Shown: positions 1 to 38,812 of the stretch, one piece after another
Numbering within the stretch: position 1 is the first letter of the stretch
Layout of the letters: each line of letters opens with the position of its first letter
DNA from: a virus
Virus record (IMG/VR): IMGVR_UViG_3300045003_000194
Span: 1 to 38,812 of that record
Strand: one strand, 5' to 3'
Length of the DNA stretch: 38,812 bases
The notes under the pieces: generated by a model
Database searches by the model: none
Told to the model about the DNA's origin: nothing
The model's input: only the letters and a program-made list of their open reading frames with translations
Position numbers and translations under genes: made by a program

Positions 1-127
1 TCCACCGGTTTGCGATTGGGTTTGGTTACCACCGACAACGATCGATATCGCCGGCCAAGCATTGCCATCCGGCCCGGTAGTCTCACCGCCCGGAGCTTCC
101 AGCAAAAATCCTTGGGAATTGAAATTG
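1..127. repeat. Terminal redundancy, left copy (circular contig overlap)
   Basis: These 127 bases are identical to the last 127 bases of the window. The length matches a common assembler k-mer, and the coding frame crosses the join intact, so this is the overlap of a circularised contig rather than a biological long terminal repeat. True unit length is 38,685 bp. Confidence 0.95.
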
Positions 128-1188
128 TTGCTGACGGAAATCGAATCGTTGGCGAACAGGGACACCGTGCCCCCGGAAGAAGATCCGTTGGCACCAGAGT
201 TGGAATAGGTTAGCGTCCCGTTGCCCGTCGAGAGCACCTTGCAGCGCGCACAGTTGTAGCTGGAATCCGTGACGCCGGCGACTTTGATATAGACGCCAAT
301 TGGAAAGACGAAGCCTCCAGTGTAGGGCGTGAACGTGAGCGTCGAAACGTTGCTTGAACGCGATGTGGTCGTGATGGTTTGTGCTGCCAGGCTGGCATTT
401 TGGCCGATGGCAACGTTATTGCCGTTGGTCTGCGCCCCAACAATGAGGCCGCGGTTGTTTTGCAGCCAGCCCACATCCCCGGTATTTACCGCCTGCGGAA
501 TAGCCAAATTGATCGAGCCATCCGGCCCGCGCAGTAAAATGAGCGCATCCCCACCCGCTGCGCTGCCCACTTGTAGCGTAGGCACGCCAGTTCCGCCAAG
601 GCCAGCATCTCCGTAAAGGAAATTTGCTGCCGTGGTGCAAGCCGAAGAACCATTCAGGAAGAGCACCCCATTGGCTGTCGAAACTAAAGGGATGCACCCG
701 CCGCTGCTGGTAAAGTTGGCGGTGAGCGCCACCGCCGCGGCCGTGAGCGTGGATGTCAAACTCTGCGAGCTCCCGCTGATCGTGACCCCGGTCACCGTGA
801 AACACACCGGCCCTTTGCCAAACGCGGGCTGCACCGTGCCCTGTGTCGAGCACACCGTGAAAGTCCACGTGCTCCCGCCCGGCGAAAGCTGCGTGTTGTC
901 CGCCAGGGTCAGCGTGAATTTTCCGTTGATATCGAGGCCTGTGGCCTGTGTGGGCTGAATGTAAACCTGATTGTTCGAAGAAAATACCGGGGTGCCGCTG
1001 GCCACGATGCGGCTGGCGATCGTGCCGTAGGAATAGGGCAGCCCGTTGGGATCCGTGACCGTGCCGCTCACCGTGGTGAACTGCGCCCAAGCTGGCGCGC
1101 AGCCCAGCACGATGAGAAGGCACAATGTGCGCCATATCCCCCGCCCCCACGACGGGTTGAGGCGCGCAAAACGAGAATTACTCTTCAT
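1..1188 (-). CDS. Exported fibre/spike-like protein, N-terminal part (continues at 38305-38812)
   Basis: No stop codon interrupts this frame from the ATG at 1188 down to base 1, and the same frame continues across the circle join to the stop at 38305, giving about 522 residues. The ATG overlaps the stop of the upstream gene (ATGA). The N-terminus is a signal peptide: basic start, hydrophobic LCLLIVLGCAPAWA, then QF at the mature end. Next comes a carboxypeptidase-regulatory-like module (FTTVSGTVTDPNGLPYSYGT) of about 130 residues that is clearly paralogous to the start of the protein at 3889-6288. The rest is low-complexity, Gly/Ser/Thr/Asn-rich and probably beta-structured, and it ends in GSVWKCF like many phage fibre tips. 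I infer a receptor-binding fibre or spike. The Sec signal is unusual for such a protein. It is the last gene of the minus-strand arm. Confidence 0.85.
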   Translation of the reverse strand, partial: MKSNSRFARLNPSWGRGIWRTLCLLIVLGCAPAWAQFTTVSGTVTDPNGLPYSYGTIASRIVASGTPVFSSNNQVYIQPTQATGLDINGKFTLTLADNTQLSPGGSTWTFTVCSTQGTVQPAFGKGPVCFTVTGVTISGSSQSLTSTLTAAAVALTANFTSSGGCIPLVSTANGVLFLNGSSACTTAANFLYGDAGLGGTGVPTLQVGSAAGGDALILLRGPDGSINLAIPQAVNTGDVGWLQNNRGLIVGAQTNGNNVAIGQNASLAAQTITTTSRSSNVSTLTFTPYTGGFVFPIGVYIKVAGVTDSSYNCARCKVLSTGNGTLTYSNSGANGSSSGGTVSLFANDSISVSNNFNSQGFLLEAPGGETTGPDGNAWPAISIVVGGNQTQSQTGG

Positions 1189-1589
1189 TTTTTCGCCTGC
1201 TGTATGGGGGTGTCAGACTTCGAAGGCTGCGCGGCCTTGGTAGGTTCAGGTTGTGGCACGGGATTGTAATTCAAGGACTCGCGATCGAAGGTCCACTTCT
1301 TCGCATCGACGCCACTCGTCGCATCGGCCACGGCTTTCTCGAGCGCCGCCTGCGCGTCCGTGTGCTGGCGGCCCAGCTGGTCCGCCTGATCGCGCACCCG
1401 CGCCTCGATGTTCAGGATGTAGTTGCCCAGGTTCGCCTGCTGCTTTTCAATGTCATCCACTTTGTGCTGCGCATTGCGGATGGCTAGCTTTTGCGTATCC
1501 GTGGCCACGGGTGCTTGCTTGGCATCCTGCGCGAAGCCAGCGAGCAGGAACACACCCAAAACTGTTGCGTACAACAAAATCCGTTGCAT
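1185..1589 (-). CDS. Exported coiled-coil protein
   Basis: Protein of 134 residues. The start at 1589 is chosen because AAGGAG lies 9 bases upstream; an in-frame extension to 1727 lacks such a site and would bury the signal peptide. Residues 1-20 (MQRILLYATVLGVFLLAGFA) form a Sec signal or N-terminal anchor. Residues about 38-90 are charged and heptad-like (ARVRDQADQLGRQHTDAQAAL), suggesting a coiled coil, and the tail is Pro/Lys-rich. It lies between the glycosidase gene and the last fibre-like gene and overlaps the latter by ATGA. It could be a chaperone, linker or stalk for the exported fibre proteins, but the function is unknown. Confidence 0.8.
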   Translation of the reverse strand: MQRILLYATVLGVFLLAGFAQDAKQAPVATDTQKLAIRNAQHKVDDIEKQQANLGNYILNIEARVRDQADQLGRQHTDAQAALEKAVADATSGVDAKKWTFDRESLNYNPVPQPEPTKAAQPSKSDTPIQQAKK

Positions 1590-1603
1590 GTGTGAATTCT
1601 CCT

Positions 1604-3889
1604 TCACTGCAGCATAACCCCGATCGAGCGCCCAGCGGCTACCGCGCCTACCGGATTTAAAGTAAAGGTCGCCGTCACCGATGTGGTGGAATTCACCGTC
1701 ACCACGCATGTGCCATTGCCCGCACATCCACCCCCGCTCCAGCTGGTGAAGCTATAGCCAGAGCCCGCCGTCGCTGTAAGCGTGACCGAAGTGCCTTGAT
1801 TGAAGATGGCCGAACAGGTGGAGCCGCAGCTGATGCCCGTGGGCGCACTGGTGACCGAGCCCAGGCCCACTTCGATAACCGAAAACGTGTACTGAATTGT
1901 GTAAATACCCGTGACCGTGCTCCCGTCCAGCCAGCCGCTCTTGATGGAAATTGCTTTCAGCGTCTCCGATGCCGAGACGGTCACAGGCCCGCTGTAGAGC
2001 GTGCCATTGGTGCACGTGCCCGACCCGTTGCTCGCCGGTTGGCTGCCATCCGTGGTGTAGCAAGCGCCGACTCCTGCAATGGTGGTGATGGTGACGCTCT
2101 GTGCTCCCTGATACGTGCCCGGAGTTGGCGAGAGTGTAGGGCTGGGAGCCTGAAAGCTGTATGCCGCCGTGCCCACCGTCGAATCTGTATAGCCCGTGCC
2201 GCCCGCCACCGCGCTGAGTGTCAGGTCCACAGACACTGCAACTGGCGTGCTGTAGAGCGTGCCGTGCGCGCATCCGGTTGTGCCGTTCGTGCTCGGACTA
2301 GAGCCATCTGTCGTATAGCAAAGAATTGCGCCATTCGATGTCGTGGAAATGGCAATGTTCTGTGGTGCCGAGGATCCGTAATTGCCTGCCACCGGATTAA
2401 AAGTGGGTGTGTTCGCCGGCAGATTTCCGCCCCCGCCCCCCGTGAGAAGGATTGGAGCCAGGCCAACCGGCACCACTCCGCCGCTCACGTTATGCTGCAC
2501 TCCATCGAGCGTCGTGTATTTCGTGAAGCTGCCAGCGCTCTGATTGCTCACCGCCCCGCAGGTAGAAATCGTGGTGCCCGAGCAAGTGCCGGTCTTGTCG
2601 AACATGGCCAGGAAGCTTCCGCCCGTCGCCAGCGTTCCTGTGACGCTGTATACGTTGCCCACGTTTGTGTAGAGGTTGACCGTCGCCCCGATAAACCAGC
2701 CCGCCAGAATATTGTTGGCATCGCCCACGATCGACTGCGATGGCGGAAAAGATCCTTTATCCCACTGGTAGAAGTTTTCCTGTGCGATCGCCGGGCTGTT
2801 GAAGGAAACCATGAGCACGATTTCCGCGCCAAAGTATGCTGCCGCTGAGGCCACATTGGCTGGCACCGAGTTCTGTGTGTAACCCCATTCATCGTTCCAC
2901 AGCGGATAGGAGTTCAGGCTATCCGTGTTCATGACGCTCTGCGCTGCCTGCCAGGCATTGATGACGAGGCTTGGGTCGAGCGAGGTCTCGCCCTGCCCGC
3001 GCATGTGCTCATCCACGATATCGAAGGTCTGTGTGCCCGTGACCGTCTGCGCGCTCCAGGAGCAGGTTTTGCCGGAATAAGTTGCGCCCGCGGGCGGGGT
3101 GATGGTGATGTTGCGCGCCGGCGCGTTAATGGAGGTGATGTCAAACTGATGGAAGTAGCCCGAGCCCGTCATCGAGTTCACGTGGCCATCGAGTGACACC
3201 ACGCGCGAGGTCGGATCGATGCAGCGCGTGAGATTCTTCATGTCCCACGCCATCAGCACCAAGTTTTTCAGGCTGCCCGTCTGCCCTCCGCAAATCGCGC
3301 CCGTCGCCTTACACCAGAAGTTATTCGCGTCCGCCTCGTTCCACAGTGACCAGTACTTAATGTGTCCTTTGGTGTTGGCCCCACCGGAATAGCGAATGGC
3401 TAATTGCCCCACGTAATTCAGCCACCATGCATCCGCTCCTGTACCGTCGTAGTTCAGATCGTTCGGAGGTGCGCAGCCCGAGGGCCCCGGGTCGGTGCAG
3501 CCCGAAGGCGTGCCCGCCGCGGCAAATTCCGGCGTGGCCCCGAAAACGTAGATGCTGGGCATGGTGCAAGCGGGGTTCGCATCCACGCTGGTGCCGAGCA
3601 CCCAATCAAGTTTGGCGAAACTATAGCCCGTGGTATCGGTCGGAGACGCGGCCGAGAGTTCCACCTGATCCCACTTCACCCCGTCATCCCACAGCCGGTT
3701 GCTGTTAAACACCGCCTGCCCTTGCGTGAGTGTTTGCGGACACCAGGGATGCGGCTGGGTGGGATTCCCGTTCGGCGAAATCATGTTGGTGGAGGAGCCA
3801 AAGAAAGAAGCTGGCACCGTGTTGGTTTGCGCGCTTGCGCCGGCGCACGCCAGCAGAGCGAAGGCGAAAACACTTACTAGGCGCCGCAT
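1604..3889 (-). CDS. Exported clan GH-A-like glycoside hydrolase with CHB_HEX_C and InlB-like repeats
   Basis: Protein of 761 residues starting at the ATG in a TAATG overlap with the stop of the upstream gene. Residues 1-20 are a clear signal peptide ending ASA before QTN. The catalytic part (about 25-460) has the two hallmarks of a (beta/alpha)8 clan GH-A glycosidase: WNE near residue 185 (acid/base at the end of strand 4) and WNDEW near 334 (nucleophile at the end of strand 7), as in GH5/GH39-like enzymes. Two chitobiase C-terminal-like repeats follow (each with CYTTDGS and a TLYS...PV segment), then an InlB-type repeat containing TATAGSGYSFTSWSGGGC. I infer a secreted polysaccharide depolymerase or spike enzyme acting on host capsule or wall glycan. 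The substrate cannot be read from the sequence. Confidence 0.85.
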   Translation of the reverse strand: MRRLVSVFAFALLACAGASAQTNTVPASFFGSSTNMISPNGNPTQPHPWCPQTLTQGQAVFNSNRLWDDGVKWDQVELSAASPTDTTGYSFAKLDWVLGTSVDANPACTMPSIYVFGATPEFAAAGTPSGCTDPGPSGCAPPNDLNYDGTGADAWWLNYVGQLAIRYSGGANTKGHIKYWSLWNEADANNFWCKATGAICGGQTGSLKNLVLMAWDMKNLTRCIDPTSRVVSLDGHVNSMTGSGYFHQFDITSINAPARNITITPPAGATYSGKTCSWSAQTVTGTQTFDIVDEHMRGQGETSLDPSLVINAWQAAQSVMNTDSLNSYPLWNDEWGYTQNSVPANVASAAAYFGAEIVLMVSFNSPAIAQENFYQWDKGSFPPSQSIVGDANNILAGWFIGATVNLYTNVGNVYSVTGTLATGGSFLAMFDKTGTCSGTTISTCGAVSNQSAGSFTKYTTLDGVQHNVSGGVVPVGLAPILLTGGGGGNLPANTPTFNPVAGNYGSSAPQNIAISTTSNGAILCYTTDGSSPSTNGTTGCAHGTLYSTPVAVSVDLTLSAVAGGTGYTDSTVGTAAYSFQAPSPTLSPTPGTYQGAQSVTITTIAGVGACYTTDGSQPASNGSGTCTNGTLYSGPVTVSASETLKAISIKSGWLDGSTVTGIYTIQYTFSVIEVGLGSVTSAPTGISCGSTCSAIFNQGTSVTLTATAGSGYSFTSWSGGGCAGNGTCVVTVNSTTSVTATFTLNPVGAVAAGRSIGVMLQ

Positions 3890-6288
3890 TATTGCCACCT
3901 TCGGATCAAGGCCGAAACTTTCGCCGCTGTCGTGCCCCCGCCGACCCATTTGCCAGCAATCGCGGTAGCCGAGTTGTCCACATCGAACATGTAGCAGCCG
4001 GCATACTCGCCCGCGGCGCTTGTGGTAAAGGTCAGCGCCGGCGACGCAACCCCGAGTTGCGACAATGGCACCGCCTGATTGACTTGACTGACGCTATTTG
4101 AATTCTTGTAAGAGACGGTGAAGCCGATCACGCCGGAGGTTGCTGAGGAGACCGAAGCGTCATAACAAAATTCATAAGTAGCTGCCGTTGCTGCCGGCGT
4201 TAGAGATATCAGCGAACCATCCGCCGTGCCGGTTTCCGCTTTTTGCGAGGTTGCGGCCCGCGTATAGGTAAAGCCGAAAGCCGCTGTTGCTTCCCCATTC
4301 CACTTGTTAAAGAAGTTGTGCCCGGAATCGATGGTGATGTTGGCCGTGCTCGCCAATTGGTTCGCGCCATTGGCATACAAAAGATTCCCAGAGGCCAGCG
4401 AGCCACCCGTGTAGACCGTGCTCGACGTCGTGCCGAGGACCCATTCCGTGCCATCGTAAATCGCTTCATAGATTCCGCCCGCCGTGATGTCGCCCGAGGC
4501 TCCGAGTGCGGCCACGCCACCCGTGGTGCGCTTGTCGAGAGCGATCGCACCATAGGCCGATCCGCCGGCAGGTGTCACATTCAGAGTCGACGCACCGGAA
4601 GAGGCATTGCTCGCCTTGAAGCGAACTGTCAAGCCGGTTGCGATCGAACTAGGGAAGCCGTTGCAAGTGACCGCGTAGGCGTTCGCTGCTCCGGTGTCGG
4701 CCGCGTAGCACGTGATCCAGGTCGATGAGCCCGCATCCTTGATTCCACCATTGCCATCGCCGATGATGGCGTCGGCTGCCGTCGAAGCGCCTCCACTAGC
4801 TGTGAAGTACGCGGTGTCGGTGCCATACGCCGTGGTCACATTCGCCGGCGTGGAATTTTGCAGCGAGATGGCTCCACCCGCAGTAAGCGACAGTGGCCCA
4901 ACGGCTGAAAGCGCGCCGCCATTCGTGGTGGTAGCACAGGTGGTGCAGCCATAACTTGGTCCGGTAGCCGTTCGGCTGATGGTGATGGGAGAGGTGACGC
5001 CCGTCGCTTGCTCAGTCACGTCCGCGGCCCAGTTGTTCGCCGTCTTGGGATCAACAAAGAGGACCGCTTCTTGTCCTGCCTGCAAAACCAGTGTCGCTCC
5101 AGCGGTGCCGCCCGAACCTGCCGAAATCGTCCATGTGGTCGGAGTGATGGTGACTGTGTTTGTCGTGTTATTCGCCAGCTTGGTGGTGCAATTCGCAACC
5201 CCAAGCGTGCTGGGCGTAGGCAGAGTCACAGCAACTGCAGCCGCGCCCGTATAAACCACGCGCTGCGGGTTGCAATCCGTTGATGCAATCGTGTCGGTTG
5301 TTCCTGTGACCGAGCGTCCACTGATTCCCGGCAATAAAAATACCGGTGCCACTGCCGCGCCGCTGGCCGGAATGCTGGCAAGCACCTGTGGCACCCCATT
5401 CGGAGTCGTAGCCCCTGCCAGTCGCGTCGCCGCTCCCGCAGCCCCGCCATAGAGGACGTCGCCCAGTGTGGTCATGGGATTGGCGAATCCCGTAATGGAA
5501 AACATGGTCAGGCAGGGATTCGGAGCGCTTGCCGTGGTGTAGCCGTACGCAAATCCATTGGTCGGGCTGAAGCCATTGCAGGGCGGAACCGCGCCGAACA
5601 GGGCAACGTTGGGATTCGGATAAGTACCGGAGAGTCCGCCACCCGCACTGCCACTGGGCGCAGCCGTGACGCTATTGAAGGTTCCACCAAGCGTGATGGT
5701 GGTGCCATTGATGACCGTGGTGGCTGCATTGGCGATCGAGGAATTAGCCAGCGGAAACGTGATGCCGGTATCGGTGAGGCTGGTTCCCTTCGCATCGTTC
5801 CAGATGGCAATGTCGCCGATGGTGGTGCTGCCCGGCCCACTGACCGTTCCACTTCCACCGATAGTTGAGGTCAGGGAGAGCGCTGCCGCATTCAGGGTGG
5901 TGCTGATATCCTGCGAAGCGCTGCTGATCGTGACCCCGCTGACCGAAAAACAAATCGGCCCTTTGCCTAAACTGGGCTGCACCGTCGATCCGCCCGAGCA
6001 CACCGTGAAGCCCCACGTGGTGCTGTTCGGCGAGAGCAGCGTGTTGTCCGCCAGTTGCAGGGTGAACACGCCATTGATGTCGAGTCCGGCCGGTTGAATC
6101 GGCGGCGTATACGGCAGGCCATTGATGGTGGGAGTGGCCGAAGTGGTTAGCGTGGCCGAGATAGTGCCGAAGGAATAAGGCAGGCCGTGGGGATCTTTGA
6201 CCGTCCCTGTGACCTGAGTAAACTGCCCGAAAGCCACTGCGCTTGCAAAAAAGAGCGCCCACAAAACCAGTAGTTTCTTGCCCGCCAT
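3889..6288 (-). CDS. Large exported fibre/spike-like protein
   Basis: Protein of 799 residues. The ATG at 6288 has AGAGGA 8 bases upstream. A signal peptide (LLVLWALFFASAVAFG) precedes QFTQVTGTVKDPHGLPYSF, a module of about 130 residues shared with the protein that crosses the window edge (1-1188). The middle is a long Ser/Thr/Gly/Ala-rich beta-type region with repeats of the form GDVLYGG and GNLLYANGANQL, typical of phage fibre shafts. The last 130 residues look like a compact beta-sandwich tip (CYMFDVDNSATAIAGKWVGG). I infer a second receptor-binding fibre or spike. Its stop is overlapped by the start of the glycosidase gene, so the two are probably translated together. Confidence 0.85.
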   Translation of the reverse strand: MAGKKLLVLWALFFASAVAFGQFTQVTGTVKDPHGLPYSFGTISATLTTSATPTINGLPYTPPIQPAGLDINGVFTLQLADNTLLSPNSTTWGFTVCSGGSTVQPSLGKGPICFSVSGVTISSASQDISTTLNAAALSLTSTIGGSGTVSGPGSTTIGDIAIWNDAKGTSLTDTGITFPLANSSIANAATTVINGTTITLGGTFNSVTAAPSGSAGGGLSGTYPNPNVALFGAVPPCNGFSPTNGFAYGYTTASAPNPCLTMFSITGFANPMTTLGDVLYGGAAGAATRLAGATTPNGVPQVLASIPASGAAVAPVFLLPGISGRSVTGTTDTIASTDCNPQRVVYTGAAAVAVTLPTPSTLGVANCTTKLANNTTNTVTITPTTWTISAGSGGTAGATLVLQAGQEAVLFVDPKTANNWAADVTEQATGVTSPITISRTATGPSYGCTTCATTTNGGALSAVGPLSLTAGGAISLQNSTPANVTTAYGTDTAYFTASGGASTAADAIIGDGNGGIKDAGSSTWITCYAADTGAANAYAVTCNGFPSSIATGLTVRFKASNASSGASTLNVTPAGGSAYGAIALDKRTTGGVAALGASGDITAGGIYEAIYDGTEWVLGTTSSTVYTGGSLASGNLLYANGANQLASTANITIDSGHNFFNKWNGEATAAFGFTYTRAATSQKAETGTADGSLISLTPAATAATYEFCYDASVSSATSGVIGFTVSYKNSNSVSQVNQAVPLSQLGVASPALTFTTSAAGEYAGCYMFDVDNSATAIAGKWVGGGTTAAKVSALIRRWQ

Positions 6289-6315
6289 AAATCCATTCCT
6301 CTTCTGCGAGAGGTC

Positions 6316-6774
6316 TTATCCAAAAAACTTGAGCAACGCCCACAGCGCCAGCCCGCCCACCGCGATCATGCTCAGCAAGCTGCCCGTATCCGGCGCACCC
6401 GCCGTCTGCTCAGGCGAAGCGCTTAAAACAGAATTCACCGCCTCAAGACTCGCTGAATAAATTCCACTCGTGAAGGTCGACCACGGAGAAAAACTGCTGC
6501 CTGCTGCGGAGTACACCGCGTAGGCAGCCGCGGCATTGGTCGCAGGGTCGAAAAGATTCTGTCCCTGAAATTCGGGATGCGCCTTGAGGTAAATCTGCCA
6601 CAGACCGAATGAGCCATAGCCCTGCGGCGCACCCGCTGCCGCTTCCGGGTTGTAGGCTTGCGGATTCCCGCCCGACTCGGCCAGCGCGATCGCCACCGCT
6701 GTGGCTAGATCACTGCCCGAGAAGCCAGCCGCGGAAGCCAGCGCCAGCAGTTGCGAGATGGAAAGCGCGCTCAT
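6316..6774 (-). CDS. Membrane-anchored lytic transglycosylase-like protein
   Basis: Protein of 152 residues, ATGA-coupled to the gene at 6771. The region AIALAESGGNP (Glu about residue 33) followed by GSFGLWQIY and LFDPATNAAAAY is the SLT/lysozyme-like fold pattern of soluble lytic transglycosylases, with the catalytic Glu, the GxxQI-type strand and the NAxxAY helix. Residues about 132-150 (LLSMIAVGGLALWALLKFF) form a C-terminal membrane segment. A small transglycosylase held in a membrane is what PRD1-type virions use to drill the peptidoglycan during entry (protein P7), so I infer a virion entry enzyme. An ordinary endolysin is the alternative, but the C-terminal anchor argues against it. 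Confidence 0.87.
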   Translation of the reverse strand: MSALSISQLLALASAAGFSGSDLATAVAIALAESGGNPQAYNPEAAAGAPQGYGSFGLWQIYLKAHPEFQGQNLFDPATNAAAAYAVYSAAGSSFSPWSTFTSGIYSASLEAVNSVLSASPEQTAGAPDTGSLLSMIAVGGLALWALLKFFG

Positions 6775-7001
6775 GCAATCTCTTCAAAATCGTCCGGCTC
6801 GGGCAATTCCGATTCAGGGATAACTTCTAATTCTTCGATTGTGCGCCCCTCGCGTTCGGCCGTGCGGAAGTAATCACAGTTGCCCAGATGCTCTCGCTTA
6901 TAGGTTTCGCATTCCGCTTCCGTGATGCCCCAGAACTGATGGGACACCTTGATGGTTTCATCGCCGCCATCGACAATGTGCACCGTGAGCAGGTAGGCCA
7001 T
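6771..7001 (-). CDS. Small acidic protein of unknown function
   Basis: Protein of 76 residues from the ATG at 7001. It is beta-strand-like at the start (MAYLLTVHIVDGGDETIKVS) and strongly acidic at the end (ESELPEPDDFEEIA). The start overlaps the stop of the zinc-ribbon gene upstream, and the end overlaps the lytic transglycosylase start by ATGA, so it belongs to the lysis/entry block. I do not recognise the family. Confidence 0.75.
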   Translation of the reverse strand: MAYLLTVHIVDGGDETIKVSHQFWGITEAECETYKREHLGNCDYFRTAEREGRTIEELEVIPESELPEPDDFEEIA

Positions 7002-7144
7002 CAGTCGTGACTCCGCTTGCCCTTGCACTTTTTGCAGCAGCGATACCGCTTCTTTTGGCAGACCCCAAGCGTGGTGCCGCAATGAAAACAGGGCAGTCCA
7101 TACTTTTTTCGCAGCACTGCACCCGCCCAAAAGTGAATTCTCAT
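7001..7144 (-). CDS. Short zinc-ribbon protein
   Basis: Protein of 47 residues. The ATG at 7144 forms ATGA with the stop of the upstream gene. A longer open frame to 7312 exists but is only the shadow of that upstream gene. It has PCFHCGTTLGVC followed by CCKKCKGKR: two CxxC-type knuckles and a basic tail, so probably a zinc ribbon able to bind nucleic acid or protein. Function unknown. Confidence 0.7.
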   Translation of the reverse strand: MRIHFWAGAVLRKKYGLPCFHCGTTLGVCQKKRYRCCKKCKGKRSHD

Positions 7145-7323
7145 GCTCTCAGCCTCGCTGCCATCCGTCGCGCGCTCGCCAGCGCCCGGCGGCCCCAATT
7201 GGGCGCGCAATCCTCGCAAATCTCCGCGTCGCACACCGGGCAATAAAAGCACATCTTCTGCCGCGCGTCCCCGTCCACAAAAAAGCAGACGGTGCACACG
7301 GCTAAATGCCAATCGCTCGCCAT
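7141..7323 (-). CDS. Small cysteine-rich zinc-binding protein
   Basis: Protein of 60 residues with three CxxC-type pairs (VCTVC, FYCPVC, EICEDC) and a basic C-terminus (GRRALASARRMAARLRA). This arrangement is common in small phage proteins of unknown role. I place the start at the ATG at 7323; a GTG at 7335 is an in-frame alternative. It overlaps the next gene by ATGA. Confidence 0.7.
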   Translation of the reverse strand: MASDWHLAVCTVCFFVDGDARQKMCFYCPVCDAEICEDCAPNWGRRALASARRMAARLRA

Positions 7324-7327
7324 CTCT

Positions 7328-7588
7328 TCATGCACTCGGCTTCGCTGGGTCCGCCGCAGCCACAGGTTGCGCGAACTGCAGCTGCATCCCGTTGGCCTTC
7401 ATCCAGGCTGCCACCCGGCTGATGGTGTCTTGGTCCGCCGCATTCGAAGCCGCGATCGCATTGGCGATATTTTTCTTTTCATCCGGCCCCAGATTCAGCA
7501 AGCCTTCGAGCTTGATAATGAGTTCCACCGCCAGCGGACCCAGTTGCACGATGAGCGCGACAATTTCCGAAAGTAGTTGCGGATTCAT
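7328..7588 (-). CDS. Small helical protein of unknown function
   Basis: Protein of 86 residues, ATGA-coupled to the lipoprotein gene upstream. The first 35 residues form an amphipathic to hydrophobic helix (LLSEIVALIVQLGPLAVELI), followed by a helical region with AWMKANGMQL. It sits between the lipoprotein and the zinc-binding proteins in the lysis/entry block. It could be a membrane-associated lysis accessory, but no family is recognised. Confidence 0.75.
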   Translation of the reverse strand: MNPQLLSEIVALIVQLGPLAVELIIKLEGLLNLGPDEKKNIANAIAASNAADQDTISRVAAWMKANGMQLQFAQPVAAADPAKPSA

Positions 7589-8076
7589 GGCTGCGAATTT
7601 CCTCCTGTCCCTTGCACCGCCTCGACGGCCGCAAGCAGCGCACCCGCCAGCGCGCCCACATTCTGCACGTCCTGCTGAAAGGTCTGCTGGGAGCGCGGAT
7701 TTTTGATACCCAATGCCGCGGATGGCATCTGCGTGATGGAGCTTTTAATCAGGTCGACCAGATGCTGCACGCTCTGCACATTGGCCTGCGTCGCCTGCCC
7801 CTGTGCCAGGACGCCGGTAATCTGCGCATGCAGGATGGCCACCTGTCCGCACCAGGCGATGACCGGAGCCGCTTGCGCCGTGCTCACCAGTTTGGACGAT
7901 GCCGCCACCTCCATGCCTTGCTCTACCGCGTTGTTCGCCTCAGCCAGTGCCGCATTGTAGGTGTGCACTCGCTCCCAGGGCGTGACCGCGCCCGTCGACT
8001 TGTGAATGCAGGCCGCGACCAGCAGCAAAACCGTGATGACAGGTAGAACGGAAATGACTCGATGAGTGCGCATCAT
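7585..8076 (-). CDS. Lipoprotein, possible spanin-like
   Basis: Protein of 163 residues. The N-terminus is a lipoprotein signal: basic MMRTHR, hydrophobic VLPVITVLLL, then lipobox VAAC with Cys about residue 22. The mature part is helical and Gln/Ala-rich. The gene is ATGA-coupled to the holin-like gene before it and to a small helical gene after it. A lipoprotein next to a possible holin and a peptidoglycan lytic enzyme would fit an outer-membrane spanin component or a superinfection-exclusion factor. Neither can be proven from the sequence. Confidence 0.78.
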   Translation of the reverse strand: MMRTHRVISVLPVITVLLLVAACIHKSTGAVTPWERVHTYNAALAEANNAVEQGMEVAASSKLVSTAQAAPVIAWCGQVAILHAQITGVLAQGQATQANVQSVQHLVDLIKSSITQMPSAALGIKNPRSQQTFQQDVQNVGALAGALLAAVEAVQGTGGNSQP

Positions 8077-8351
8077 GATCGTGTCTCCGAAGGTGGAGGA
8101 TAAGTGCCGTTAACTTTCTCGAGGTGCGCTGCTACTGCCGCGGCCCAGTTGGGAGAATTCTCAATCGCTGTCGACTGCGCGCGGCGCAGGTTGCCGATGA
8201 TGGTATTGGCCACCTTGAACCAATACACGTACTTCGGCGAAGAATCTTTAGTAGGTGCGGGCAGGGAAGAGACCAGCGCCGAAATGACGTTGTTCAAAAT
8301 CCACGTCGCCACCACCGCGCTCGCATAGGGATGTGCTGCCAGCCACTTCAT
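8073..8351 (-). CDS. Small membrane protein, holin candidate
   Basis: Protein of 92 residues, ATGA-coupled at both ends. Residues about 8-30 (HPYASAVVATWILNNVISALVSSLP) are hydrophobic enough for one membrane helix. The rest is soluble (YWFKVANTIIGNLRRAQ). Size, single helix and position next to a lipoprotein and a lytic transglycosylase make a class III-like holin or lysis accessory possible. I am not certain of the family. Confidence 0.7.
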   Translation of the reverse strand: MKWLAAHPYASAVVATWILNNVISALVSSLPAPTKDSSPKYVYWFKVANTIIGNLRRAQSTAIENSPNWAAAVAAHLEKVNGTYPPPSETRS

Positions 8352-8533
8352 CGTTCCCGCCCGCCCTCTTCCACCTGATAGCCCTTTACCTTGGCCCAGT
8401 GGATGATCCGCTCGGCAAATTCCTCATCCGTGGTCGAGATCACCGCCACGTTCAGCCGGATGCCGCTGCCGCTCCCTCGCGCCTTCCATACCGACAGCAC
8501 CCGGTTGACGATGCCACTGTTCGCGGATGCCAT
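8348..8533 (-). CDS. Small protein of unknown function
   Basis: Protein of 61 residues ending in an ATGA overlap with the holin-like gene. It has an alternating strand pattern (IRLNVAVISTTDEE) followed by a helix (EFAERIIHWAKVKGYQVEE), a compact alpha/beta mini-domain. The Shine-Dalgarno is close and weak (GAAGGG two bases before ATG), so the start is less sure. The 115 bases upstream, to 8648, hold a short hairpin (GTGGT/ACCAC, 8598-8610) and no convincing gene. Confidence 0.6.
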   Translation of the reverse strand: MASANSGIVNRVLSVWKARGSGSGIRLNVAVISTTDEEFAERIIHWAKVKGYQVEEGGRER

Positions 8534-8648
8534 GACCCTTCAATCGGCAAACCTTGCACGTGCGTACCGCCCAAACACCCGAAGTCAGATGGTCTAAGTG
8601 GTAAAACCACCACGCGCCGCTGACTCTTTTTTCCCCTCTCGCCACCGC

Positions 8649-9455
8649 TCAAAACTGCGCATAACTCACCGAAATCGTAGCCGTGGCCGTGATGGCTCCC
8701 GTGGCCACGCACACCGCATGCCCCGTGGCCTGTGTGCGCGCCAGCGCGCCCAGCGTATTGCCAATGAATGGCAGAATTTGCGGCGTGGTCGAGAGCACCT
8801 GCAGCTGCCACAGGGTTTGCACCACGCTCGCGCAGCCCGCCGCCGTGCCCTCTTCTAAAACGACGGTGCCCGTCGTCGTGGCCGCGCCAAAGCTGATCGA
8901 CATTCCACAGATGTAAATATTGGCGCCAGCAAACACGCCCACCAGCGTGGTGGTGGTAGATTGCGCCGGCTGAATGATGATGGTTTTGTCGCACGCCACG
9001 GGCGAAGTCGGCCCATTGCTGCCGAGCGCCGCTGCCGCAAATTCAATGGGGGCAGCGACTGCCGTATACCAGGCGCTAATCGATCCCGCGCCGTAATTGC
9101 TGACTGCGACGCGCACGCCGTCGTAGTACCCGCCCGCCTGCAGCACATGGCATCCGGTATCGGTGACGCTATTTTGACCGTAGGACGCGGAGGCGATCGT
9201 GGTTGCATTGGAGAAGCTTCCGCCCGGGCCCGCCTGCAGGCTGATTGTGCCGCTGAATCCCGTGGTGCAGTAGGCCAGCAGATGCGTAGACTGCCCGAGG
9301 TTTTGCAGCACCGGGCTGTTCACGTTGGCGCTTTGGTTGGTAAATACGGTGACCGAGACCGTTTGATTGGCCACCGTGCCGAGAAACTGCGCCTGTGCTG
9401 CCATCGCACAAAGCAGCAAGCTTACGAGCGCCAGTTTTGTGCTTCTCACACCCAT
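8649..9455 (-). CDS. Exported beta-rich protein, possible virion decoration
   Basis: Protein of 268 residues. A signal peptide (LALVSLLLCAMAAQA) precedes QFLGTVANQTVSV. The mature part has two beta-sandwich-like halves, each with one or two Cys pairs that could form disulphides in the periplasm: about 25-140 with GSFSNATTIASASYG, and about 145-268 with VACDKTIIIQPAQSTTTT. It overlaps the capsid-like gene upstream by 10 bases, so it lies at the end of the capsid-like block. I infer a surface or spike protein. It has no enzyme motif. Confidence 0.75.
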   Translation of the reverse strand: MGVRSTKLALVSLLLCAMAAQAQFLGTVANQTVSVTVFTNQSANVNSPVLQNLGQSTHLLAYCTTGFSGTISLQAGPGGSFSNATTIASASYGQNSVTDTGCHVLQAGGYYDGVRVAVSNYGAGSISAWYTAVAAPIEFAAAALGSNGPTSPVACDKTIIIQPAQSTTTTLVGVFAGANIYICGMSISFGAATTTGTVVLEEGTAAGCASVVQTLWQLQVLSTTPQILPFIGNTLGALARTQATGHAVCVATGAITATATISVSYAQF

Positions 9456-9982
9456 AGATTGTCCGTCTCCATGTCGCGCGGATAGAGAAAGCCCACCAGT
9501 CGTCCGCCTGCTAGCTGCCCCGCCAGAGCCACCGCCACGTTTTTCACCACGATGGTGACCACTTGATTTTCGAAAATGCGGAAGCCCGCAATCTCCACCG
9601 GGTTCGAAGGGTTACCGAGCGAGGTCAGAATATTGTCGTAAGACGTCGCCCCCGGAGGTGGCGCGCCATCCACCAGAATCTGCCACACCACCGCGCCCGA
9701 ACCTTCCACCCATCCCCCGCCCACGAAATTATTGGCGATTTTTTTGATGATGCCGTGCCGGCCGAGCGGCACCTGAAATTGCACGATGTTCGCCTGCGCT
9801 GCGACCGCCGGCAGCGCTACGTAATTGGATTGGTCGAGATTCTCCCAGCGCTCCGGCGGCCACAGGTGAATCGGTAAACTCACCGGCTGAATCACCCGCG
9901 CCTGCGCTGGCTGGCTCGGAATGCCCGGCCCGCCGCCTGCCTGCCGTGCGATGCGCTGCGGAGTGATGACTTTAGAGCTCAT
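9446..9982 (-). CDS. Virion-protein candidate, beta-rich
   Basis: Protein of 178 residues with a proline-rich N-terminal arm (about 1-40) and a beta-rich core: QFQVPLGRHGIIKKIANNF, VVWQILVDG, RIFENQVVTIVVKNVAV, ending in RLVGFLYPRD. The pattern of short strands with a final GFLYP strand fits a jelly-roll or related beta-sandwich. The size is close to the small capsid protein of P23-77 (VP16, 173 residues), but this is a size argument only. It overlaps the preceding gene by 11 bases and the exported beta protein by 10. I infer a capsid or vertex protein. Confidence 0.65.
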   Translation of the reverse strand: MSSKVITPQRIARQAGGGPGIPSQPAQARVIQPVSLPIHLWPPERWENLDQSNYVALPAVAAQANIVQFQVPLGRHGIIKKIANNFVGGGWVEGSGAVVWQILVDGAPPPGATSYDNILTSLGNPSNPVEIAGFRIFENQVVTIVVKNVAVALAGQLAGGRLVGFLYPRDMETDNLWV

Positions 9983-10487
9983 TGGACAAGGTTCCTGTAA
10001 AGGGTGCGGACTGTCCGTACAGCGCGAGTTGCACCGTGTTGGCGACCGCTTCCAGGTTCTGCATCATGATCTGCATTTGCGACTTGGGCAAATCGAAACG
10101 GTAGGGCTCGCGCAAGAAAAACCAGGCCACCGGCCCCGGAGAATTTCCCCCACCCAGGTTGGGAAATTGAATGCCACGATCGTTCAATCGCCGCTGCTTC
10201 ACCAGGTCATAGAACTGTGCCCGGAATCCGCCCACGGTGTTCACACTGGCACTGCACCCGATCGCGAGCAGATGCCAGTCGCTCATCACATCCACTTTGA
10301 CGATGAGCGATTGCTGCGCCCCGATGACGCCGTTGACCACTTCCCAGCGCGGCTGATAGCCCGGCAGCCCAGGCGGCTCTTTTTCCGCCATGCGATAGAC
10401 GGAAGACTGCAGCGCCCGCAGGGGCAGCATGCGCGCCAGCGGATTCAAAAAGTCGGCGCGCAATGTCTTGATGTTGGCTTGCTGCAT
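9972..10487 (-). CDS. Virion-protein candidate
   Basis: Protein of 171 residues. The start at 10487 follows AAAGG by 5 bases; a longer frame to 10805 only shadows the next gene. It has a helical N-terminal half (TLRADFLNPLARMLPLRALQ), then strands, with FRAQFYDLVKQRRLNDRGIQ, VAWFFLREPYRFD and a final amphipathic stretch QIMMQNLEAVANTVQLALYG. It lies between two beta-rich proteins of similar size in the presumed capsid operon. Function inferred from place only. Confidence 0.6.
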   Translation of the reverse strand: MQQANIKTLRADFLNPLARMLPLRALQSSVYRMAEKEPPGLPGYQPRWEVVNGVIGAQQSLIVKVDVMSDWHLLAIGCSASVNTVGGFRAQFYDLVKQRRLNDRGIQFPNLGGGNSPGPVAWFFLREPYRFDLPKSQMQIMMQNLEAVANTVQLALYGQSAPFTGTLSNEL

Positions 10488-10498
10488 TGCGCCCTTTC

Positions 10499-10933
10499 TT
10501 AGTGCTTTGGTTTCGCCCAGAGCTTGAAGCCCGAGAAAACCACTTCCACCGTATTCGGCGCGCCCGATGTATCCGAAAACAGCAGCGTGTACGTGCGCGT
10601 CGCCGGCATAACAAAGGGAACACCCAGAGGCCACGCAGCTGCGGCTGCCGCAGTCCCCGCCCATAAGTCGATGTTGATGCCGTTGAAAGCGCCCGCCCCC
10701 GAAACTGCTGAAGCCGTCGTGCCGATAAAATCGCGCCCCGTGGCTGCTTCTTTCATGAGCACCTTGAGCAGGTTCGAGGTGCGCGAGGCTTTCAGCCACC
10801 ACCATTCGAAGTCGGCATCCGCCTGAATCTGGAATTGGTTCGGGTCTTGCACGGCGCTCGCCGGCACCACCCGATCGAGCACGTATTCGAAATACTGCCG
10901 CTCAAACTGATCGTCAACTTGAGTCGGGTCCAT
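10499..10933 (-). CDS. Virion-protein candidate, beta-sandwich
   Basis: Protein of 144 residues from the ATG at 10933, with AAAGTGAG 7 bases upstream; a GTG at 10945 is an alternative. Features include QIQADADFEWWWLKASRTS, a Gly/Ala loop, then PFVMPATRTYTLLFSDTSG and NTVEVVFSGFKLW. A final strand pair of the kind N-T-V-x-V-x-F-x-G-x-K suggests a beta-sandwich or jelly-roll structural protein. It is the first gene after the hairpin that follows the best major capsid candidate, which suggests lower expression than that gene. Confidence 0.62.
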   Translation of the reverse strand: MDPTQVDDQFERQYFEYVLDRVVPASAVQDPNQFQIQADADFEWWWLKASRTSNLLKVLMKEAATGRDFIGTTASAVSGAGAFNGINIDLWAGTAAAAAAWPLGVPFVMPATRTYTLLFSDTSGAPNTVEVVFSGFKLWAKPKH

Positions 10934-10965
10934 ATGTGGACTCACTTTCCGCGAAAGAATGTGTG

Positions 10966-10989
10966 GAGCCGGAAATCTCGCCCCGGCTC
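10966..10989 (-). terminator. Intercistronic hairpin after capsid candidate
   Basis: Perfect 7-bp inverted repeat GAGCCGG/CCGGCTC with a 10-base loop in the 96-base gap after the stop of the gene at 11030. No clean T run follows on the minus strand (TTCTTT only), so it is more likely an attenuator or mRNA-stabilising stem than a full terminator. Confidence 0.45.
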
Positions 10990-11029
10990 TCCTGAAGCTT
11001 GCGCAACGGGCGAGCGCGTTGGTTGTGCT

Positions 11030-11800
11030 TTACAGAATCGCGCGCATCAGTACACCTTCGAGGTACACATGGACGTTCAGTCCAGTGCCCACGAACTGCG
11101 TAGCCGGTGCCACCGCCAGCGTGGTGAATGCGGCCGATCCGGTAAGCGTCGGATCGAGCGTGACAAAAAAGTTTTGCTGCTGCTCGATCAGTTGCCCGAG
11201 AATCGGATCCATCGGCGGAAGCCCCGGAACTTGCGGAGCATCGTCCACGATGGTGTACGCATTGAGCGCATGCGGATATCCGTTTGCGCCCGCATTCGCC
11301 ATGGTGCCGCCCGCTGCCAGCGTCTGCGTGTCGGGATAGGTGCCAAAAGGCCCGCCCCCGGCCGGCAGCTTCGAAACCAGCGTGGTCGAATAATCCTTCC
11401 CGCTGATTTGCAGCTGCGCCAGCGTCTGCCCGATGAACGAAACCAGATCCTGTGGTGCCGCGTCCCCCCGCACAATGACGGAGATGACTTTGACCAGCAT
11501 CTTCTTGGGTGCATCGAGCATTCCCGGCTGCACCAGGTTGGTGTGGTACAAAGTCTTGATGAACGCCGCGCCGCCCGAAGGGGTATAACTGGCCCCGATG
11601 GGCTGAGCGAACAGGCTCTGCTTCGTCACCGCCGTCGCTACCGCGATCCCGTAGAAATCAAAAATGGGCTGCACCAAATACTCGAGTTGCCCGGCAATGA
11701 TGGGATTCTTGCGCAGCATCTCGAGCCGCGGCCGGCCCACTTCCCTCTCCGTGATTTCGCGGCAATGCGCGAAGCGTGATTGAAATCTTTTGTTGACCAT
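11030..11800 (-). CDS. Best candidate for major capsid protein
   Basis: Protein of 256 residues. The ATG at 11800 follows GGGAGG by 10 bases. The N-terminus is basic with a helix (FAHCREITEREVGRPRLEML), then ITERE..PIIAGQLEYLVQPI. The second half is beta-rich and ends with PATQFVGTGLNVHVYLEGVL, like the last strands of a viral jelly-roll. Supporting points are the size (P23-77 VP17 has 291 residues), a strong Shine-Dalgarno, a following intercistronic hairpin, and a place in the centre of the structural arm. I see no HK97-fold features and no scaffold or protease next to it. It could also be a minor virion protein; structure prediction would decide. Confidence 0.55.
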   Translation of the reverse strand: MVNKRFQSRFAHCREITEREVGRPRLEMLRKNPIIAGQLEYLVQPIFDFYGIAVATAVTKQSLFAQPIGASYTPSGGAAFIKTLYHTNLVQPGMLDAPKKMLVKVISVIVRGDAAPQDLVSFIGQTLAQLQISGKDYSTTLVSKLPAGGGPFGTYPDTQTLAAGGTMANAGANGYPHALNAYTIVDDAPQVPGLPPMDPILGQLIEQQQNFFVTLDPTLTGSAAFTTLAVAPATQFVGTGLNVHVYLEGVLMRAIL

Positions 11801-11889
11801 TTTTCTTTCGCCTCCCTTCAGGTCAGAATCCTTTCCTTCGCGAGCACCCTGCGAACCGCACCGCACGAGTGCCCGCTACCGCTTTGGAA

Positions 11890-12420
11890 CTAGAATCGCG
11901 TTTGGAAACGCGAGCGATAGCGCGAAACGCCCAGCCCGTGGACGCCTTTCACAGGCGCCGGCGGAAGCATGGGAATGACGCGCCCGTAAGCATCCGAGGC
12001 CGTGGGAACCGGGAACGCCGAATTTACGTAGAGTCCCAGCCCAGGCACCGCGACGCCCGCCTGCTTGACCGTCTTGATCAGCGCCGCCAGGATTCCGCCC
12101 TTGAGCACTTCTTCGCCCGCGGGTGCGCCGGCCACTGCTTTGCCCACGAAAGAGGCCGCAATCGCAGCCGCGACTGTCGCCGCGACATCCAGCCATCCCG
12201 ACTGCCCCAGGAAGCTGGCGCCAAAATTCGCGCCCGCCATGCCCGCTGCATTCCAGGCCACATCTTTCACCACGGAGCCACTGACCCCGAAGGGGTTGTG
12301 GCGCCGGCGATGATGCCGATGATGATGTCTCGCCATTGTGCTTTCACCTCCTTCTGAGCCGCGCCCCGCGAAATAGCTCCGCGGCGTGTAGCTCGGATTG
12401 AAAACCCGGATTTTCGCCAC
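11890..12420 (-). CDS. Arg/His-rich hydrophobic protein, membrane- and DNA-binding virion candidate
   Basis: Protein of 176 residues from a GTG at 12420 with GGAGG 6 bases upstream. A second in-frame ATG at 12336 has a near-perfect AGAAGGAGGTGA 8 bases upstream, so a shorter form of 148 residues starting MARHHHRHHRRRHNPF is likely made as well. The His/Arg cluster is strongly basic. It is followed by small-residue hydrophobic stretches (DVAATVAAAIAASFVGKAV and GGILAALIKTVKQAGVAVP) that look like glycine/alanine-zipper membrane segments. A basic head plus a membrane-embedding body suits a protein that links packaged DNA to an internal membrane, as proposed for P23-77 VP11. That role is inference. 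Confidence 0.75.
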   Translation of the reverse strand: MAKIRVFNPSYTPRSYFAGRGSEGGESTMARHHHRHHRRRHNPFGVSGSVVKDVAWNAAGMAGANFGASFLGQSGWLDVAATVAAAIAASFVGKAVAGAPAGEEVLKGGILAALIKTVKQAGVAVPGLGLYVNSAFPVPTASDAYGRVIPMLPPAPVKGVHGLGVSRYRSRFQTRF

Positions 12421-12441
12421 AGCGATCCTCCGAAAACTTTT

Positions 12442-13155
12442 TTAGCCACCCAGCTGGAATCGTCCGCCGACGAAATACCCTTCCATCTGCTCTGGGTTCG
12501 AATCGTCCAGCAGCAAACTCAGATGCGTGCCCTCCGCATGGTTCACGCTGCCGCGAATGCGCCCGAATCCGCCTTGCGCCCCGCCCAGCATCACGTTCAT
12601 TTGCGCAATCGGGTGAATCACCCCGAACACATGCCCGTCGCGCGCCGTGATTTTGTCGCGCACCCGATCACCCACAATGGGGCAGCCCACCAAACTCTGC
12701 GCGATGCGTGGAGGCACGCAGCCTTTGCAGCCCGTCTTTACCGACTTGGGACAGGCGTGCTTCGCGTGCGCCGGAACCCAGCGCGGGTCAGGGATTGCCG
12801 GCAGTGGCGGAAGTCCGAAGGGCAGAAGCAAATCTTGCTGGTCGCGTGAAATCGCGAGAATTGGAGAAGCGTTGTAGCCCAGCCAGTCGAGCGTGATGGA
12901 CGCCCAGAGCAGCGCCTGTTTTTCGCTGAAGGGATGCAGGCCGGGTTGGTTGCGCAGCTCCGTCGCCTGTCGCGCATTCTGCCAACGTGTGCGCGACTGC
13001 GAGAGGCCCGCCGTGGACCGCTGCGCCTCAAACACCAGATTGGTCAATCGCCCGATGACGATGTAGTTTTTCTGCCGGATGGTCTCCTGCTGGATCTTGA
13101 TCCGGTCCGCCAGCTTGAACGTCGAAGGAACGATGACCGCTGCCGCTGTGCTCAT
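12442..13155 (-). CDS. Virion-protein candidate, family not recognised
   Basis: Protein of 237 residues, directly upstream of the Arg/His-rich protein gene. A short Ala/Val N-terminus leads to DRIKIQQETIRQKNYIVIGR and a helical region with RTRWQNARQATELR. A Cys-rich segment (HACPKSVKTGCKGCVPP) in the middle could bind a metal. The C-terminal part is Gly-rich with strands (MNVMLGGAQGGFGRIRG). It could be a second capsid-shell protein or an internal protein. No catalytic motif is seen. Confidence 0.6.
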   Translation of the reverse strand: MSTAAAVIVPSTFKLADRIKIQQETIRQKNYIVIGRLTNLVFEAQRSTAGLSQSRTRWQNARQATELRNQPGLHPFSEKQALLWASITLDWLGYNASPILAISRDQQDLLLPFGLPPLPAIPDPRWVPAHAKHACPKSVKTGCKGCVPPRIAQSLVGCPIVGDRVRDKITARDGHVFGVIHPIAQMNVMLGGAQGGFGRIRGSVNHAEGTHLSLLLDDSNPEQMEGYFVGGRFQLGG

Positions 13156-13234
13156 TACGTGTTGGCCCTCTCTTGGAGCCTCTGTGCTGTGTCCGGTTGT
13201 GCGTGCTGACCGCAGTGCCGGACGTTGAAAACTT

Positions 13235-13573
13235 TCACATTACATCGAAAACAATCTCATCTCGATATCGCTGCATCAATTCGTCATAAGGCTGGGACCA
13301 ATCGAGGTCACGCGCTATCACTTGCCCCGGTAGCTTCAGATTTGCGCTCATGCACTGCTCGCAGCGCACGCGGAAATCATTCGGGCAATTGCTGATTCCG
13401 TCACGCTTCCAGGTTCCACCGCGCGTGCCGTGATCAGGATGAAGCGCAGGCTTTCCGCACACTGCGCAGAGATGGCCCAACTGACAAAGCGAGCCGAGCG
13501 GAACGCTCACAACCTCACCAATGAAGGCTGAGCCATCGGTACTCACGCACGTTATTTCATCGCCCTCTTTCAA
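13235..13573 (-). CDS. HNH-like zinc-binding protein
   Basis: Protein of 112 residues. It starts at a TTG that overlaps the stop of the preceding gene (TTGA) and has GGGG 8 bases upstream. The N-terminal 30 residues look like a small beta barrel (DEITCVSTDGSAFIGEVVSV). Then come LCAVCGKPALHPDHG and VRCEQCMSANLK: a CxxC pair, an HxxH and a second CxxC in the order of an HNH/recombination-endonuclease VII-like zinc fold. The Asn position is unclear, so nuclease activity is uncertain. Unusual among the structural genes. Confidence 0.7.
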   Translation of the reverse strand: MKEGDEITCVSTDGSAFIGEVVSVPLGSLCQLGHLCAVCGKPALHPDHGTRGGTWKRDGISNCPNDFRVRCEQCMSANLKLPGQVIARDLDWSQPYDELMQRYRDEIVFDVM

Positions 13574-14748
13574 TTGATGATCCCCGCTTCTTCAATCCGA
13601 TAATCCCCGCCTTCCAGCAGCAACCGTTTCACTCGCACATCAAAGAGCACGGTCGGCCGCTCCCCGTTCTCTTCCCCAAAGTCGTGCCGCCAGGAATCCG
13701 CCTCTGGATGCGGCACATGTTCTTTGCGCTGCCGGTAGTCAATTCTTCGAGCCTCGCCGAGTTCCCAGAGTCCCTCTCCACGATCTCGTGCTCCGAAGAG
13801 CGCGAGGCCCAAACTTACATCCTGATCGCCGCCCACGAAATACATCTGCCGCGCCGATTCATCCCCAACTAAGATGGTTCCACCCGAGGCTTGAATCTGC
13901 ATTATCTGCCCACCCTTCACCGGCTTCACGTAGAGAGCAAGTAGCGTGCCAAGCTTCGCGTAGTCGCCCGCGCGCATGTGCGGTTCACTCATCACCGCGA
14001 TGCGATCAACCGCCTTGCCCGTGAATGTTTCCCGCAGCGCTTCCGCCGAGGGATTCCCGCGCTTACCCCAGTTGTGCCGCGATGCCGGTCGCAGCGTCGC
14101 GCCCTGTGGCAGATGCGGCCCGCGATGCCCCGGCTTGCGCGTGCACTGATATCCGCCGATCCTCGCCCCGCAGATCTCCGCAGGGTTGATAGGTAAGCCG
14201 TCCGCATCGTATTTCTGCTCACCGTACAATTCATGGAACACGCGCGCCTGTCGTGAATGCTTACCTGCAGCCCGCGCGGATTTCCGCAGCCCGCCCAGGT
14301 ATTCGCGCTCCTCTTGCCGCTTGCGCCGCACCCCCGCGCGGAAGCTGCGCCGCGACTCTGCCAATTCTTTCTTTGTGGGCTTCGATGGAGAGAAGCCGAG
14401 AAAGCTACCCAGCGAGTTAGTGCGTGCTTCCGGGTTGGTGCGAATGGTCACCTCGCCGCCCGGAATGGGAATCTTGATTTCCTGTTCTTTCGATGGCGAC
14501 GGATTCGCGCCCAGCACAATCAGGTCGCTCGGGTTGTGTGCTGGCTTCACCACTTTCTTTTTGCGCCGCTTAATCGGATTGGTGCGCGGACTCATGACGA
14601 TGTAGCGGTATCCGTGCCGCGTGGGCGTGCCCCGGATGAATGCGCCTTTGGTCTTGCGCTCTTTCGCCACCGCATCTTTCTTTTCCGCGAAGGCCCCATG
14701 GAACATGTAGCCGTAGCCCTCGCCCGCGTTTTTGCGCTTGCGGCTCAT
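13570..14748 (-). CDS. Basic protein with repeated Asn-Pro motifs and conserved C-terminal domain
   Basis: Protein of 392 residues starting at the ATG at 14748. The N-terminal 170 residues are very basic and carry repeated NP motifs (RTNPIKRRKKK, AHNPSDL, GANPSPS, RTNPEARTN). A small Cys/His cluster follows (ICGARIGGYQCTRKPGH), then RGNPSAEALRETFTGKAVDR, and a C-terminal domain of about 150 residues with alternating strands (GGTILVGDESARQMYFVGG and a final GGDYRIEEAGIIN). I know similar NPSAEAL...FTG proteins only as uncharacterised phage genes. It is the first gene of its operon section and may bind DNA. Function unknown. Confidence 0.75.
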   Translation of the reverse strand: MSRKRKNAGEGYGYMFHGAFAEKKDAVAKERKTKGAFIRGTPTRHGYRYIVMSPRTNPIKRRKKKVVKPAHNPSDLIVLGANPSPSKEQEIKIPIPGGEVTIRTNPEARTNSLGSFLGFSPSKPTKKELAESRRSFRAGVRRKRQEEREYLGGLRKSARAAGKHSRQARVFHELYGEQKYDADGLPINPAEICGARIGGYQCTRKPGHRGPHLPQGATLRPASRHNWGKRGNPSAEALRETFTGKAVDRIAVMSEPHMRAGDYAKLGTLLALYVKPVKGGQIMQIQASGGTILVGDESARQMYFVGGDQDVSLGLALFGARDRGEGLWELGEARRIDYRQRKEHVPHPEADSWRHDFGEENGERPTVLFDVRVKRLLLEGGDYRIEEAGIIN

Positions 14749-14752
14749 TGGC

Positions 14753-14780
14753 TTGACACCTCGCCAGCCATGGATAAGAT
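14753..14780 (+). promoter_or_regulatory. Candidate sigma-70-type promoter
   Basis: TTGACA (14753-14758), a 16-base spacer and TAAGAT (14775-14780) on the plus strand, just before the only plus-strand genes of the structural arm. It would give a leader of about 70 bases to the GTG at 14857. Confidence 0.5.
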
Positions 14781-14856
14781 TTCAGGGGCAAAAAAGAAAC
14801 GCACCGCACTGGAATTCCCGCCCGGGATCAGAACGATGCGCCTCAGGAGCTGACTT

Positions 14857-15147
14857 GTGAGTGAGAATATACCACGCAAACCGATCGACCAGATTCGAGA
14901 AGCTCTCAGACGCGAAGCCGCAGCCGAAGCCCGACTCCAAAAATTAGAAGTACAAGTTAAGGCTTTGAAGGTTGCTCTCTGTGTGCAAGCGTGTCGCACG
15001 CCAGACGACGTACAACCGTATCTGGATCGGTTGGCGGAATTCGAAGCGCACGCAGCCCGGCAAAGTACAGCGGAAGCGCCCGAAGCCATGAGCGAATTTC
15101 TGCGATCTCTGCTGGCGAAAGCGGATCGTCGGGAATCGGACGCGTAG
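14857..15147 (+). CDS. Coiled-coil protein of the plus-strand island
   Basis: Protein of 96 residues from a GTG with AGGAG 7 bases upstream. Charged heptad-like helix (IREALRREAAAEARLQKLEV) then a second helix (VQPYLDRLAEFEAHAARQ). It points against the surrounding minus-strand operon and has its own candidate promoter, so it is expressed separately, like a moron. A minus-strand frame at 14957-15223 overlaps it but lacks a comparable ribosome site. Function unknown. Confidence 0.65.
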   Translation: MSENIPRKPIDQIREALRREAAAEARLQKLEVQVKALKVALCVQACRTPDDVQPYLDRLAEFEAHAARQSTAEAPEAMSEFLRSLLAKADRRESDA

Positions 15148-15284
15148 TCCGCTTTTTCGGGGAGCGCTTCATTGCCCCCATCATAACCCCGTTCGCCCTG
15201 CTTTCGTCGCCCGATGGTGCCATTCCCCGCCACTAGCGCCGGGCAGTAGAGTGTTGACCCTTCCCTCAGAAAGCGAATCCCACC

Positions 15285-15602
15285 ATGGAATACAGTGAGC
15301 AGATTCTGCTTCAGGCTGCGCAAAAACTGTGGAACGAGGCAACTGGAATCATTGCTGCAACCGCTACACTTTTCACCTTGGTTGCCTTTTTTGCGGGACT
15401 CATCGGTACATCTGCACTGTTCTTGCTCAGCAAAACCGATATTAATGGTGGCGTTCTGTTTTGCGCCATTGTGTGTGCCGCTGTTGGTCTCGCCATCGGC
15501 ATCTGGGAAGGGAAGCGACGCGCTTTTGAGTTGCGCGTTAAGGCGCAGCAAATCTTCGTGCTCGTACAGATCGAGCACAACACGCGGAATGTGCGCACCT
15601 GA
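15285..15602 (+). CDS. Small two-helix membrane protein
   Basis: Protein of 105 residues with two membrane helices (about 22-47, IIAATATLFTLVAFFAGLIG, and about 55-73, GVLFCAIVCAAVGLAIGIW) and a basic cytoplasmic tail containing EGKRRAFELRVKAQQ. It lies on the plus strand, convergent with the anchored-protein block whose last stop is two bases away. The 137 bases before it contain no clear gene. Possible roles are superinfection exclusion or a host-interaction moron. Unproven. Confidence 0.7.
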   Translation: MEYSEQILLQAAQKLWNEATGIIAATATLFTLVAFFAGLIGTSALFLLSKTDINGGVLFCAIVCAAVGLAIGIWEGKRRAFELRVKAQQIFVLVQIEHNTRNVRT

Positions 15603-15604
15603 TT

Positions 15605-16102
15605 TCATAGTACCTTTGCCAGTACCAATGCACCGCCACCGAGCAGGGCAAGCCAAAACCACATCGGCAAACCGAGCGGACTATTCGGCGAACCGGGCGT
15701 GTAAACCACATTCCCCGCGCCGTAATAGCTGGCAACATTGGCAGCAGCTGGACCTGCCTGCGCTGCCTGCTGATCCGCTGCCGCTTGTGCGGCATCTATA
15801 ACCGATTGCGGATAGCCCGCTGCTTTTGCATTCTCCACCACGCTCTGCGGCCCCGATGCAATCACGCTAGCTGCGCATGCCTGCCACTTCTGCGGATTGA
15901 AATAAAAATCCCACGTCGAGCAAACATCAGCAACGTCTGGTGCGATAGGCGACGGCAAACTCAGAGCCGTCTGCACGCTGGGCTGAGATGAAAGCCAGTT
16001 CGTCAGAAATCCGCCAGTTGGATCCGTGGCGAATTGCCCAAGTCTCTGCCTGCGCATCCCCGTGGGGATGTTATCGACCGACATGTAGCCAGCACCACTC
16101 AT
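15605..16102 (-). CDS. C-terminally membrane-anchored protein
   Basis: Protein of 165 residues, ATGA-coupled to the small membrane gene upstream. The N-terminal domain has two Cys (VADVCSTWDFYF, WQACAASV), followed by an Ala/Gln-rich helix (VIDAAQAAADQQAAQAG), and a C-terminal membrane segment (PMWFWLALLGGGALVLAKVL). It is the last of a run of proteins of the same design (soluble domain, Pro/Gly/Ser linker, C-terminal helix). I infer a protein of an internal virion membrane. Confidence 0.75.
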   Translation of the reverse strand: MSGAGYMSVDNIPTGMRRQRLGQFATDPTGGFLTNWLSSQPSVQTALSLPSPIAPDVADVCSTWDFYFNPQKWQACAASVIASGPQSVVENAKAAGYPQSVIDAAQAAADQQAAQAGPAAANVASYYGAGNVVYTPGSPNSPLGLPMWFWLALLGGGALVLAKVL

Positions 16103-16245
16103 GCAAAACTCACTGTATTCGGACGCACTCCAGACATCATCTGCACTAGCGGATTGTGCTCATCCCATGGCTGCTGAAATTCGTACGCAGTAAACGCATA
16201 CGCTCCAACTCCAAGCAAGAGCAAAATTAACAGTGTGTCACTCAT
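16099..16245 (-). CDS. Single-pass small membrane protein
   Basis: Protein of 48 residues. ATGA overlaps on both sides fix its limits, and a longer frame to 16836 is only the shadow of other genes. It starts MSDTLLILLLLGVGAYAFTA, one membrane helix at the very N-terminus, followed by a polar tail. The only anchored protein of this block with an N-terminal helix. Size and form suit a small integral virion-membrane protein. Confidence 0.72.
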   Translation of the reverse strand: MSDTLLILLLLGVGAYAFTAYEFQQPWDEHNPLVQMMSGVRPNTVSFA

Positions 16246-16580
16246 CGCCGTTTCGAAATCAAAAGCAAAAGTGCAGCCGCACCTAGCCACGGCAACGCTG
16301 CCGAAAACAAACTCAGGGAACCGGTCTGAATCGCTGGAAATGAACCCGCGCTCTGCCCCGGCGTTCCCGCTGGCACGGCGTTCCCGTCCGCATCCATCCA
16401 CACCACTGCGTTCGGGTCGTTGCACAGCACCGGATTCCCTTCGGAATCGGCTGCCGAGACACAGCCCCGGAACACATTCTGCGCACCCAGCCCGCGCAGC
16501 CCAAGCCCCGCCATTGCCTTCTCTGGGTTTGTGAAAGGCCGAAACCCTTGCTGTGGCCGCATGTAGTGCACGTTCGGCAT
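16242..16580 (-). CDS. C-terminally membrane-anchored protein
   Basis: Protein of 112 residues. The N-terminus is basic and aromatic with a TNPEKAM motif. The middle has Cys residues and VVWMDADGNAVPAG. The C-terminal helix (LFSAALPWLGAAALLLLISK) ends in KRR, so the tail is probably cytoplasmic or DNA-facing. Closely similar in design to its neighbours; the FSAALPWL start of the helix recurs in the transglutaminase-like protein at 18889-19785, suggesting shared ancestry of the anchors. Confidence 0.75.
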   Translation of the reverse strand: MPNVHYMRPQQGFRPFTNPEKAMAGLGLRGLGAQNVFRGCVSAADSEGNPVLCNDPNAVVWMDADGNAVPAGTPGQSAGSFPAIQTGSLSLFSAALPWLGAAALLLLISKRR

Positions 16581-16784
16581 CTACTCTTCCTTCCGGTACC
16601 GCTTCAAAATTCCTATCAGCGTGGTGCGCCCGATGGCCAGCCGCTTCGCCGCCTCGCTCACATTCCCTTGGCACAGAATCATCGCGCTCTCGATCGCCTT
16701 GCGCTCCACCACGTGCAACGGAGTCACCAGCAAGGGCGCGATGCGTTCCACTAGTTCCATCGGCGGACGTTGCAGTAAACTCAT
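16581..16784 (-). CDS. Fis-type helix-turn-helix DNA-binding protein
   Basis: Protein of 67 residues, start fixed by an ATGA overlap with the gene upstream at 16781. Residues about 22-65 match the Fis/NtrC C-terminal HTH (HTH_8): ERKAIESAMILCQGNVSEAA, then KRLAIGRTTLIGILKRY, with the conserved GN..eAA..L.I.r.TL pattern. It has no receiver or AAA+ domain, so it is a stand-alone DNA binder. Its place in the middle of the membrane-protein block suggests either a late-transcription regulator that feeds back on this operon or a DNA-condensing virion protein. The first is more likely. Confidence 0.85.
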   Translation of the reverse strand: MSLLQRPPMELVERIAPLLVTPLHVVERKAIESAMILCQGNVSEAAKRLAIGRTTLIGILKRYRKEE

Positions 16785-17296
16785 CGCCGCTTCCCTCCGC
16801 TCGCCAAGAGCGCGACCAGAAGCACGCCCCCGCCAATCACCAGCCAGGTCGGCATGCCCATCGTGGTGCCCGACAGCCACAAACCCATGGACGATGGCGA
16901 GAGGGGAACCGCCACGCGCGGCGAAGGCGAAGGTGCCGTTCCCGCACCCACCGCGGCTGAAATCACATTCGCCAGCGGCTGGAAATTTGGCACGCTCACC
17001 TTGGAGCCGGACTGTGCCGCTTCATTGCTTTGCAGCCACGCGATGTCGGAAGGCGTCGCCTGTGCTGTCGTGTCCGCTCCGCTCGGCAAGGGCGGCCCGA
17101 TGAATCCGCCACCCGAAGGCGGTAGCACATCGGTCGGAGTCCACGCGGGCTGCTGCCAGAATGGCAGGCTGCCCGCGTCCGGCGTCGTGGCAAACGGGTC
17201 ATAGCCCGAACTGAAGACATCGGTCATGCCGTCATCGCCCAGCCCATGCAGGCGCGGGCGGATGTACGGCCCGGAATAGACGGCCACGCGGCTCAT
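16781..17296 (-). CDS. C-terminally membrane-anchored protein
   Basis: Protein of 171 residues with an ATGA overlap to the gene upstream. It has an aromatic/Gly N-terminus (VYSGPYIRPRLHGLGDDG), a long Pro/Ser/Gly linker, and a C-terminal membrane helix (TWLVIGGGVLLVALLASG) ending GKRR. Same plan as the neighbours at 16242, 17475, 18368 and 18889. I infer a virion-membrane protein with its linker facing the capsid shell. Confidence 0.75.
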   Translation of the reverse strand: MSRVAVYSGPYIRPRLHGLGDDGMTDVFSSGYDPFATTPDAGSLPFWQQPAWTPTDVLPPSGGGFIGPPLPSGADTTAQATPSDIAWLQSNEAAQSGSKVSVPNFQPLANVISAAVGAGTAPSPSPRVAVPLSPSSMGLWLSGTTMGMPTWLVIGGGVLLVALLASGGKRR

Positions 17297-17478
17297 TGCG
17301 CCCTCAATGGTTCAAAGAGTTTCCGCGCGGCAGCTTCTGCCCCCGGATAGTGCACCGAAATTTGCACGATGGCATACATGCGCTTCAGATCGTTAATCAT
17401 CCACCACTGGCATCCGCCTTCAACCGGAGCGCACAGGCTGTAACGCCCCGACTTCGAATTCTCGCCTCTGCGCTTCAT
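17293..17478 (-). CDS. Small soluble protein in the membrane-protein block
   Basis: Protein of 61 residues. ATGA overlaps at both ends fix the limits. Basic start MKRRGENSKSGRYSLC, then WWMINDLKRMYAIVQISVHY and AARKLFEPLRAQ. No membrane segment. It could be an assembly factor for the anchored proteins. Not recognised. Confidence 0.65.
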   Translation of the reverse strand: MKRRGENSKSGRYSLCAPVEGGCQWWMINDLKRMYAIVQISVHYPGAEAAARKLFEPLRAQ

Positions 17479-18371
17479 CGCAAAAACATCCAGGCCGCGA
17501 TCGCAGCCGCACCCAGCAAAAGCAAACTCGAAGAGCTTCCCCCGCCACCTAGCAGGGAACTGACCGTCCCCGAAACCGACGCAATCTTCGGCGGTGTGTA
17601 TGTGAGCGAATACCCCGAACGCAGGTTCGCTCCGTACTTCGATCCGTAGACCGTGCACACCTGAATCGTTCCCCCTTGGGGATTCGCAAAGACTTGCTGC
17701 GCCTGCAGCACGGTCGGATACAAATCTTGGCAGCCCACGCAGCACGTGGCCGTGCAACTTTTGTCGCACATGTGCCCGCCCGGAGTGCCGGTACAGGGCC
17801 CGCCCGGATTCAATTGCCCATTGCCGCAATTCGCGCCGCCATTCGAAGCATCCGCCGCGCCTGGCGCGCGCGTGTAGGGAGCCATCTCCGCGAAAAACTG
17901 CTGCAATAAAAGCTGGCACTGCTGTGCCGCTTGCGTCCCCGTGATGTTCTGGCTGGGATCCGAAGAATTCGCCGCCGCGAAAATCGCCTTGATGCCCGCA
18001 TCGAACGCTTGCACCGCCGAATTGATGGCCTGATTCTCTTGCGTGGCCCCTTTGACCCGCGCTTCGTGCGCCGACCACAATCCGCCGATGATGCCCACTA
18101 GAATTGCAATGCCCGCGCCGATGCCCGCCGTGAGCGCGCCCGCCGCCATTCCTGTGGCTCCGGTTGCGGAAACCGCTGCTGAAGCTGCGAACGGTGTGCC
18201 CACTTGTGCGCCGGCAGAAACCAGAGGCGTGATGTTGGTCGCGCCCAGCCATCCCAGTTGATGCAGCGGAATTTTCGGCGCGCGCGCGTAGTGGCCGAAG
18301 CGCGGCGCATGCGTCATTCCGCGCCAGCCTTGCTGGTAGAGCGGCACCGAGGGTAGAGCCACGCTGCTCAT
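17475..18371 (-). CDS. Cys-rich protein with two membrane segments
   Basis: Protein of 298 residues; the ATG at 18371 overlaps the preceding stop (ATGA), and the longer frame to 18773 is a shadow. The N-terminus has YQQGWRGM and LHQLGWLG repeats. A Gly/Ala-rich membrane stretch follows (about 60-90, GALTAGIGAGIAILVGIIGG), then a helical domain, a Cys-rich segment (GHMCDKSCTATCCVGCQDLY), and a C-terminal helix (SSLLLLGAAAIAAWMFLR). The Cys cluster could form disulphides in the periplasm or bind metal. I infer a virion-membrane or membrane-tube protein, the largest of the block together with its neighbour at 18889-19785. Confidence 0.75.
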   Translation of the reverse strand: MSSVALPSVPLYQQGWRGMTHAPRFGHYARAPKIPLHQLGWLGATNITPLVSAGAQVGTPFAASAAVSATGATGMAAGALTAGIGAGIAILVGIIGGLWSAHEARVKGATQENQAINSAVQAFDAGIKAIFAAANSSDPSQNITGTQAAQQCQLLLQQFFAEMAPYTRAPGAADASNGGANCGNGQLNPGGPCTGTPGGHMCDKSCTATCCVGCQDLYPTVLQAQQVFANPQGGTIQVCTVYGSKYGANLRSGYSLTYTPPKIASVSGTVSSLLGGGGSSSSLLLLGAAAIAAWMFLR

Positions 18372-18892
18372 CGCTTCCCCTTGAACATCCACAGCAGCGC
18401 GAACGCCGCCGCCCCCGCGATGCCCCAGTTGGGAATTCCTGCAATCAGCGTCTGCTCGGAAAGCCACGCGCCGAATCCGCTGGCCACGTTGACGCTGTTG
18501 CCCGCTGAATCGAGCACCGTCCCCGGTTGTGTCAGCTGGGGCGCCGTCTGATCCGCGCCTACGGCCACGCTCGGGGAGGGCTGCGGCGCGCCAGGCGTGC
18601 CGCCCGGAGCCGACACAACCGAGCCTGAAGATGGGCCGAGCGGAGGCGGCTGGGGGACCGTCGCTGTCGCGCCCGGATAGTTGCGCCAAATCGGAACGGG
18701 CATCACCGGAATCGGCTCCACAATGGGGAAAGGCCAGCGCACCGGAGGAGCGCCACAGCCCCACGCCGGACATGGCATCATGCCCTCGCCCGTGATGGTC
18801 GCTGCCCCGAGCCGCACCATGTGCGCTTTTCCATCAGTCAGCGTGCGCGGCGCAATTTCCCACGGCGCGCGATACACATATCGGCCGCTCAT
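18368..18892 (-). CDS. C-terminally membrane-anchored Pro-rich protein
   Basis: Protein of 174 residues, ATGA-coupled to both neighbours. N-terminal MSGRYVYRAPWEIAPRTL, a Pro-rich stretch (FPIVEPIPVMPVPIWRNYPG), a Ser/Gly/Pro linker, and a C-terminal helix (NWGIAGAAAFALLWMF) ending KGKR. The Pro-rich arm could extend through a capsid shell. Part of the anchored-protein block. Confidence 0.75.
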   Translation of the reverse strand: MSGRYVYRAPWEIAPRTLTDGKAHMVRLGAATITGEGMMPCPAWGCGAPPVRWPFPIVEPIPVMPVPIWRNYPGATATVPQPPPLGPSSGSVVSAPGGTPGAPQPSPSVAVGADQTAPQLTQPGTVLDSAGNSVNVASGFGAWLSEQTLIAGIPNWGIAGAAAFALLWMFKGKR

Positions 18893-19785
18893 CGCTTCAC
18901 CGCCACTAAAACCAATCCGCCAATCAGCAGCCAGGGCAATGCCGACGAAAACAGGGAACTGGAAATGGCATTCAATCCCCCATAGCCCGCCGCTGGCACC
19001 GCGTACCCGGGAGTGTAGGGAGTCATGAACGAGGCATAAGGGCTGCCGGTGGAAACTGTGGCCCCCGATGGCAGCCGCATCGCTGTGGGTTGCCCTGAAA
19101 CCGTGGCGATAATTCCCGGAATCTCTTGAATGCTTTGCGAGAGGATCGCATTCGCATCGATGCCTGAACCGTCATCGCCGAGCGAGCCCATGCTCAGATA
19201 CCCGGAGAGCCCCTGCAGCCGCGTGCACCCATTCATGTCCTGATAGGTGCCATCGGTGAGCGACCACACCCGCTTGCGGAAATAAACCGGAGGCTGTAAA
19301 CCGAATTGCGAATTTGGCCGCGCCGCATCGACCGCCACCCAGCGCCCCGAGCCTGCCGGCACTTCCACTTCCGTGTACACGTGCGAGAAATCGTTGGGAT
19401 AGTCGGGCTGCGCTGCCACCGTCACCAGACGCGCCGGATAACCCAGCGCGATCGCCAGCGCACCCATGAGCATGGCGATGTCGTCGCAGTCCCCCGCCCG
19501 CTTTTTCAGTAGCTCCAAGGGAGGCGTGAGCAATTCCTTGGTAACCGGGTCTTTGGTGTACCGGATATGCCCCTGCACCCACTGAAACAGGGAAAAAACT
19601 TCCCCGTAATCGTCATAAGCGGGAATATGCCGTACCAATTCGACCGAAAACCGGATGAATTGGGGATCATTCAGGGCTTGATCGATCAGCTTGCGCATCA
19701 GCCGCACGGTTTGTGCTGTGCCCGCATCGCCGTCGAGAAGGGGTGCGCGATAGCCGAGTAAGTTACCCGCGTGCTGAAGCCGCAA
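18889..19785 (-). CDS. Transglutaminase-like protein with C-terminal membrane anchor
   Basis: Protein of 298 residues starting at a TTG with AGAGAGG 8 bases upstream. Residues about 25-160 form a transglutaminase-like cysteine-protease fold with the full triad in order: Cys100 in KKRAGDCDDIAML, His135 in DFSHVYTEVEV and Asp153 in WVAVDAA. A linker follows, then a C-terminal helix from about 276 (FSSALPWLLIGGLVLVAVKR). The enzyme could cleave or cross-link peptide bonds in virion proteins or in the host wall peptide. It is the first gene of the minus arm, next to the divergent regulatory gap. A membrane-tethered enzyme of this type is unusual in a phage. Confidence 0.85.
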   Translation of the reverse strand: MRLQHAGNLLGYRAPLLDGDAGTAQTVRLMRKLIDQALNDPQFIRFSVELVRHIPAYDDYGEVFSLFQWVQGHIRYTKDPVTKELLTPPLELLKKRAGDCDDIAMLMGALAIALGYPARLVTVAAQPDYPNDFSHVYTEVEVPAGSGRWVAVDAARPNSQFGLQPPVYFRKRVWSLTDGTYQDMNGCTRLQGLSGYLSMGSLGDDGSGIDANAILSQSIQEIPGIIATVSGQPTAMRLPSGATVSTGSPYASFMTPYTPGYAVPAAGYGGLNAISSSLFSSALPWLLIGGLVLVAVKR

Positions 19786-20136
19786 AGTAGCGCCTCTCTG
19801 AAGCCGAAATCAACCAACGCGAAGAACTGGGAGAGAAAAGGGACGGAATGGAGTGATGGGAGTGTGCCTTGCCCGGCACCGCGCCGTTTGTCGCAGGCAC
19901 CGGGAAGGCCGCGCCACTTCGTCAGACCTGAAAATGAGCGCTTTCCCGAATCTTTGCAATAGTTTTGGTACAACACCGATTGCTGTACTAAGTGTTGTAC
20001 TGAGGTACACCCTCAAACACTCGCCTGTACCAAGCGCGAAAACCCCTTGTTTGCCTGTGGAAATCGTGCTTCAATGGCTCCAGAACACGAAATGCGCCGA
20101 CCGTTTGCGGCGAGCCGGAAACAGGGAGACCGTTTG
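19786..20136. promoter_or_regulatory. Divergent regulatory gap with GTAC operator-like array
   Basis: 351 bases without a convincing gene between the two divergent arms. It holds five GTAC sites (19968, 19985, 19997, 20005, 20027). The first and third belong to a perfect 9-bp inverted repeat GTACAACAC (19968-19976) / GTGTTGTAC (19992-20000), and the others have TGTAC or GTACA contexts. No strong -35/-10 pair stands out. I infer the main control region and possibly the replication origin, with overlapping promoters and repressor sites. Confidence 0.6.
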
Positions 20137-21462
20137 ATGCCTGCTGCCGACCGTCCCACGGGCGAAATTGTTGAAACCACCACCCGCCGCCGCGTAGTTC
20201 CCGTCTCTGATTCGAAACCCGACATCTGGGAAACCCTCTACCACCTTGCCGCCAACCCGCACGAGTGGGAACGGCATATGGTCTACATCTATCGCATGGA
20301 ACCGGACGGCACCCAGGTGCAGGTGACCAAAGGCAAATCCATTCTCGAGATGCCGATCACGCGCCAGCAGGTGCCCGTCGCCGACAAAGACGAACTGGAA
20401 TTCGCGCTGCGCGACGTCTCCGGGGGAAACTACCGCGTGCTCTTGAAGGAAGGCCCGCAGCTGAAGTGCGCCGGCCAACTGAAGATCTCCGGCCCGATCC
20501 GCCCCGCCGTCGATATCATCGGCGGGCGGCCCGTCGTGATCACGCCCGGAGCGAATCCGAATCCAGCGCAAAGCGCAAGCTATGGCGTGGATCCGACCGC
20601 AGCTGTCGCCAGTCGCGCCTTCGATGCTTTGAGTAGCCAGGAGCGCACCGCCGCCGAGATTGGTTTCGCCGCCATGCGCACCGGCCTTGATGCCGTGACC
20701 AAAGCCGTAGACCTTGAGCGCCGTGCCCCCGCGCAGGATGACCTTACCCGCCAGCTGATGACCATCATGATTCAGCGCATGATGGAAGACCCGACCGAAA
20801 AGCTGGTGCGCCTCTTGGCCCTGATGCGCGAGATGAATGGCGGAACCGGCGGCGCCGGACAGGGAAGCGGAGCCGCAGGCAGCTTGGTGGACAAGCTTCT
20901 GAATGCCGCAGCCGATCGATTGCTGAATCCCGCACCCACAGGTGCGCCCGTCTCCGCGACGGCCGAACTGGTGCGCTCGCTCCCCTCGCTCGGCTCACAC
21001 TTTGTCGAAGGCGTGAAAGCCTATGCCGACGCGCGCCGCTCCGAAGTGCAGATCATGGCCATGTCCCGCGCCAATCCCGCCCAGCCCATGCCGCCCTCTG
21101 CTACCGTGCTGCCCCCAGTCCCCGCGCCCCCCAATGGAGCACCCGATAACATGGAGCCCGTCGAACGCAAAATTATTGAAATTTTCCAGCAGCCCATCTC
21201 GGCCCATCAGGCAGCCGATGAAGCCATGGCGTTCTTAGATACACTCGCCCCTAACGGCGCCGCCATTACCCCGCTCGCCAATTTAGGCGAAGACGGCCTG
21301 CTGAAGTTTTTCGGCTCGCGGCCGATCCTGAAAGCTGCCACCGCCAACATGCCGCGCCTGGTCGAATTCATCCGGGCATTCTTGAAGATGCACGCCGAAG
21401 ATGTGGCAGCCGAGAACGGCCAGCAGTCAAGTGTGGAAGTAAAACCGCCGCTGCCCAACTGA
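20137..21462 (+). CDS. Large protein opening the plus-strand arm, function unknown
   Basis: Protein of 441 residues. The start at 20137 follows AGGGAGA by about 7 bases; an in-frame extension to 20047 would run into the control gap and has no better site. The N-terminal domain (about 25-130) is alpha/beta with HMVYIYRMEPDGTQVQVTKG and GGNYRVLLKEGPQLKC, reminiscent of small uncharacterised domains in other phage and plasmid proteins. The middle is helical (ERTAAEIGFAAMRTGLDAVT) with Gly/Ala and Pro-rich linkers. The C-terminal helical domain has FFGSRPILKAATANMPRL. No enzyme motif. As the first gene after the control region it may be an early or replication-associated protein. Confidence 0.75.
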   Translation: MPAADRPTGEIVETTTRRRVVPVSDSKPDIWETLYHLAANPHEWERHMVYIYRMEPDGTQVQVTKGKSILEMPITRQQVPVADKDELEFALRDVSGGNYRVLLKEGPQLKCAGQLKISGPIRPAVDIIGGRPVVITPGANPNPAQSASYGVDPTAAVASRAFDALSSQERTAAEIGFAAMRTGLDAVTKAVDLERRAPAQDDLTRQLMTIMIQRMMEDPTEKLVRLLALMREMNGGTGGAGQGSGAAGSLVDKLLNAAADRLLNPAPTGAPVSATAELVRSLPSLGSHFVEGVKAYADARRSEVQIMAMSRANPAQPMPPSATVLPPVPAPPNGAPDNMEPVERKIIEIFQQPISAHQAADEAMAFLDTLAPNGAAITPLANLGEDGLLKFFGSRPILKAATANMPRLVEFIRAFLKMHAEDVAAENGQQSSVEVKPPLPN

Positions 21463-21498
21463 CGGTGCATGCTATCTTCAGACCATGAGGATTCGCCC

Positions 21499-21708
21499 GT
21501 GGCCATCGCCCGCACCGACGTTGCACTCTCGAAGCCCAGCGAGGAAATCCGCCTCGCCCAGGACGTGGTGCGCTCGATTCTCGTAAAAGACGATCTGCTC
21601 GAAGATCCGCTCCTGCTCGAAGGCGTGGCCGAGCGGCTGGGAGAAATCGAGATGGAGATGGGCGAGTTGGCCGGCAAGCAGCAGATGTTTGAATTGCTCA
21701 TGAAGTGA
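21499..21708 (+). CDS. Small acidic helical protein
   Basis: Protein of 69 residues from a GTG with GAGG 8 bases upstream; an ATG at 21469 is in frame but lacks a site. Acidic, helical (VRSILVKDDLLEDPLLLEGV), with a coiled-coil-like end (IEMEMGELAGKQQMFELLMK). Follows the preceding gene closely. Function unknown. Confidence 0.65.
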   Translation: MAIARTDVALSKPSEEIRLAQDVVRSILVKDDLLEDPLLLEGVAERLGEIEMEMGELAGKQQMFELLMK

Positions 21709-21756
21709 GCGAAAAGGATAGGTGCCGCGAACCCAACTTACAGCCGACTTGAGCAG

Positions 21757-21787
21757 GGAGGTTACTTCGGTAACTCAGGTAACCTCC
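21757..21787 (+). promoter_or_regulatory. Nested inverted repeats with TTCG loop
   Basis: Outer arms GGAGGTTAC (21757-21765) and GTAACCTCC (21779-21787) are perfect inverted repeats. The left arm can instead pair with an inner GTAAC (21770-21774) to make GTTAC-TTCG-GTAAC, a stable tetraloop hairpin. The two folds exclude each other, so this could be an attenuator or a triple GGTNAC operator. No T run follows. Confidence 0.5.
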
Positions 21788-21826
21788 TGATTCCCGCCGC
21801 GCACCCCGCACAATAGAAATAAGTTT

Positions 21827-21991
21827 ATGCAGCCCGCCTCCCCCAAACCGCCCCGCCTCTTGCGCGACCTCGGCCACTTCAGCGGAGTGTTCCTGCAGAC
21901 GCTGGTGGACACCGTGGACTATCTGCTGGTGCGCGACACCCACAAGCAGCCCGTCAAAAGCTGCCGCAAGATGGAGCGCAAGACTGCCTGA
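21827..21991 (+). CDS. Short basic protein, tentative
   Basis: Open frame of 54 residues (MQPASPKPPRLLRDLGHFSG then VFLQTLVDTVDYLLVRDTHK) in the gap between the hairpin and the RHH gene. Amphipathic helix and basic tail look protein-like, but the ribosome site is weak (AATAAG). Function unknown. Confidence 0.45.
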   Translation: MQPASPKPPRLLRDLGHFSGVFLQTLVDTVDYLLVRDTHKQPVKSCRKMERKTA

Positions 21992-22070
21992 GTGTGAATT
22001 CCAGCGCCTCTGTGGAAATGCCAGAATGACACTTTAGTTTTCAATCGCTTGCGCAACCGCAAAATTTCCC

Positions 22071-22100
22071 TTGACACATAGTAGGCCCGTGTCCTACATT
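22071..22100 (+). promoter_or_regulatory. Promoter with internal operator for the RHH gene
   Basis: TTGACA (22071-22076), an 18-base spacer and TACATT (22095-22100), ending 8 bases before the ATG of the RHH gene, so the mRNA is almost leaderless. The spacer carries the inverted repeat GTAGG (22081-22085) / CCTAC (22093-22097), which overlaps the -10 box. This is the expected layout for autorepression by an RHH dimer. Confidence 0.65.
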
Positions 22101-22107
22101 GTCTCGC

Positions 22108-22275
22108 ATGGCAAGCGCAGTCAAACAGAAGCCGCAACCGAAAATCAACGTCAGGCCCACCCCCGAAGATCAGAAGCTGGTAGCCGCGCTGCATCGTAAA
22201 TTGGGCGTAGACACTTCACAGATTGTGCGTCTTGCCCTGCGCGCGCTCGCCATTAAAGAGGGGGTTGTCGCCTGA
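22108..22275 (+). CDS. Ribbon-helix-helix transcriptional regulator
   Basis: Protein of 55 residues. Basic N-terminal arm, then strand KINVRPTP, helix EDQKLVAALHRKLG and helix DTSQIVRLALRALAIKE, the Arc/CopG/MetJ-type RHH plan. It would act as a dimer, inserting paired strands in the major groove. The inverted repeat in its own promoter is the likely target. Its TGA overlaps the next ATG (TGATG), so the next gene is under the same control. No toxin gene is recognised nearby, so I favour a phage regulator over a toxin-antitoxin system. Confidence 0.82.
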   Translation: MASAVKQKPQPKINVRPTPEDQKLVAALHRKLGVDTSQIVRLALRALAIKEGVVA

Positions 22276-22607
22276 TGCCGCGTCCGATAACAGGTATCGA
22301 GGCAAAGCCTTCCCTTGTGCTACTGTGCACACCCTTCCCTCAATTTCAACCTTGGGGGAATCGGCCAATGCTGCAGAAGGTCGTCCGCCGCAACCCTGTC
22401 CCATTTCAGCCGCATGTCACTGAGCCGACTTACTTACTCGTCTATGTGGTGGAAACTCTGGCCTGTGGCCACACTCTAACCACGTACCCGCAGGCTGATC
22501 CGCTGATCGCCGTGCGCCGCGACTGCCTCGAATGCGGCGAACCCACCAGCCTGAAAAAGAAGCCGCCTTATAGCGTGACTCTGGCACGCGGAAAGAAGGC
22601 CGCGTGA
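22275..22607 (+). CDS. Zinc-knuckle protein
   Basis: Up to 110 residues. The ATG at 22275 overlaps the RHH stop and has AGAGGGGG 10 bases upstream; an internal ATG at 22368 also has a site (TTGGGGG) and would give 79 residues. The conserved-looking part is ETLACGHTLTTYPQAD and RRDCLECGEP: a CGH plus a CxxC that can bind one zinc. Small phage proteins with this pattern are common and uncharacterised. Confidence 0.7.
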   Translation: MPRPITGIEAKPSLVLLCTPFPQFQPWGNRPMLQKVVRRNPVPFQPHVTEPTYLLVYVVETLACGHTLTTYPQADPLIAVRRDCLECGEPTSLKKKPPYSVTLARGKKAA

Positions 22608-22834
22608 CAGCACAGGAAATCAGGAAAACTGAGATCTGTGCCGATTGGACGCTCGCCGAAGAAAATATCGGCGATTCCATCTTTCAGATGCTGCGAGAGA
22701 TTGCGGCGCAACTAGCTGAACTAAACAAGCGATTGGAAGCAGGCTCTGATGGGTTCAATGTGAACGCCATTATTGAGCCGCGAGCTAGCGATCAACCGCC
22801 AATTCCATGCTTACCGATGACGAGGATTCGATGA
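22604..22834 (+). CDS. Small helical protein
   Basis: Protein of 76 residues from a GTG overlapping the preceding stop (GTGA). An acidic helix (EENIGDSIFQMLREIAAQLA) with coiled-coil tendency is followed by a loose C-terminus. The end overlaps the next ATG (ATGA). Function unknown. Confidence 0.65.
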   Translation: MTAQEIRKTEICADWTLAEENIGDSIFQMLREIAAQLAELNKRLEAGSDGFNVNAIIEPRASDQPPIPCLPMTRIR

Positions 22835-23298
22835 ACTACACCCTCACCATCACCGAAGAAGAGCGCCAGAAGTTGGCCGAAGCTTTCGCCATTATGGCGC
22901 GCAAAATCGGCAGCTGCGCGCCCGTGCTCGATTCCCCAAAATCTTCACCACTTCCCCAAGCTGTGCAGCCCCCGTCGACCCCAGCGAAAAGCGCGGCTCC
23001 GACTCTACCCGAGCCGCGCGACCGCTGGGCCCGCGACAAAAAAGGCAATGAAGTCCCGTGGCCGAAAGACTGCTACGAGGCCGAAGTGAACATCTGGAAA
23101 GTGGAGCAGAAGCCCGGCAAAGTGGCCGGCAGCCACTACTGGAAGGTGACATGGCAAGCGGATGGACGCGGCTACGCTGACGCCAACTGCTTCGACAGGG
23201 AGTTAGGGCCGTGGCTCATCAATCAGCAAGGCCACAAAACCACGCTCTATCTGGTGAAGAACGGCAATTACTTGAACGTCGTGGGGGTGCGCGCATGA
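22831..23298 (+). CDS. Possible OB-fold single-strand DNA-binding protein
   Basis: Protein of 155 residues; the ATG at 22831 has GAGG 5 bases upstream and overlaps the preceding stop. An N-terminal helix, then a Pro/Ser/Ala linker (about 35-65). The C-terminal domain of about 85 residues alternates strands: CYEAEVNIWKVEQ, GSHYWKVTWQADG, TTLYLVKNGNYLNVVGVRA, with many aromatic residues. This is compatible with an OB fold that binds single-stranded DNA beside the ERF gene further down. Fold inferred from pattern only. Confidence 0.65.
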   Translation: MNYTLTITEEERQKLAEAFAIMARKIGSCAPVLDSPKSSPLPQAVQPPSTPAKSAAPTLPEPRDRWARDKKGNEVPWPKDCYEAEVNIWKVEQKPGKVAGSHYWKVTWQADGRGYADANCFDRELGPWLINQQGHKTTLYLVKNGNYLNVVGVRA

Positions 23299-23789
23299 AA
23301 CTCGCTATCGTTGCCGCCATCGTCATCGTCGCCGCTCTGTTGCTGATCCGCCTCTTCGATTGGCTGCTGTGCCTTCTCTTTGTGCATGTCGAAGCGCACA
23401 CCAACGATGCCGATTTGTGGGATGACGAAGGCAGCCAGATTGCCGAGTTTGCCGTGCTTCTGCCCGTCTGGGTGTTCGTTGCCTTCGTGCTCATCGACAT
23501 CCAGTGGATGACCGGAGTGGCATCGAATGTGGCCTATGTGGCCACCGAAACCGCGCGCTGCGAAGCCATCATGGCCCCCGCCTGCGCCATGCCGCAAAGC
23601 TACGCCGCCGAGCTCGCCCAGGGAGTGCGCCTCAATACCAACGCCGACGTGTTCCAGGTCTCCGCGCCGCCCTGCAATAACAACCAATGCACCGACACCA
23701 TCACGTATAAATATCAGCCGCTCGGAGTCTGGTTTCCCGCGATCACCATCACGCGCACCGGAACTTCGGCGCAAGCGCCAAGCCAATGA
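23295..23789 (+). CDS. TadE-like membrane protein
   Basis: Protein of 164 residues, ATGA-coupled on both sides. Helix 1 (IVAAIVIVAALLLIRLFDWL) is at the N-terminus. The segment DDEGSQIAEFAVLLPVWVFV (about 43-62) is the TadE/TadG pseudopilin signature: Gly, then a conserved Glu in a helix with LP. The C-terminal domain is probably periplasmic and has two Cys pairs (CEAIMAPAC, CNNNQC). TadE-type proteins form minor parts of Tad/Flp pili in bacteria. Here it sits alone among phage DNA genes, with no other Tad genes, so it may be a virion spike, a pilus decoy or a membrane fusion aid. Confidence 0.8.
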   Translation: MKLAIVAAIVIVAALLLIRLFDWLLCLLFVHVEAHTNDADLWDDEGSQIAEFAVLLPVWVFVAFVLIDIQWMTGVASNVAYVATETARCEAIMAPACAMPQSYAAELAQGVRLNTNADVFQVSAPPCNNNQCTDTITYKYQPLGVWFPAITITRTGTSAQAPSQ

Positions 23790-24106
23790 GGCACAGCCAC
23801 TTTACGGATAGAACATTCACCGAACTCAGGTGCGATAAGTGCGGATACACCATGAATGTTGCACCACATACCGGATGCTTGAGCCTAGCAGTACCGTGTC
23901 CGCAGCTTGATTGCATCGGCATCATGACCGAAGCTACTGCCGAAGCTGCCGCCACTGCCAAAATTGCGCGGAATTTAATTTCTCGTGAAGTGGCACCACG
24001 GAGCGAGCCAGAAAGAGTTTCGCCCACGCCAACCAAAGCCGCCTACGGCGATTGGCGTGACGAGTACCCAAACTTATATCCACCTGAGGATGCGCCGAAA
24101 TCATGA
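23786..24106 (+). CDS. Zinc-ribbon protein
   Basis: Protein of 106 residues with ATGA overlaps at both ends. LRCDKCGYTM and VPCPQLDC give four Cys in the order of a zinc ribbon within the first 50 residues. The rest is a Thr/Ala helix and a polar tail ending in an aromatic/Pro stretch (DEYPNLYPPED). Function unknown. Confidence 0.7.
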   Translation: MRHSHFTDRTFTELRCDKCGYTMNVAPHTGCLSLAVPCPQLDCIGIMTEATAEAAATAKIARNLISREVAPRSEPERVSPTPTKAAYGDWRDEYPNLYPPEDAPKS

Positions 24107-24555
24107 CCGACATACCACACAAAAGCGAAAGCCCTTTGGCTGAGAGCGCGAGAGGTGATGTTCCCCAAAAGACGTGCGCATATGGGGCTGAGGAAGCGAA
24201 ACTGGCTGGCCAGAAGCGTAGCGACCTCACCGGGGCAAGCCGGAGCACGGCGACCAAACGCGAGGCACGATCCGCTCTCACATCGGAGTTAGGGCAAAAG
24301 GCGATGCAGCCCGCAGGACTTCCGGCACCTGCGGGATATTCGCATCCTGCGGAAGTCGCCATCATTCAGGCCGAGCGTGAATTCCTGTTATCCCGTGGGG
24401 TGATCGAAGGTCCACAGCCCGTAGTCGCCATGCTTGATTACCCTGCTGATGAAGATGCCACGTGGGAGGAGTTGACCGCCAAAGCTGAGCGCCTGTCACC
24501 CCCGACCGACCAAAAGACTTTGACCGAGCGCGTGCTCGCCCGCATGGGCGAATAA
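24103..24555 (+). CDS. Uncharacterised soluble protein
   Basis: Protein of 150 residues, ATGA-coupled to the zinc-ribbon gene. The first 75 residues are low-complexity (Ala, Glu, Lys, Ser); the second half is more regular, with QAEREFLLSRGVIEGPQ and ATWEELTAKAERL. No known motif. Its weak N-terminus makes coding less certain than for its neighbours, but no competing frame has a ribosome site. Confidence 0.6.
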   Translation: MTDIPHKSESPLAESARGDVPQKTCAYGAEEAKLAGQKRSDLTGASRSTATKREARSALTSELGQKAMQPAGLPAPAGYSHPAEVAIIQAEREFLLSRGVIEGPQPVVAMLDYPADEDATWEELTAKAERLSPPTDQKTLTERVLARMGE

Positions 24556-24584
24556 AGTTTTTTCGCAAAGGAGAAACCAGCCCA

Positions 24585-25064
24585 ATGAAAGCCACTCTCG
24601 TCATCGCCGCACTGCTGTGCGCCAGCCTCTTTACGCTGCGCCCGGCCCAAGCCACCAACCGCCAGCCGCAAGGCCCAGTAGCGCACGGCACGCTGATTCT
24701 CACCGATGCCGTGCCCTATGGCGTCTTGTTCACCCCAACCGTAACCGGACAATACCAGCTCAACCTGTACAGCACCATGGAAGTGCCCGACGCGCATTCC
24801 ACCGCGCAGTGGACCTTTCAGCTGGGCTGGACCGATGGCGCCGGCATTGAATCTGCGCCCGTGCTCCAGGTGCTGAATTCCGCGCAGTCGTTCCCCTCCG
24901 CGTGGGGCAGCGTCAATGGCGCGGGCGGCCAGCCCGGCAGCGTGAGCACCTTCATCACCGCCTCGCAGACACCCATCAGCTATGTGGTGACCAAAGACCA
25001 GACCGACCATGCCGTGCTGAAAGTGTTTTGGACGCTGGAACTTTTGCAGCCGACGCAGGAGTAA
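24585..25064 (+). CDS. Exported beta-rich protein
   Basis: Protein of 159 residues. The ATG follows AAAGGAG by about 10 bases. Signal peptide MKATLVIAALLCASLF...AQA, then a beta-rich domain with YGVLFTPTVTGQYQLNLYST, TAQWTFQLGWTDGAG and LKVFWTLELLQP, resembling a jelly-roll or galactose-binding-like sandwich. It is the only clearly secreted soluble protein of the plus arm. It could be a virion surface component or an accessory protein for host binding. A 13-bp inverted repeat follows. Confidence 0.78.
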   Translation: MKATLVIAALLCASLFTLRPAQATNRQPQGPVAHGTLILTDAVPYGVLFTPTVTGQYQLNLYSTMEVPDAHSTAQWTFQLGWTDGAGIESAPVLQVLNSAQSFPSAWGSVNGAGGQPGSVSTFITASQTPISYVVTKDQTDHAVLKVFWTLELLQPTQE

Positions 25065-25077
25065 TCCACCGCTTTTG

Positions 25078-25125
25078 CGATTTCACCTGTGCACGACTTG
25101 AGGCGCGTGGATACAGGTGAAATCG
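25078..25125. repeat. Perfect 13-bp inverted repeat
   Basis: CGATTTCACCTGT (25078-25090) and ACAGGTGAAATCG (25113-25125) are exact reverse complements around a 22-base spacer, 13 bases after the stop of the exported protein gene. No T run follows. It could be a stem-loop terminator or stabiliser for the upstream transcript, or a recombinase or operator site. Confidence 0.65.
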
Positions 25126-25185
25126 AGTTATCCGAAACGTCCTATGCGCCTACGGTTATTACTTCTAAGAAAGGTTTTTTCAACA

Positions 25186-25398
25186 GTGAATCAACAGCAG
25201 GAGCGGGGACGAGCCGAAGCGCGACGCACATTCTCGATCGCCATCTGTGCTCACTGCGGTAATCCGGCAATCGAGCGCCATCACAAAGACGGCAACGCGC
25301 AGAACAATTCCCGCGAGAACGTCATTGGACTATGTAAGCCGTGTCATGACGCCGTGCATGGCACACAGAAAGCGAGCGCCGCATGGAAAAGCGCCTAG
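25186..25398 (+). CDS. Small HNH endonuclease
   Basis: Protein of 70 residues from a GTG at 25186; the codons ahead (from 25144 or 25117) are AT-rich and look like leader rather than protein. ICAHCGNPAIERHHKDGNAQ, then NVIGLCKPCHDAVHG, gives CxxC-HH-N-CxxCH: a complete beta-beta-alpha metal HNH site. It could nick or cut DNA in replication, recombination or packaging, or be a homing relic. It overlaps the next gene. Confidence 0.78.
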   Translation: MNQQQERGRAEARRTFSIAICAHCGNPAIERHHKDGNAQNNSRENVIGLCKPCHDAVHGTQKASAAWKSA

Positions 25399-25568
25399 AA
25401 GAAGCCATGGAGAAATGGCCAGAGCAATTACGCCTTTCATTTCTCGCATTAGTAGAAAGTAAACGGATGCAGCTCAAGCCGGTCGCTCGCGAACTCCTGA
25501 AAACGGAAGCAGAATCCATGACCGTAAAAGGTATGCACGTCACCGAGCCCCAGCGGAGGCAGGCATGA
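25383..25568 (+). CDS. Small helical protein
   Basis: Protein of 61 residues overlapping the HNH gene by 16 bases and the next gene by ATGA. Charged amphipathic helices (EEAMEKWPEQLRLSFLALVE, LKPVARELLKTEAES). No family recognised. Confidence 0.65.
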   Translation: MEKRLEEAMEKWPEQLRLSFLALVESKRMQLKPVARELLKTEAESMTVKGMHVTEPQRRQA

Positions 25569-25828
25569 CACAGGCAAGCACAAAAGAGCGTCTCGCCTGC
25601 ACCCTCGAAAAAGCAGGAGCGCCGCTCATCATGGTCAACGCCGCGCGCAGTGGCCGCTACGACGACTTCGAGTCGGAATCGGTTACGCCCATCGTAGACC
25701 TAGTGAACGATCTTCGCGCCTTCGGATTGCATGATCTTGCTCACCGAGCCATGAATGGAGAATTTGACGGCACGAAGGAAGAAGCGGAGGCATGGTATCA
25801 GCGGGAAGGGAGAAATCTAATCTCATGA
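25565..25828 (+). CDS. Small uncharacterised protein
   Basis: Protein of 87 residues with ATGA overlaps on both sides. Helical N-terminus, acidic middle (YDDFESESVTPIVDLVNDLR) and the segment AHRAMNGEFDGTKEEAEAWY. It has the look of small phage proteins of replication or host takeover, but no function is known. Confidence 0.68.
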   Translation: MTQASTKERLACTLEKAGAPLIMVNAARSGRYDDFESESVTPIVDLVNDLRAFGLHDLAHRAMNGEFDGTKEEAEAWYQREGRNLIS

Positions 25829-26034
25829 GCGTGAACCCCGACCGTCTGCTGACCAGCCGCGAAGTCTGCCGCCTGCTCGTGATCAGCGGCAAAACGCTGC
25901 AAACCTTGCGCCGCACCCGCAAGATCTCCTACTTGAAATTCGGCCATCGCTCCATCCGCTTCCGCGAGCAGGCCGTTGTCGAATTCATGCGCCGCCGCGA
26001 GAGCGCCGCCAAGTTTGCCGAGGTGAACCTGTGA
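25825..26034 (+). CDS. Excisionase/MerR-like helix-turn-helix protein
   Basis: Protein of 69 residues starting at the ATGA overlap. Residues 8-55 match the HTH_17 winged-helix group: RLLTSREVCRLLVISGKTLQ, then TLRRTRKISYLKFGHRSIRF, with the wing and REQAVVEFMRRRES. Small proteins of this type act as excisionases or regulators. A tyrosine recombinase lies 5.5 kb downstream, so a directionality role is possible. A regulator of the control gap is the other option. Confidence 0.82.
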   Translation: MSVNPDRLLTSREVCRLLVISGKTLQTLRRTRKISYLKFGHRSIRFREQAVVEFMRRRESAAKFAEVNL

Positions 26035-26840
26035 GCCGTCCTAAACTCGAAAAGTCCCTGTGGGTCAAACTCGCCGAAGTATTCAAAGCCGTGAGTAAGT
26101 TGCAACGCACCGGCACCAACCGCACCCGCCACTACAAATTCACCCGCGCCACCGACGTCTTTGAAGCCGTGCGCCAGGAGATTTTTTCTCGCCACGTGCT
26201 CCTGCAGTGGGATGAAGGCACACCCGAATACGTGGACAAGGGCGCATCGAATGGCGGCGAGACGATCACCGAATGCCGCCTCTCCGTGAAATATAGCTTC
26301 ACCGATGGCAAAGACATCTGGGGACCATTCACGGTGAATGGAGTTGGCCGCGATGTGGAAGATAAAAGCCTCTACAAGGCGCAGACCGGCGCCGAGAAAG
26401 CCCTGCTCAAGCGCATCGGGTTGATGGCCGAAGAAGCCGACGATCCCGAATGGGATAGCCAGAATGTGCCCGGAGAGGAATCTCTCGAAGATGTTGCCCC
26501 GCGCCGCATCCCGCGCAAAGAGAAACCGCTCACCGACTACCAGAAGGCTGCCATCCTCGAAGCTGTGCGCAACACCGAGAAAACTGAAGCGCAGCTATCG
26601 GAAGCCGTCGCCCAGTGCGGCCACGCCGATCAGCTGGCCAACGTCAAGCAGAAACATTTCAAGGATTTATTCGTGTGGGCGAGTGATGGGAAGGGAACCA
26701 TTGCCAGCCCAAAACCCCAGGCCGTCCCCACGCAGAGCGCACTCCCGCTGCGGGCGGCCCCGACTCCGATCGAGATGCGCATCGGCAACCAATCCATTAA
26801 GTGGGAGCCGCAACCCAAAGACAAAGCCTTTTCTGTGTGA
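26031..26840 (+). CDS. ERF-family single-strand annealing protein
   Basis: Protein of 269 residues from a GTG overlapping the preceding stop (GTGA). Residues about 10-145 show the ERF pattern: VKLAEVFKAVSKLQR, a YKFTRATDVFEAVRQ stretch, TECRLSVKYSFTDG, then KSLYKAQTGAEKALLKRIG, with its conserved glycine and aromatic residues. The C-terminal half is a helical, Pro-rich tail (LTDYQKAAILEAVR). ERF proteins anneal single strands in phage recombination and genome circularisation. No partner exonuclease is seen, which is unusual. Confidence 0.8.
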   Translation: MSRPKLEKSLWVKLAEVFKAVSKLQRTGTNRTRHYKFTRATDVFEAVRQEIFSRHVLLQWDEGTPEYVDKGASNGGETITECRLSVKYSFTDGKDIWGPFTVNGVGRDVEDKSLYKAQTGAEKALLKRIGLMAEEADDPEWDSQNVPGEESLEDVAPRRIPRKEKPLTDYQKAAILEAVRNTEKTEAQLSEAVAQCGHADQLANVKQKHFKDLFVWASDGKGTIASPKPQAVPTQSALPLRAAPTPIEMRIGNQSIKWEPQPKDKAFSV

Positions 26841-26988
26841 ACGAGTTTCCGGGGTGTTGGGCAGTTAGCCGAGTAGTCCGTTTAATACCAGCAATTCGCG
26901 CTCACGATTCTGGCTGGAATTGTTCAGGCGCGAAGCAACAAGCGAAAGCGGGGCAACAAGCCCCAACCCGGAAAGGATAGCAAAGCCG

Positions 26989-27939
26989 ATGAATAAAACC
27001 TCAATCGAGTGGACCGACCTCACCTGGAATCCAGTGCGCGCCCGACGGAAAGGTGACAAGGAAATACTTGCGCACATATCCGAGGTTGCCGATCACGGAC
27101 CCCTCCGCGAGCGCTCCGGCACCTTCTGCACCCGCATCTCCCCCGGCTGCACCAACTGTTACGCATCCGTAATCAACAAGCGTTTTGGTACCGGGCTGGA
27201 ATTCACCGTGCCCAACCTCGCCCAGCATGAGTTTTTCTTGGATGAGCGGATCCTCGCCGAACCTGTGCGCCGCCAGAAGCCGTCCCGCATCTTCGTGGGC
27301 GATATGTTCGATTTATTCCACGAGGCCATCCCTGCGGAGTTTGTCGCTGAAGTCCTCCGCGTCGCTCTGAAAACTCCGCGCCACACCTTCCAATTCCTCA
27401 CCAAGCGCGCCGACCGAATGCGCCGGCTAGTGAACCGTGCCCAGGAGCACTGGGGTGTGGAATTCGGCGAGCATATGTGGTTTGGCGTCTCCGTGGAATC
27501 GCAAAATTACGCCAATGAGCGCGTCTCGCAACTGCTGGAGCACTGTTTGTGCGCCGTGAAATTCTTGAGCGTAGAGCCGCTGCTTGAATCGGTTGACTTA
27601 GGAACATGGCTCTATGACGGCTACACCAATCTAAAGCATGCGCCCGGAATCGATTGGGTGATCTGTGGCGGCGAATCCGGCCCCAACGCCCGTCCCTTCA
27701 ATCTCGCGTGGGCAGAATCTCTGCTCGCTCAGTGCCGCGCCGCAGGCGTGCCATTTTTCCTGAAGCAGTTGGGCAGCAATCCCTACATCGATCGCACCGC
27801 CACCTCGTATGGCTTAAAAGATATCGCGCCCGGATTGATGAGGCTGAGCGACCGCAAAGGCGGCAACATGTCGGAATGGCCCGAACATCTCCGCGTGCGC
27901 GAATTCCCCAGCCGGAAAGCCGAGGCTGTGCCCGCATGA
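26989..27939 (+). CDS. Phage Gp37/Gp68-type protein (DUF5131), radical-SAM-like
   Basis: Protein of 316 residues. The ATG follows GGAAAGGA; a longer frame to 26920 is not needed. The start MNKTSIEWTDLTWNPVRA and the Cys cluster FCTRISPGCTNCYAS (Cys47, Cys54, Cys57) are hallmarks of this family, followed by RIFVGDMFDLFHE, TFQFLTKRADRM, WFGVSVESQ and WVICGGESGPNARPF. The three Cys and TIM-barrel pattern imply an iron-sulfur, radical-SAM-like enzyme, though the spacing differs from the classical CxxxCxxC. Substrate unknown; a role in nucleic-acid modification is a guess. The 148 bases upstream contain a GGGGC/GCCCC hairpin (26950-26964) and no gene. Confidence 0.88.
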   Translation: MNKTSIEWTDLTWNPVRARRKGDKEILAHISEVADHGPLRERSGTFCTRISPGCTNCYASVINKRFGTGLEFTVPNLAQHEFFLDERILAEPVRRQKPSRIFVGDMFDLFHEAIPAEFVAEVLRVALKTPRHTFQFLTKRADRMRRLVNRAQEHWGVEFGEHMWFGVSVESQNYANERVSQLLEHCLCAVKFLSVEPLLESVDLGTWLYDGYTNLKHAPGIDWVICGGESGPNARPFNLAWAESLLAQCRAAGVPFFLKQLGSNPYIDRTATSYGLKDIAPGLMRLSDRKGGNMSEWPEHLRVREFPSRKAEAVPA

Positions 27940-29684
27940 GCAAACTGCACATCTCCCGCGACCTGTCGCTGCCCCTCGACTTCGTAACGCAGACCCAGGC
28001 TATCCTCGCCAAAAAGCGCGTAGGCAAAACCTACACCGCCATGGTCGAAGCTGAGGAACTACTGAAAGCACAGCAGCAGATTGTCGCGATCGATCCGACC
28101 GGCGCATGGTGGGGCTTGAAATCATCTGCCGATGGCAAAGAGCAAGGTTTTCCCATCGCAGTTTTCGGCGGCGAACACGCCGATGTGCCCCTCGAAGATT
28201 CTGCCGGCGAAACCATCGCCCAGGCCATCGTAGGCGAGCGCTTTTCCGCCATCCTCGATTTATCGCTCTTGCGCAAAGGCCAGATCAATCGCTTCATGGC
28301 TCCGTTTCTGGAAACGCTCTACCGCTTGAACCGGGAAGCCATGCACCTGTTCGTGGATGAAGCCGATGCCATTGCGCCCCAAAAGCCTTTCGGCGAAGAA
28401 GCCCGCATGCTGGGGGCCATGGAAGATGTCGTGCGCCGCGGAGGAATTCGCGGCATCGGCTGCACCCTGATCACCCAGCGCCCCGCCGTACTGAATAAGA
28501 ACGTGCTCACCCAGTGCGAGATCCTGTGCGCGCTGCGCATCGTACACCACAAAGACATTGACGCCATCCACGAATGGATTGCCGTGCATGGCGATCCTGA
28601 TATCGCGGAGAAGATGATTCAATCCCTGCCTGCCTTGCCCATCGGCACCGCCTGGTTTTGGTCCCCCGGGTGGGGCGATATCTTCCAGCAGGTAAAAATC
28701 CGCGAGCGGGAAACCTTCGATTCCGGCGCCACCCCAAAAGCCGGCGAAACCAAACGCACCCCGAAAGTGCTGGCATCACCCGACCTCGCGAAGCTGGGTG
28801 AGCAGATTCAGGCGACCGTGCAGCGCGCCAAAGAAAACGACCCCAAGCAGCTGCGCACGGAAATCTCGAAATTGAAAGCGGAGCTTCTTAAAAAGCACCC
28901 CGACGCCAAGCCGCAAATCGTCGCCGACGAAAAAGCCATCAAGCGTGCCGTGGATGCCGCCACGGCCCCGCTCATCAAGCAGTTGGCCACACTGCGGCAG
29001 CGCGTCACCAAAGTGGTGGGCAAAACCGTGGGCGACATGATCAGCATCGGCAACGCGCTGCAGGCTGGACTGAAAGACGTTGCTGACTTAGAACTCCCTG
29101 CAATATCGCAAGCACCGTACGTCCCGCCAGCACCGGAGCCGATCCGCAGGCCAACACCTATGCCCGCGCGCACGGCTCCGGTCCCAGTGAGCAGCAACGG
29201 CGATTCTCTCTCCAGTCGCCAGGTCCACATCCTTTCTCGTTTGGTGGAATTGATGGAGTGCACCCAGCAATCCAGCGTAAAAAAAGAGCAACTGGCCGCG
29301 TGGGCTGTCTATTCGCCAACGTCTGGCGGATACAACAATCTGCTGGGTTCATTGCGCAGCGCCGGCATGATCGATTATCCCCAGCCCGGCATGGTCACCA
29401 TCACCGACGCCGGACGAAAGCACGCCAACCCCGCCGACGTTCCCATCTCGTCCGACGAAATGCGCGAGCACGCAAAAAATGTTCTAAATGGCTCCGAGGC
29501 CAAGCTGCTCGATATCCTGCACCGCAGTCGCGAGACATGGAGCAAGCAGCAGTTAGGCGAGGAGTCCGGCTTTTCTCACACATCCGGCGGATTCAATAAC
29601 TATCTCGGCCACATGCGCACCCTCGGGTTTGTGGAGTACCCCGCGCCCGGGCAGGTGAAGTGCGCAGATTGGTTATATCTATGA
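27936..29684 (+). CDS. HerA/FtsK-type ATPase with two C-terminal winged-helix-like repeats
   Basis: Protein of 582 residues; the ATG at 27936 forms ATGA with the preceding stop. Walker A is AKKRVGKT (25-32), with Ala in place of the first Gly. Walker B is MHLFVDEADAIAP (Asp141, Glu142), and TLITQRPAVLNKNVL (from about 178) is the HerA-type sensor. A coiled region (about 275-400) and a Pro linker lead to two related domains, each containing SGGYNNLL or SGGFNNYL with LRSAGMIDYPQPG or MRTLGFVEYPAPG, probably tandem DNA-binding winged helices. HerA-type motors move DNA. This protein, or the ATPase at 36239, could package the genome. Similar proteins also occur in tailed phages, so the role is open. 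Confidence 0.85.
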   Translation: MSKLHISRDLSLPLDFVTQTQAILAKKRVGKTYTAMVEAEELLKAQQQIVAIDPTGAWWGLKSSADGKEQGFPIAVFGGEHADVPLEDSAGETIAQAIVGERFSAILDLSLLRKGQINRFMAPFLETLYRLNREAMHLFVDEADAIAPQKPFGEEARMLGAMEDVVRRGGIRGIGCTLITQRPAVLNKNVLTQCEILCALRIVHHKDIDAIHEWIAVHGDPDIAEKMIQSLPALPIGTAWFWSPGWGDIFQQVKIRERETFDSGATPKAGETKRTPKVLASPDLAKLGEQIQATVQRAKENDPKQLRTEISKLKAELLKKHPDAKPQIVADEKAIKRAVDAATAPLIKQLATLRQRVTKVVGKTVGDMISIGNALQAGLKDVADLELPAISQAPYVPPAPEPIRRPTPMPARTAPVPVSSNGDSLSSRQVHILSRLVELMECTQQSSVKKEQLAAWAVYSPTSGGYNNLLGSLRSAGMIDYPQPGMVTITDAGRKHANPADVPISSDEMREHAKNVLNGSEAKLLDILHRSRETWSKQQLGEESGFSHTSGGFNNYLGHMRTLGFVEYPAPGQVKCADWLYL

Positions 29685-29863
29685 ACCTGCCCCCATCCCG
29701 CGCCCGTTGGCCCAAACGCTGGCTAGAACTCTTCGAAGAGCGTGCCGGAATCATGGAGTTTCAGGGGAATCTGTCCCGCGAAGTAGCCGAAATCCGCGCC
29801 GAGCAAGACATCCGTAAGTTGGCCGCGAGCCGCGAATATCACCCCGAGGTGCAACCAGCATGA
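29681..29863 (+). CDS. Small basic/acidic helical protein
   Basis: Protein of 60 residues between the HerA gene and the next, both joined by ATGA overlaps. Sequence such as RWPKRWLELFEERAGIMEFQ and REVAEIRAEQDIRKLAASRE predicts long charged helices. No function assigned. Confidence 0.65.
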   Translation: MNLPPSRARWPKRWLELFEERAGIMEFQGNLSREVAEIRAEQDIRKLAASREYHPEVQPA

Positions 29864-30099
29864 GCGACAGAATTGTCGTCAAATTGGAGCTGAGCGAAGC
29901 GCAGAGAGTGCGCGATGTATGCGCGAAAATCGCCGCCATTGAGGCGCACTATTGGGGCGAATTGGATGATGACCGCATCGCCTTAATCGCCATCGGAGCC
30001 ATGGGAGCCGCTGCCAATATCTGCGCCGCCATCCTGAGCGAGCGCACGCCAGAACAACACAAGCTCGAATGCACGAACCGCGGAAAGTTGGCACCATGA
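29860..30099 (+). CDS. Small helical protein
   Basis: Protein of 79 residues with ATGA overlaps. N-terminal strand MSDRIVVKLELSEAQRV, then helices, including the small-residue stretch IALIAIGAMGAAANICAAIL that could touch a membrane or pack tightly. Function unknown. Confidence 0.65.
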   Translation: MSDRIVVKLELSEAQRVRDVCAKIAAIEAHYWGELDDDRIALIAIGAMGAAANICAAILSERTPEQHKLECTNRGKLAP

Positions 30100-30470
30100 G
30101 CCGCTGGAAAAAACCACGCCAACGCGAGCCCCGCGCCGGATTCAAAGACCCGCGCAGTAAAGTGCAGTGGCGCACCGGCCGCGTAATCCTCAAAGGCCAA
30201 GACATGACCGAATTCCGCCACATGATCTACGCCCGCGCCGGCGCACGCTGTGAGGTAGAAAAGCATGGATACCGCTGCAACAAATTCGCCCCCTGGGATG
30301 GTTATCGACATGGAGAGCTATCGCACGGAATCCACCGCGCTCACGGGGGAAGTGACGAAGCCGCAAACGTGCTCTGGGCCTGCTGGGAGCACCACCGCGA
30401 GCGCCATCCCGGCCCGCAGTTTGCCCCTCAGCGCCGCCGAAGCGTTCCTGCTGGCGCGCATCCGGCATGA
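30096..30470 (+). CDS. HNH-like endonuclease
   Basis: Protein of 124 residues from the ATGA overlap. Basic N-terminus (MSRWKKPRQREPRAGFKD), then YARAGARCEVEKHGYRC and GELSHGIHRAHGG...EAANVLWACWEHHRERHPG. The H-x(n)-N-x-L-W-A-C-x-x-H-H pattern is an HNH fold with one zinc-type Cys pair partly replaced. It would act on DNA, perhaps as a nickase. Another frame (30265-30540) overlaps its second half. Confidence 0.75.
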   Translation: MSRWKKPRQREPRAGFKDPRSKVQWRTGRVILKGQDMTEFRHMIYARAGARCEVEKHGYRCNKFAPWDGYRHGELSHGIHRAHGGSDEAANVLWACWEHHRERHPGPQFAPQRRRSVPAGAHPA

Positions 30471-30540
30471 CCGGGAGCGCGGCTACATGGTGTCGAGTTG
30501 CGATGTGGATTTTCTGCTGGAACTTTTAGGGAGGTTATAG
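30265..30540 (+). CDS. Possible overlapping small protein
   Basis: Open frame of 91 residues overlapping the HNH gene by about 206 bases. It has GAGG 9 bases before its ATG. The N-terminal half is low-complexity and looks like an out-of-frame reading, while the C-terminal half (AAEAFLLARIRHDRERGYMV, then VDFLLELLGRL) looks like real protein and ends just before the next gene with its GGGAGG site. Either an overlapping gene or a short gene with an internal start such as the TTG at 30421. Confidence 0.4.
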   Translation: MDTAATNSPPGMVIDMESYRTESTALTGEVTKPQTCSGPAGSTTASAIPARSLPLSAAEAFLLARIRHDRERGYMVSSCDVDFLLELLGRL

Positions 30541-30543
30541 CCA

Positions 30544-31446
30544 ATGCGCCCCGAAGAAATCACGCTGGCCATTTTTGAGAAGTACAAACCGGAAGAACTC
30601 GCCGAGGTTGCGCAGCAGATGGCGCAAGCCGTCGCTGACATGGAGACCGCCGAGATGGAAAAGAAAGTCTCAGATGGTGTTTTCAATGAGCGCATAAAAA
30701 AATGTTCGGCGCAGGTGTCCGAGCTCGCCAGCAAGTACAACAAAGGCGGCGAAACCGCGCAAATCGGCTGCAAAATCCGCTACGACATTCCCGCGCCCGG
30801 AAAAAAATCATACATCCGTTTCGACACCGAGGAAGTTGTCGAAGTGCATGACATGACCGAAGGCGAGAAGCAGGAAACCTTTCAGTTTCCACTAGCAGCT
30901 GCCGAAGAGAAGAAAGCCGATGAACCGCCCGCAGATGCACCAGCAGCAGCGCCCGCCGACGAGCCCGCGCCCCAACCGCCGCAACCGCAAGGGCTCACGT
31001 TCAAAGACGTGCAAGCCGTTGGCAATAACATCGCCAAGCTGGAATCAGCGCAGCACCGCGCACAGGCAGTCACCGAGTGGAAGCAAAAGTTAGGCGAGCG
31101 CTTTCTCGCGCAAGGCAGCATCATCGGCCCGGATGGAACCGTGCACGCGATCGAGGCGCAGCCAATGGCCGAGGCTCTTGCCGAGGCATGGCTGACCATC
31201 TCGATCGAGAAAGCCTTGAATCCACCGCCCACAGACGAATTGACGCGCATCTGTCCTTACCCCGGTTGCATACTCTTCGCCGATCATGAAGGTGGACACG
31301 AGTTTCCGCCCGCAGCAGAAGGGCCCAAAGGAACGGAATCAGCCGAAGCGCAGCCGCAACCGCAGCCCGAGAAGAAACCCAAGCGCAAACGAGGCTTTGC
31401 TCCACCACCAGATGAGCAGCCACCAGCGCCAGGAGTGCGCCCGTGA
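30544..31446 (+). CDS. Uncharacterised protein with Pro/Ala linker and basic tail
   Basis: Protein of 300 residues; the start has GGGAGG upstream. The N-terminal half is helical and charged (EKYKPEELAEVAQQMAQAVA), followed by a small beta domain (IGCKIRYDIPAPGKKSYIRF). A Pro/Ala/Glu linker (about 120-150) leads to a second domain with QKLGERFLAQGSIIGPDGTV and a Cys/His pair (RICPYPGCILFADHEGGHEF). It ends in a Lys/Arg-rich tail. Function unknown; the charged tails and linker suggest interaction with DNA. Confidence 0.75.
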   Translation: MRPEEITLAIFEKYKPEELAEVAQQMAQAVADMETAEMEKKVSDGVFNERIKKCSAQVSELASKYNKGGETAQIGCKIRYDIPAPGKKSYIRFDTEEVVEVHDMTEGEKQETFQFPLAAAEEKKADEPPADAPAAAPADEPAPQPPQPQGLTFKDVQAVGNNIAKLESAQHRAQAVTEWKQKLGERFLAQGSIIGPDGTVHAIEAQPMAEALAEAWLTISIEKALNPPPTDELTRICPYPGCILFADHEGGHEFPPAAEGPKGTESAEAQPQPQPEKKPKRKRGFAPPPDEQPPAPGVRP

Positions 31447-31547
31447 AAGCCTTTCTCTATGCCCGTGTATCCACTGGCGAGCAGAGCGAGGGCATGCAGC
31501 TGCGCGAGATGCAGGAATTCGCCACCCGCCGCGGCGCAAGCGTGCAG
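31443..31547 (+). pseudogene. Amputated N-terminus of a serine recombinase
   Basis: From a GTG overlapping the preceding stop (GTGA), the first 33 residues are a typical resolvase/invertase N-terminus: MKAFLYARVSTGEQSEGMQL, then REMQEFATRRG, with the catalytic serine in ARVST. After about base 31540 the frame reads on only as the antisense of the tyrosine recombinase gene. The remaining catalytic core and the DNA-binding domain are gone. It is therefore a relic created when the neighbouring recombinase segment arrived. Confidence 0.8.
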
Positions 31548-32153
31548 CTAATCGTCCCAAAGCCGTTGAAATTTGCGCGCGCTCAGGTGTGTGTATCGCA
31601 CGGTATGCCGAATGTTGGCATGTCCCAAATAGGCTTGAATGACGCGCAAATCCTGCCCGCGCTCCGCAAGATAATAGCCGCAAGAGTGGCGGAACATGTG
31701 CGGATGCACATTCAGGCTGCCGAGGCCCGCGCGCACGGCCAGGCGTTCCACCATCAGCTGCACCCCGCGAGCCGTGAGTTGCCCACCGCGCTCCGAAGCA
31801 AAAACGAAATCGGCGGACGTCGGACCGTCGCGTTTGAGTTGACGCAAGGCTCGAATCTCCACCCCGCGCAACGGATGGTCGCCGGAGAGGCTACCCTTTT
31901 CACGTCGCACGTGGAAGATACCGCGCTCCAGGTCGAAATCAGGCCAGACTGTCCACAGCGCTTCGACTACCCGCAGCCCGTGTGTCCACATCGCCAGCAG
32001 GAGCGCATGGTCTCGCACCCCATAGCGATTCTCGCGGGCAGATTTCAACAGCTTTTCCACTTCGTCTGGAATCAAGTGCTCGCGCGATCTTTGCCGACGG
32101 CCCGGCCCCGGGACGACTGTTCGCTCTAAGGCGATTGGCACCACGTTTCCCAT
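31548..32153 (-). CDS. FimB/FimE-like small tyrosine recombinase
   Basis: Protein of 201 residues from the ATG at 32153, with a GGGGGG stretch 9 bases upstream; a GTG at 32213 would add 20 residues. The catalytic residues are all present: Arg in HGLRVVEAL, Lys in VRREKGS, His and Arg in HPHMFRHSCG, His in LGHANIRHT, and Tyr in VRYTHLS. The short length, lack of an arm-binding domain and the PHMFRHSCGYYLAERG and GHANIRHTVRYT segments resemble FimB/FimE-type invertases and XerC-like stand-alone enzymes. It is the only minus-strand gene in the plus arm. Possible roles are phase inversion, integration into a host site, or resolution of genome dimers. Confidence 0.88.
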   Translation of the reverse strand: MGNVVPIALERTVVPGPGRRQRSREHLIPDEVEKLLKSARENRYGVRDHALLLAMWTHGLRVVEALWTVWPDFDLERGIFHVRREKGSLSGDHPLRGVEIRALRQLKRDGPTSADFVFASERGGQLTARGVQLMVERLAVRAGLGSLNVHPHMFRHSCGYYLAERGQDLRVIQAYLGHANIRHTVRYTHLSARKFQRLWDD

Positions 32154-32230
32154 CAGCGCTAACCCCCCGCTTTCAAAGGGTAGCAAAACCGGAACTGTAC
32201 GCAAAAGAGCCACTTTAAGAACAGTTTTTT

Positions 32231-32737
32231 ATGAAAACAAAAGAAGCTGGTTTCGAAGGTTTTCCGGCTCACCACAAGATTGTGCGGTACTGGCAAGGGC
32301 GCCCAGAAGTAGCAAAGATTTTCGATGACGCACCCTGCTGCTTCGCATGCCGCAACGGCGTGTATCAGTGGCAAGAACTACAACGGGCCCACATCATCGC
32401 TTTCTGCCACGATGGTTCGTTTGAGCCGGAAAACTTTGTCCTGCTGTGCCTTTCCTGCCATAAAGAAGCGCCAATGGTGACCGACCGGGAGATGTTCATC
32501 CGCTGGGTGCAAAAGCACCCACATTTTACCCAGCCGATGGTCGAGTTAACCGAAGCAGTCCAAAAGCTAGAAAGCTACGGCCTAATAATCCGCGAAGGCG
32601 ACGCGGAACGTTTTACCCAATTCCTGCGCTCTAGAAAGCTAAGATTTCACCCTCACAGCACGCTTGCAGAAAAACTCCGCGTGCTCATTTTTCTCCTAGG
32701 TGAATACCTACGCGCCAGAGGCGAAGTGTTCTCATGA
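32231..32737 (+). CDS. HNH-like zinc-binding protein
   Basis: Protein of 168 residues, starting just after the divergent recombinase gene, with base use richer in A and T than its neighbours. The site CCFACRNGVYQWQELQRAHI, then ENFVLLCLSCHKEAP, is a CxxC-H-N-CxxCH zinc fold of HNH type (AHI, N, CLSCH). The C-terminal helices contain YLRARGEVFS. It ends in ATGA overlap with the helicase-methyltransferase gene. It may be a nuclease acquired together with the recombinase region. Confidence 0.72.
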   Translation: MKTKEAGFEGFPAHHKIVRYWQGRPEVAKIFDDAPCCFACRNGVYQWQELQRAHIIAFCHDGSFEPENFVLLCLSCHKEAPMVTDREMFIRWVQKHPHFTQPMVELTEAVQKLESYGLIIREGDAERFTQFLRSRKLRFHPHSTLAEKLRVLIFLLGEYLRARGEVFS

Positions 32738-35379
32738 TTGAGTCTTACCAGGAATTCTTGCGCTCCAAGATGGTGTCCGCGCCGGAGCGCGGCATCTCGA
32801 TCGACCCCGCCGCCATCCACCCGCTGCTGAAGCCCCACCAGCGCGCCATCGTGCACTGGGCCTTAAAGAAAGGCTGCGCCGCCTTGTTTGAAGCCTTCGG
32901 GCTGGGCAAGACCATGCAGCAGCTGGAAATTGCCCGCCACATCTCCCAGCACACCTGTGAGCCGTTTCTCATCGTCGCACCGCTGGGAGTGCGCCAGGAA
33001 TTCCGCCGCGACGCCGAGCGCTTAGGGCTGGATTGCACGTTCATCCGCACCACCGCCGAGGCCAAATTCGGAGCGCCGCACATCTACCTGACTAATTACG
33101 AATCCGTGCGCGAGGGAAAGATCGACCCGCGCAAGTTCGCCGGCGCATCGCTCGACGAAGCAGCCATCCTGCGCGGCTTCGGAGGCACCAAGACCTTCCG
33201 CGAATTCATGCGCCTCTTCGAAAACGGCCAGGTGCGCTACAAATTTGTGGCTACCGCGACCCCCAGCCCCAACGAATACATCGAACTGCTGGCCTATGCC
33301 GCATTCCTCGATGTGATGGATGTATCGCAGGCCAAGACGCGCTTTTTTAAGCGCGACTCCACCAAAGCGGACAACCTGACTCTACACGCCAACAAAGAGC
33401 GCGAATTCTGGCTTTGGGTTTCCAGCTGGGCCATTTTCCTGCAATCGCCCGAGGATCTCGGCTTCGATGGTTCGGAATATGCGCTGCCCGAACTGGACGT
33501 GCAGTGGCATGAGTTGCCTTCAGATCACACCACGGCGCCGCCGGAAAAAGGCGGACAGGGAAGATTGATCCGGTCCACCGCGCTGGGAGTGACGCACGCG
33601 GCCCGCGAGAAGAAAGATAGCCTGCAGGCCCGCGTGCAAAAAGTTTTCAGCCTAGCCACTCAGGTGCCAGAGAAGCAGCAATTTATCGTGTGGTGCGACC
33701 GCAACGATGAGCAGCACGCCATCGACAAGGCGCTAGAGCATGTCGCCTCGTTCTCATCTCTGTATGGTGATCAGACCATCGACGCCCGCGAGAACCTGCT
33801 CGCCGCATGGAAGAACCGCGAAACCACCGCCTTTATCTCTAAGCCTGTGATGTACGGCGCAGGCGTGAACCTGCAACAGTGCTCCGTTGCGATCTATGCC
33901 GGCATCGGCTTCAAATTCGCGGAGTTCATCCAAAGCGTTCATCGGGTATACCGATTCCTGCAATCCCGCAAGGTCACCATCCATCTGATCTACACCGAAG
34001 CCGAGCGGGAAGTCCGTCGCAACCTGGAAGAAAAGTGGGCCAAACACAATGAGTTAGTGGCGCAGATGTCCGCCATCATCCGCGAGTACGGCCTCGCCAC
34101 CAACGCGCTCGAGAAAGAATTTGGCCGATCGCTGGGAGTGGAAAGGGAAGAGGCTGCCGGCGAAAACTGGAAGATGGTGCACTCCGATGCTGTGCTCGAA
34201 ACTGCAGCCATGCCCGACGCCAGCGTGCACCTGATTCTCTCTTCCATCCCATTCAGCACCCAGTACGAATACTCGCCGTCTTATAACGACTTCGGCCACA
34301 CTGATTCGAACGAACAATTCTGGGAACAGATGGACTTTCTGATTCCCGAGCTTTTGCGCGTGCTGCACCCCGGCCGCGCCTGCCTGATTCATGTGAAAGA
34401 CCGCATCGTGCCCGGAGGCTTGAATGGCATGGGCTTTCAGACCGCCTACCCGTTTCACTGCGATGCCATCCGCCGATTTCAGCGCGCAGGCTTCGCCTAC
34501 CTCGGCATGAAAACCATCGTCACCGACGTGGTGCGCGAAAACAATCAAACCTATCGGCTGGGCTGGACCGAGCAATGCAAAGACGGCAGCCGCATGGGTG
34601 TGGGCATGCCAGAATATCTGCTGATTTTCAGGAAGCCACCGACCGACCCCACCCGCGGCTATGCCGACGTGCCGGTAGTAAAAGAGAAGGCGGTTTATTC
34701 CCGCTCCAGGTGGCAGATCGACGCCCACGGTTTTGCGCGATCGAGTGGGAATCGCCTTCTGTCTGTAGAAGATTTGCAGGGTGTGCCCCACGAGCGCATC
34801 TTCAAGATGTTCCGCGAATTCTCCCACACCCAGGTCTATAACTTCGAGCACCATGTCGCACTCTCGGAATCGCTCGAAACCTGCCAGGAGTGCGGCCACA
34901 TCCACTTATCCCCAACCCGCTGCGATCATGTCATCGCCGCCCACGCCACCGGGCCCGAGGATCCAAACAAGTTAGTCTGTGGATGCCGCGGAGCCGGACG
35001 CCTGCCCGTCACTTTTATGCTGCTGCAGCCGCAATCGTGGCATCCGGACGTGTGGACCGATATCACCCGCATGCTCAGCCTGAATTCCGCGCAGTCGGCC
35101 AGCGGACGCGAGATGCATCTGTGCCCCATGCAATTCGACTTGGCCGATAGGGCCATCGCGCAATTCACCATGAAGGGTGAAACTGTGTTCGATCCATTCG
35201 CGGGATTGGGGACTGTGCCCCTAAGAGCGATTAAATTGGGGAGAAAAGGCATCGGCTGCGAGCTCGCTGCCTCGTATTTTCGGGATGCCTGCTTCTATCT
35301 GGAGGCAGCCGAGAGACAGATGGCCACGCCGACATTGTTTGATCTTGTGCAACACGAACCGGAGAGCGTCGAAGCGTGA
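32734..35379 (+). CDS. Fused SNF2-type helicase and DNA methyltransferase
   Basis: Protein of 881 residues. Domain 1 (about 30-460) is an SF2/SNF2-like helicase: Walker A EAFGLGKT (53-60), a DEAA motif II (SLDEAAIL), motif III TATPSPN, and a C-terminal helicase lobe with QSVHRVYRFLQ. Domain 2 (about 480-870) is an amino-methyltransferase in the beta order: motif IV SSIPF near 506, then FHCDAIRRFQRAGF, a target-recognition region with CxxC knuckles (CQECGHIH), and motif I DPFAGLGTVPLRAIKLGRKG with GCEL near 820. Motif IV is SSIPF rather than D/N/S-PPY/W. Such fusions are known in phages. I infer self-DNA modification against host restriction, possibly coupled to translocation. Target base and site unknown. 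Confidence 0.88.
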   Translation: MIESYQEFLRSKMVSAPERGISIDPAAIHPLLKPHQRAIVHWALKKGCAALFEAFGLGKTMQQLEIARHISQHTCEPFLIVAPLGVRQEFRRDAERLGLDCTFIRTTAEAKFGAPHIYLTNYESVREGKIDPRKFAGASLDEAAILRGFGGTKTFREFMRLFENGQVRYKFVATATPSPNEYIELLAYAAFLDVMDVSQAKTRFFKRDSTKADNLTLHANKEREFWLWVSSWAIFLQSPEDLGFDGSEYALPELDVQWHELPSDHTTAPPEKGGQGRLIRSTALGVTHAAREKKDSLQARVQKVFSLATQVPEKQQFIVWCDRNDEQHAIDKALEHVASFSSLYGDQTIDARENLLAAWKNRETTAFISKPVMYGAGVNLQQCSVAIYAGIGFKFAEFIQSVHRVYRFLQSRKVTIHLIYTEAEREVRRNLEEKWAKHNELVAQMSAIIREYGLATNALEKEFGRSLGVEREEAAGENWKMVHSDAVLETAAMPDASVHLILSSIPFSTQYEYSPSYNDFGHTDSNEQFWEQMDFLIPELLRVLHPGRACLIHVKDRIVPGGLNGMGFQTAYPFHCDAIRRFQRAGFAYLGMKTIVTDVVRENNQTYRLGWTEQCKDGSRMGVGMPEYLLIFRKPPTDPTRGYADVPVVKEKAVYSRSRWQIDAHGFARSSGNRLLSVEDLQGVPHERIFKMFREFSHTQVYNFEHHVALSESLETCQECGHIHLSPTRCDHVIAAHATGPEDPNKLVCGCRGAGRLPVTFMLLQPQSWHPDVWTDITRMLSLNSAQSASGREMHLCPMQFDLADRAIAQFTMKGETVFDPFAGLGTVPLRAIKLGRKGIGCELAASYFRDACFYLEAAERQMATPTLFDLVQHEPESVEA

Positions 35380-36242
35380 AAATCGCCAGAGTGTTCCCGC
35401 GACAAACGAGAGCGACGCCAAATGATGAGTTGGCGTTCTTTGGCCCGCCACCGTTCTACGTGGAAGCCGACGAGGTGCACGTCTCTGTAACGTTCACCGC
35501 TGACAAGCTTCGCGCCGAAGAATTAGCCGAGCAGTGGAAGCACATTGCTCCGGTAAAGATCGGCGGTGTAGCCTACGGCGATCCGGGCCAGAAGTTTATC
35601 CCAGGCAAATACATCAGGCACGGCTACACGTTCACTTCCCGCGGATGCCCAGAGCGATGCTGGTACTGCTCAGTCTGGAAGCGCGATCCAAAGATTCGGT
35701 TGCTGCCGATTCAGGACGGATGGAACATCCTCGATGACAACCTGCTCGCCTGCCCCGAGGATCATTTCCGCTCCGTCATCGCCATGCTGTCGCGACAGAA
35801 GCGCCGCGTCGAATTCACGGGCGGGCTTCAGGCATCACGCCTCACGGATTGGCACGTACAAGGGTTTGCGAGCCTCAAACCGCGCCCGGTGTGCTTTTTC
35901 GCATACGACGATCCCGACAAGTGCAAAAAGAGCCCATACGAAGCCATGCGCGCAGCAGCCGAAAAGATGTTATCTGCTGGCTTCACCACTGCATCCCACC
36001 GCCTGAGAACGTTCGTATTTATCGGATTCCCGCACGATACATTTGAGAAGGCAGAGCGCCGCCTGCGTGAAATGGTGGATATCGGCTTCACGCCTTTCGC
36101 AATGTTATGGCAGCCGGAAACCCCGAGCGCGGAGAAGTGGAGACCGGCGCCAGAATGGAAGAAGTTTCAGAACAGTTGGGCACGGCCCGCTCGCATTTAT
36201 CCGAGCAATCGCACCGATCAGCAGGCAGAGATGTTCGCATGA
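35376..36242 (+). CDS. Radical SAM protein
   Basis: Protein of 288 residues from a GTG overlapping the preceding stop (GTGA). The CxxxCxxC signature is complete: SRGCPERCWYCSVW (Cys91, Cys95, Cys98). Next follow the GG motif region (VEFTGGLQASRLTDWHV) and FFAYDDPDKCKKSPYEAM, RTFVFIGFPHDTFEKAERRL, consistent with a (beta/alpha) barrel and an E/P-type strand. It would reductively cleave S-adenosylmethionine. The substrate is unknown; because its neighbours are a DNA methyltransferase and ATPase, DNA or tRNA modification is a reasonable guess. Overlaps the ATPase gene by ATGA. Confidence 0.88.
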   Translation: MKIARVFPRQTRATPNDELAFFGPPPFYVEADEVHVSVTFTADKLRAEELAEQWKHIAPVKIGGVAYGDPGQKFIPGKYIRHGYTFTSRGCPERCWYCSVWKRDPKIRLLPIQDGWNILDDNLLACPEDHFRSVIAMLSRQKRRVEFTGGLQASRLTDWHVQGFASLKPRPVCFFAYDDPDKCKKSPYEAMRAAAEKMLSAGFTTASHRLRTFVFIGFPHDTFEKAERRLREMVDIGFTPFAMLWQPETPSAEKWRPAPEWKKFQNSWARPARIYPSNRTDQQAEMFA

Positions 36243-37330
36243 TCCCCCTCGGCTTCGAAGTTCCCACCGGCCAGCCTGTACACGTCCCCGCTGGCCACAT
36301 GGTGATAGTGGGTCAAACGCAAAGAGCCGGGAAAACCACCGCCCTAGAAGCCTGCGCCTCGCGCTCGGAGAAAAAGTGCATCGCCTTCCTCACCAAGCGC
36401 GGCGAAGGCTCATTCCGACTGGCTCACGAAATCCCGCCCTACTACGAGGACCATCCCGACTGGCGCACCGTGCGCGCGCTTTGTGAAGCACTCACGGAAG
36501 AAAAGTATGATAAATTCCAGCGCCAGTGCTTGCGCAGCGTCTGCCGCGCCGGACAAAGCGGACGGCCTGCCACCAAAAGCTTTGTGGAATGGGAGAAGCC
36601 CGCTACGCTTGAAGAAATTCTCCGCAACTGCAATCTAGCCCTCTCGAAGGCGGGCGGACAGCGCGAGTTGATTTTTGGCGAACTGAAAGACGACCTCGAG
36701 ACCGCGACCGAAGAACTGGCCAAGCTGAAAACCAAATCCGCCGACCCGCAGCTAGTCGAAGGCTTGAACGTGATCGACTTGGAGCGCTACGAGTTTCACA
36801 TCCAGTCGCTGATTGTGCGCAGTGTCATCCGCTGGGTGCACCGCTACTCCCAAAAGACGATTGTGGCCATGCCCGAGGCCTGGAGGTTCGCGCCCGCGCA
36901 AAGAAGGTCTCCTGTGCGCGACGCCGCCGAGGAATTTATCCGCCAGGGCGCTGCCCTTGAGAATTTCCTGTGGATTGATTCCCAGAACATTTCCGGCATC
37001 TCCGCCGTGCTCCTGTCCCAAATCCGCGTATGGCTCTTTGGCGTGCAGCGCCTGCGCTCGGAGATTGAAAAGACGCTGGACGCCATCCCTGATTTTTTGT
37101 ACCCGCGACCAAAAGCAGGCGACATTGCCGGACTCGGCCGCGGCGAATTCATCGTGTGCTTCGATCAGGAGATGTACCGCACCTACGTGTGGCCCGCCTG
37201 GATGAAATATGCTGCCCACGCCGAAGCCATCGCCCGCGGCGAAGAACCTGTAGACTCAGCTAGAGAGATTGTGAGGGAATTCGATGCAGAGAGGATTAGC
37301 GATGGCAGGACTGATCGCGACGCTTCTTAG
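36239..37330 (+). CDS. Second HerA/FtsK-superfamily ATPase
   Basis: Protein of 363 residues; the ATG forms ATGA with the radical SAM stop. Walker A is GQTQRAGKT (25-33), followed by FLTKRGEGSFR. The Walker B-like strand is TIVAMPEAWRFAP (about 208-219), where Pro replaces the usual Asp but the Glu is kept, as I recall for this phage family. ENFLWIDSQNISG (about 241) is the sensor, then LLSQIRVWLFGVQRLRSEIE. It is smaller and simpler than the ATPase at 27936, closer in size to packaging ATPases of membrane phages (PRD1 P9, P23-77), so it is my slight preference as packaging motor. Its last 30 residues are part of a displaced cassette: the older 3' end lies at 37801-37866. Confidence 0.83.
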   Translation: MIPLGFEVPTGQPVHVPAGHMVIVGQTQRAGKTTALEACASRSEKKCIAFLTKRGEGSFRLAHEIPPYYEDHPDWRTVRALCEALTEEKYDKFQRQCLRSVCRAGQSGRPATKSFVEWEKPATLEEILRNCNLALSKAGGQRELIFGELKDDLETATEELAKLKTKSADPQLVEGLNVIDLERYEFHIQSLIVRSVIRWVHRYSQKTIVAMPEAWRFAPAQRRSPVRDAAEEFIRQGAALENFLWIDSQNISGISAVLLSQIRVWLFGVQRLRSEIEKTLDAIPDFLYPRPKAGDIAGLGRGEFIVCFDQEMYRTYVWPAWMKYAAHAEAIARGEEPVDSAREIVREFDAERISDGRTDRDAS

Positions 37331-37799
37331 CGTGTTTGGCTGCCGCAGCAGCAAGAGCGGCAAAACATCAGACGCCAACCCAACGAAGCAGACACTGCAA
37401 CACTTGGTTGCCACACTCACTCCATGCCCCGATGCTGCCGATGGTCTTGCTTTAGACAAACTATGGCCTCTTTTCACCGACACGCCAAACGATCTAACTG
37501 TATGGATGAGCGACGATTACTCGAAGAATCGCTGGGAGCCAGTCTTTCAGGCGTGGCAGGAGAAGTTGGATAAATACCGAGCATGGGCAGGAGCCCTCCA
37601 AGATCGCTGCGCTAGGGACGCCTATTTGCACTGGCTAGATTATTATCAGCGTCAACTGGAAACGGCCCGCGACGAACTGCGCACGCACGCTGAGCAAAAC
37701 CACATGCAGCAATACGATGCACAATTAAAGCGCGAACGTGCAGACCGTGACGCCTACCAGCAAGAGGTTAATGGAAAATTCCCCGACCCGCCACACTAA
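37284..37799 (+). CDS. Inserted lipoprotein gene
   Basis: Protein of 171 residues overlapping the ATPase gene by 47 bases. Start ATG at 37284 has GAGG 8 bases upstream; an internal ATG at 37302 has GAGAGG and is also possible. The N-terminus MQRGLAMAGLIATLLSVFGC is a lipoprotein signal with Cys about residue 20. The mature part is helical and rich in charged residues (LETARDELRTHAEQNHMQQY). Base use is less GC-rich than its neighbours. It splits the old ATPase 3' end from the next gene, so it is a late arrival, like a moron. A role in superinfection exclusion is possible. Confidence 0.75.
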   Translation: MQRGLAMAGLIATLLSVFGCRSSKSGKTSDANPTKQTLQHLVATLTPCPDAADGLALDKLWPLFTDTPNDLTVWMSDDYSKNRWEPVFQAWQEKLDKYRAWAGALQDRCARDAYLHWLDYYQRQLETARDELRTHAEQNHMQQYDAQLKRERADRDAYQQEVNGKFPDPPH

Positions 37800-37800
37800 A

Positions 37801-37866
37801 GAACCTGTGGACAGTGCACGGGAAATTGTGCGAGAGTTTGACCGAGAGCGAGAAGCCGCGCCATGA
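37801..37866 (+). pseudogene. Stranded old 3' end of the ATPase gene
   Basis: This segment reads EPVDSAREIVREFDREREAA then P and TGA in one frame. The present ATPase end (from 37244) reads EPVDSAREIVREFDAERISD. The first 14 residues are the same although many codons differ (for example TCA versus AGT for Ser). The TGA forms ATGA with the next gene at 37863, just as most genes here are joined. It is the original ATPase end, cut off by the lipoprotein cassette. Confidence 0.82.
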
Positions 37867-38078
37867 ATCATGCATTAGCGATTGCGGTGATGGTAGCTGG
37901 CATCCTCTACGTATTCTTGAGTTTAGGGTTCGGAATTTCCCTCAGCCACAAAAATGCTCCTATATCGTCTGGGTTGATTGCATTCCTTTACTGGCCCGCA
38001 ATAGCAGCACTACTATTAGGTCTGCATATCGGCGGAACGATGTACCGATGGTTGCAGGAAAGCGAGCACCACCGATGA
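37863..38078 (+). CDS. Small two-helix membrane protein
   Basis: Protein of 71 residues with two membrane helices (about 5-27, LAIAVMVAGILYVFLSLGFG, and about 36-58, SGLIAFLYWPAIAALLLGLH) and a short polar tail. ATGA overlaps both the stranded ATPase end and the next gene. It could be a holin, an inner-membrane anchor for packaging, or a superinfection-exclusion protein. Confidence 0.72.
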   Translation: MNHALAIAVMVAGILYVFLSLGFGISLSHKNAPISSGLIAFLYWPAIAALLLGLHIGGTMYRWLQESEHHR

Positions 38079-38308
38079 GCCACCAGAGCCGCTACAATCC
38101 TGAGTCGAACATCCAGCCTCCGAAGTGCCCCTACTGCTCCACCCCGCTGCCCCAAGTCGATTGCTATCAATGGACGCGCCAGGCCGCATCCGGCCTGATG
38201 ATGATCTTCGCCATCAACTGCCCTAACGCCGAGTGCAAGAAACTGCTAGGCACGCAGATTGCGCTCATTCCCCATGCCGAAGAGCATGCCATCGTCGGCC
38301 CGCACTAG
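38075..38308 (+). CDS. Zinc-ribbon protein ending the plus-strand arm
   Basis: Protein of 77 residues from the ATGA overlap; the longer frame from 37814 is a shadow of the membrane gene. CPYCSTPLPQVDCYQWTRQA then INCPNAECKKLLGTQI gives two Cys pairs of a zinc ribbon. Its TAG shares the CTAG at 38305-38308 with the minus-strand fibre gene, so the two arms end stop to stop. Function unknown. Confidence 0.75.
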   Translation: MSHQSRYNPESNIQPPKCPYCSTPLPQVDCYQWTRQAASGLMMIFAINCPNAECKKLLGTQIALIPHAEEHAIVGPH

Positions 38309-38812
38309 AAGCACTTCCACACCGAGCCATTGCTGAACGCCAGCGCGTTATTGGTCGAACTGCCTGCGCAGGTTTGCCCCTCGCTTGCCACCGCCGTGGA
38401 ATCCGAGACGCGAATCACCGCCCCGGGATTCGAAGCTGCGGAAGGCAGCGCGCTCACCGTGGTGCTGCCCAGAGTCTCAAGGTTCGTGCCCGTGAGCACC
38501 GTATTACTCTTTAGGTTGATAACGCCCGCGGTGCCCGTGCCACTTGCCCCACCCGCGGAGAGATTCACATTGCCGCCGTTATTGTTTCCCCCGACCGCGC
38601 CGCCCGCGAGGAGATTTATGTTGCCTGCTGGTTCGGAAGTATCCGCGCCGCTGTCGGTTGTCCAGCCCGCGGCGAACAAAATGTCTCCACCGGTTTGCGA
38701 TTGGGTTTGGTTACCACCGACAACGATCGATATCGCCGGCCAAGCATTGCCATCCGGCCCGGTAGTCTCACCGCCCGGAGCTTCCAGCAAAAATCCTTGG
38801 GAATTGAAATTG
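38305..38812 (-). CDS. Exported fibre/spike-like protein, C-terminal part (continues from 1-1188)
   Basis: This frame enters from the window edge without a start and is in phase with the gene at 1-1188 after removal of the 127-base overlap (position 38790 equals position 105, same frame). It holds Gly/Asn/Ser/Thr-rich repeats (INLLAGGAVGGNNNGGNVNL) of beta-helix or trimeric-fibre type and the fibre-tip-like end NALAFSNGSVWKCF. See the N-terminal part for signal peptide and domain description. Confidence 0.87.
   Translation of the reverse strand, partial: NFNSQGFLLEAPGGETTGPDGNAWPAISIVVGGNQTQSQTGGDILFAAGWTTDSGADTSEPAGNINLLAGGAVGGNNNGGNVNLSAGGASGTGTAGVINLKSNTVLTGTNLETLGSTTVSALPSAASNPGAVIRVSDSTAVASEGQTCAGSSTNNALAFSNGSVWKCF
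38686..38812. repeat. Terminal redundancy, right copy (circular contig overlap)
   Basis: Exact copy of bases 1-127. It lies inside the fibre-like gene and should be removed once when the circle is closed. Confidence 0.95.

Follow-up and report, generated by a model that had tools for sequence, protein, structure and literature searches.

Salisaeta phage SSIP-1 contains a membrane (PMC6356626), and its genome is a dsDNA circle of 44 kb (PMC6260650). For virus contigs, the authors of CheckV have described that the lengths of end repeats pile up at assembler k-mers and that circular templates are cut at random, with concatemers named as one cause of such repeats (PMC8116208). The window, i.e. 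the whole stretch of 38,812 nucleotides analyzed here, spans one entire IMG/VR record (IMGVR_UViG_3300045003_000194). It is probably the complete genome, circular or circularly permuted, of a member of an undescribed virus family that is most likely tailless and likely infects Acidobacteriota.

Bases 1-127 of the window are identical to bases 38686-38812, as had been read from the sequence in a first-pass annotation. No exact end overlap exceeds this length (tested to 5 kb), and a match of this kind lies far beyond chance; a search with bases 1-400 recovered the same two places. Removal of the second copy leaves a unique circle of 38,685 bp. In all likelihood the repeat is not biological but made by the assembler, since 127 is an assembler k-mer size; we take 127, 97, 77, 119 and 27 to be k values of common assemblers. 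The assembler would have followed a closed path of the k-mer graph, opened it at an arbitrary place within a fibre-like gene and output the final 127 bases (k = 127) in duplicate; the resulting repeat would have no biological role. With the k-mer overlaps described by CheckV (PMC8116208) the window shares the exact k-length repeat, the random cut and the single genome copy; no difference is seen, and the 127-base repeat is an ordinary example of its kind. It can serve as a worked example of a "terminal repeat" that is an assembly trace and is not to be annotated as biology.

The relatives come from protein-level searches of IMG/VR, for which the ATPase, the capsid candidate and a neighbour served as queries; whole records were read. 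Matching ends are present in 20 relatives. Including the window, the overlap is exactly 127 bases long in 11 of the 21 records, the remaining lengths being 97 (two records), 77, 119, 27, 123, 126, 152, 169 and 24 bases. The 126-base overlap is offset by a few bases and the 152-base overlap is at 99% identity, while the 24-base match of G013 sits in a low-complexity repeat and therefore counts for little. No similar pair was found among the overlap sequences of different records (21 records compared), and the 21 cuts are spread all round the common gene circle when the ATPase start is set to zero (Rayleigh p 0.47). A k length thus recurs with unrelated sequence and the cut position varies between relatives, as in k-mer overlaps; the same sequence at the same map position in relatives, as fixed direct terminal repeats would give, is not seen. 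Furthermore, the ATPase, g37.8, fibre-like and lysozyme genes, which flank the cut of the window, lie in one piece and in the same order in relatives. Because the overlaps are mostly k-like in length and unrelated in sequence, the cuts fall all round the circle and relatives read through the join, the map is circular and complete at 38,685 bp. The closed circle that had been deduced from the overlap is thereby retained as a circular and complete map; the repeat itself is no evidence of a physical circle, because its length equals an assembler k and permuted, terminally redundant linear DNA would look alike. The genomes of the family have circular maps of 32-39 kb and form two clades. In G007 (L030/L031, 33263-35046) a segment of about 630-670 bp next to the contig end is duplicated in diverged form (91%). 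Since about 20 other records share the complete map with the window, a gene that is not seen can be taken as truly lacking, a rare situation among metagenomic viruses.

On the 38,685-bp circle the minus strand holds a stop-free ORF of 522 codons, which extends from 1188 to 1 and, past the join, from 38685 to 38305, in agreement with the earlier reading that the fibre-like frame passes the join and that the linear cut splits a gene. The fibre-like gene is split only there. Almost every relative has its N-terminal domain, and the C-terminal 34-52 residues are shared with G023 (85%) and G029 (67%). In G029 this tip closely follows an N-terminal fibre domain that is a homologue of the one encoded at the left end of the window, an arrangement that the window reproduces only with the join closed, and the 522-codon frame is therefore a real gene. 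The join itself falls within a variable stretch of the gene, and no alignment with a homologue spans it. The features of the window are compiled in the table.

Table. Features of the window, numbered on the linear record
Feature	Position	Strand	Remarks
End overlap, first copy	1..127	.	k-mer-length duplicate of 38686-38812; exact identity
Fibre-like gene, 5' part	1..1188	-	residues 1-396 of 522; continues at 38685-38305; N-terminal domain conserved in relatives
Second fibre-like gene	3889..6288	-	paralogous N-terminal domain
Lysozyme-like (SLT_3) protein, C-terminal hydrophobic segment	6316..6774	-	Pfam E 1e-22
CP2, capsid-like	9446..9982	-	conserved
CP3, capsid-like	9972..10487	-	conserved
CP4	10499..10933	-	related to CP3 (HHalign 90%)
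Candidate major capsid protein, 256 aa	11030..11800	-	ATG start at 11800; weak eight-strand model
g11.9, g12.4, g13.6 of the module	11890..14748	-	conserved; small ORF 13235-13573 between the last two
Run of small proteins	15605..18892	-	several with hydrophobic segment
Transglutaminase-fold protein, C-terminal hydrophobic tail	18889..19785	-	Pfam; HHalign and BLASTP to SSIP-1 gp34
g20, first gene of the other arm	20047..21462	+	both clades and provirus
HerA-type ATPase, PHROG-labelled terminase, accessory	27924..29684 (also given 27654-29684)	+	few relatives
Universal HerA/FtsK-like ATPase, candidate packaging motor	36182..37330	+	Walker A GQTQRAGKTT; mechanical ORF start 36107
Fibre-like gene, 3' part	38305..38685	-	residues 397-522; tip shared with G023 and G029
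End overlap, second copy	38686..38812	.	exact identity with 1..127

The genes are arranged in two opposed arms which diverge at about 20 kb. Genes for lysozyme and for capsid-like, membrane and secreted fibre proteins occupy one arm, whilst those for recombination, replication and the ATPases occupy the other. Twelve genes form a module that is common to both clades and to a Terriglobia MAG contig, and is partly present in a provirus of an Acidobacteriota chromosome. It comprises, on one strand, the fibre-like gene, g8.6, CP2, CP3, CP4, the candidate major capsid protein (MCP) gene, g11.9, g12.4, g13.6 and the transglutaminase protein gene, and on the other strand g20 followed by the ATPase gene, with the gene order nearly always kept. 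Several proteins of the structural arm contain a hydrophobic segment. Several signal peptides of secreted type were also recognized by eye in the translations: apparent signal peptides start many proteins within 1-9455 and 24585-25064 (the fibre-like genes, g1.6, g7.6, g8.6 and the gene at 24585), and one of these starts has a lipoprotein-like box. Secreted fibre or structural-arm proteins are unusual for a virus assembling in the cytoplasm.

AlphaFold prediction of the capsid candidate reached a pLDDT of 31.6 with an alignment of 9 sequences and of 51.5 with 24 sequences, the latter model showing eight strands. The solved structures nearest to this model include the viral jelly rolls of SH1, HCIV-1 and P23-77 VP16 with a best Z of 6-7, and the predicted resemblance is only a hint. 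Profile searches of the PDB with the capsid candidate, CP2 and the ATPase gave no relative, and no tblastn match to the capsid candidate, CP4, the ATPase or the transglutaminase protein was obtained in 50,697 phage records. In two records of the second clade the capsid candidate is joined by an additional, shorter homologue (L163:14774-15250 and L177:6977-7435), which covers model positions 53-209 and is located far from the main gene.

Two ATPases have to be distinguished. One "terminase large subunit" PHROG label in the window (E 4e-11) falls on the HerA-type ATPase; the name of this profile, phrog_2666, may thus mislead annotation. This gene aligns with the packaging ATPase VP13 of P23-77 (97.6%), and its closest database relative is a "hera helicase" of a tailed phage equipped with a terminase, a portal and a tape measure of its own. 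A role as packaging ATPase was rejected for the HerA gene on account of this homologue in a terminase-bearing tailed phage and of the few relatives that carry the gene. The universal ATPase, to which PHROGs and Pfam assign no function, aligns with VP13 only at Walker A. Its family reaches contigs of tailed phages and of Thaumarchaeota and Bathyarchaeota MAGs (L092, L093, L102-L151). As a marker of tailless viruses it was rejected, since homologues are common in tailed-phage contigs, and for the same reason a packaging role of the universal ATPase is a guess.

The first-pass annotation had also concluded that the absences of terminase, portal and tail are real; for terminase and portal this holds in the window and its complete relatives. 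The formal test consisted of two Pfam families, Terminase_6N (PF03237) and Phage_portal (PF04860), which diverged versions could escape; neither gave a match in any of 19 family records. In a control set of virus contigs sharing only the universal ATPase, 12 of 23 match the terminase profile, the portal profile or both, and the test consequently works on environmental virus contigs. About 48 predicted proteins of the window were scanned against PHROGs, where no match to a portal or a major capsid protein and no convincing match to a head or tail protein was found. An HK97-fold major capsid protein likewise has no PHROG match, the model of the candidate being strand-rich but weak. The window contains no tRNA, Rfam match or tandem repeats.

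Headful packaging, for which known phages employ a terminase and a portal, would be less likely for the family because neither is found. A virion DNA that is linear, circularly permuted and terminally redundant, packaged by the headful from a concatemer and closed only in the assembly graph, is nevertheless a minor possibility that deserves to be taken seriously: permuted cuts and k-length overlaps would be expected equally from such a molecule, and concatemers have been named as a cause (PMC8116208), whereas the genomes of SSIP-1 and P23-77 are circular. Unlikely is a strongly diverged tailed phage with terminase, portal and tail genes beyond the reach of profile searches. Both the universal ATPase and the HerA gene have homologues in tailed-phage genomes, and weak tape-measure PHROG matches (E 0.006-0.07) occur on two proteins, one of which is the lysozyme; the contrast between the family records and the comparison contigs in the profile test, the want of a convincing head or tail PHROG match and the absence of any long tape-measure-like gene from the window speak against it. 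The circular map, a tyrosine recombinase and the lack of a standard virus hallmark in PHROGs or Pfam would also fit a plasmid or another circular mobile element that is not a virus. This is very unlikely, as no replication-initiator or transfer gene is present among the proteins scanned, the universal ATPase has no match in PLSDB, and the window carries fibre-like genes, the lysozyme-like gene and the gene for a homologue of an SSIP-1 virion protein, besides giving a weak match to a spanin (E 0.021). A linear genome with fixed ends, for which the exact direct repeat at both ends would be a true terminal repeat, is excluded with hardly any chance left to it, since repeats of the same length in relatives have unrelated sequences at unrelated map positions, relatives are contiguous over the gene order at the join, and the permuted cuts refute it unless the window is unlike all its relatives.

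The preferred reading is a virus with a circular, or circularly permuted, genome, the virion DNA of which would be a physical circle. The family would form a tailless, probably membrane-containing particle without detectable terminase or portal, and the conserved HerA/FtsK-like ATPase would be the candidate packaging motor. A tailless virion is likely, as judged from gene content, the capsid fold model itself being poor (pLDDT 51.5).

Few characterised viruses are known to us from the phylum Acidobacteriota. A first genome scan with the capsid profile gave no match, whereas a profile search of 396 genomes of the phylum found two. One is the Terriglobia MAG contig, which at 34,655 bp is a full family member with a 169-bp end match. 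In the second Acidobacteriota genome eleven module genes, from fibre to g20, lie inside a 150-kb contig, flanked by genes for a MacB-type permease, truB and folE on one side and by a MiaB-type gene and a nearer ParB gene on the other. The ATPase was not found in the stretch of this provirus that was read, and the provirus is therefore partial or decayed. Since the provirus and the Terriglobia MAG contig tie the family to the phylum, Acidobacteriota are likely its hosts.

The tyrosine recombinase of the window (31551-32213, minus strand, Pfam 6e-36) is absent from all relatives. Within 31443-32213 it directly follows the first 34 codons of a plus-strand serine-recombinase gene, the start of which is present in many relatives; the arrangement suggests that a resolvase or invertase gene was disrupted by an insertion. 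By virtue of this recombinase the window may itself integrate. Further accessory genes vary among the members. A fused helicase-methyltransferase of 881 aa (32734-35379) is 87% identical in G004 and 76% in G008, is mostly missing in other close relatives, with only its ends left in G010, and adjoins a gene for an HNH nuclease that was found in the window alone. A DUF5131 protein is encoded at 26920-27939 (Pfam E 2e-66); about ten members of the family have it, among them the Terriglobia MAG contig.

Taken together, we lean somewhat towards a new lineage, at family or order level, of tailless, membrane-containing circular dsDNA viruses of Acidobacteriota that occur in soils both as proviruses and as free circles and possess their own capsid proteins, these being unrelated in sequence to any known family. 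No account of such a family came up in a literature search, although one may exist. The records offer a starting point for a soil-virus lineage without detectable terminase or portal, for which the provirus points to the host phylum.

In order to compare the family with known tailless viruses, its profiles were set against SSIP-1, P23-77, HHIV-2, PM2 and FLiP; besides gp34 and the HerA gene, none matched beyond noise. Corticoviridae (PM2) and Finnlakeviridae (FLiP) have, like the window, circular genomes without terminase or tail, but these measure 9-10 kb and their capsid proteins show no profile match. Among the Matshushitaviridae/Sphaerolipoviridae of the Halopanivirales (P23-77, IN93, HHIV-2), the genomes of P23-77 and IN93 are circular like the map of the window, small capsid proteins are clustered as are the capsid-like proteins of the window, and VP13 is the counterpart in the alignment of the window's HerA gene. 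In contrast, the window is twice the size and the HerA gene is accessory in its family. The capsid candidates have no profile match to VP16, VP17, VP4 or VP7, the resemblance in fold being weak at the Z values given above.

SSIP-1 differs from the window in its other structural proteins and its ATPase gp40, all of which score below 12% against the family profiles (gp43 left out), and its host is a member of the Bacteroidota of a hypersaline site and not of the Acidobacteriota. The transglutaminase protein of the window is homologous to the structural protein gp34 of SSIP-1 (HHalign 98.8%, E 9.6e-17; BLASTP 2e-14), and both transglutaminase-fold proteins carry a C-terminal hydrophobic tail. The transglutaminase core is a common domain, and the link could therefore reflect shared domain use. 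SSIP-1 and the window further have in common a circular dsDNA of similar size (43.8 kb vs 38.7 kb), an ATPase gene and a record in which no terminase or portal is annotated. Judged from sequence comparison, SSIP-1 thus appears to be the nearest known particle, by way of this one structural protein.

Follow-up and report, generated by a model that had tools for sequence, protein, structure and literature searches.

Are the fibre and decoration proteins of this virus secreted by the host cell and, if so, where do they meet the particle? The window (the whole stretch of 38,812 nucleotides analysed here) was initially annotated as encoding eight proteins with Sec signal peptides, which was taken to mean either that these parts join the particle in the periplasm or at the envelope, or that they coat or alter the host cell. 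Exported spikes or fibres would be unusual, since assembly of such parts in phages of this build is believed to take place inside the cell. In the field, a missing signal peptide helps to identify receptor-binding proteins of phages; phage DGR proteins, in one passage of PMC6199706, are said to lack detectable transmembrane regions and signal peptides, and this is taken there as supporting a phage origin. In the open-licence literature searched, signal peptides do not appear to have been described for the tail fibres or spikes of any icosahedral dsDNA phage.

Results

All eight reading frames exist with the starts first assigned to them (Table 1), and their N-termini bear out the initial annotation, all being of the Sec type with six type I signals and two lipoproteins. 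Scoring combined the von Heijne prokaryotic cleavage matrix with hydrophobicity, charge and lipobox rules. Naming proteins by their start coordinate, the type I scores were 8.0 (1188), 8.1 (1589), 10.5 (3889), 12.0 (6288), 11.4 (9455) and 7.1 (24585), and lipoboxes were found at 8076 and, weaker, at 37284. All tested type I signals have a positive n-region, a hydrophobic h-region and a small-x-small cleavage site. The least certain of the eight calls are 1589 and 37284, and the N-terminus of 1589 is possibly an uncleaved anchor.

Table 1. Features of the window. A slash marks the predicted cleavage site; genes on the minus strand start at their higher coordinate.
Feature	Coordinates	Strand	Remarks
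Exported fibre A, 522 aa, N-terminal part	1..1188	-	Signal peptide 1084-1188 (...CAPAWA/QFTTVSGTV); crosses circle junction
Fibre A, C-terminal part after circle closure	38305..38685	-	Gene end at 38305
Small exported coiled-coil-like protein, 134 aa	1185..1589	-	Signal or anchor MQRILLYATVLGVFLLAGFA/QD
Exported depolymerase-like protein, 761 aa	1604..3889	-	Signal peptide 3830-3889; Pfam domains
Exported fibre B, 799 aa	3889..6288	-	Signal peptide 6226-6288 (AFG/QFTQV); conserved N-domain; phage-fibre repeats, residues 258-320
SLT_3 lysozyme/transglycosylase	6316..6774	-	Hydrophobic C-terminal segment; no signal peptide
Lipoprotein	7585..8076	-	Lipobox LVAA/C; signal 8011-8076
9455-type exported protein, 268 aa	8649..9455	-	Signal peptide 9390-9455 (AQA/QFLG); two beta-sandwich domains; six mature cysteines
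Structural-arm protein, 178 aa	9446..9982	-	Conserved; no signal peptide
Structural-arm protein, 171 aa	9972..10487	-	Conserved; no signal peptide
Structural-arm protein, 144 aa	10499..10933	-	Conserved; no signal peptide
Candidate major capsid protein, 256 aa	11030..11800	-	Conserved above all other structural proteins (62-90% in relatives); jelly-roll model of low confidence
Transglutaminase-core protein	18889..19785	-	Conserved; hydrophobic C-terminal tail; heads structural arm
Exported protein, 159 aa	24585..25064	+	Signal 24585-24653
Candidate packaging ATPase, P-loop GQTQRAGKT	36239..37330	+	Conserved, 45-81% in relatives
Candidate lipoprotein	37284..37799	+	Weak lipobox SVFG/C

As calibration, annotated E. 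coli K-12 proteins (43 in all) were put through the rule, which flagged 11/11 secreted proteins and 1/1 lipoprotein, together with 0/24 cytoplasmic proteins, 1/6 inner-membrane proteins and 0/1 Tat protein. In the window and its relatives, 30 further protein families supplied 242 proteins, none of which was flagged; among unassigned proteins of at least 60 aa the figure was 24 of 251. The tailless phages PRD1, PM2, P23-77 and FLiP gave 3 flagged proteins in 103, with no spike among them, and 45 of 50 full-length fibre proteins with the shared C-terminal repeats were unflagged (many of the 50 being near-duplicates). Hence the premise that phage fibres normally have no signal peptide holds in these controls. 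Chance signal peptides are ruled out by the E. coli, other-family and tailless-phage controls. One of the 50 fibres, that of L010, looks exported by eye, yet the rule leaves it unflagged.

Both main exported families conserve the signal. For the 9455-type protein, a signal peptide followed by a mature start of QF[ILV]G is present in the window and in 16/16 relatives examined. The invariant columns of the alignment start at the predicted cleavage site (A/QF·G), and conservation is lower in the segment before it (28% mean pairwise identity, against 37%). A hydrophobic stretch with a small-x-small site occurs in 13/13 of the proteins found by motif scan, which missed 4 of the 17 known to us. The mature cysteine count is even in 17/17, cysteines being gained and lost as pairs, and 0 of 20,000 column shuffles (a procedure that ignores relatedness) reached the same result. 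The gene adjoins capsid genes in every contig examined; in the window it comes directly after the capsid-region genes, with a 10-base overlap into the end of the preceding one. Members of the family reach 557 aa, with extra domains. A scan with the single 9455 sequence recovered no relative and one with the family alignment recovered 8 loci.

The conserved N-domain of the fibres is preceded by a hydrophobic stretch and a signal-peptidase site in 40 of 42 N-termini, L064 (second row) and L118 being the failures. L085, although among the 40, is a true counterexample in which the start codon adjoins the domain. The L085/L120 fibre thus begins at the domain itself and has no signal peptide, so that this fibre need not be exported. 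Mature cysteines of the domain are paired in 22/22 and pairs are never half-present. The C-terminal repeats are those present in many phage fibre proteins. An hhalign comparison of the 9455-type and fibre families showed no similarity beyond the signal peptide and QF. A strict form of the rule passes 12/17 9455-type and 14/21 fibre-type proteins (9/21 at the automatically called start), and most failures come from starts called too late or from an atypical residue at -3. Collectively, conserved signal peptides and cysteines that vary in pairs, as disulfides formed outside the cytoplasm predict, argue that the predicted export is real, and we regard it as well supported. Membrane-anchored fibres are not favoured, as the boundary is a cleavage-type site. 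Neither are host-derived surface proteins, a scan of the bacterial and archaeal genome set (genome_contigs) having found no chromosomal relative of the fibre N-domain.

What kind of virus carries these genes? The first 127 bp of the record recur exactly at its end (38686-38812 is a copy of 1-127), giving a genome that is a 38,685-bp circle, and the virus appears to be circular, bacterial and without a tail. No terminase was found in this virus: searches of G000-G004 and G006 gave 0/6 with phrog_2 and 0/6 with PF03237, the phrog_2 control detecting 2/7 comparison records, which limits how far this negative reaches. The P-loop of the candidate packaging ATPase aligned weakly with that of the P23-77 ATPase (probability 7.4, E 0.0047); nothing aligned with PRD1 P9, neither of the two ATPases scanned with Pfam matched Zot, whose relatives serve as export ATPases in extruded viruses (Inoviridae), and an ATPase scan of the bacterial and archaeal genome set found no relative. 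A HerA-like protein, whose gene is not present in every family member, gave one match, to an environmental record at 34.5%. The 11800 protein and fibre B had no tblastn match among named phages.

The AlphaFold model of the 11800 protein got no further than a pLDDT of 43.6 even with 16 sequences, probably because these are too alike; a second clade (L105-L116) is at about 40% identity. Compared with the PDB, its top rows were mostly viral jelly-roll capsid proteins at Z ≤ 5.6; no match was obtained in BFVD at E ≤ 0.001, and hhalign with P23-77 VP16 and VP17 gave nothing. As a lead, the model weakly suggests that this product may be a single jelly-roll capsid protein, the vertical form of which characterises Helvetiavirae-type viruses. 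The capsid-region families (11800, 10945, 10502 and 9982) are cysteine-poor, with 0.29-0.76 per 100 aa against 1.95-2.07.

Fold comparison places the 9455 N-domain closest to YomS (6i5o_A; Z 10.4, 3.2 Å over 102 residues). The match to XepA (6i56_B) has Z 8.9 with an rmsd of 20.6 Å over 191 residues, which means that both domains match and their arrangement does not. Both proteins are from B. subtilis prophages and have the same beta-sandwich fold, and the PDB title terms XepA an exported protein. Virion-appendage domains scored similarly, namely the tail-fibre tip of phage 7-7-1 (Z 9.0, 2.8 Å, 101 residues) and the STIV turret C381 (Z 8.2, rmsd 11 Å, 192 residues), for neither of which a sequence relation was found, as did the KHP40 cement protein (Z 8.0, 3.5 Å, 106 residues). 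With Z values this close the fold does not discriminate between them.

The remaining exported proteins are more varied. The depolymerase-like protein has its natural start at 3889, the longest-ORF start at 3949 being set aside, and contains two CHB_HEX_C/Fn3_assoc domains and one Flg_new_2 domain by Pfam. Its N-terminal 460 aa had no PDB sequence match; this region holds LWNE and LWNDEW, which we take to be glycosidase-like motifs. Orthologues of the 8076 lipoprotein occur in G001, G003, G007, L079 and L080, and none was found for the 24585 and 37284 proteins in the seven relatives compared. A relative of the 1589 protein adjoins the fibre in G002.

The exported fibre domain is also present in two terminase-bearing contigs, G008 and G009, and hence the trait is not bound to one capsid type. 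In both, every large protein following the structural genes is exported, and no plain fibre gene is among the ORFs listed there.

Discussion

From these sequences we propose, with a probability of roughly 0.5, that the receptor-binding and enzyme appendages are exported, fold in the periplasm and dock on particles outside the cytoplasm. Fibres A and B, the 9455-type protein and the glycosidase-like protein would be secreted through the host Sec pathway. Their signal peptides would be removed in the periplasm, leaving a mature N-terminus that usually starts Gln-Phe, and disulfides would form there under presumed oxidation. Capsid proteins would remain in the cytoplasm, where particles are assembled and packaged, and the appendages would then dock, presumably in the periplasm as the cell lyses or shortly after particles are released. 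The conserved signal peptides, the alignment boundary at the cleavage site, the paired cysteines and the position of the 9455-type gene next to capsid genes are all consistent with such docking; no sorting or docking partner of the exported proteins was found. The signal-less L085/L120 fibre and the closeness of the 9455 N-domain fold to YomS, a relative of XepA, count against it. Of the two possibilities raised by the initial annotation, we lean towards joining the particle at the envelope over altering the host.

In the main rival reading the exported proteins stay off the virion and act in or on the host envelope. They might block superinfection by masking or altering receptors, change the surface polysaccharide or cover the cell, and the enzyme might help progeny to escape by loosening polysaccharide outside it. 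Sec export is the usual path of envelope proteins and two lipoproteins accompany the exported set. The same reading would suit G003, which appears to encode a different, esterase-like exported protein near the fibres where the window has its glycosidase-like one, and a domain common to viruses of different build fits a virion-independent job. We nevertheless think this less likely than docking, given that the C-terminal modules are phage-fibre repeats, that the genes lie within the structural arm with the 9455-type gene constantly beside capsid genes, that G008 and G009 show no other fibre gene, and that no relative of the fibre N-domain was found in the bacterial genomes scanned.

A narrower proposal, which would leave the fibres as the only virion parts, makes the 9455-type protein an XepA-like lysis protein that disrupts the inner membrane from a cassette with the lipoprotein and lysozyme genes directly downstream. 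XepA is a two-domain beta-sandwich pentamer, described in a passage of PMC6834076 as cytotoxic and absent from mature phage. This seems improbable to us, since the similar Z values of turret, fibre-tip and cement proteins weaken the fold argument, hmmsearch with the 9455-type query (A4) against PDB sequences retrieved neither XepA nor YomS at E ≤ 1, and the family is tied to capsid genes and extends to its longer, multidomain members. That the N-terminal segments are membrane anchors or arise from misassigned starts, the proteins being cytoplasmic or held in a viral membrane, is very improbable. The predictor did flag an E. coli inner-membrane protein and 1589, with its weak Rz-like PHROG match (E 0.029), may be anchored; against this stand small-x-small sites at a fixed alignment boundary, cysteines evolving in pairs, plausible ribosome-binding sites for several of the exported-protein genes, and the complete absence of flags in the other families.

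The nearest known systems differ from this virus in several ways. In the Ff filamentous phages the filament is extruded, and its virion proteins (e.g. pVIII) are located in the inner membrane, whereas here the proteins with signal peptides are all appendages and those of the capsid region lack them. The pleolipovirus spike HHPV4 VP11, from a prokaryotic DNA virus, has a predicted signal peptide according to part of PMC5867852. Pleolipoviruses, however, are capsid-less archaeal membrane vesicles with spikes embedded in the membrane, unlike the jelly-roll-like capsid candidates and the exported proteins without an obvious membrane anchor described here. The fOg44 endolysin Lys44 is, as an excerpt of PMC6116005 has it, a phage protein exported by the host Sec system, but it is a lysis enzyme and not a receptor-binding or structural candidate. 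The tailless jelly-roll phages (P23-77 and others, in Matsushitaviridae, Corticoviridae, Tectiviridae and Finnlakeviridae) resemble the window in a P-loop packaging-ATPase candidate with no terminase found; P23-77 and PM2 are likewise circular dsDNA, the window genome being about twice the size of P23-77. The annotated spike and receptor-binding proteins of these phages, unlike those of the window, are unflagged for export.

We tentatively suggest, at somewhat less than even odds, a second way of building an icosahedral dsDNA phage. The cytoplasm would yield bare particles; receptor-binding fibres, turret-like spikes and enzymes would be secreted, gain their disulfides in the periplasm and be added only outside the cytoplasm. 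On this reading the exported fibre module would also be exchanged between jelly-roll-like tailless viruses and terminase-bearing tailed phages. Attachment from outside could let a receptor-binding module pass from one virion type to another, unrelated one. Should secretion of such proteins extend to whole groups of environmental dsDNA phages, the site of virion completion, the making of disulfide-bonded adhesins and the annotation of adhesion proteins in viromes would need rethinking.

The AxA/Q sites and the SGTVxDPxG motif may hint at Acidobacteriota as a possible host. Several structural-arm proteins have a hydrophobic C-terminal segment, which is at most suggestive of an internal lipid membrane.

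Signal peptides in the window

The window record begins and ends with the same 127 bp, an exact match, which makes the molecule circular, 38,685 bp in length, with fibre A (start 1188, 522 aa) spanning the junction. The initial annotation had assigned Sec signal peptides to eight proteins. All eight open at the starts it gave and all show signal features, six of type I and two lipoprotein-like, the latter weak in protein 37284. Our rule combined the von Heijne matrix with hydrophobicity, charge and lipobox rules and was calibrated on annotated E. coli K-12 proteins (n = 43), flagging 11/11 secreted, 1/1 lipoprotein, 0/24 cytoplasmic, 1/6 membrane and 0/1 Tat proteins. Among 30 other families of the window and its relatives the same rule flagged 0/242 proteins. 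The observation of exported proteins is confirmed and much strengthened.

Relatives and virion type

Using the candidate major capsid protein (11800), the most conserved structural protein, we recruited 16 viral contigs, seven in a first scan and the rest via alignment; terminal repeats occur in four related contigs, each 33-36 kb in total length. The fibre-domain scan brought up a second clade at a greater distance (L105-L113, L116; ~40% in the 11800 protein). The relatives carry the structural arm with its gene order almost unchanged: a transglutaminase-core protein, several proteins bearing hydrophobic segments at the C-terminus, families 14748, 13155, 12420, 11800, 10945, 10502 and 9982 (named by position), the exported 9455-type protein, then small genes and lipoprotein genes, the lysozyme and the fibres. 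Some relatives (G004, G007, L079) have an extra gene between 9982 and the 9455-type gene. The other arm holds a conserved P-loop ATPase. Judged by their C-termini, several proteins of 15605-19785 (Table) may form a set of viral-membrane proteins.

A terminase search of limited sensitivity, covering the window and five relatives, found none. The 11800 protein modelled poorly (pLDDT 43.6), and most of the model's top PDB rows are single jelly-roll capsids of viruses, SPV1 and HHIV-2 among them, at Z <= 5.6. Profile comparison of the candidate capsid protein and ATPase with the P23-77 capsid proteins and ATPase gave no clear match. The virus is probably tailless and jelly-roll based, and we place it in no named taxon.

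Conserved export signals and paired cysteines

In the window and 16/16 relatives a 9455-type protein could be identified, and its hydrophobic N-terminus always runs up to AQF or SQF. Q23, F24 and G26, directly past the predicted cleavage site, are the first invariant residues of the alignment; the segment ahead of the site is variable in sequence and hydrophobic in every case. The fibre N-domain, some 130 aa that follow the signal, behaves likewise, with 40/42 unique copies passing the site test. One of the 40, the fibre of L085/L120 (one contig), is a true exception lacking a signal peptide, hence export can be lost. In hhalign comparison of the two families only the signal peptide and QF align.

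In 17/17 sequences of the 9455-type family the mature cysteines come to 4, 6, 8 or 10, most of them varying as pairs. One clade has columns 82+127 where the other has 49+146, the couples 533+578, 286+370 and 478+490 are each jointly present or absent, and invariant column 278 has a likely partner alternating between 492 and 376. Column shuffles, which ignore relatedness, reached 17 even rows in 0/20,000 trials. The fibre N-domain has three alternative pairs, 156+172 (14), 157+161 (5) and 78+122 (3), half-present in 0/22 sequences. The capsid-region families 11800, 10945, 10502 and 9982 are cysteine-poor. We regard this cysteine pattern as the strongest sign that the exported proteins fold outside the cytoplasm.

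Possible roles of the exported proteins

Fibre B appears, from its sequence, to combine a constant domain for attachment with tips that vary: most relatives match chiefly its first ~230 residues, and residues 258-320 hold repeats occurring in many phage fibres. The 761-aa protein 3889 has chitobiase-like C-terminal and InlB-like domains and reads by eye as glycosidase-like; the esterase-like protein of relative G003 is possibly its swap-in enzyme.

The simplest account is that the exported proteins are receptor-binding and enzymatic appendages, which would be secreted from the cell interior, oxidised outside the cytoplasm and there attached to particles. They may instead act at the host envelope only, and an exported module common to different virus types would fit this. 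Contigs G008 and G009 share the window's exported fibre N-domain; each has a terminase (E 1.4e-20 and 3.5e-24, respectively) and matches to PHROG families of virion and tail proteins, hence exported fibres are not confined to a single capsid type. Past these genes lie large exported proteins (850, 744 and 661 aa; 794, 917 and 246 aa) alongside small ORFs, some with hydrophobic starts. A fibre B scan gave 50 loci with full-length fibre proteins, 5/50 flagged as exported (L011, L014, L026, L041, L042) and 45/50 unflagged; L042 has contractile-tail genes and L014 an internal-virion/lytic tail protein.

A role in lysis is a further possible reading and fits the resemblance to XepA. The 9455 model (pLDDT 70.6) shows two beta-sandwich domains besides a signal helix, and its PDB matches were YomS 6i5o_A (Z 10.4, 3.2 A, 102 residues), phage 7-7-1 fibre 9rkv_N (9.0, 2.8 A, 101), XepA 6i56_B (8.9, 20.6 A, 191), STIV 3j31_P (8.2, 10.9 A, 189) and 4ind_A (8.2, 11.0 A, 192), and KHP40 cement 7dou_4 (8.0, 3.5 A, 106). 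Since rows at most one Z unit apart were counted as tied, the predicted fold suggests a phage appendage or XepA-like protein and does not choose between them.

As to precedents for secreted appendages, the same rule flagged no export signals on spikes of four known icosahedral tailless phages, and one paper treats absence of signal peptides as a mark of phage origin (PMC6199706). Vertex spikes and release by lysis are described for sphaerolipoviruses in a paper that never uses the word 'signal'. The precedents encountered for exported virion proteins come from extruded or vesicle-like viruses, namely Ff pVIII and a pleolipovirus spike (PMC5867852).

Table. Features of the window and related contigs
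Contig	Position	Strand	Observation
Window	8649-9455	-	9455-type protein, 268 aa
Window	11030-11800		Candidate major capsid protein
Window	15605-19785	-	Single C-terminal hydrophobic segment plus basic tail in several structural-arm proteins
Window	17475-18371	-	Conserved cysteine-rich family (2.65 per 100 aa) between two hydrophobic segments, yet without signal peptide
Window	23295-23789	+	Hydrophobic N-terminus; TadE-like (pseudopilin) match, weak at E 0.0036
Window	26989-27939	+	DUF5131 protein (Pfam E 2e-66), retained by 5/7 relatives compared
Window	31443-32129	+	ORF overlapping the integrase; start resembles serine recombinase N-terminus
Window	31548-32213	-	Tyrosine integrase, opposite strand within right arm; unmatched in seven relatives
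Window	32734-35379	+	SNF2-type helicase fused to N6/N4 DNA methyltransferase; full length in G001, not in others compared
L120	~9990-10010		Fibre starts at conserved domain; only clear exception
L069 (G003)	6810-7934 (26810-27934)		374-aa exported protein, judged esterase-like by eye, adjoining the relative's fibres

Follow-up and report, generated by a model that had tools for sequence, protein, structure and literature searches.

A likely tailless, membrane-containing lineage of temperate Acidobacteriota phages, distantly related to Salisaeta icosahedral phage 1

The window analysed here, the whole stretch of 38,812 nucleotides, holds one circular virus genome which we consider likely (probability about 0.8) to represent a temperate, dif-integrating, tailless and membrane-containing phage lineage of Acidobacteriota. 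The lineage is probably undescribed hitherto, and its one isolated relative, a distant one, would be Salisaeta icosahedral phage 1 (SSIP-1). The inference of a new temperate, very probably tailless membrane lineage follows from the lack of terminase large subunit (TerL) and portal matches, homology to SSIP-1, the membrane helices and the existence of proviruses at dif; no virion, lipid or proteome data are available.

That the genome is complete and circular (1..38812, unstranded) is shown by a 127-bp direct terminal overlap, the first and last 127 bases being identical, which leaves about 38,685 bp (~38.7 kb) of unique sequence. Terminal overlaps of 97-127 bp are also present in nine relatives. 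Core genes are common to at least 25 related contigs, the free circular ones being classed as virus, and comparison shows one conserved, divergent and compact two-arm plan across the family. Since the gene order of the window recurs in ten relatives, its structural stretch lies far beyond chance. The right arm begins with a core protein, g24 (20047..21462, plus strand), alpha-rich by sequence, divergent from the transglutaminase gene and conserved in all near-complete members; host-like genes (SNF2-methylase, radical SAM, TadE-like) are also seen in this arm. No close relative emerged when g14, g46 and the transglutaminase were searched with tblastn against 50,697 phage records.

Scans of the window's structural proteins with Pfam and PHROGs revealed no terminase, portal, protease, tail, head or HK97 family, clear matches being confined to two genes, 6316-6774 with SLT lysozyme (E = 1e-22) and 18889-19785 with Transglut_core (E = 2e-14). 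A low-complexity part of 17475-18371 drew two weak 'tape measure' PHROG matches (E = 0.006-0.01). Across the family, the TerL profiles phrog_2 and phrog_38 matched 0 of 25 and 0 of 23 records, respectively, and the portal profile phrog_21 none of 23. The same runs detected phrog_21 in one tailed phage (G028) and phrog_38 in another (G032), while phrog_2 was detected in four other records carrying a g46-type ATPase. Variable spikes aside, no conserved structural gene is of portal or tape-measure size. The Caudoviricetes features, a terminase large subunit and a portal with an HK97-fold major capsid protein (MCP), were not found in the window or its relatives, the folds of g11, g12, g14 and g16 being undetermined. 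The absence of TerL and portal matches is a computed result; the tailless virion is an inference. An earlier sequence-only reading of this stretch had claimed that no tail, portal, protease or terminase gene was recognisable and had named TerL, portal or an HK97 fold as refuters of a tailless virus; the claim held, and the refuters, sought in window and relatives alike, were not found.

The link to SSIP-1 is carried by g23 (18889..19698, or to 19785 at its widest, minus strand), a transglutaminase-fold protein homologous to SSIP-1 gp34 (hmmsearch E = 5e-21; hhalign P = 1e-16 over 193 columns). The catalytic triad C-H-D is invariant and a C-terminal membrane helix is common to both. As gp34 is annotated as a virion structural protein, homology of g23 to an SSIP-1 virion protein is established computationally; its enzymatic role remains an inference. 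Among SSIP-1 structural proteins, gp34 has a clear homologue in the window and gp47 a marginal one, and profile comparison detected none for the others. Equivalences of g15 with gp44, g24 with gp33 and g14 with gp45/46 had been suspected from position and were rejected when hhalign gave no support. SSIP-1 is unclassified; its tailless virion of ~100 nm has an internal membrane, T=49 and two MCPs.

Candidates for capsid proteins lie in a minus-strand stretch of the structural arm, their roles being inferred. Best characterised is the core protein g13 (10499..10933), the small MCP candidate. Its AlphaFold2 model is an all-beta, jelly-roll-like sandwich (pLDDT 82.6, pTM 0.75), so that the fold class, as predicted by the model, is an all-beta sandwich and not HK97. 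Foldseek returned a mixture of viral and cellular beta-sandwiches, single jelly-roll capsids included, none of them significant in the PDB; it also matched BFVD entry I1ZBI0, whose 256 residues equal the length of SSIP-1 gp47, although the identity of the entry is unconfirmed. By sequence gp47 is the best match of g13 (hmmsearch E = 0.001), the profile ranking it first among 87 proteins tried, yet the similarity is marginal (P = 0.0016 among ~1,200 comparisons). The large MCP candidate, core protein g14 (11030..11800), is among the best-conserved structural proteins, its identity being 61-90% within the main clade and falling to 39-42% in further clades. A jelly-roll MCP is undemonstrated because the g14 model, from 15 sequences, failed (pLDDT 43); its Foldseek matches were not taken as evidence. 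Two further beta-rich core proteins are the capsid or vertex candidate g11 (9446..9982), kept in all members checked, and the conserved g12 (9972..10487), remotely similar to g13 (hhalign P = 5e-4). PDB sequence searches with four capsid-candidate profiles gave nothing useful. Also on this strand are g15 (11890..12336), kept in nearly all members, whose His/Arg-rich N-terminus and hydrophobic segments make it a candidate major membrane protein; the conserved core protein g16 (12442..13155); the basic core protein g18 (13570..14748), conserved at its C-terminus; and a beta-rich protein with a signal-peptide-like start (8649..9455), which tblastn found in around half of relatives and profile searches in both clades.

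Six structural-arm proteins, all on the minus strand, combine a soluble domain with a C-terminal hydrophobic helix. Besides g23 they are a lytic transglycosylase (6316..6774; Pfam SLT_3 at the E-value above, SLT E = 2e-7; C-terminal KD 2.17), which is a candidate virion lysin; g19 (15605..16102), not conserved in sequence; g20 (16781..17296), with an N-proximal GLG motif; g21 (17475..18371) and g22 (18368..18892), the anchors being assigned from hydropathy. In a simple hydropathy test, 8 of the 22 genes of the left arm scored positive, against 0 of 24 in the right arm (Fisher p = 0.001); 7585-8076 and 8649-9455, both among the eight, are not clear anchors. That these proteins sit in an internal membrane is inferred. 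Two spike- or fibre-like proteins, again on the minus strand, share an N-terminal module. One spans the contig ends (1..1188, with the rest at 38305-38685), its joined open frame encoding 522 residues; the module is conserved in relatives and the remainder variable. The other (3889..6288) has a signal-peptide-like start, and only 15-23% of its length is conserved in relatives.

Two plus-strand ATPases require caution. The conserved P-loop protein g46 (36239..37330), present in 15 of 16 relatives with its Walker A and PEAW motifs conserved, is the candidate packaging ATPase, a role that is inferred. Its HerA/DUF87 match is weak (E = 0.031). It was rejected as a tailless hallmark, since distant kin occur in tailed phages beside TerL, with portal and head genes. 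The HerA-type ATPase g38 (27930..29684; HerA_C E = 0.026, phrog_2666 E = 4e-11) is accessory, being present in 3 of the 16 first relatives and in one provirus (G356). It resembles the P23-77 ATPase (E = 1e-4), the hhalign set for g38 covering 54 of the 87 comparison proteins. The 'terminase large subunit' label of phrog_2666 was not accepted as evidence of TerL in this HerA-like, accessory protein. Because the conserved ATPase has tailed-phage kin beside TerL and the HerA gene is accessory, HerA-type ATPases are poor evidence here.

Proviruses related to the window were found in two genomes of Terriglobia (Acidobacteriota), in each case at the dif site of the host. A first scan of genomes with g14 found none, a broader profile one, and a class-wide search gave the proviruses, which are distant kin of the window (g14 E = 2e-59 and 8e-20). 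Each occupies the single dif-pattern match of its genome, flanked by the repeated XerC arm and centre; this position is shown by computation. The window itself contains a candidate attP (22280..22296, plus strand), an XerC-arm-like GCGTCCGATAA followed by CAGGTA, which matches the dif sites bounding the proviruses; seven other free genomes carry the same half-site past g24/g25. The window's copy falls in an ORF start and is the only dif evidence for the window, so that use of XerCD by its virus is an inference. The likely hosts of the lineage are soil Acidobacteriota (Terriglobia), in which it would be temperate and dif-integrating.

Most other claims of the sequence-only reading also stood. 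Its ORFs are present at the coordinates given, as are at least six proteins with a soluble domain and C-terminal helix, a membrane-anchored lytic transglycosylase and an Arg/His-rich hydrophobic protein (g15); the beta-rich nature of capsid-size proteins held for g13 by model, that of g14 scoring only pLDDT 43. The lack of a close relative held too. Its suggestion of a Salisaeta-phage-like virus is supported by the gp34 homology, the g13 model and the shared membrane-anchored plan, whereas its P23-77-like alternative is weaker than implied, sequence comparison having found nothing to tie the window to P23-77 capsid proteins. Its appeal to HerA-type ATPases was likewise too strong, g38 not being core and g46 being the best-conserved ATPase. 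What it overlooked was that the genome is closed, that one spike gene spans the contig ends, that a transglutaminase is encoded and that conservation extends through the family.

In the virion that we propose, small beta-rich capsid proteins would form an outer shell over an internal membrane, with g13 and g14 as putative paired MCPs; g11 and g12 would add to the capsid, its vertices or the spike bases. The membrane would hold g15 together with some six proteins anchored by their C-termini. Spikes with the constant N-terminal module would bind the host, the transglycosylase would open peptidoglycan during entry, and g23 may cross-link or process virion proteins. The circular DNA would probably enter the particle by the action of a HerA/FtsK-type ATPase (g46 or, where present, g38), and lysogeny would proceed via host XerCD at dif.

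The best-surviving rival, though unlikely, is a double jelly-roll tailless virus resembling PM2, FLiP or a tectivirus, with g14 as double jelly-roll MCP; it retains the tailless, membrane-containing part of our reading and differs in capsid fold. In its favour, g14 has 256 residues, near the 269 of PM2 P2 (from its record), and dif-using tailless prophages are known among vibriophages (PMC9966536). Against it, there is no PM2 or FLiP profile similarity, the window genome is several times larger, and g13, a separate small conserved protein, models as one sandwich, a result no less compatible with a two-MCP plan. Very unlikely is a tailed phage (Caudoviricetes) with head, portal and terminase genes diverged past recognition. 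The g46 relatives in tailed phages, the weak tape-measure matches and the PHROG label on g38 favour it, but TerL and portal are absent in about 25 family records and detected in controls, small beta-rich proteins or proteins with a terminal membrane helix make up the core, conserved genes of portal or tape-measure size are lacking apart from variable spikes, g13 is predicted to be all-beta rather than HK97, and the transglutaminase has its homologue among the virion proteins of a tailless phage. Less probable still is a non-viral integrative element or capsidless plasmid carrying surface and adhesion proteins, to which signal-peptide-like starts on spike-like proteins and the host-like right-arm genes might point, but which is countered by the conserved structural arm with its membrane-anchored lysin, the SSIP-1 virion-protein homology, the virus-classed free circular contigs, and the recurrence across many genomes of one compact, divergent two-arm layout.

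The preferred reading can be taken further. A bolder version, slightly more likely to prove wrong than right, sees a new family- or order-level lineage with single jelly-roll capsids, a transglutaminase-fold virion enzyme, ancestry shared with SSIP-1 and dif proviruses lacking their own integrase; it is conceivable, moreover, that the membrane-anchored proteins of the virion are processed by g23 at a common GLG/GMG motif. Few membrane-containing tailless dsDNA phages are known, and kin of SSIP-1 hardly at all. The lineage would supply SSIP-1 with distant relatives in a different phylum, and makes it testable whether one lineage joins SSIP-1 to the two-MCP jelly-roll viruses. The dif proviruses mark Terriglobia genomes among which one could look for cultivable lysogens as a source of virions.

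Comparison with known systems places the window nearest to SSIP-1, with which it shares a circular dsDNA genome of ~40 kb, no TerL match and several other membrane-anchored structural proteins; SSIP-1 gp54, lysin-like with a C-terminal helix, has by sequence the same plan as the window's transglycosylase. Beyond the gp34 homology and the marginal gp47 match, sequence homology between the two is undetectable, and SSIP-1 differs in its integrase gene, its different ATPase (gp40), its hypersaline host, and its gene order and strands. Viruses of the P23-77/HCIV-1 type (Matshushitaviridae, Sphaerolipoviridae; Halopanivirales, SH1 included) have vertical single jelly-roll MCP pairs, and the window resembles them in a possible small and large MCP gene pair, membrane proteins and a putative HerA/FtsK-type packaging ATPase, the conserved g46 being only weakly HerA-like. 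Its genome is about twice as large, however, its MCP fold is undemonstrated, and no sequence match beyond noise was found between g11-g16 and P23-77 proteins, VP16/VP17 included. Proteins of the double jelly-roll viruses PM2 and FLiP (Tectiliviricetes, Finnlakeviridae) showed no profile similarity to window proteins. Vibriophage NO16 (proposed Asemoviridae) is non-tailed, temperate and dif-integrating, apparently via host XerCD (PMC9966536), and so parallels the lineage in temperate habit, dif integration and, by inference for the window, lack of a tail; it is described as a Tectiliviricetes relative that infects Vibrio, and its genome is far smaller (below 16 kb class, PMC11630473). The Tunturi viruses, isolated on Acidobacteriota, are all five tailed, with genomes of 63-309 kb (PMC11924767). 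They share a host phylum with the window's virus; the present lineage would show that Acidobacteriota, beyond the tailed isolates, are also infected by viruses of the kind proposed here.

The sequence-only reading had proposed a candidate new lineage of tailless, membrane-containing phages. The novelty is upheld, likely at family level or higher, and the virions are very probably tailless and membrane-containing, though virion, capsid fold and packaging motor have not been shown. We read the lineage as temperate phages of Acidobacteriota, distantly akin to Salisaeta icosahedral phage 1 (SSIP-1). The first 127 bases of the 38,812-bp IMG/VR record are identical to the last 127, and terminal overlaps of the same type (97-127 bp) occur in relatives G002, G003, G004, G010, G012, G014, G016, G017 and G018. 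An overlap of exactly 127 across many contigs is the expected assembler k-mer product of a circular molecule, so that the genome can be considered closed at ~38,685 bp; a spike-like gene reads on through the joined ends. Two divergent gene arms, structural on the left, meet near 19.8 kb.

Profile searches with g14 (11030-11800) retrieved 7, then 15 and finally 23 contigs as the profile was broadened, and the transglutaminase profile recovered extra members. Closed members measure 32-39 kb. Conserved core genes lie at 9446-9982, 9972-10487, 10499-10933, 11030-11800, 11890-12336, 12442-13155, 13570-14748, 18889-19698 (transglutaminase) and 20047-21462, while the ATPase gene g46 (36239-37330) is present in 15/16 relatives. 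The order from transglutaminase to capsid candidates is identical in 10 mapped members, with lysin and spike genes shifting somewhat. The g14 of contig 3300032160_001545 (L020:8254-9069) has an in-frame stop close to its N-terminus. The C-terminus encoded at 11890-12336 (RYRSRFQTRF) resembles the g14 N-terminus (NKRFQSRF), and like motifs are seen in relatives.

The obvious alternative, a tailed phage, finds little support. When every main structural protein, and the capsid candidates of distant members, were scanned against PHROGs and Pfam, nothing above noise pointed to a terminase, portal, protease, tail or HK97 family. Of the terminase families, phrog_2 matched none of 25 family records and phrog_38 none of 23; the portal family phrog_21 also matched none of 23; phrog_21 and phrog_38 did detect targets in tailed genomes of the same runs. 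Of the many TerL and portal families in PHROGs, these three alone were searched across whole genomes, and part of the evidence therefore rests on the scans of single proteins. Within this scope the claimed lack of tail, portal, protease and terminase genes held. The claim of at least six proteins with a soluble domain and C-terminal helix also held, for six structural-arm proteins. As far as sequence can tell, therefore, this is not a tailed phage.

HerA-type ATPases, proposed as a further sign of a tailless virus, held only in part. The HerA gene g38 (27930-29684) occurs in few members, with a homologue in provirus G356; g46, a conserved gene with a Walker A motif, is only weakly HerA-like. 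Relatives of g46 are found on 43 contigs, several of them tailed phages having their own TerL or head genes, which leaves a packaging role undecided. Contigs L097-L118 show this ATPase family to be common to the lineage and tailed phages.

Returning to the tailless reading, a simple helix test was positive for 8/22 left-arm genes against 0/24 on the right. Spike-like and structural-arm genes (1-1188, 1604-3949, 3889-6288, 8649-9455) have Sec signal-peptide-like starts that end near A-Q, an uncommon feature in phage virion proteins. A short GLG/GMG motif, possibly a processing site, is enriched, and was noted at 16781-17296, 18889-19698 and 11890-12336 and in SSIP-1 gp34, gp36, gp52 and gp53. 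It is present in 11/13 family transglutaminases (2.0 expected), mostly past the domain as in gp34, although the window's own is recorded as lacking it; in 5/5 proteins of the 16781-17296 family, N-proximally (0.5 expected); and in 13/15 of the 11890-12336 family (3.6 expected).

Host evidence from a complete relative (169-bp overlap) within a Terriglobia MAG is weak. Among 399 Terriglobia genomes, two proviruses lie within longer contigs, G195 (150 kb) and G356 (497 kb), spanning about 27 and 36 kb; a third match, G066, is weaker. An 18-bp repeat flanks the G195 provirus, whose left end, on the opposite strand, reads ACGTCTGATAA-CGTATA-TTATGTAAAAT, a dif site (recombined by XerC/XerD). The derived pattern matched 25/61 Terriglobia genomes, singly in 24, and its reversed control matched none. 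Its sole match in G195 and in G356 is the provirus end, the XerC arm and centre being repeated at the other. Scans of the larger ORFs in these two proviruses revealed no recognisable integrase; non-tailed vibriophages are known to use dif (PMC9966536). Eight free members carry a site ending in GTCCGATAA past the first right-arm genes, the window copy (22280) overlapping an ORF start. Since mismatched half-sites are frequent by chance (2.6 expected per genome), the evidence is their common position, not the match alone.

Two further genes may be cargo. The 781-aa protein at 1604-3949, with chitobiase/Fn3-associated and InlB-type repeats, was found in 0/16 relatives searched and is possibly an adhesin or glycan-binding protein. 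At 32734-35379 an SNF2-type helicase is fused to an N6/N4 DNA methylase in one protein of 881 aa; this protein has a 75% identical counterpart in a single relative, is otherwise largely absent, and may serve defence or anti-restriction. The right arm also encodes a TadE-like pilin-type protein at 23298-23789, with a sub-threshold Pfam match (E 0.0027).

Structure prediction for the capsid candidate g13 (10499-10933) gave an all-beta sandwich (AlphaFold, pLDDT 82.6, pTM 0.75) with no significant PDB match; sub-significance matches included nucleoplasmin, satellite panicum mosaic virus capsid and birnavirus VP2. Its best SSIP-1 match, gp47, is marginal (hmmsearch E 0.001; hhalign P 0.0016). In a viral library, I1ZBI0 ranked 19 at 18% identity; this unnamed entry has the length of gp47 (256 aa), but its identity as gp47 is unconfirmed. 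The proposed likeness to SSIP-1 draws only marginal support from the g13-gp47 match and clearer support from the transglutaminase. The family profile matches gp34, annotated 'structural protein', at E 5e-21, and profile comparison aligned 193 columns (P 1e-16), far above 86 other proteins. Every sequence compared, gp34 included, keeps the catalytic Cys, His and Asp. Transglutaminase folds are common, so this match alone does not prove that whole virions share descent. The case is strengthened by the common C-terminal anchor, a membrane helix closing both the family proteins and gp34, and by the neighbourhood of membrane-anchored structural genes. SSIP-1, described as a membrane-containing virus of about 100 nm with T=49 and two MCP types (PMC6260650; PMC6356626), likewise has proteins consisting of a soluble part and a C-terminal helix, among them gp54, which by sequence reads as a lytic transglycosylase built on the same plan.

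Follow-up and report, generated by a model that had tools for sequence, protein, structure and literature searches.

p256, a candidate single-jelly-roll major capsid protein in viruses of soil Acidobacteria distantly linked to phage SSIP-1

The 256-aa protein p256, encoded in an IMG/VR virus record that was analysed over its entire length of 38,812 nucleotides (hereafter, the window), is probably the main shell protein of tailless viruses of soil Acidobacteria, distantly linked to the known salt-lake phage SSIP-1. That p256 serves as a major capsid protein with a single jelly-roll is well supported by its context and weakly by its fold, and the proposed capsid role derives from the fixed position of the gene in 23 of 23 loci, the links to virion proteins of SSIP-1 and a jelly-roll model of the protein. 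Only a handful of viruses with upright single jelly-rolls have been isolated, most of them from extreme environments; they bear on the origin of double-jelly-roll shells. If the reading is correct, a rare kind of virus shell would extend to a common soil phylum, the Acidobacteriota, and this diverse lineage would yield new capsid sequences, hosts from ordinary soil and partners for SSIP-1. Searches of the open literature returned no such virus from Acidobacteriota, although subscription papers may differ.

The p256 gene and its conserved surroundings

The assignment of p256 (11030..11800, minus strand) as a candidate single-jelly-roll major capsid protein draws on the ORF call, family alignments, a structural model and fold matches. 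Its frame runs from an ATG at 11800 down to 11030, is far beyond chance and shows 62–91% identity in the first relatives. The strong ribosome site described in an earlier note on this DNA is confirmed by direct reading as the purine-rich AAGGGAGG (11811..11818, minus strand), with the ATG located 10 nt further on. The same note proposed an intercistronic stem behind the gene; a 9-bp hairpin does exist between the p256 gene and the next one (10966..10989, minus strand), but the folding of this region is no better than chance (z -0.94, with 36 of 200 shuffles at least as good). In contig IMGVR_UViG_3300032160_001545 (L010:8290-8340), the capsid candidate contains an in-frame stop near codon 16.

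Gene order was tabulated with iterated profiles for 23 loci, comprising 15 virus records, L125, L138 and six loci from Terriglobia. In every one of them, the p256 homologue has the basic hydrophobic protein p154 on one side and p144/p171 on the other, all on the same strand; since all loci were picked for carrying the p256 family, these counts gauge the order of the genes and not their prevalence. The p178 gene comes next in 21 of the 23 loci, all but G030 and the fragment G772, where it was not detected, and a transglutaminase gene lies upstream in 21 as well, being missing from the fragments G765 and G772. Outside this table stand fragments of 3.0 and 3.7 kb, L163 and L168: the p144 homologue adjoins p256 in L163, while L168 carries p256 without any other core gene.

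In the window, p256 is preceded by p154, a 148-aa protein with a very basic start and a hydrophobic stretch (11890..12336, minus strand), and by p237, a core gene product of 237 aa with no assigned role (12442..13155, minus strand). The neighbours of 144, 171 and 178 aa listed in the earlier note are all present on the strand of p256, namely the small beta-rich protein p144 (10499..10933), its paralogue p171 (9972..10487) and p178, whose C-terminal 110 aa or so form a conserved domain (9446..9982). A 268-aa protein, recognized by synteny, follows p178 (8649..9455, minus strand).

Hydrophobic C-terminal segments are found in an SLT-type lysozyme-like protein identified with Pfam (6316..6774) and in proteins of 165 aa (15605..16102), 112 aa (16242..16580), 171 aa (distinct from p171; 16781..17296) and 174 aa (18368..18892), all encoded on the minus strand. 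As judged from the sequences, the hydrophobic ends of several window proteins fit an internal membrane without showing one. A partly conserved fibre-like protein of 799 aa (3889..6288, minus strand) has no match in Pfam or PHROGs. Moreover, two pairs of direct repeats, 72–77% identical (window 721-939 and 5869-6087), seem to mark the starts of paralogous fibre-like genes.

Predicted fold of p256

Sequence searches with p256 gave no match in Pfam or PHROGs, and only weak, scattered matches were obtained for 24 family members against Pfam and for eight distant members against PHROGs. No PDB sequence was matched significantly by profiles, among them a deep one for p256, and tblastn gave no match either in a phage collection, queried with p256 plus three remote members of its family, or in a plasmid collection queried with p256. 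The earlier note regarded a good match to VP17-like proteins as supportive of its proposal. However, profile comparison with P23-77 VP17 was empty, VP17 being a two-barrel protein according to the accessible part of PMC4958249, and hhalign returned probabilities below 1% for each of P23-77 VP16 and VP17 and HHIV-2 VP7 and VP4. As homology to these four proteins was not found, p256 was not filed in Helvetiavirae. Values below 3% were obtained for the FLiP major capsid protein and for SSIP-1 gp45 and gp46, the best hhalign result for the latter pair being 2.6% over 19 columns. Thus, kinship to VP17 falls away from the proposed single-jelly-roll capsid role, which retains the gene context, the virion proteins in common with SSIP-1 and a low-confidence model.

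This model was built with AlphaFold from 26 sequences of clades A–C and reached a mean pLDDT of 51 and a pTM of 0.46; a first one from seven close sequences had failed (pLDDT 29). It contains eleven strands in jelly-roll order (residues 42-54, 61-65, 79-83, 100-110, 127-132, 135-141, 151-157, 167-172, 203-206, 211-216 and 241-253), one helix (116-122) and a disordered-looking start, and at this low confidence one jelly-roll would span residues 42-253. The segment VHVYLEGVL, described previously as strand-like, forms part of the last strand. The start of the protein, which the earlier note called helical and basic, is indeed basic (9 K/R against 4 D/E among residues 1–31), but a clear helix is not predicted there, only two turns of three residues at low confidence; similarly, the second half holds strands as stated, but these are not confined to it, since they begin at residue 42. 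The p256 model fits a single jelly-roll, short of proof.

Structural comparison of the model yielded no match at E 0.001 or better in the PDB and a viral library. The top Foldseek match in the PDB was Sulfolobus polyhedral virus 1 (SPV1), chain 6oj0_A (prob 0.89, E 0.059), and the best in the viral library was an unnamed protein of 518 aa (E 0.0015). With VIA-align, none of 989 chains attained Z 8, below which the tool warns of common arrangements. Ranks 1–9 were occupied by bromovirus coat proteins and SPV1 (Z 6.1–6.5, 114–134 residues, 3.8–4.7 Å), and 24 of 50 rows among the matches listed bore titles of viral capsid proteins, coat proteins or capsid-decorating proteins. Several beta-sandwich domains of non-viral origin (4-1BBL, nucleoplasmin-type, CUB and GOLD) scored Z 5.0–5.7, which, together with the low confidence of the model, leaves room for p256 being a non-capsid beta-sandwich, such as a spike or an internal protein, whose likeness to a jelly-roll would be due to chance. 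We consider this quite improbable, because the nine first ranks are all viral coat proteins and the fixed place of the gene in the 23 loci is easier to reconcile with a core shell gene than with a spike.

Virion proteins in common with SSIP-1 and DNA packaging

Iterated profiles of 18 window proteins were compared with the 1056 ORFs of SSIP-1, P23-77, IN93, HHIV-2 and FLiP, yielding five matches. Three of them fall on SSIP-1, pairing the window transglutaminase with gp34 (E 2.8e-29) and both p144 (E 5.9e-4) and p171 (E 7e-4) with gp47. Both gp34 and gp47 are structural proteins by the GenBank annotation of SSIP-1, and in a shuffle control of 50 database copies none of 52,800 sequences attained the observed gp34/gp47 scores. 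The fifth match, of the 171-aa protein with a hydrophobic tail to a FLiP protein (E 0.0011), was taken as composition-driven.

The window homologue of gp34 is a transglutaminase-fold protein with a C-terminal membrane anchor (18889..19785, minus strand; Pfam and profile), possibly a cell-wall or cross-linking enzyme of the virion. The transglutaminase core is widespread according to Pfam and, thus, the gp34 match alone is no proof of kinship; more weight is carried by the C-terminal hydrophobic anchors, which are of like kind in both proteins, and by the company of the gene. The phage collection gave no tblastn match to the window transglutaminase, and SSIP-1 itself was without companions there, save for two partial gp34 matches. 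A further likeness concerns a 392-aa protein with an NPSDLIVLGANPS motif (13570..14748, minus strand), of a kind also present in SSIP-1 gp44: within the lineage, the motif NPAEL..NPS occurs only in this gene family and, in SSIP-1, once, in gp44, the motif having been picked after it was sighted. In SSIP-1, gp44 adjoins the paralogous pair gp45/gp46, and the p256 gene likewise comes after a basic membrane-like protein. On these comparisons, the lineage has virion proteins in common with SSIP-1, as expected of an SSIP-1-like group.

The small neighbours of p256 are possible partner shell proteins, p144 and p171 being, by sequence, kin to each other and to gp47. Two p144/p171-type proteins of 348 and 295 aa are encoded in the provirus-like locus of G030 (L154, 2716-3762 and 3775-4662, plus strand) and apparently consist of a tandem pair of domains, like gp47. 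Profile searches of PDB sequences with p144, p171, p178 and a joint p144/p171 alignment gave no significant match. The p178 profile matched P23-77 VP16 at E 0.0022 among the 1056 ORFs, but a search of PDB sequences with a cut-off as loose as E 10 failed to recover this resemblance, which is thus counted as a hint only.

These neighbours raise the alternative that, in the same kind of virus, p256 is a penton or minor jelly-roll protein, while the bulk of the shell comes from p144, p171 or p178. A single barrel bearing an N-terminal helix forms the penton of HCIV-1 too, as described in the accessible part of PMC6414509, the HHIV-2 chain 6h82_b appears among the VIA-align matches of the p256 model (Z 5.6), and the conservation of p144 equals or exceeds that of p256 among the more distant members of clade A; the faint p178–VP16 match points the same way, as far as its failure against the PDB sequences allows. 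However, p144 and p171 match gp47 and not gp45/gp46, whose place after gp44 in SSIP-1 is the one that p256 holds after its basic membrane-like protein. We therefore regard a penton or minor role as unlikely, and p256 as the better candidate for the main shell protein. No second p256 paralogue was found in the window. At a distance from the capsid module, a second, divergent p256 homologue is present in the clade-B records G011 and G012 only (L101:6905-7528 and L106:9190-10149, minus strand), which would suit a separate penton.

The candidate packaging ATPase is a P-loop protein (GQTQRAGKTT; 36107..37330, plus strand) that is kept in all 15 whole virus records and has no Pfam match below E 0.05. 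The window also encodes a HerA-like ATPase (27654-29684, plus strand), for which the protein at 27882-29681 hits a PHROG carrying the name terminase large subunit (E 3.4e-11). Together with the fibre-like genes and the weak matches of a 354-aa hydrophobic protein to PHROGs named tape measure (E 0.0035 and 0.0053), it could suggest a tailed phage, or a defective element derived from one, in which p256 would be a head-decoration or tail-associated beta protein. Such an origin is very improbable: a PHROG scan of 24 window proteins gave no portal, HK97-type capsid or tail-tube match, and virion proteins are held in common with the tailless SSIP-1. Moreover, in contrast to the P-loop ATPase, the HerA-like gene was detected by tblastn in only two of eight clade-A relatives and, hence, is probably not the packaging motor. 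Elsewhere in the window (32734-35379, plus strand), an 881-aa protein fuses an SNF2-type helicase to an N6/N4 DNA methylase; a relative with 69% identity is encoded in G003, and the clade-B record G009 has a comparable frame of 868 aa.

Relatives, hosts and known single-jelly-roll viruses

About 30 IMG/VR contigs share the gene order of the window. A single-sequence scan of IMG/VR gave seven loci and profile scans gave 15, 15 and 28, in overlapping sets. Clade A members show 62–91% identity to the window p256. For clade B, first reached via p144 and locus L068, the figure is about 40%, and for clade C, with L125 and L138, it is about 42%; L138 is a 34.7-kb contig from a Terriglobia MAG. With a growing profile, the p256 family was found in Acidobacteriota genomes at the level of class (4 of 399), phylum (2 of 396), order (7 of 347 and 2 of 95) and one family (5 of 348, one doubtful), all of these sets overlapping. 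The family is credible in nine different genomes (G016, G030, G159, G320, G765, G772, G776, G909 and G947); the match in G858, located inside a 1244-aa frame (E 3.8e-4), was set aside as doubtful.

The virus records span 33–39 kb and are far exceeded by the p256-bearing contigs of 77–497 kb in four Acidobacteriota genomes, a difference in size from which proviruses are inferred in these four; the relatives in Terriglobia are apparent proviruses. Near the four provirus loci, no tRNA genes as integration sites were found in eight stretches. The window itself encodes a tyrosine recombinase (31548-32213, minus strand; Pfam Phage_integrase, E 6e-36), for which phmmer detected no counterpart in the other loci laid out. 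The ends of the window (1-127 and 38686-38812) carry 127 identical bases. Since exactly this length recurs at the ends of nine of the 15 records, the window included, it seems to reflect the word length of the assembler and, hence, a circular assembly, and its reading as a biological repeat was dropped.

In the virion envisaged here, the core of p256, from about residue 40 to 256, would fold as one jelly-roll, and several upright copies would assemble into each (pseudo)hexameric capsomer of a shell enclosing a membrane vesicle. This vesicle would carry many tail-anchored proteins, including the membrane-anchored transglutaminase, whereas the basic first 30–40 residues of p256 may face inward to the membrane or the DNA. 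The proteins p144, p171 and p178 could be minor components of the shell, pentons or proteins of the spike base, or else the small partner in the capsomer, and DNA would be packaged by the P-loop ATPase. As a tentative extension, which we hold possible but do not favour, these viruses of Acidobacteriota may form a family or order of their own among those with upright single jelly-rolls, occurring both free and as proviruses, with homohexamers of p256 as in SPV1 and small barrels of the p144/p171 type at vertices or spikes. If true, a separate Acidobacteriota lineage would join SSIP-1 with the single-jelly-roll archaeal viruses.

Known systems offer partial parallels, the viruses with vertical single jelly-rolls and an internal membrane comprising SSIP-1, Sphaerolipoviridae, Matshushitaviridae and Portogloboviridae. 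SSIP-1 is a membrane-containing tailless phage with a PRD1-type architecture, two types of capsid protein and T=49, according to the available parts of PMC6356626, PMC6260650, PMC4958249 and PMC5332951. It resembles the window in its circular dsDNA, the anchored transglutaminase of the gp34 type, the kinship of gp47 to p144/p171 and the NPAEL–NPS motif. However, it differs in that gp45/gp46 have no detectable link to p256, its ATPase gp40 is unmatched by the ATPase profile of the lineage, it has no match to p178, p237 or p268, and its host belongs to a different phylum. In SPV1 (Portogloboviridae), VP4 alone forms the hexamers and VP10 the pentamers around a lipid layer, as far as the accessible text of PMC8459092 states. 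This virus provides the best Foldseek PDB match and shares circular dsDNA and, as proposed here, the single jelly-roll and an inner lipid layer, but it is archaeal, has a genome of about 20 kb and shows neither a PDB sequence match to p256 nor a significant structural one. HHIV-2, in turn, builds towers from two capsid proteins and its penton from a third barrel, according to the part of PMC6414509 already cited; with the Thermus phage P23-77, it shares with the lineage an upright single-barrel shell (here a working model), an ATPase and membrane proteins, while differing in the capsid profiles, where p256 is unmatched and p178 faintly recalls VP16. With one p256 gene, no paralogue of it and three small proteins, the window genome would suit either the SPV1 or the HHIV-2 plan.
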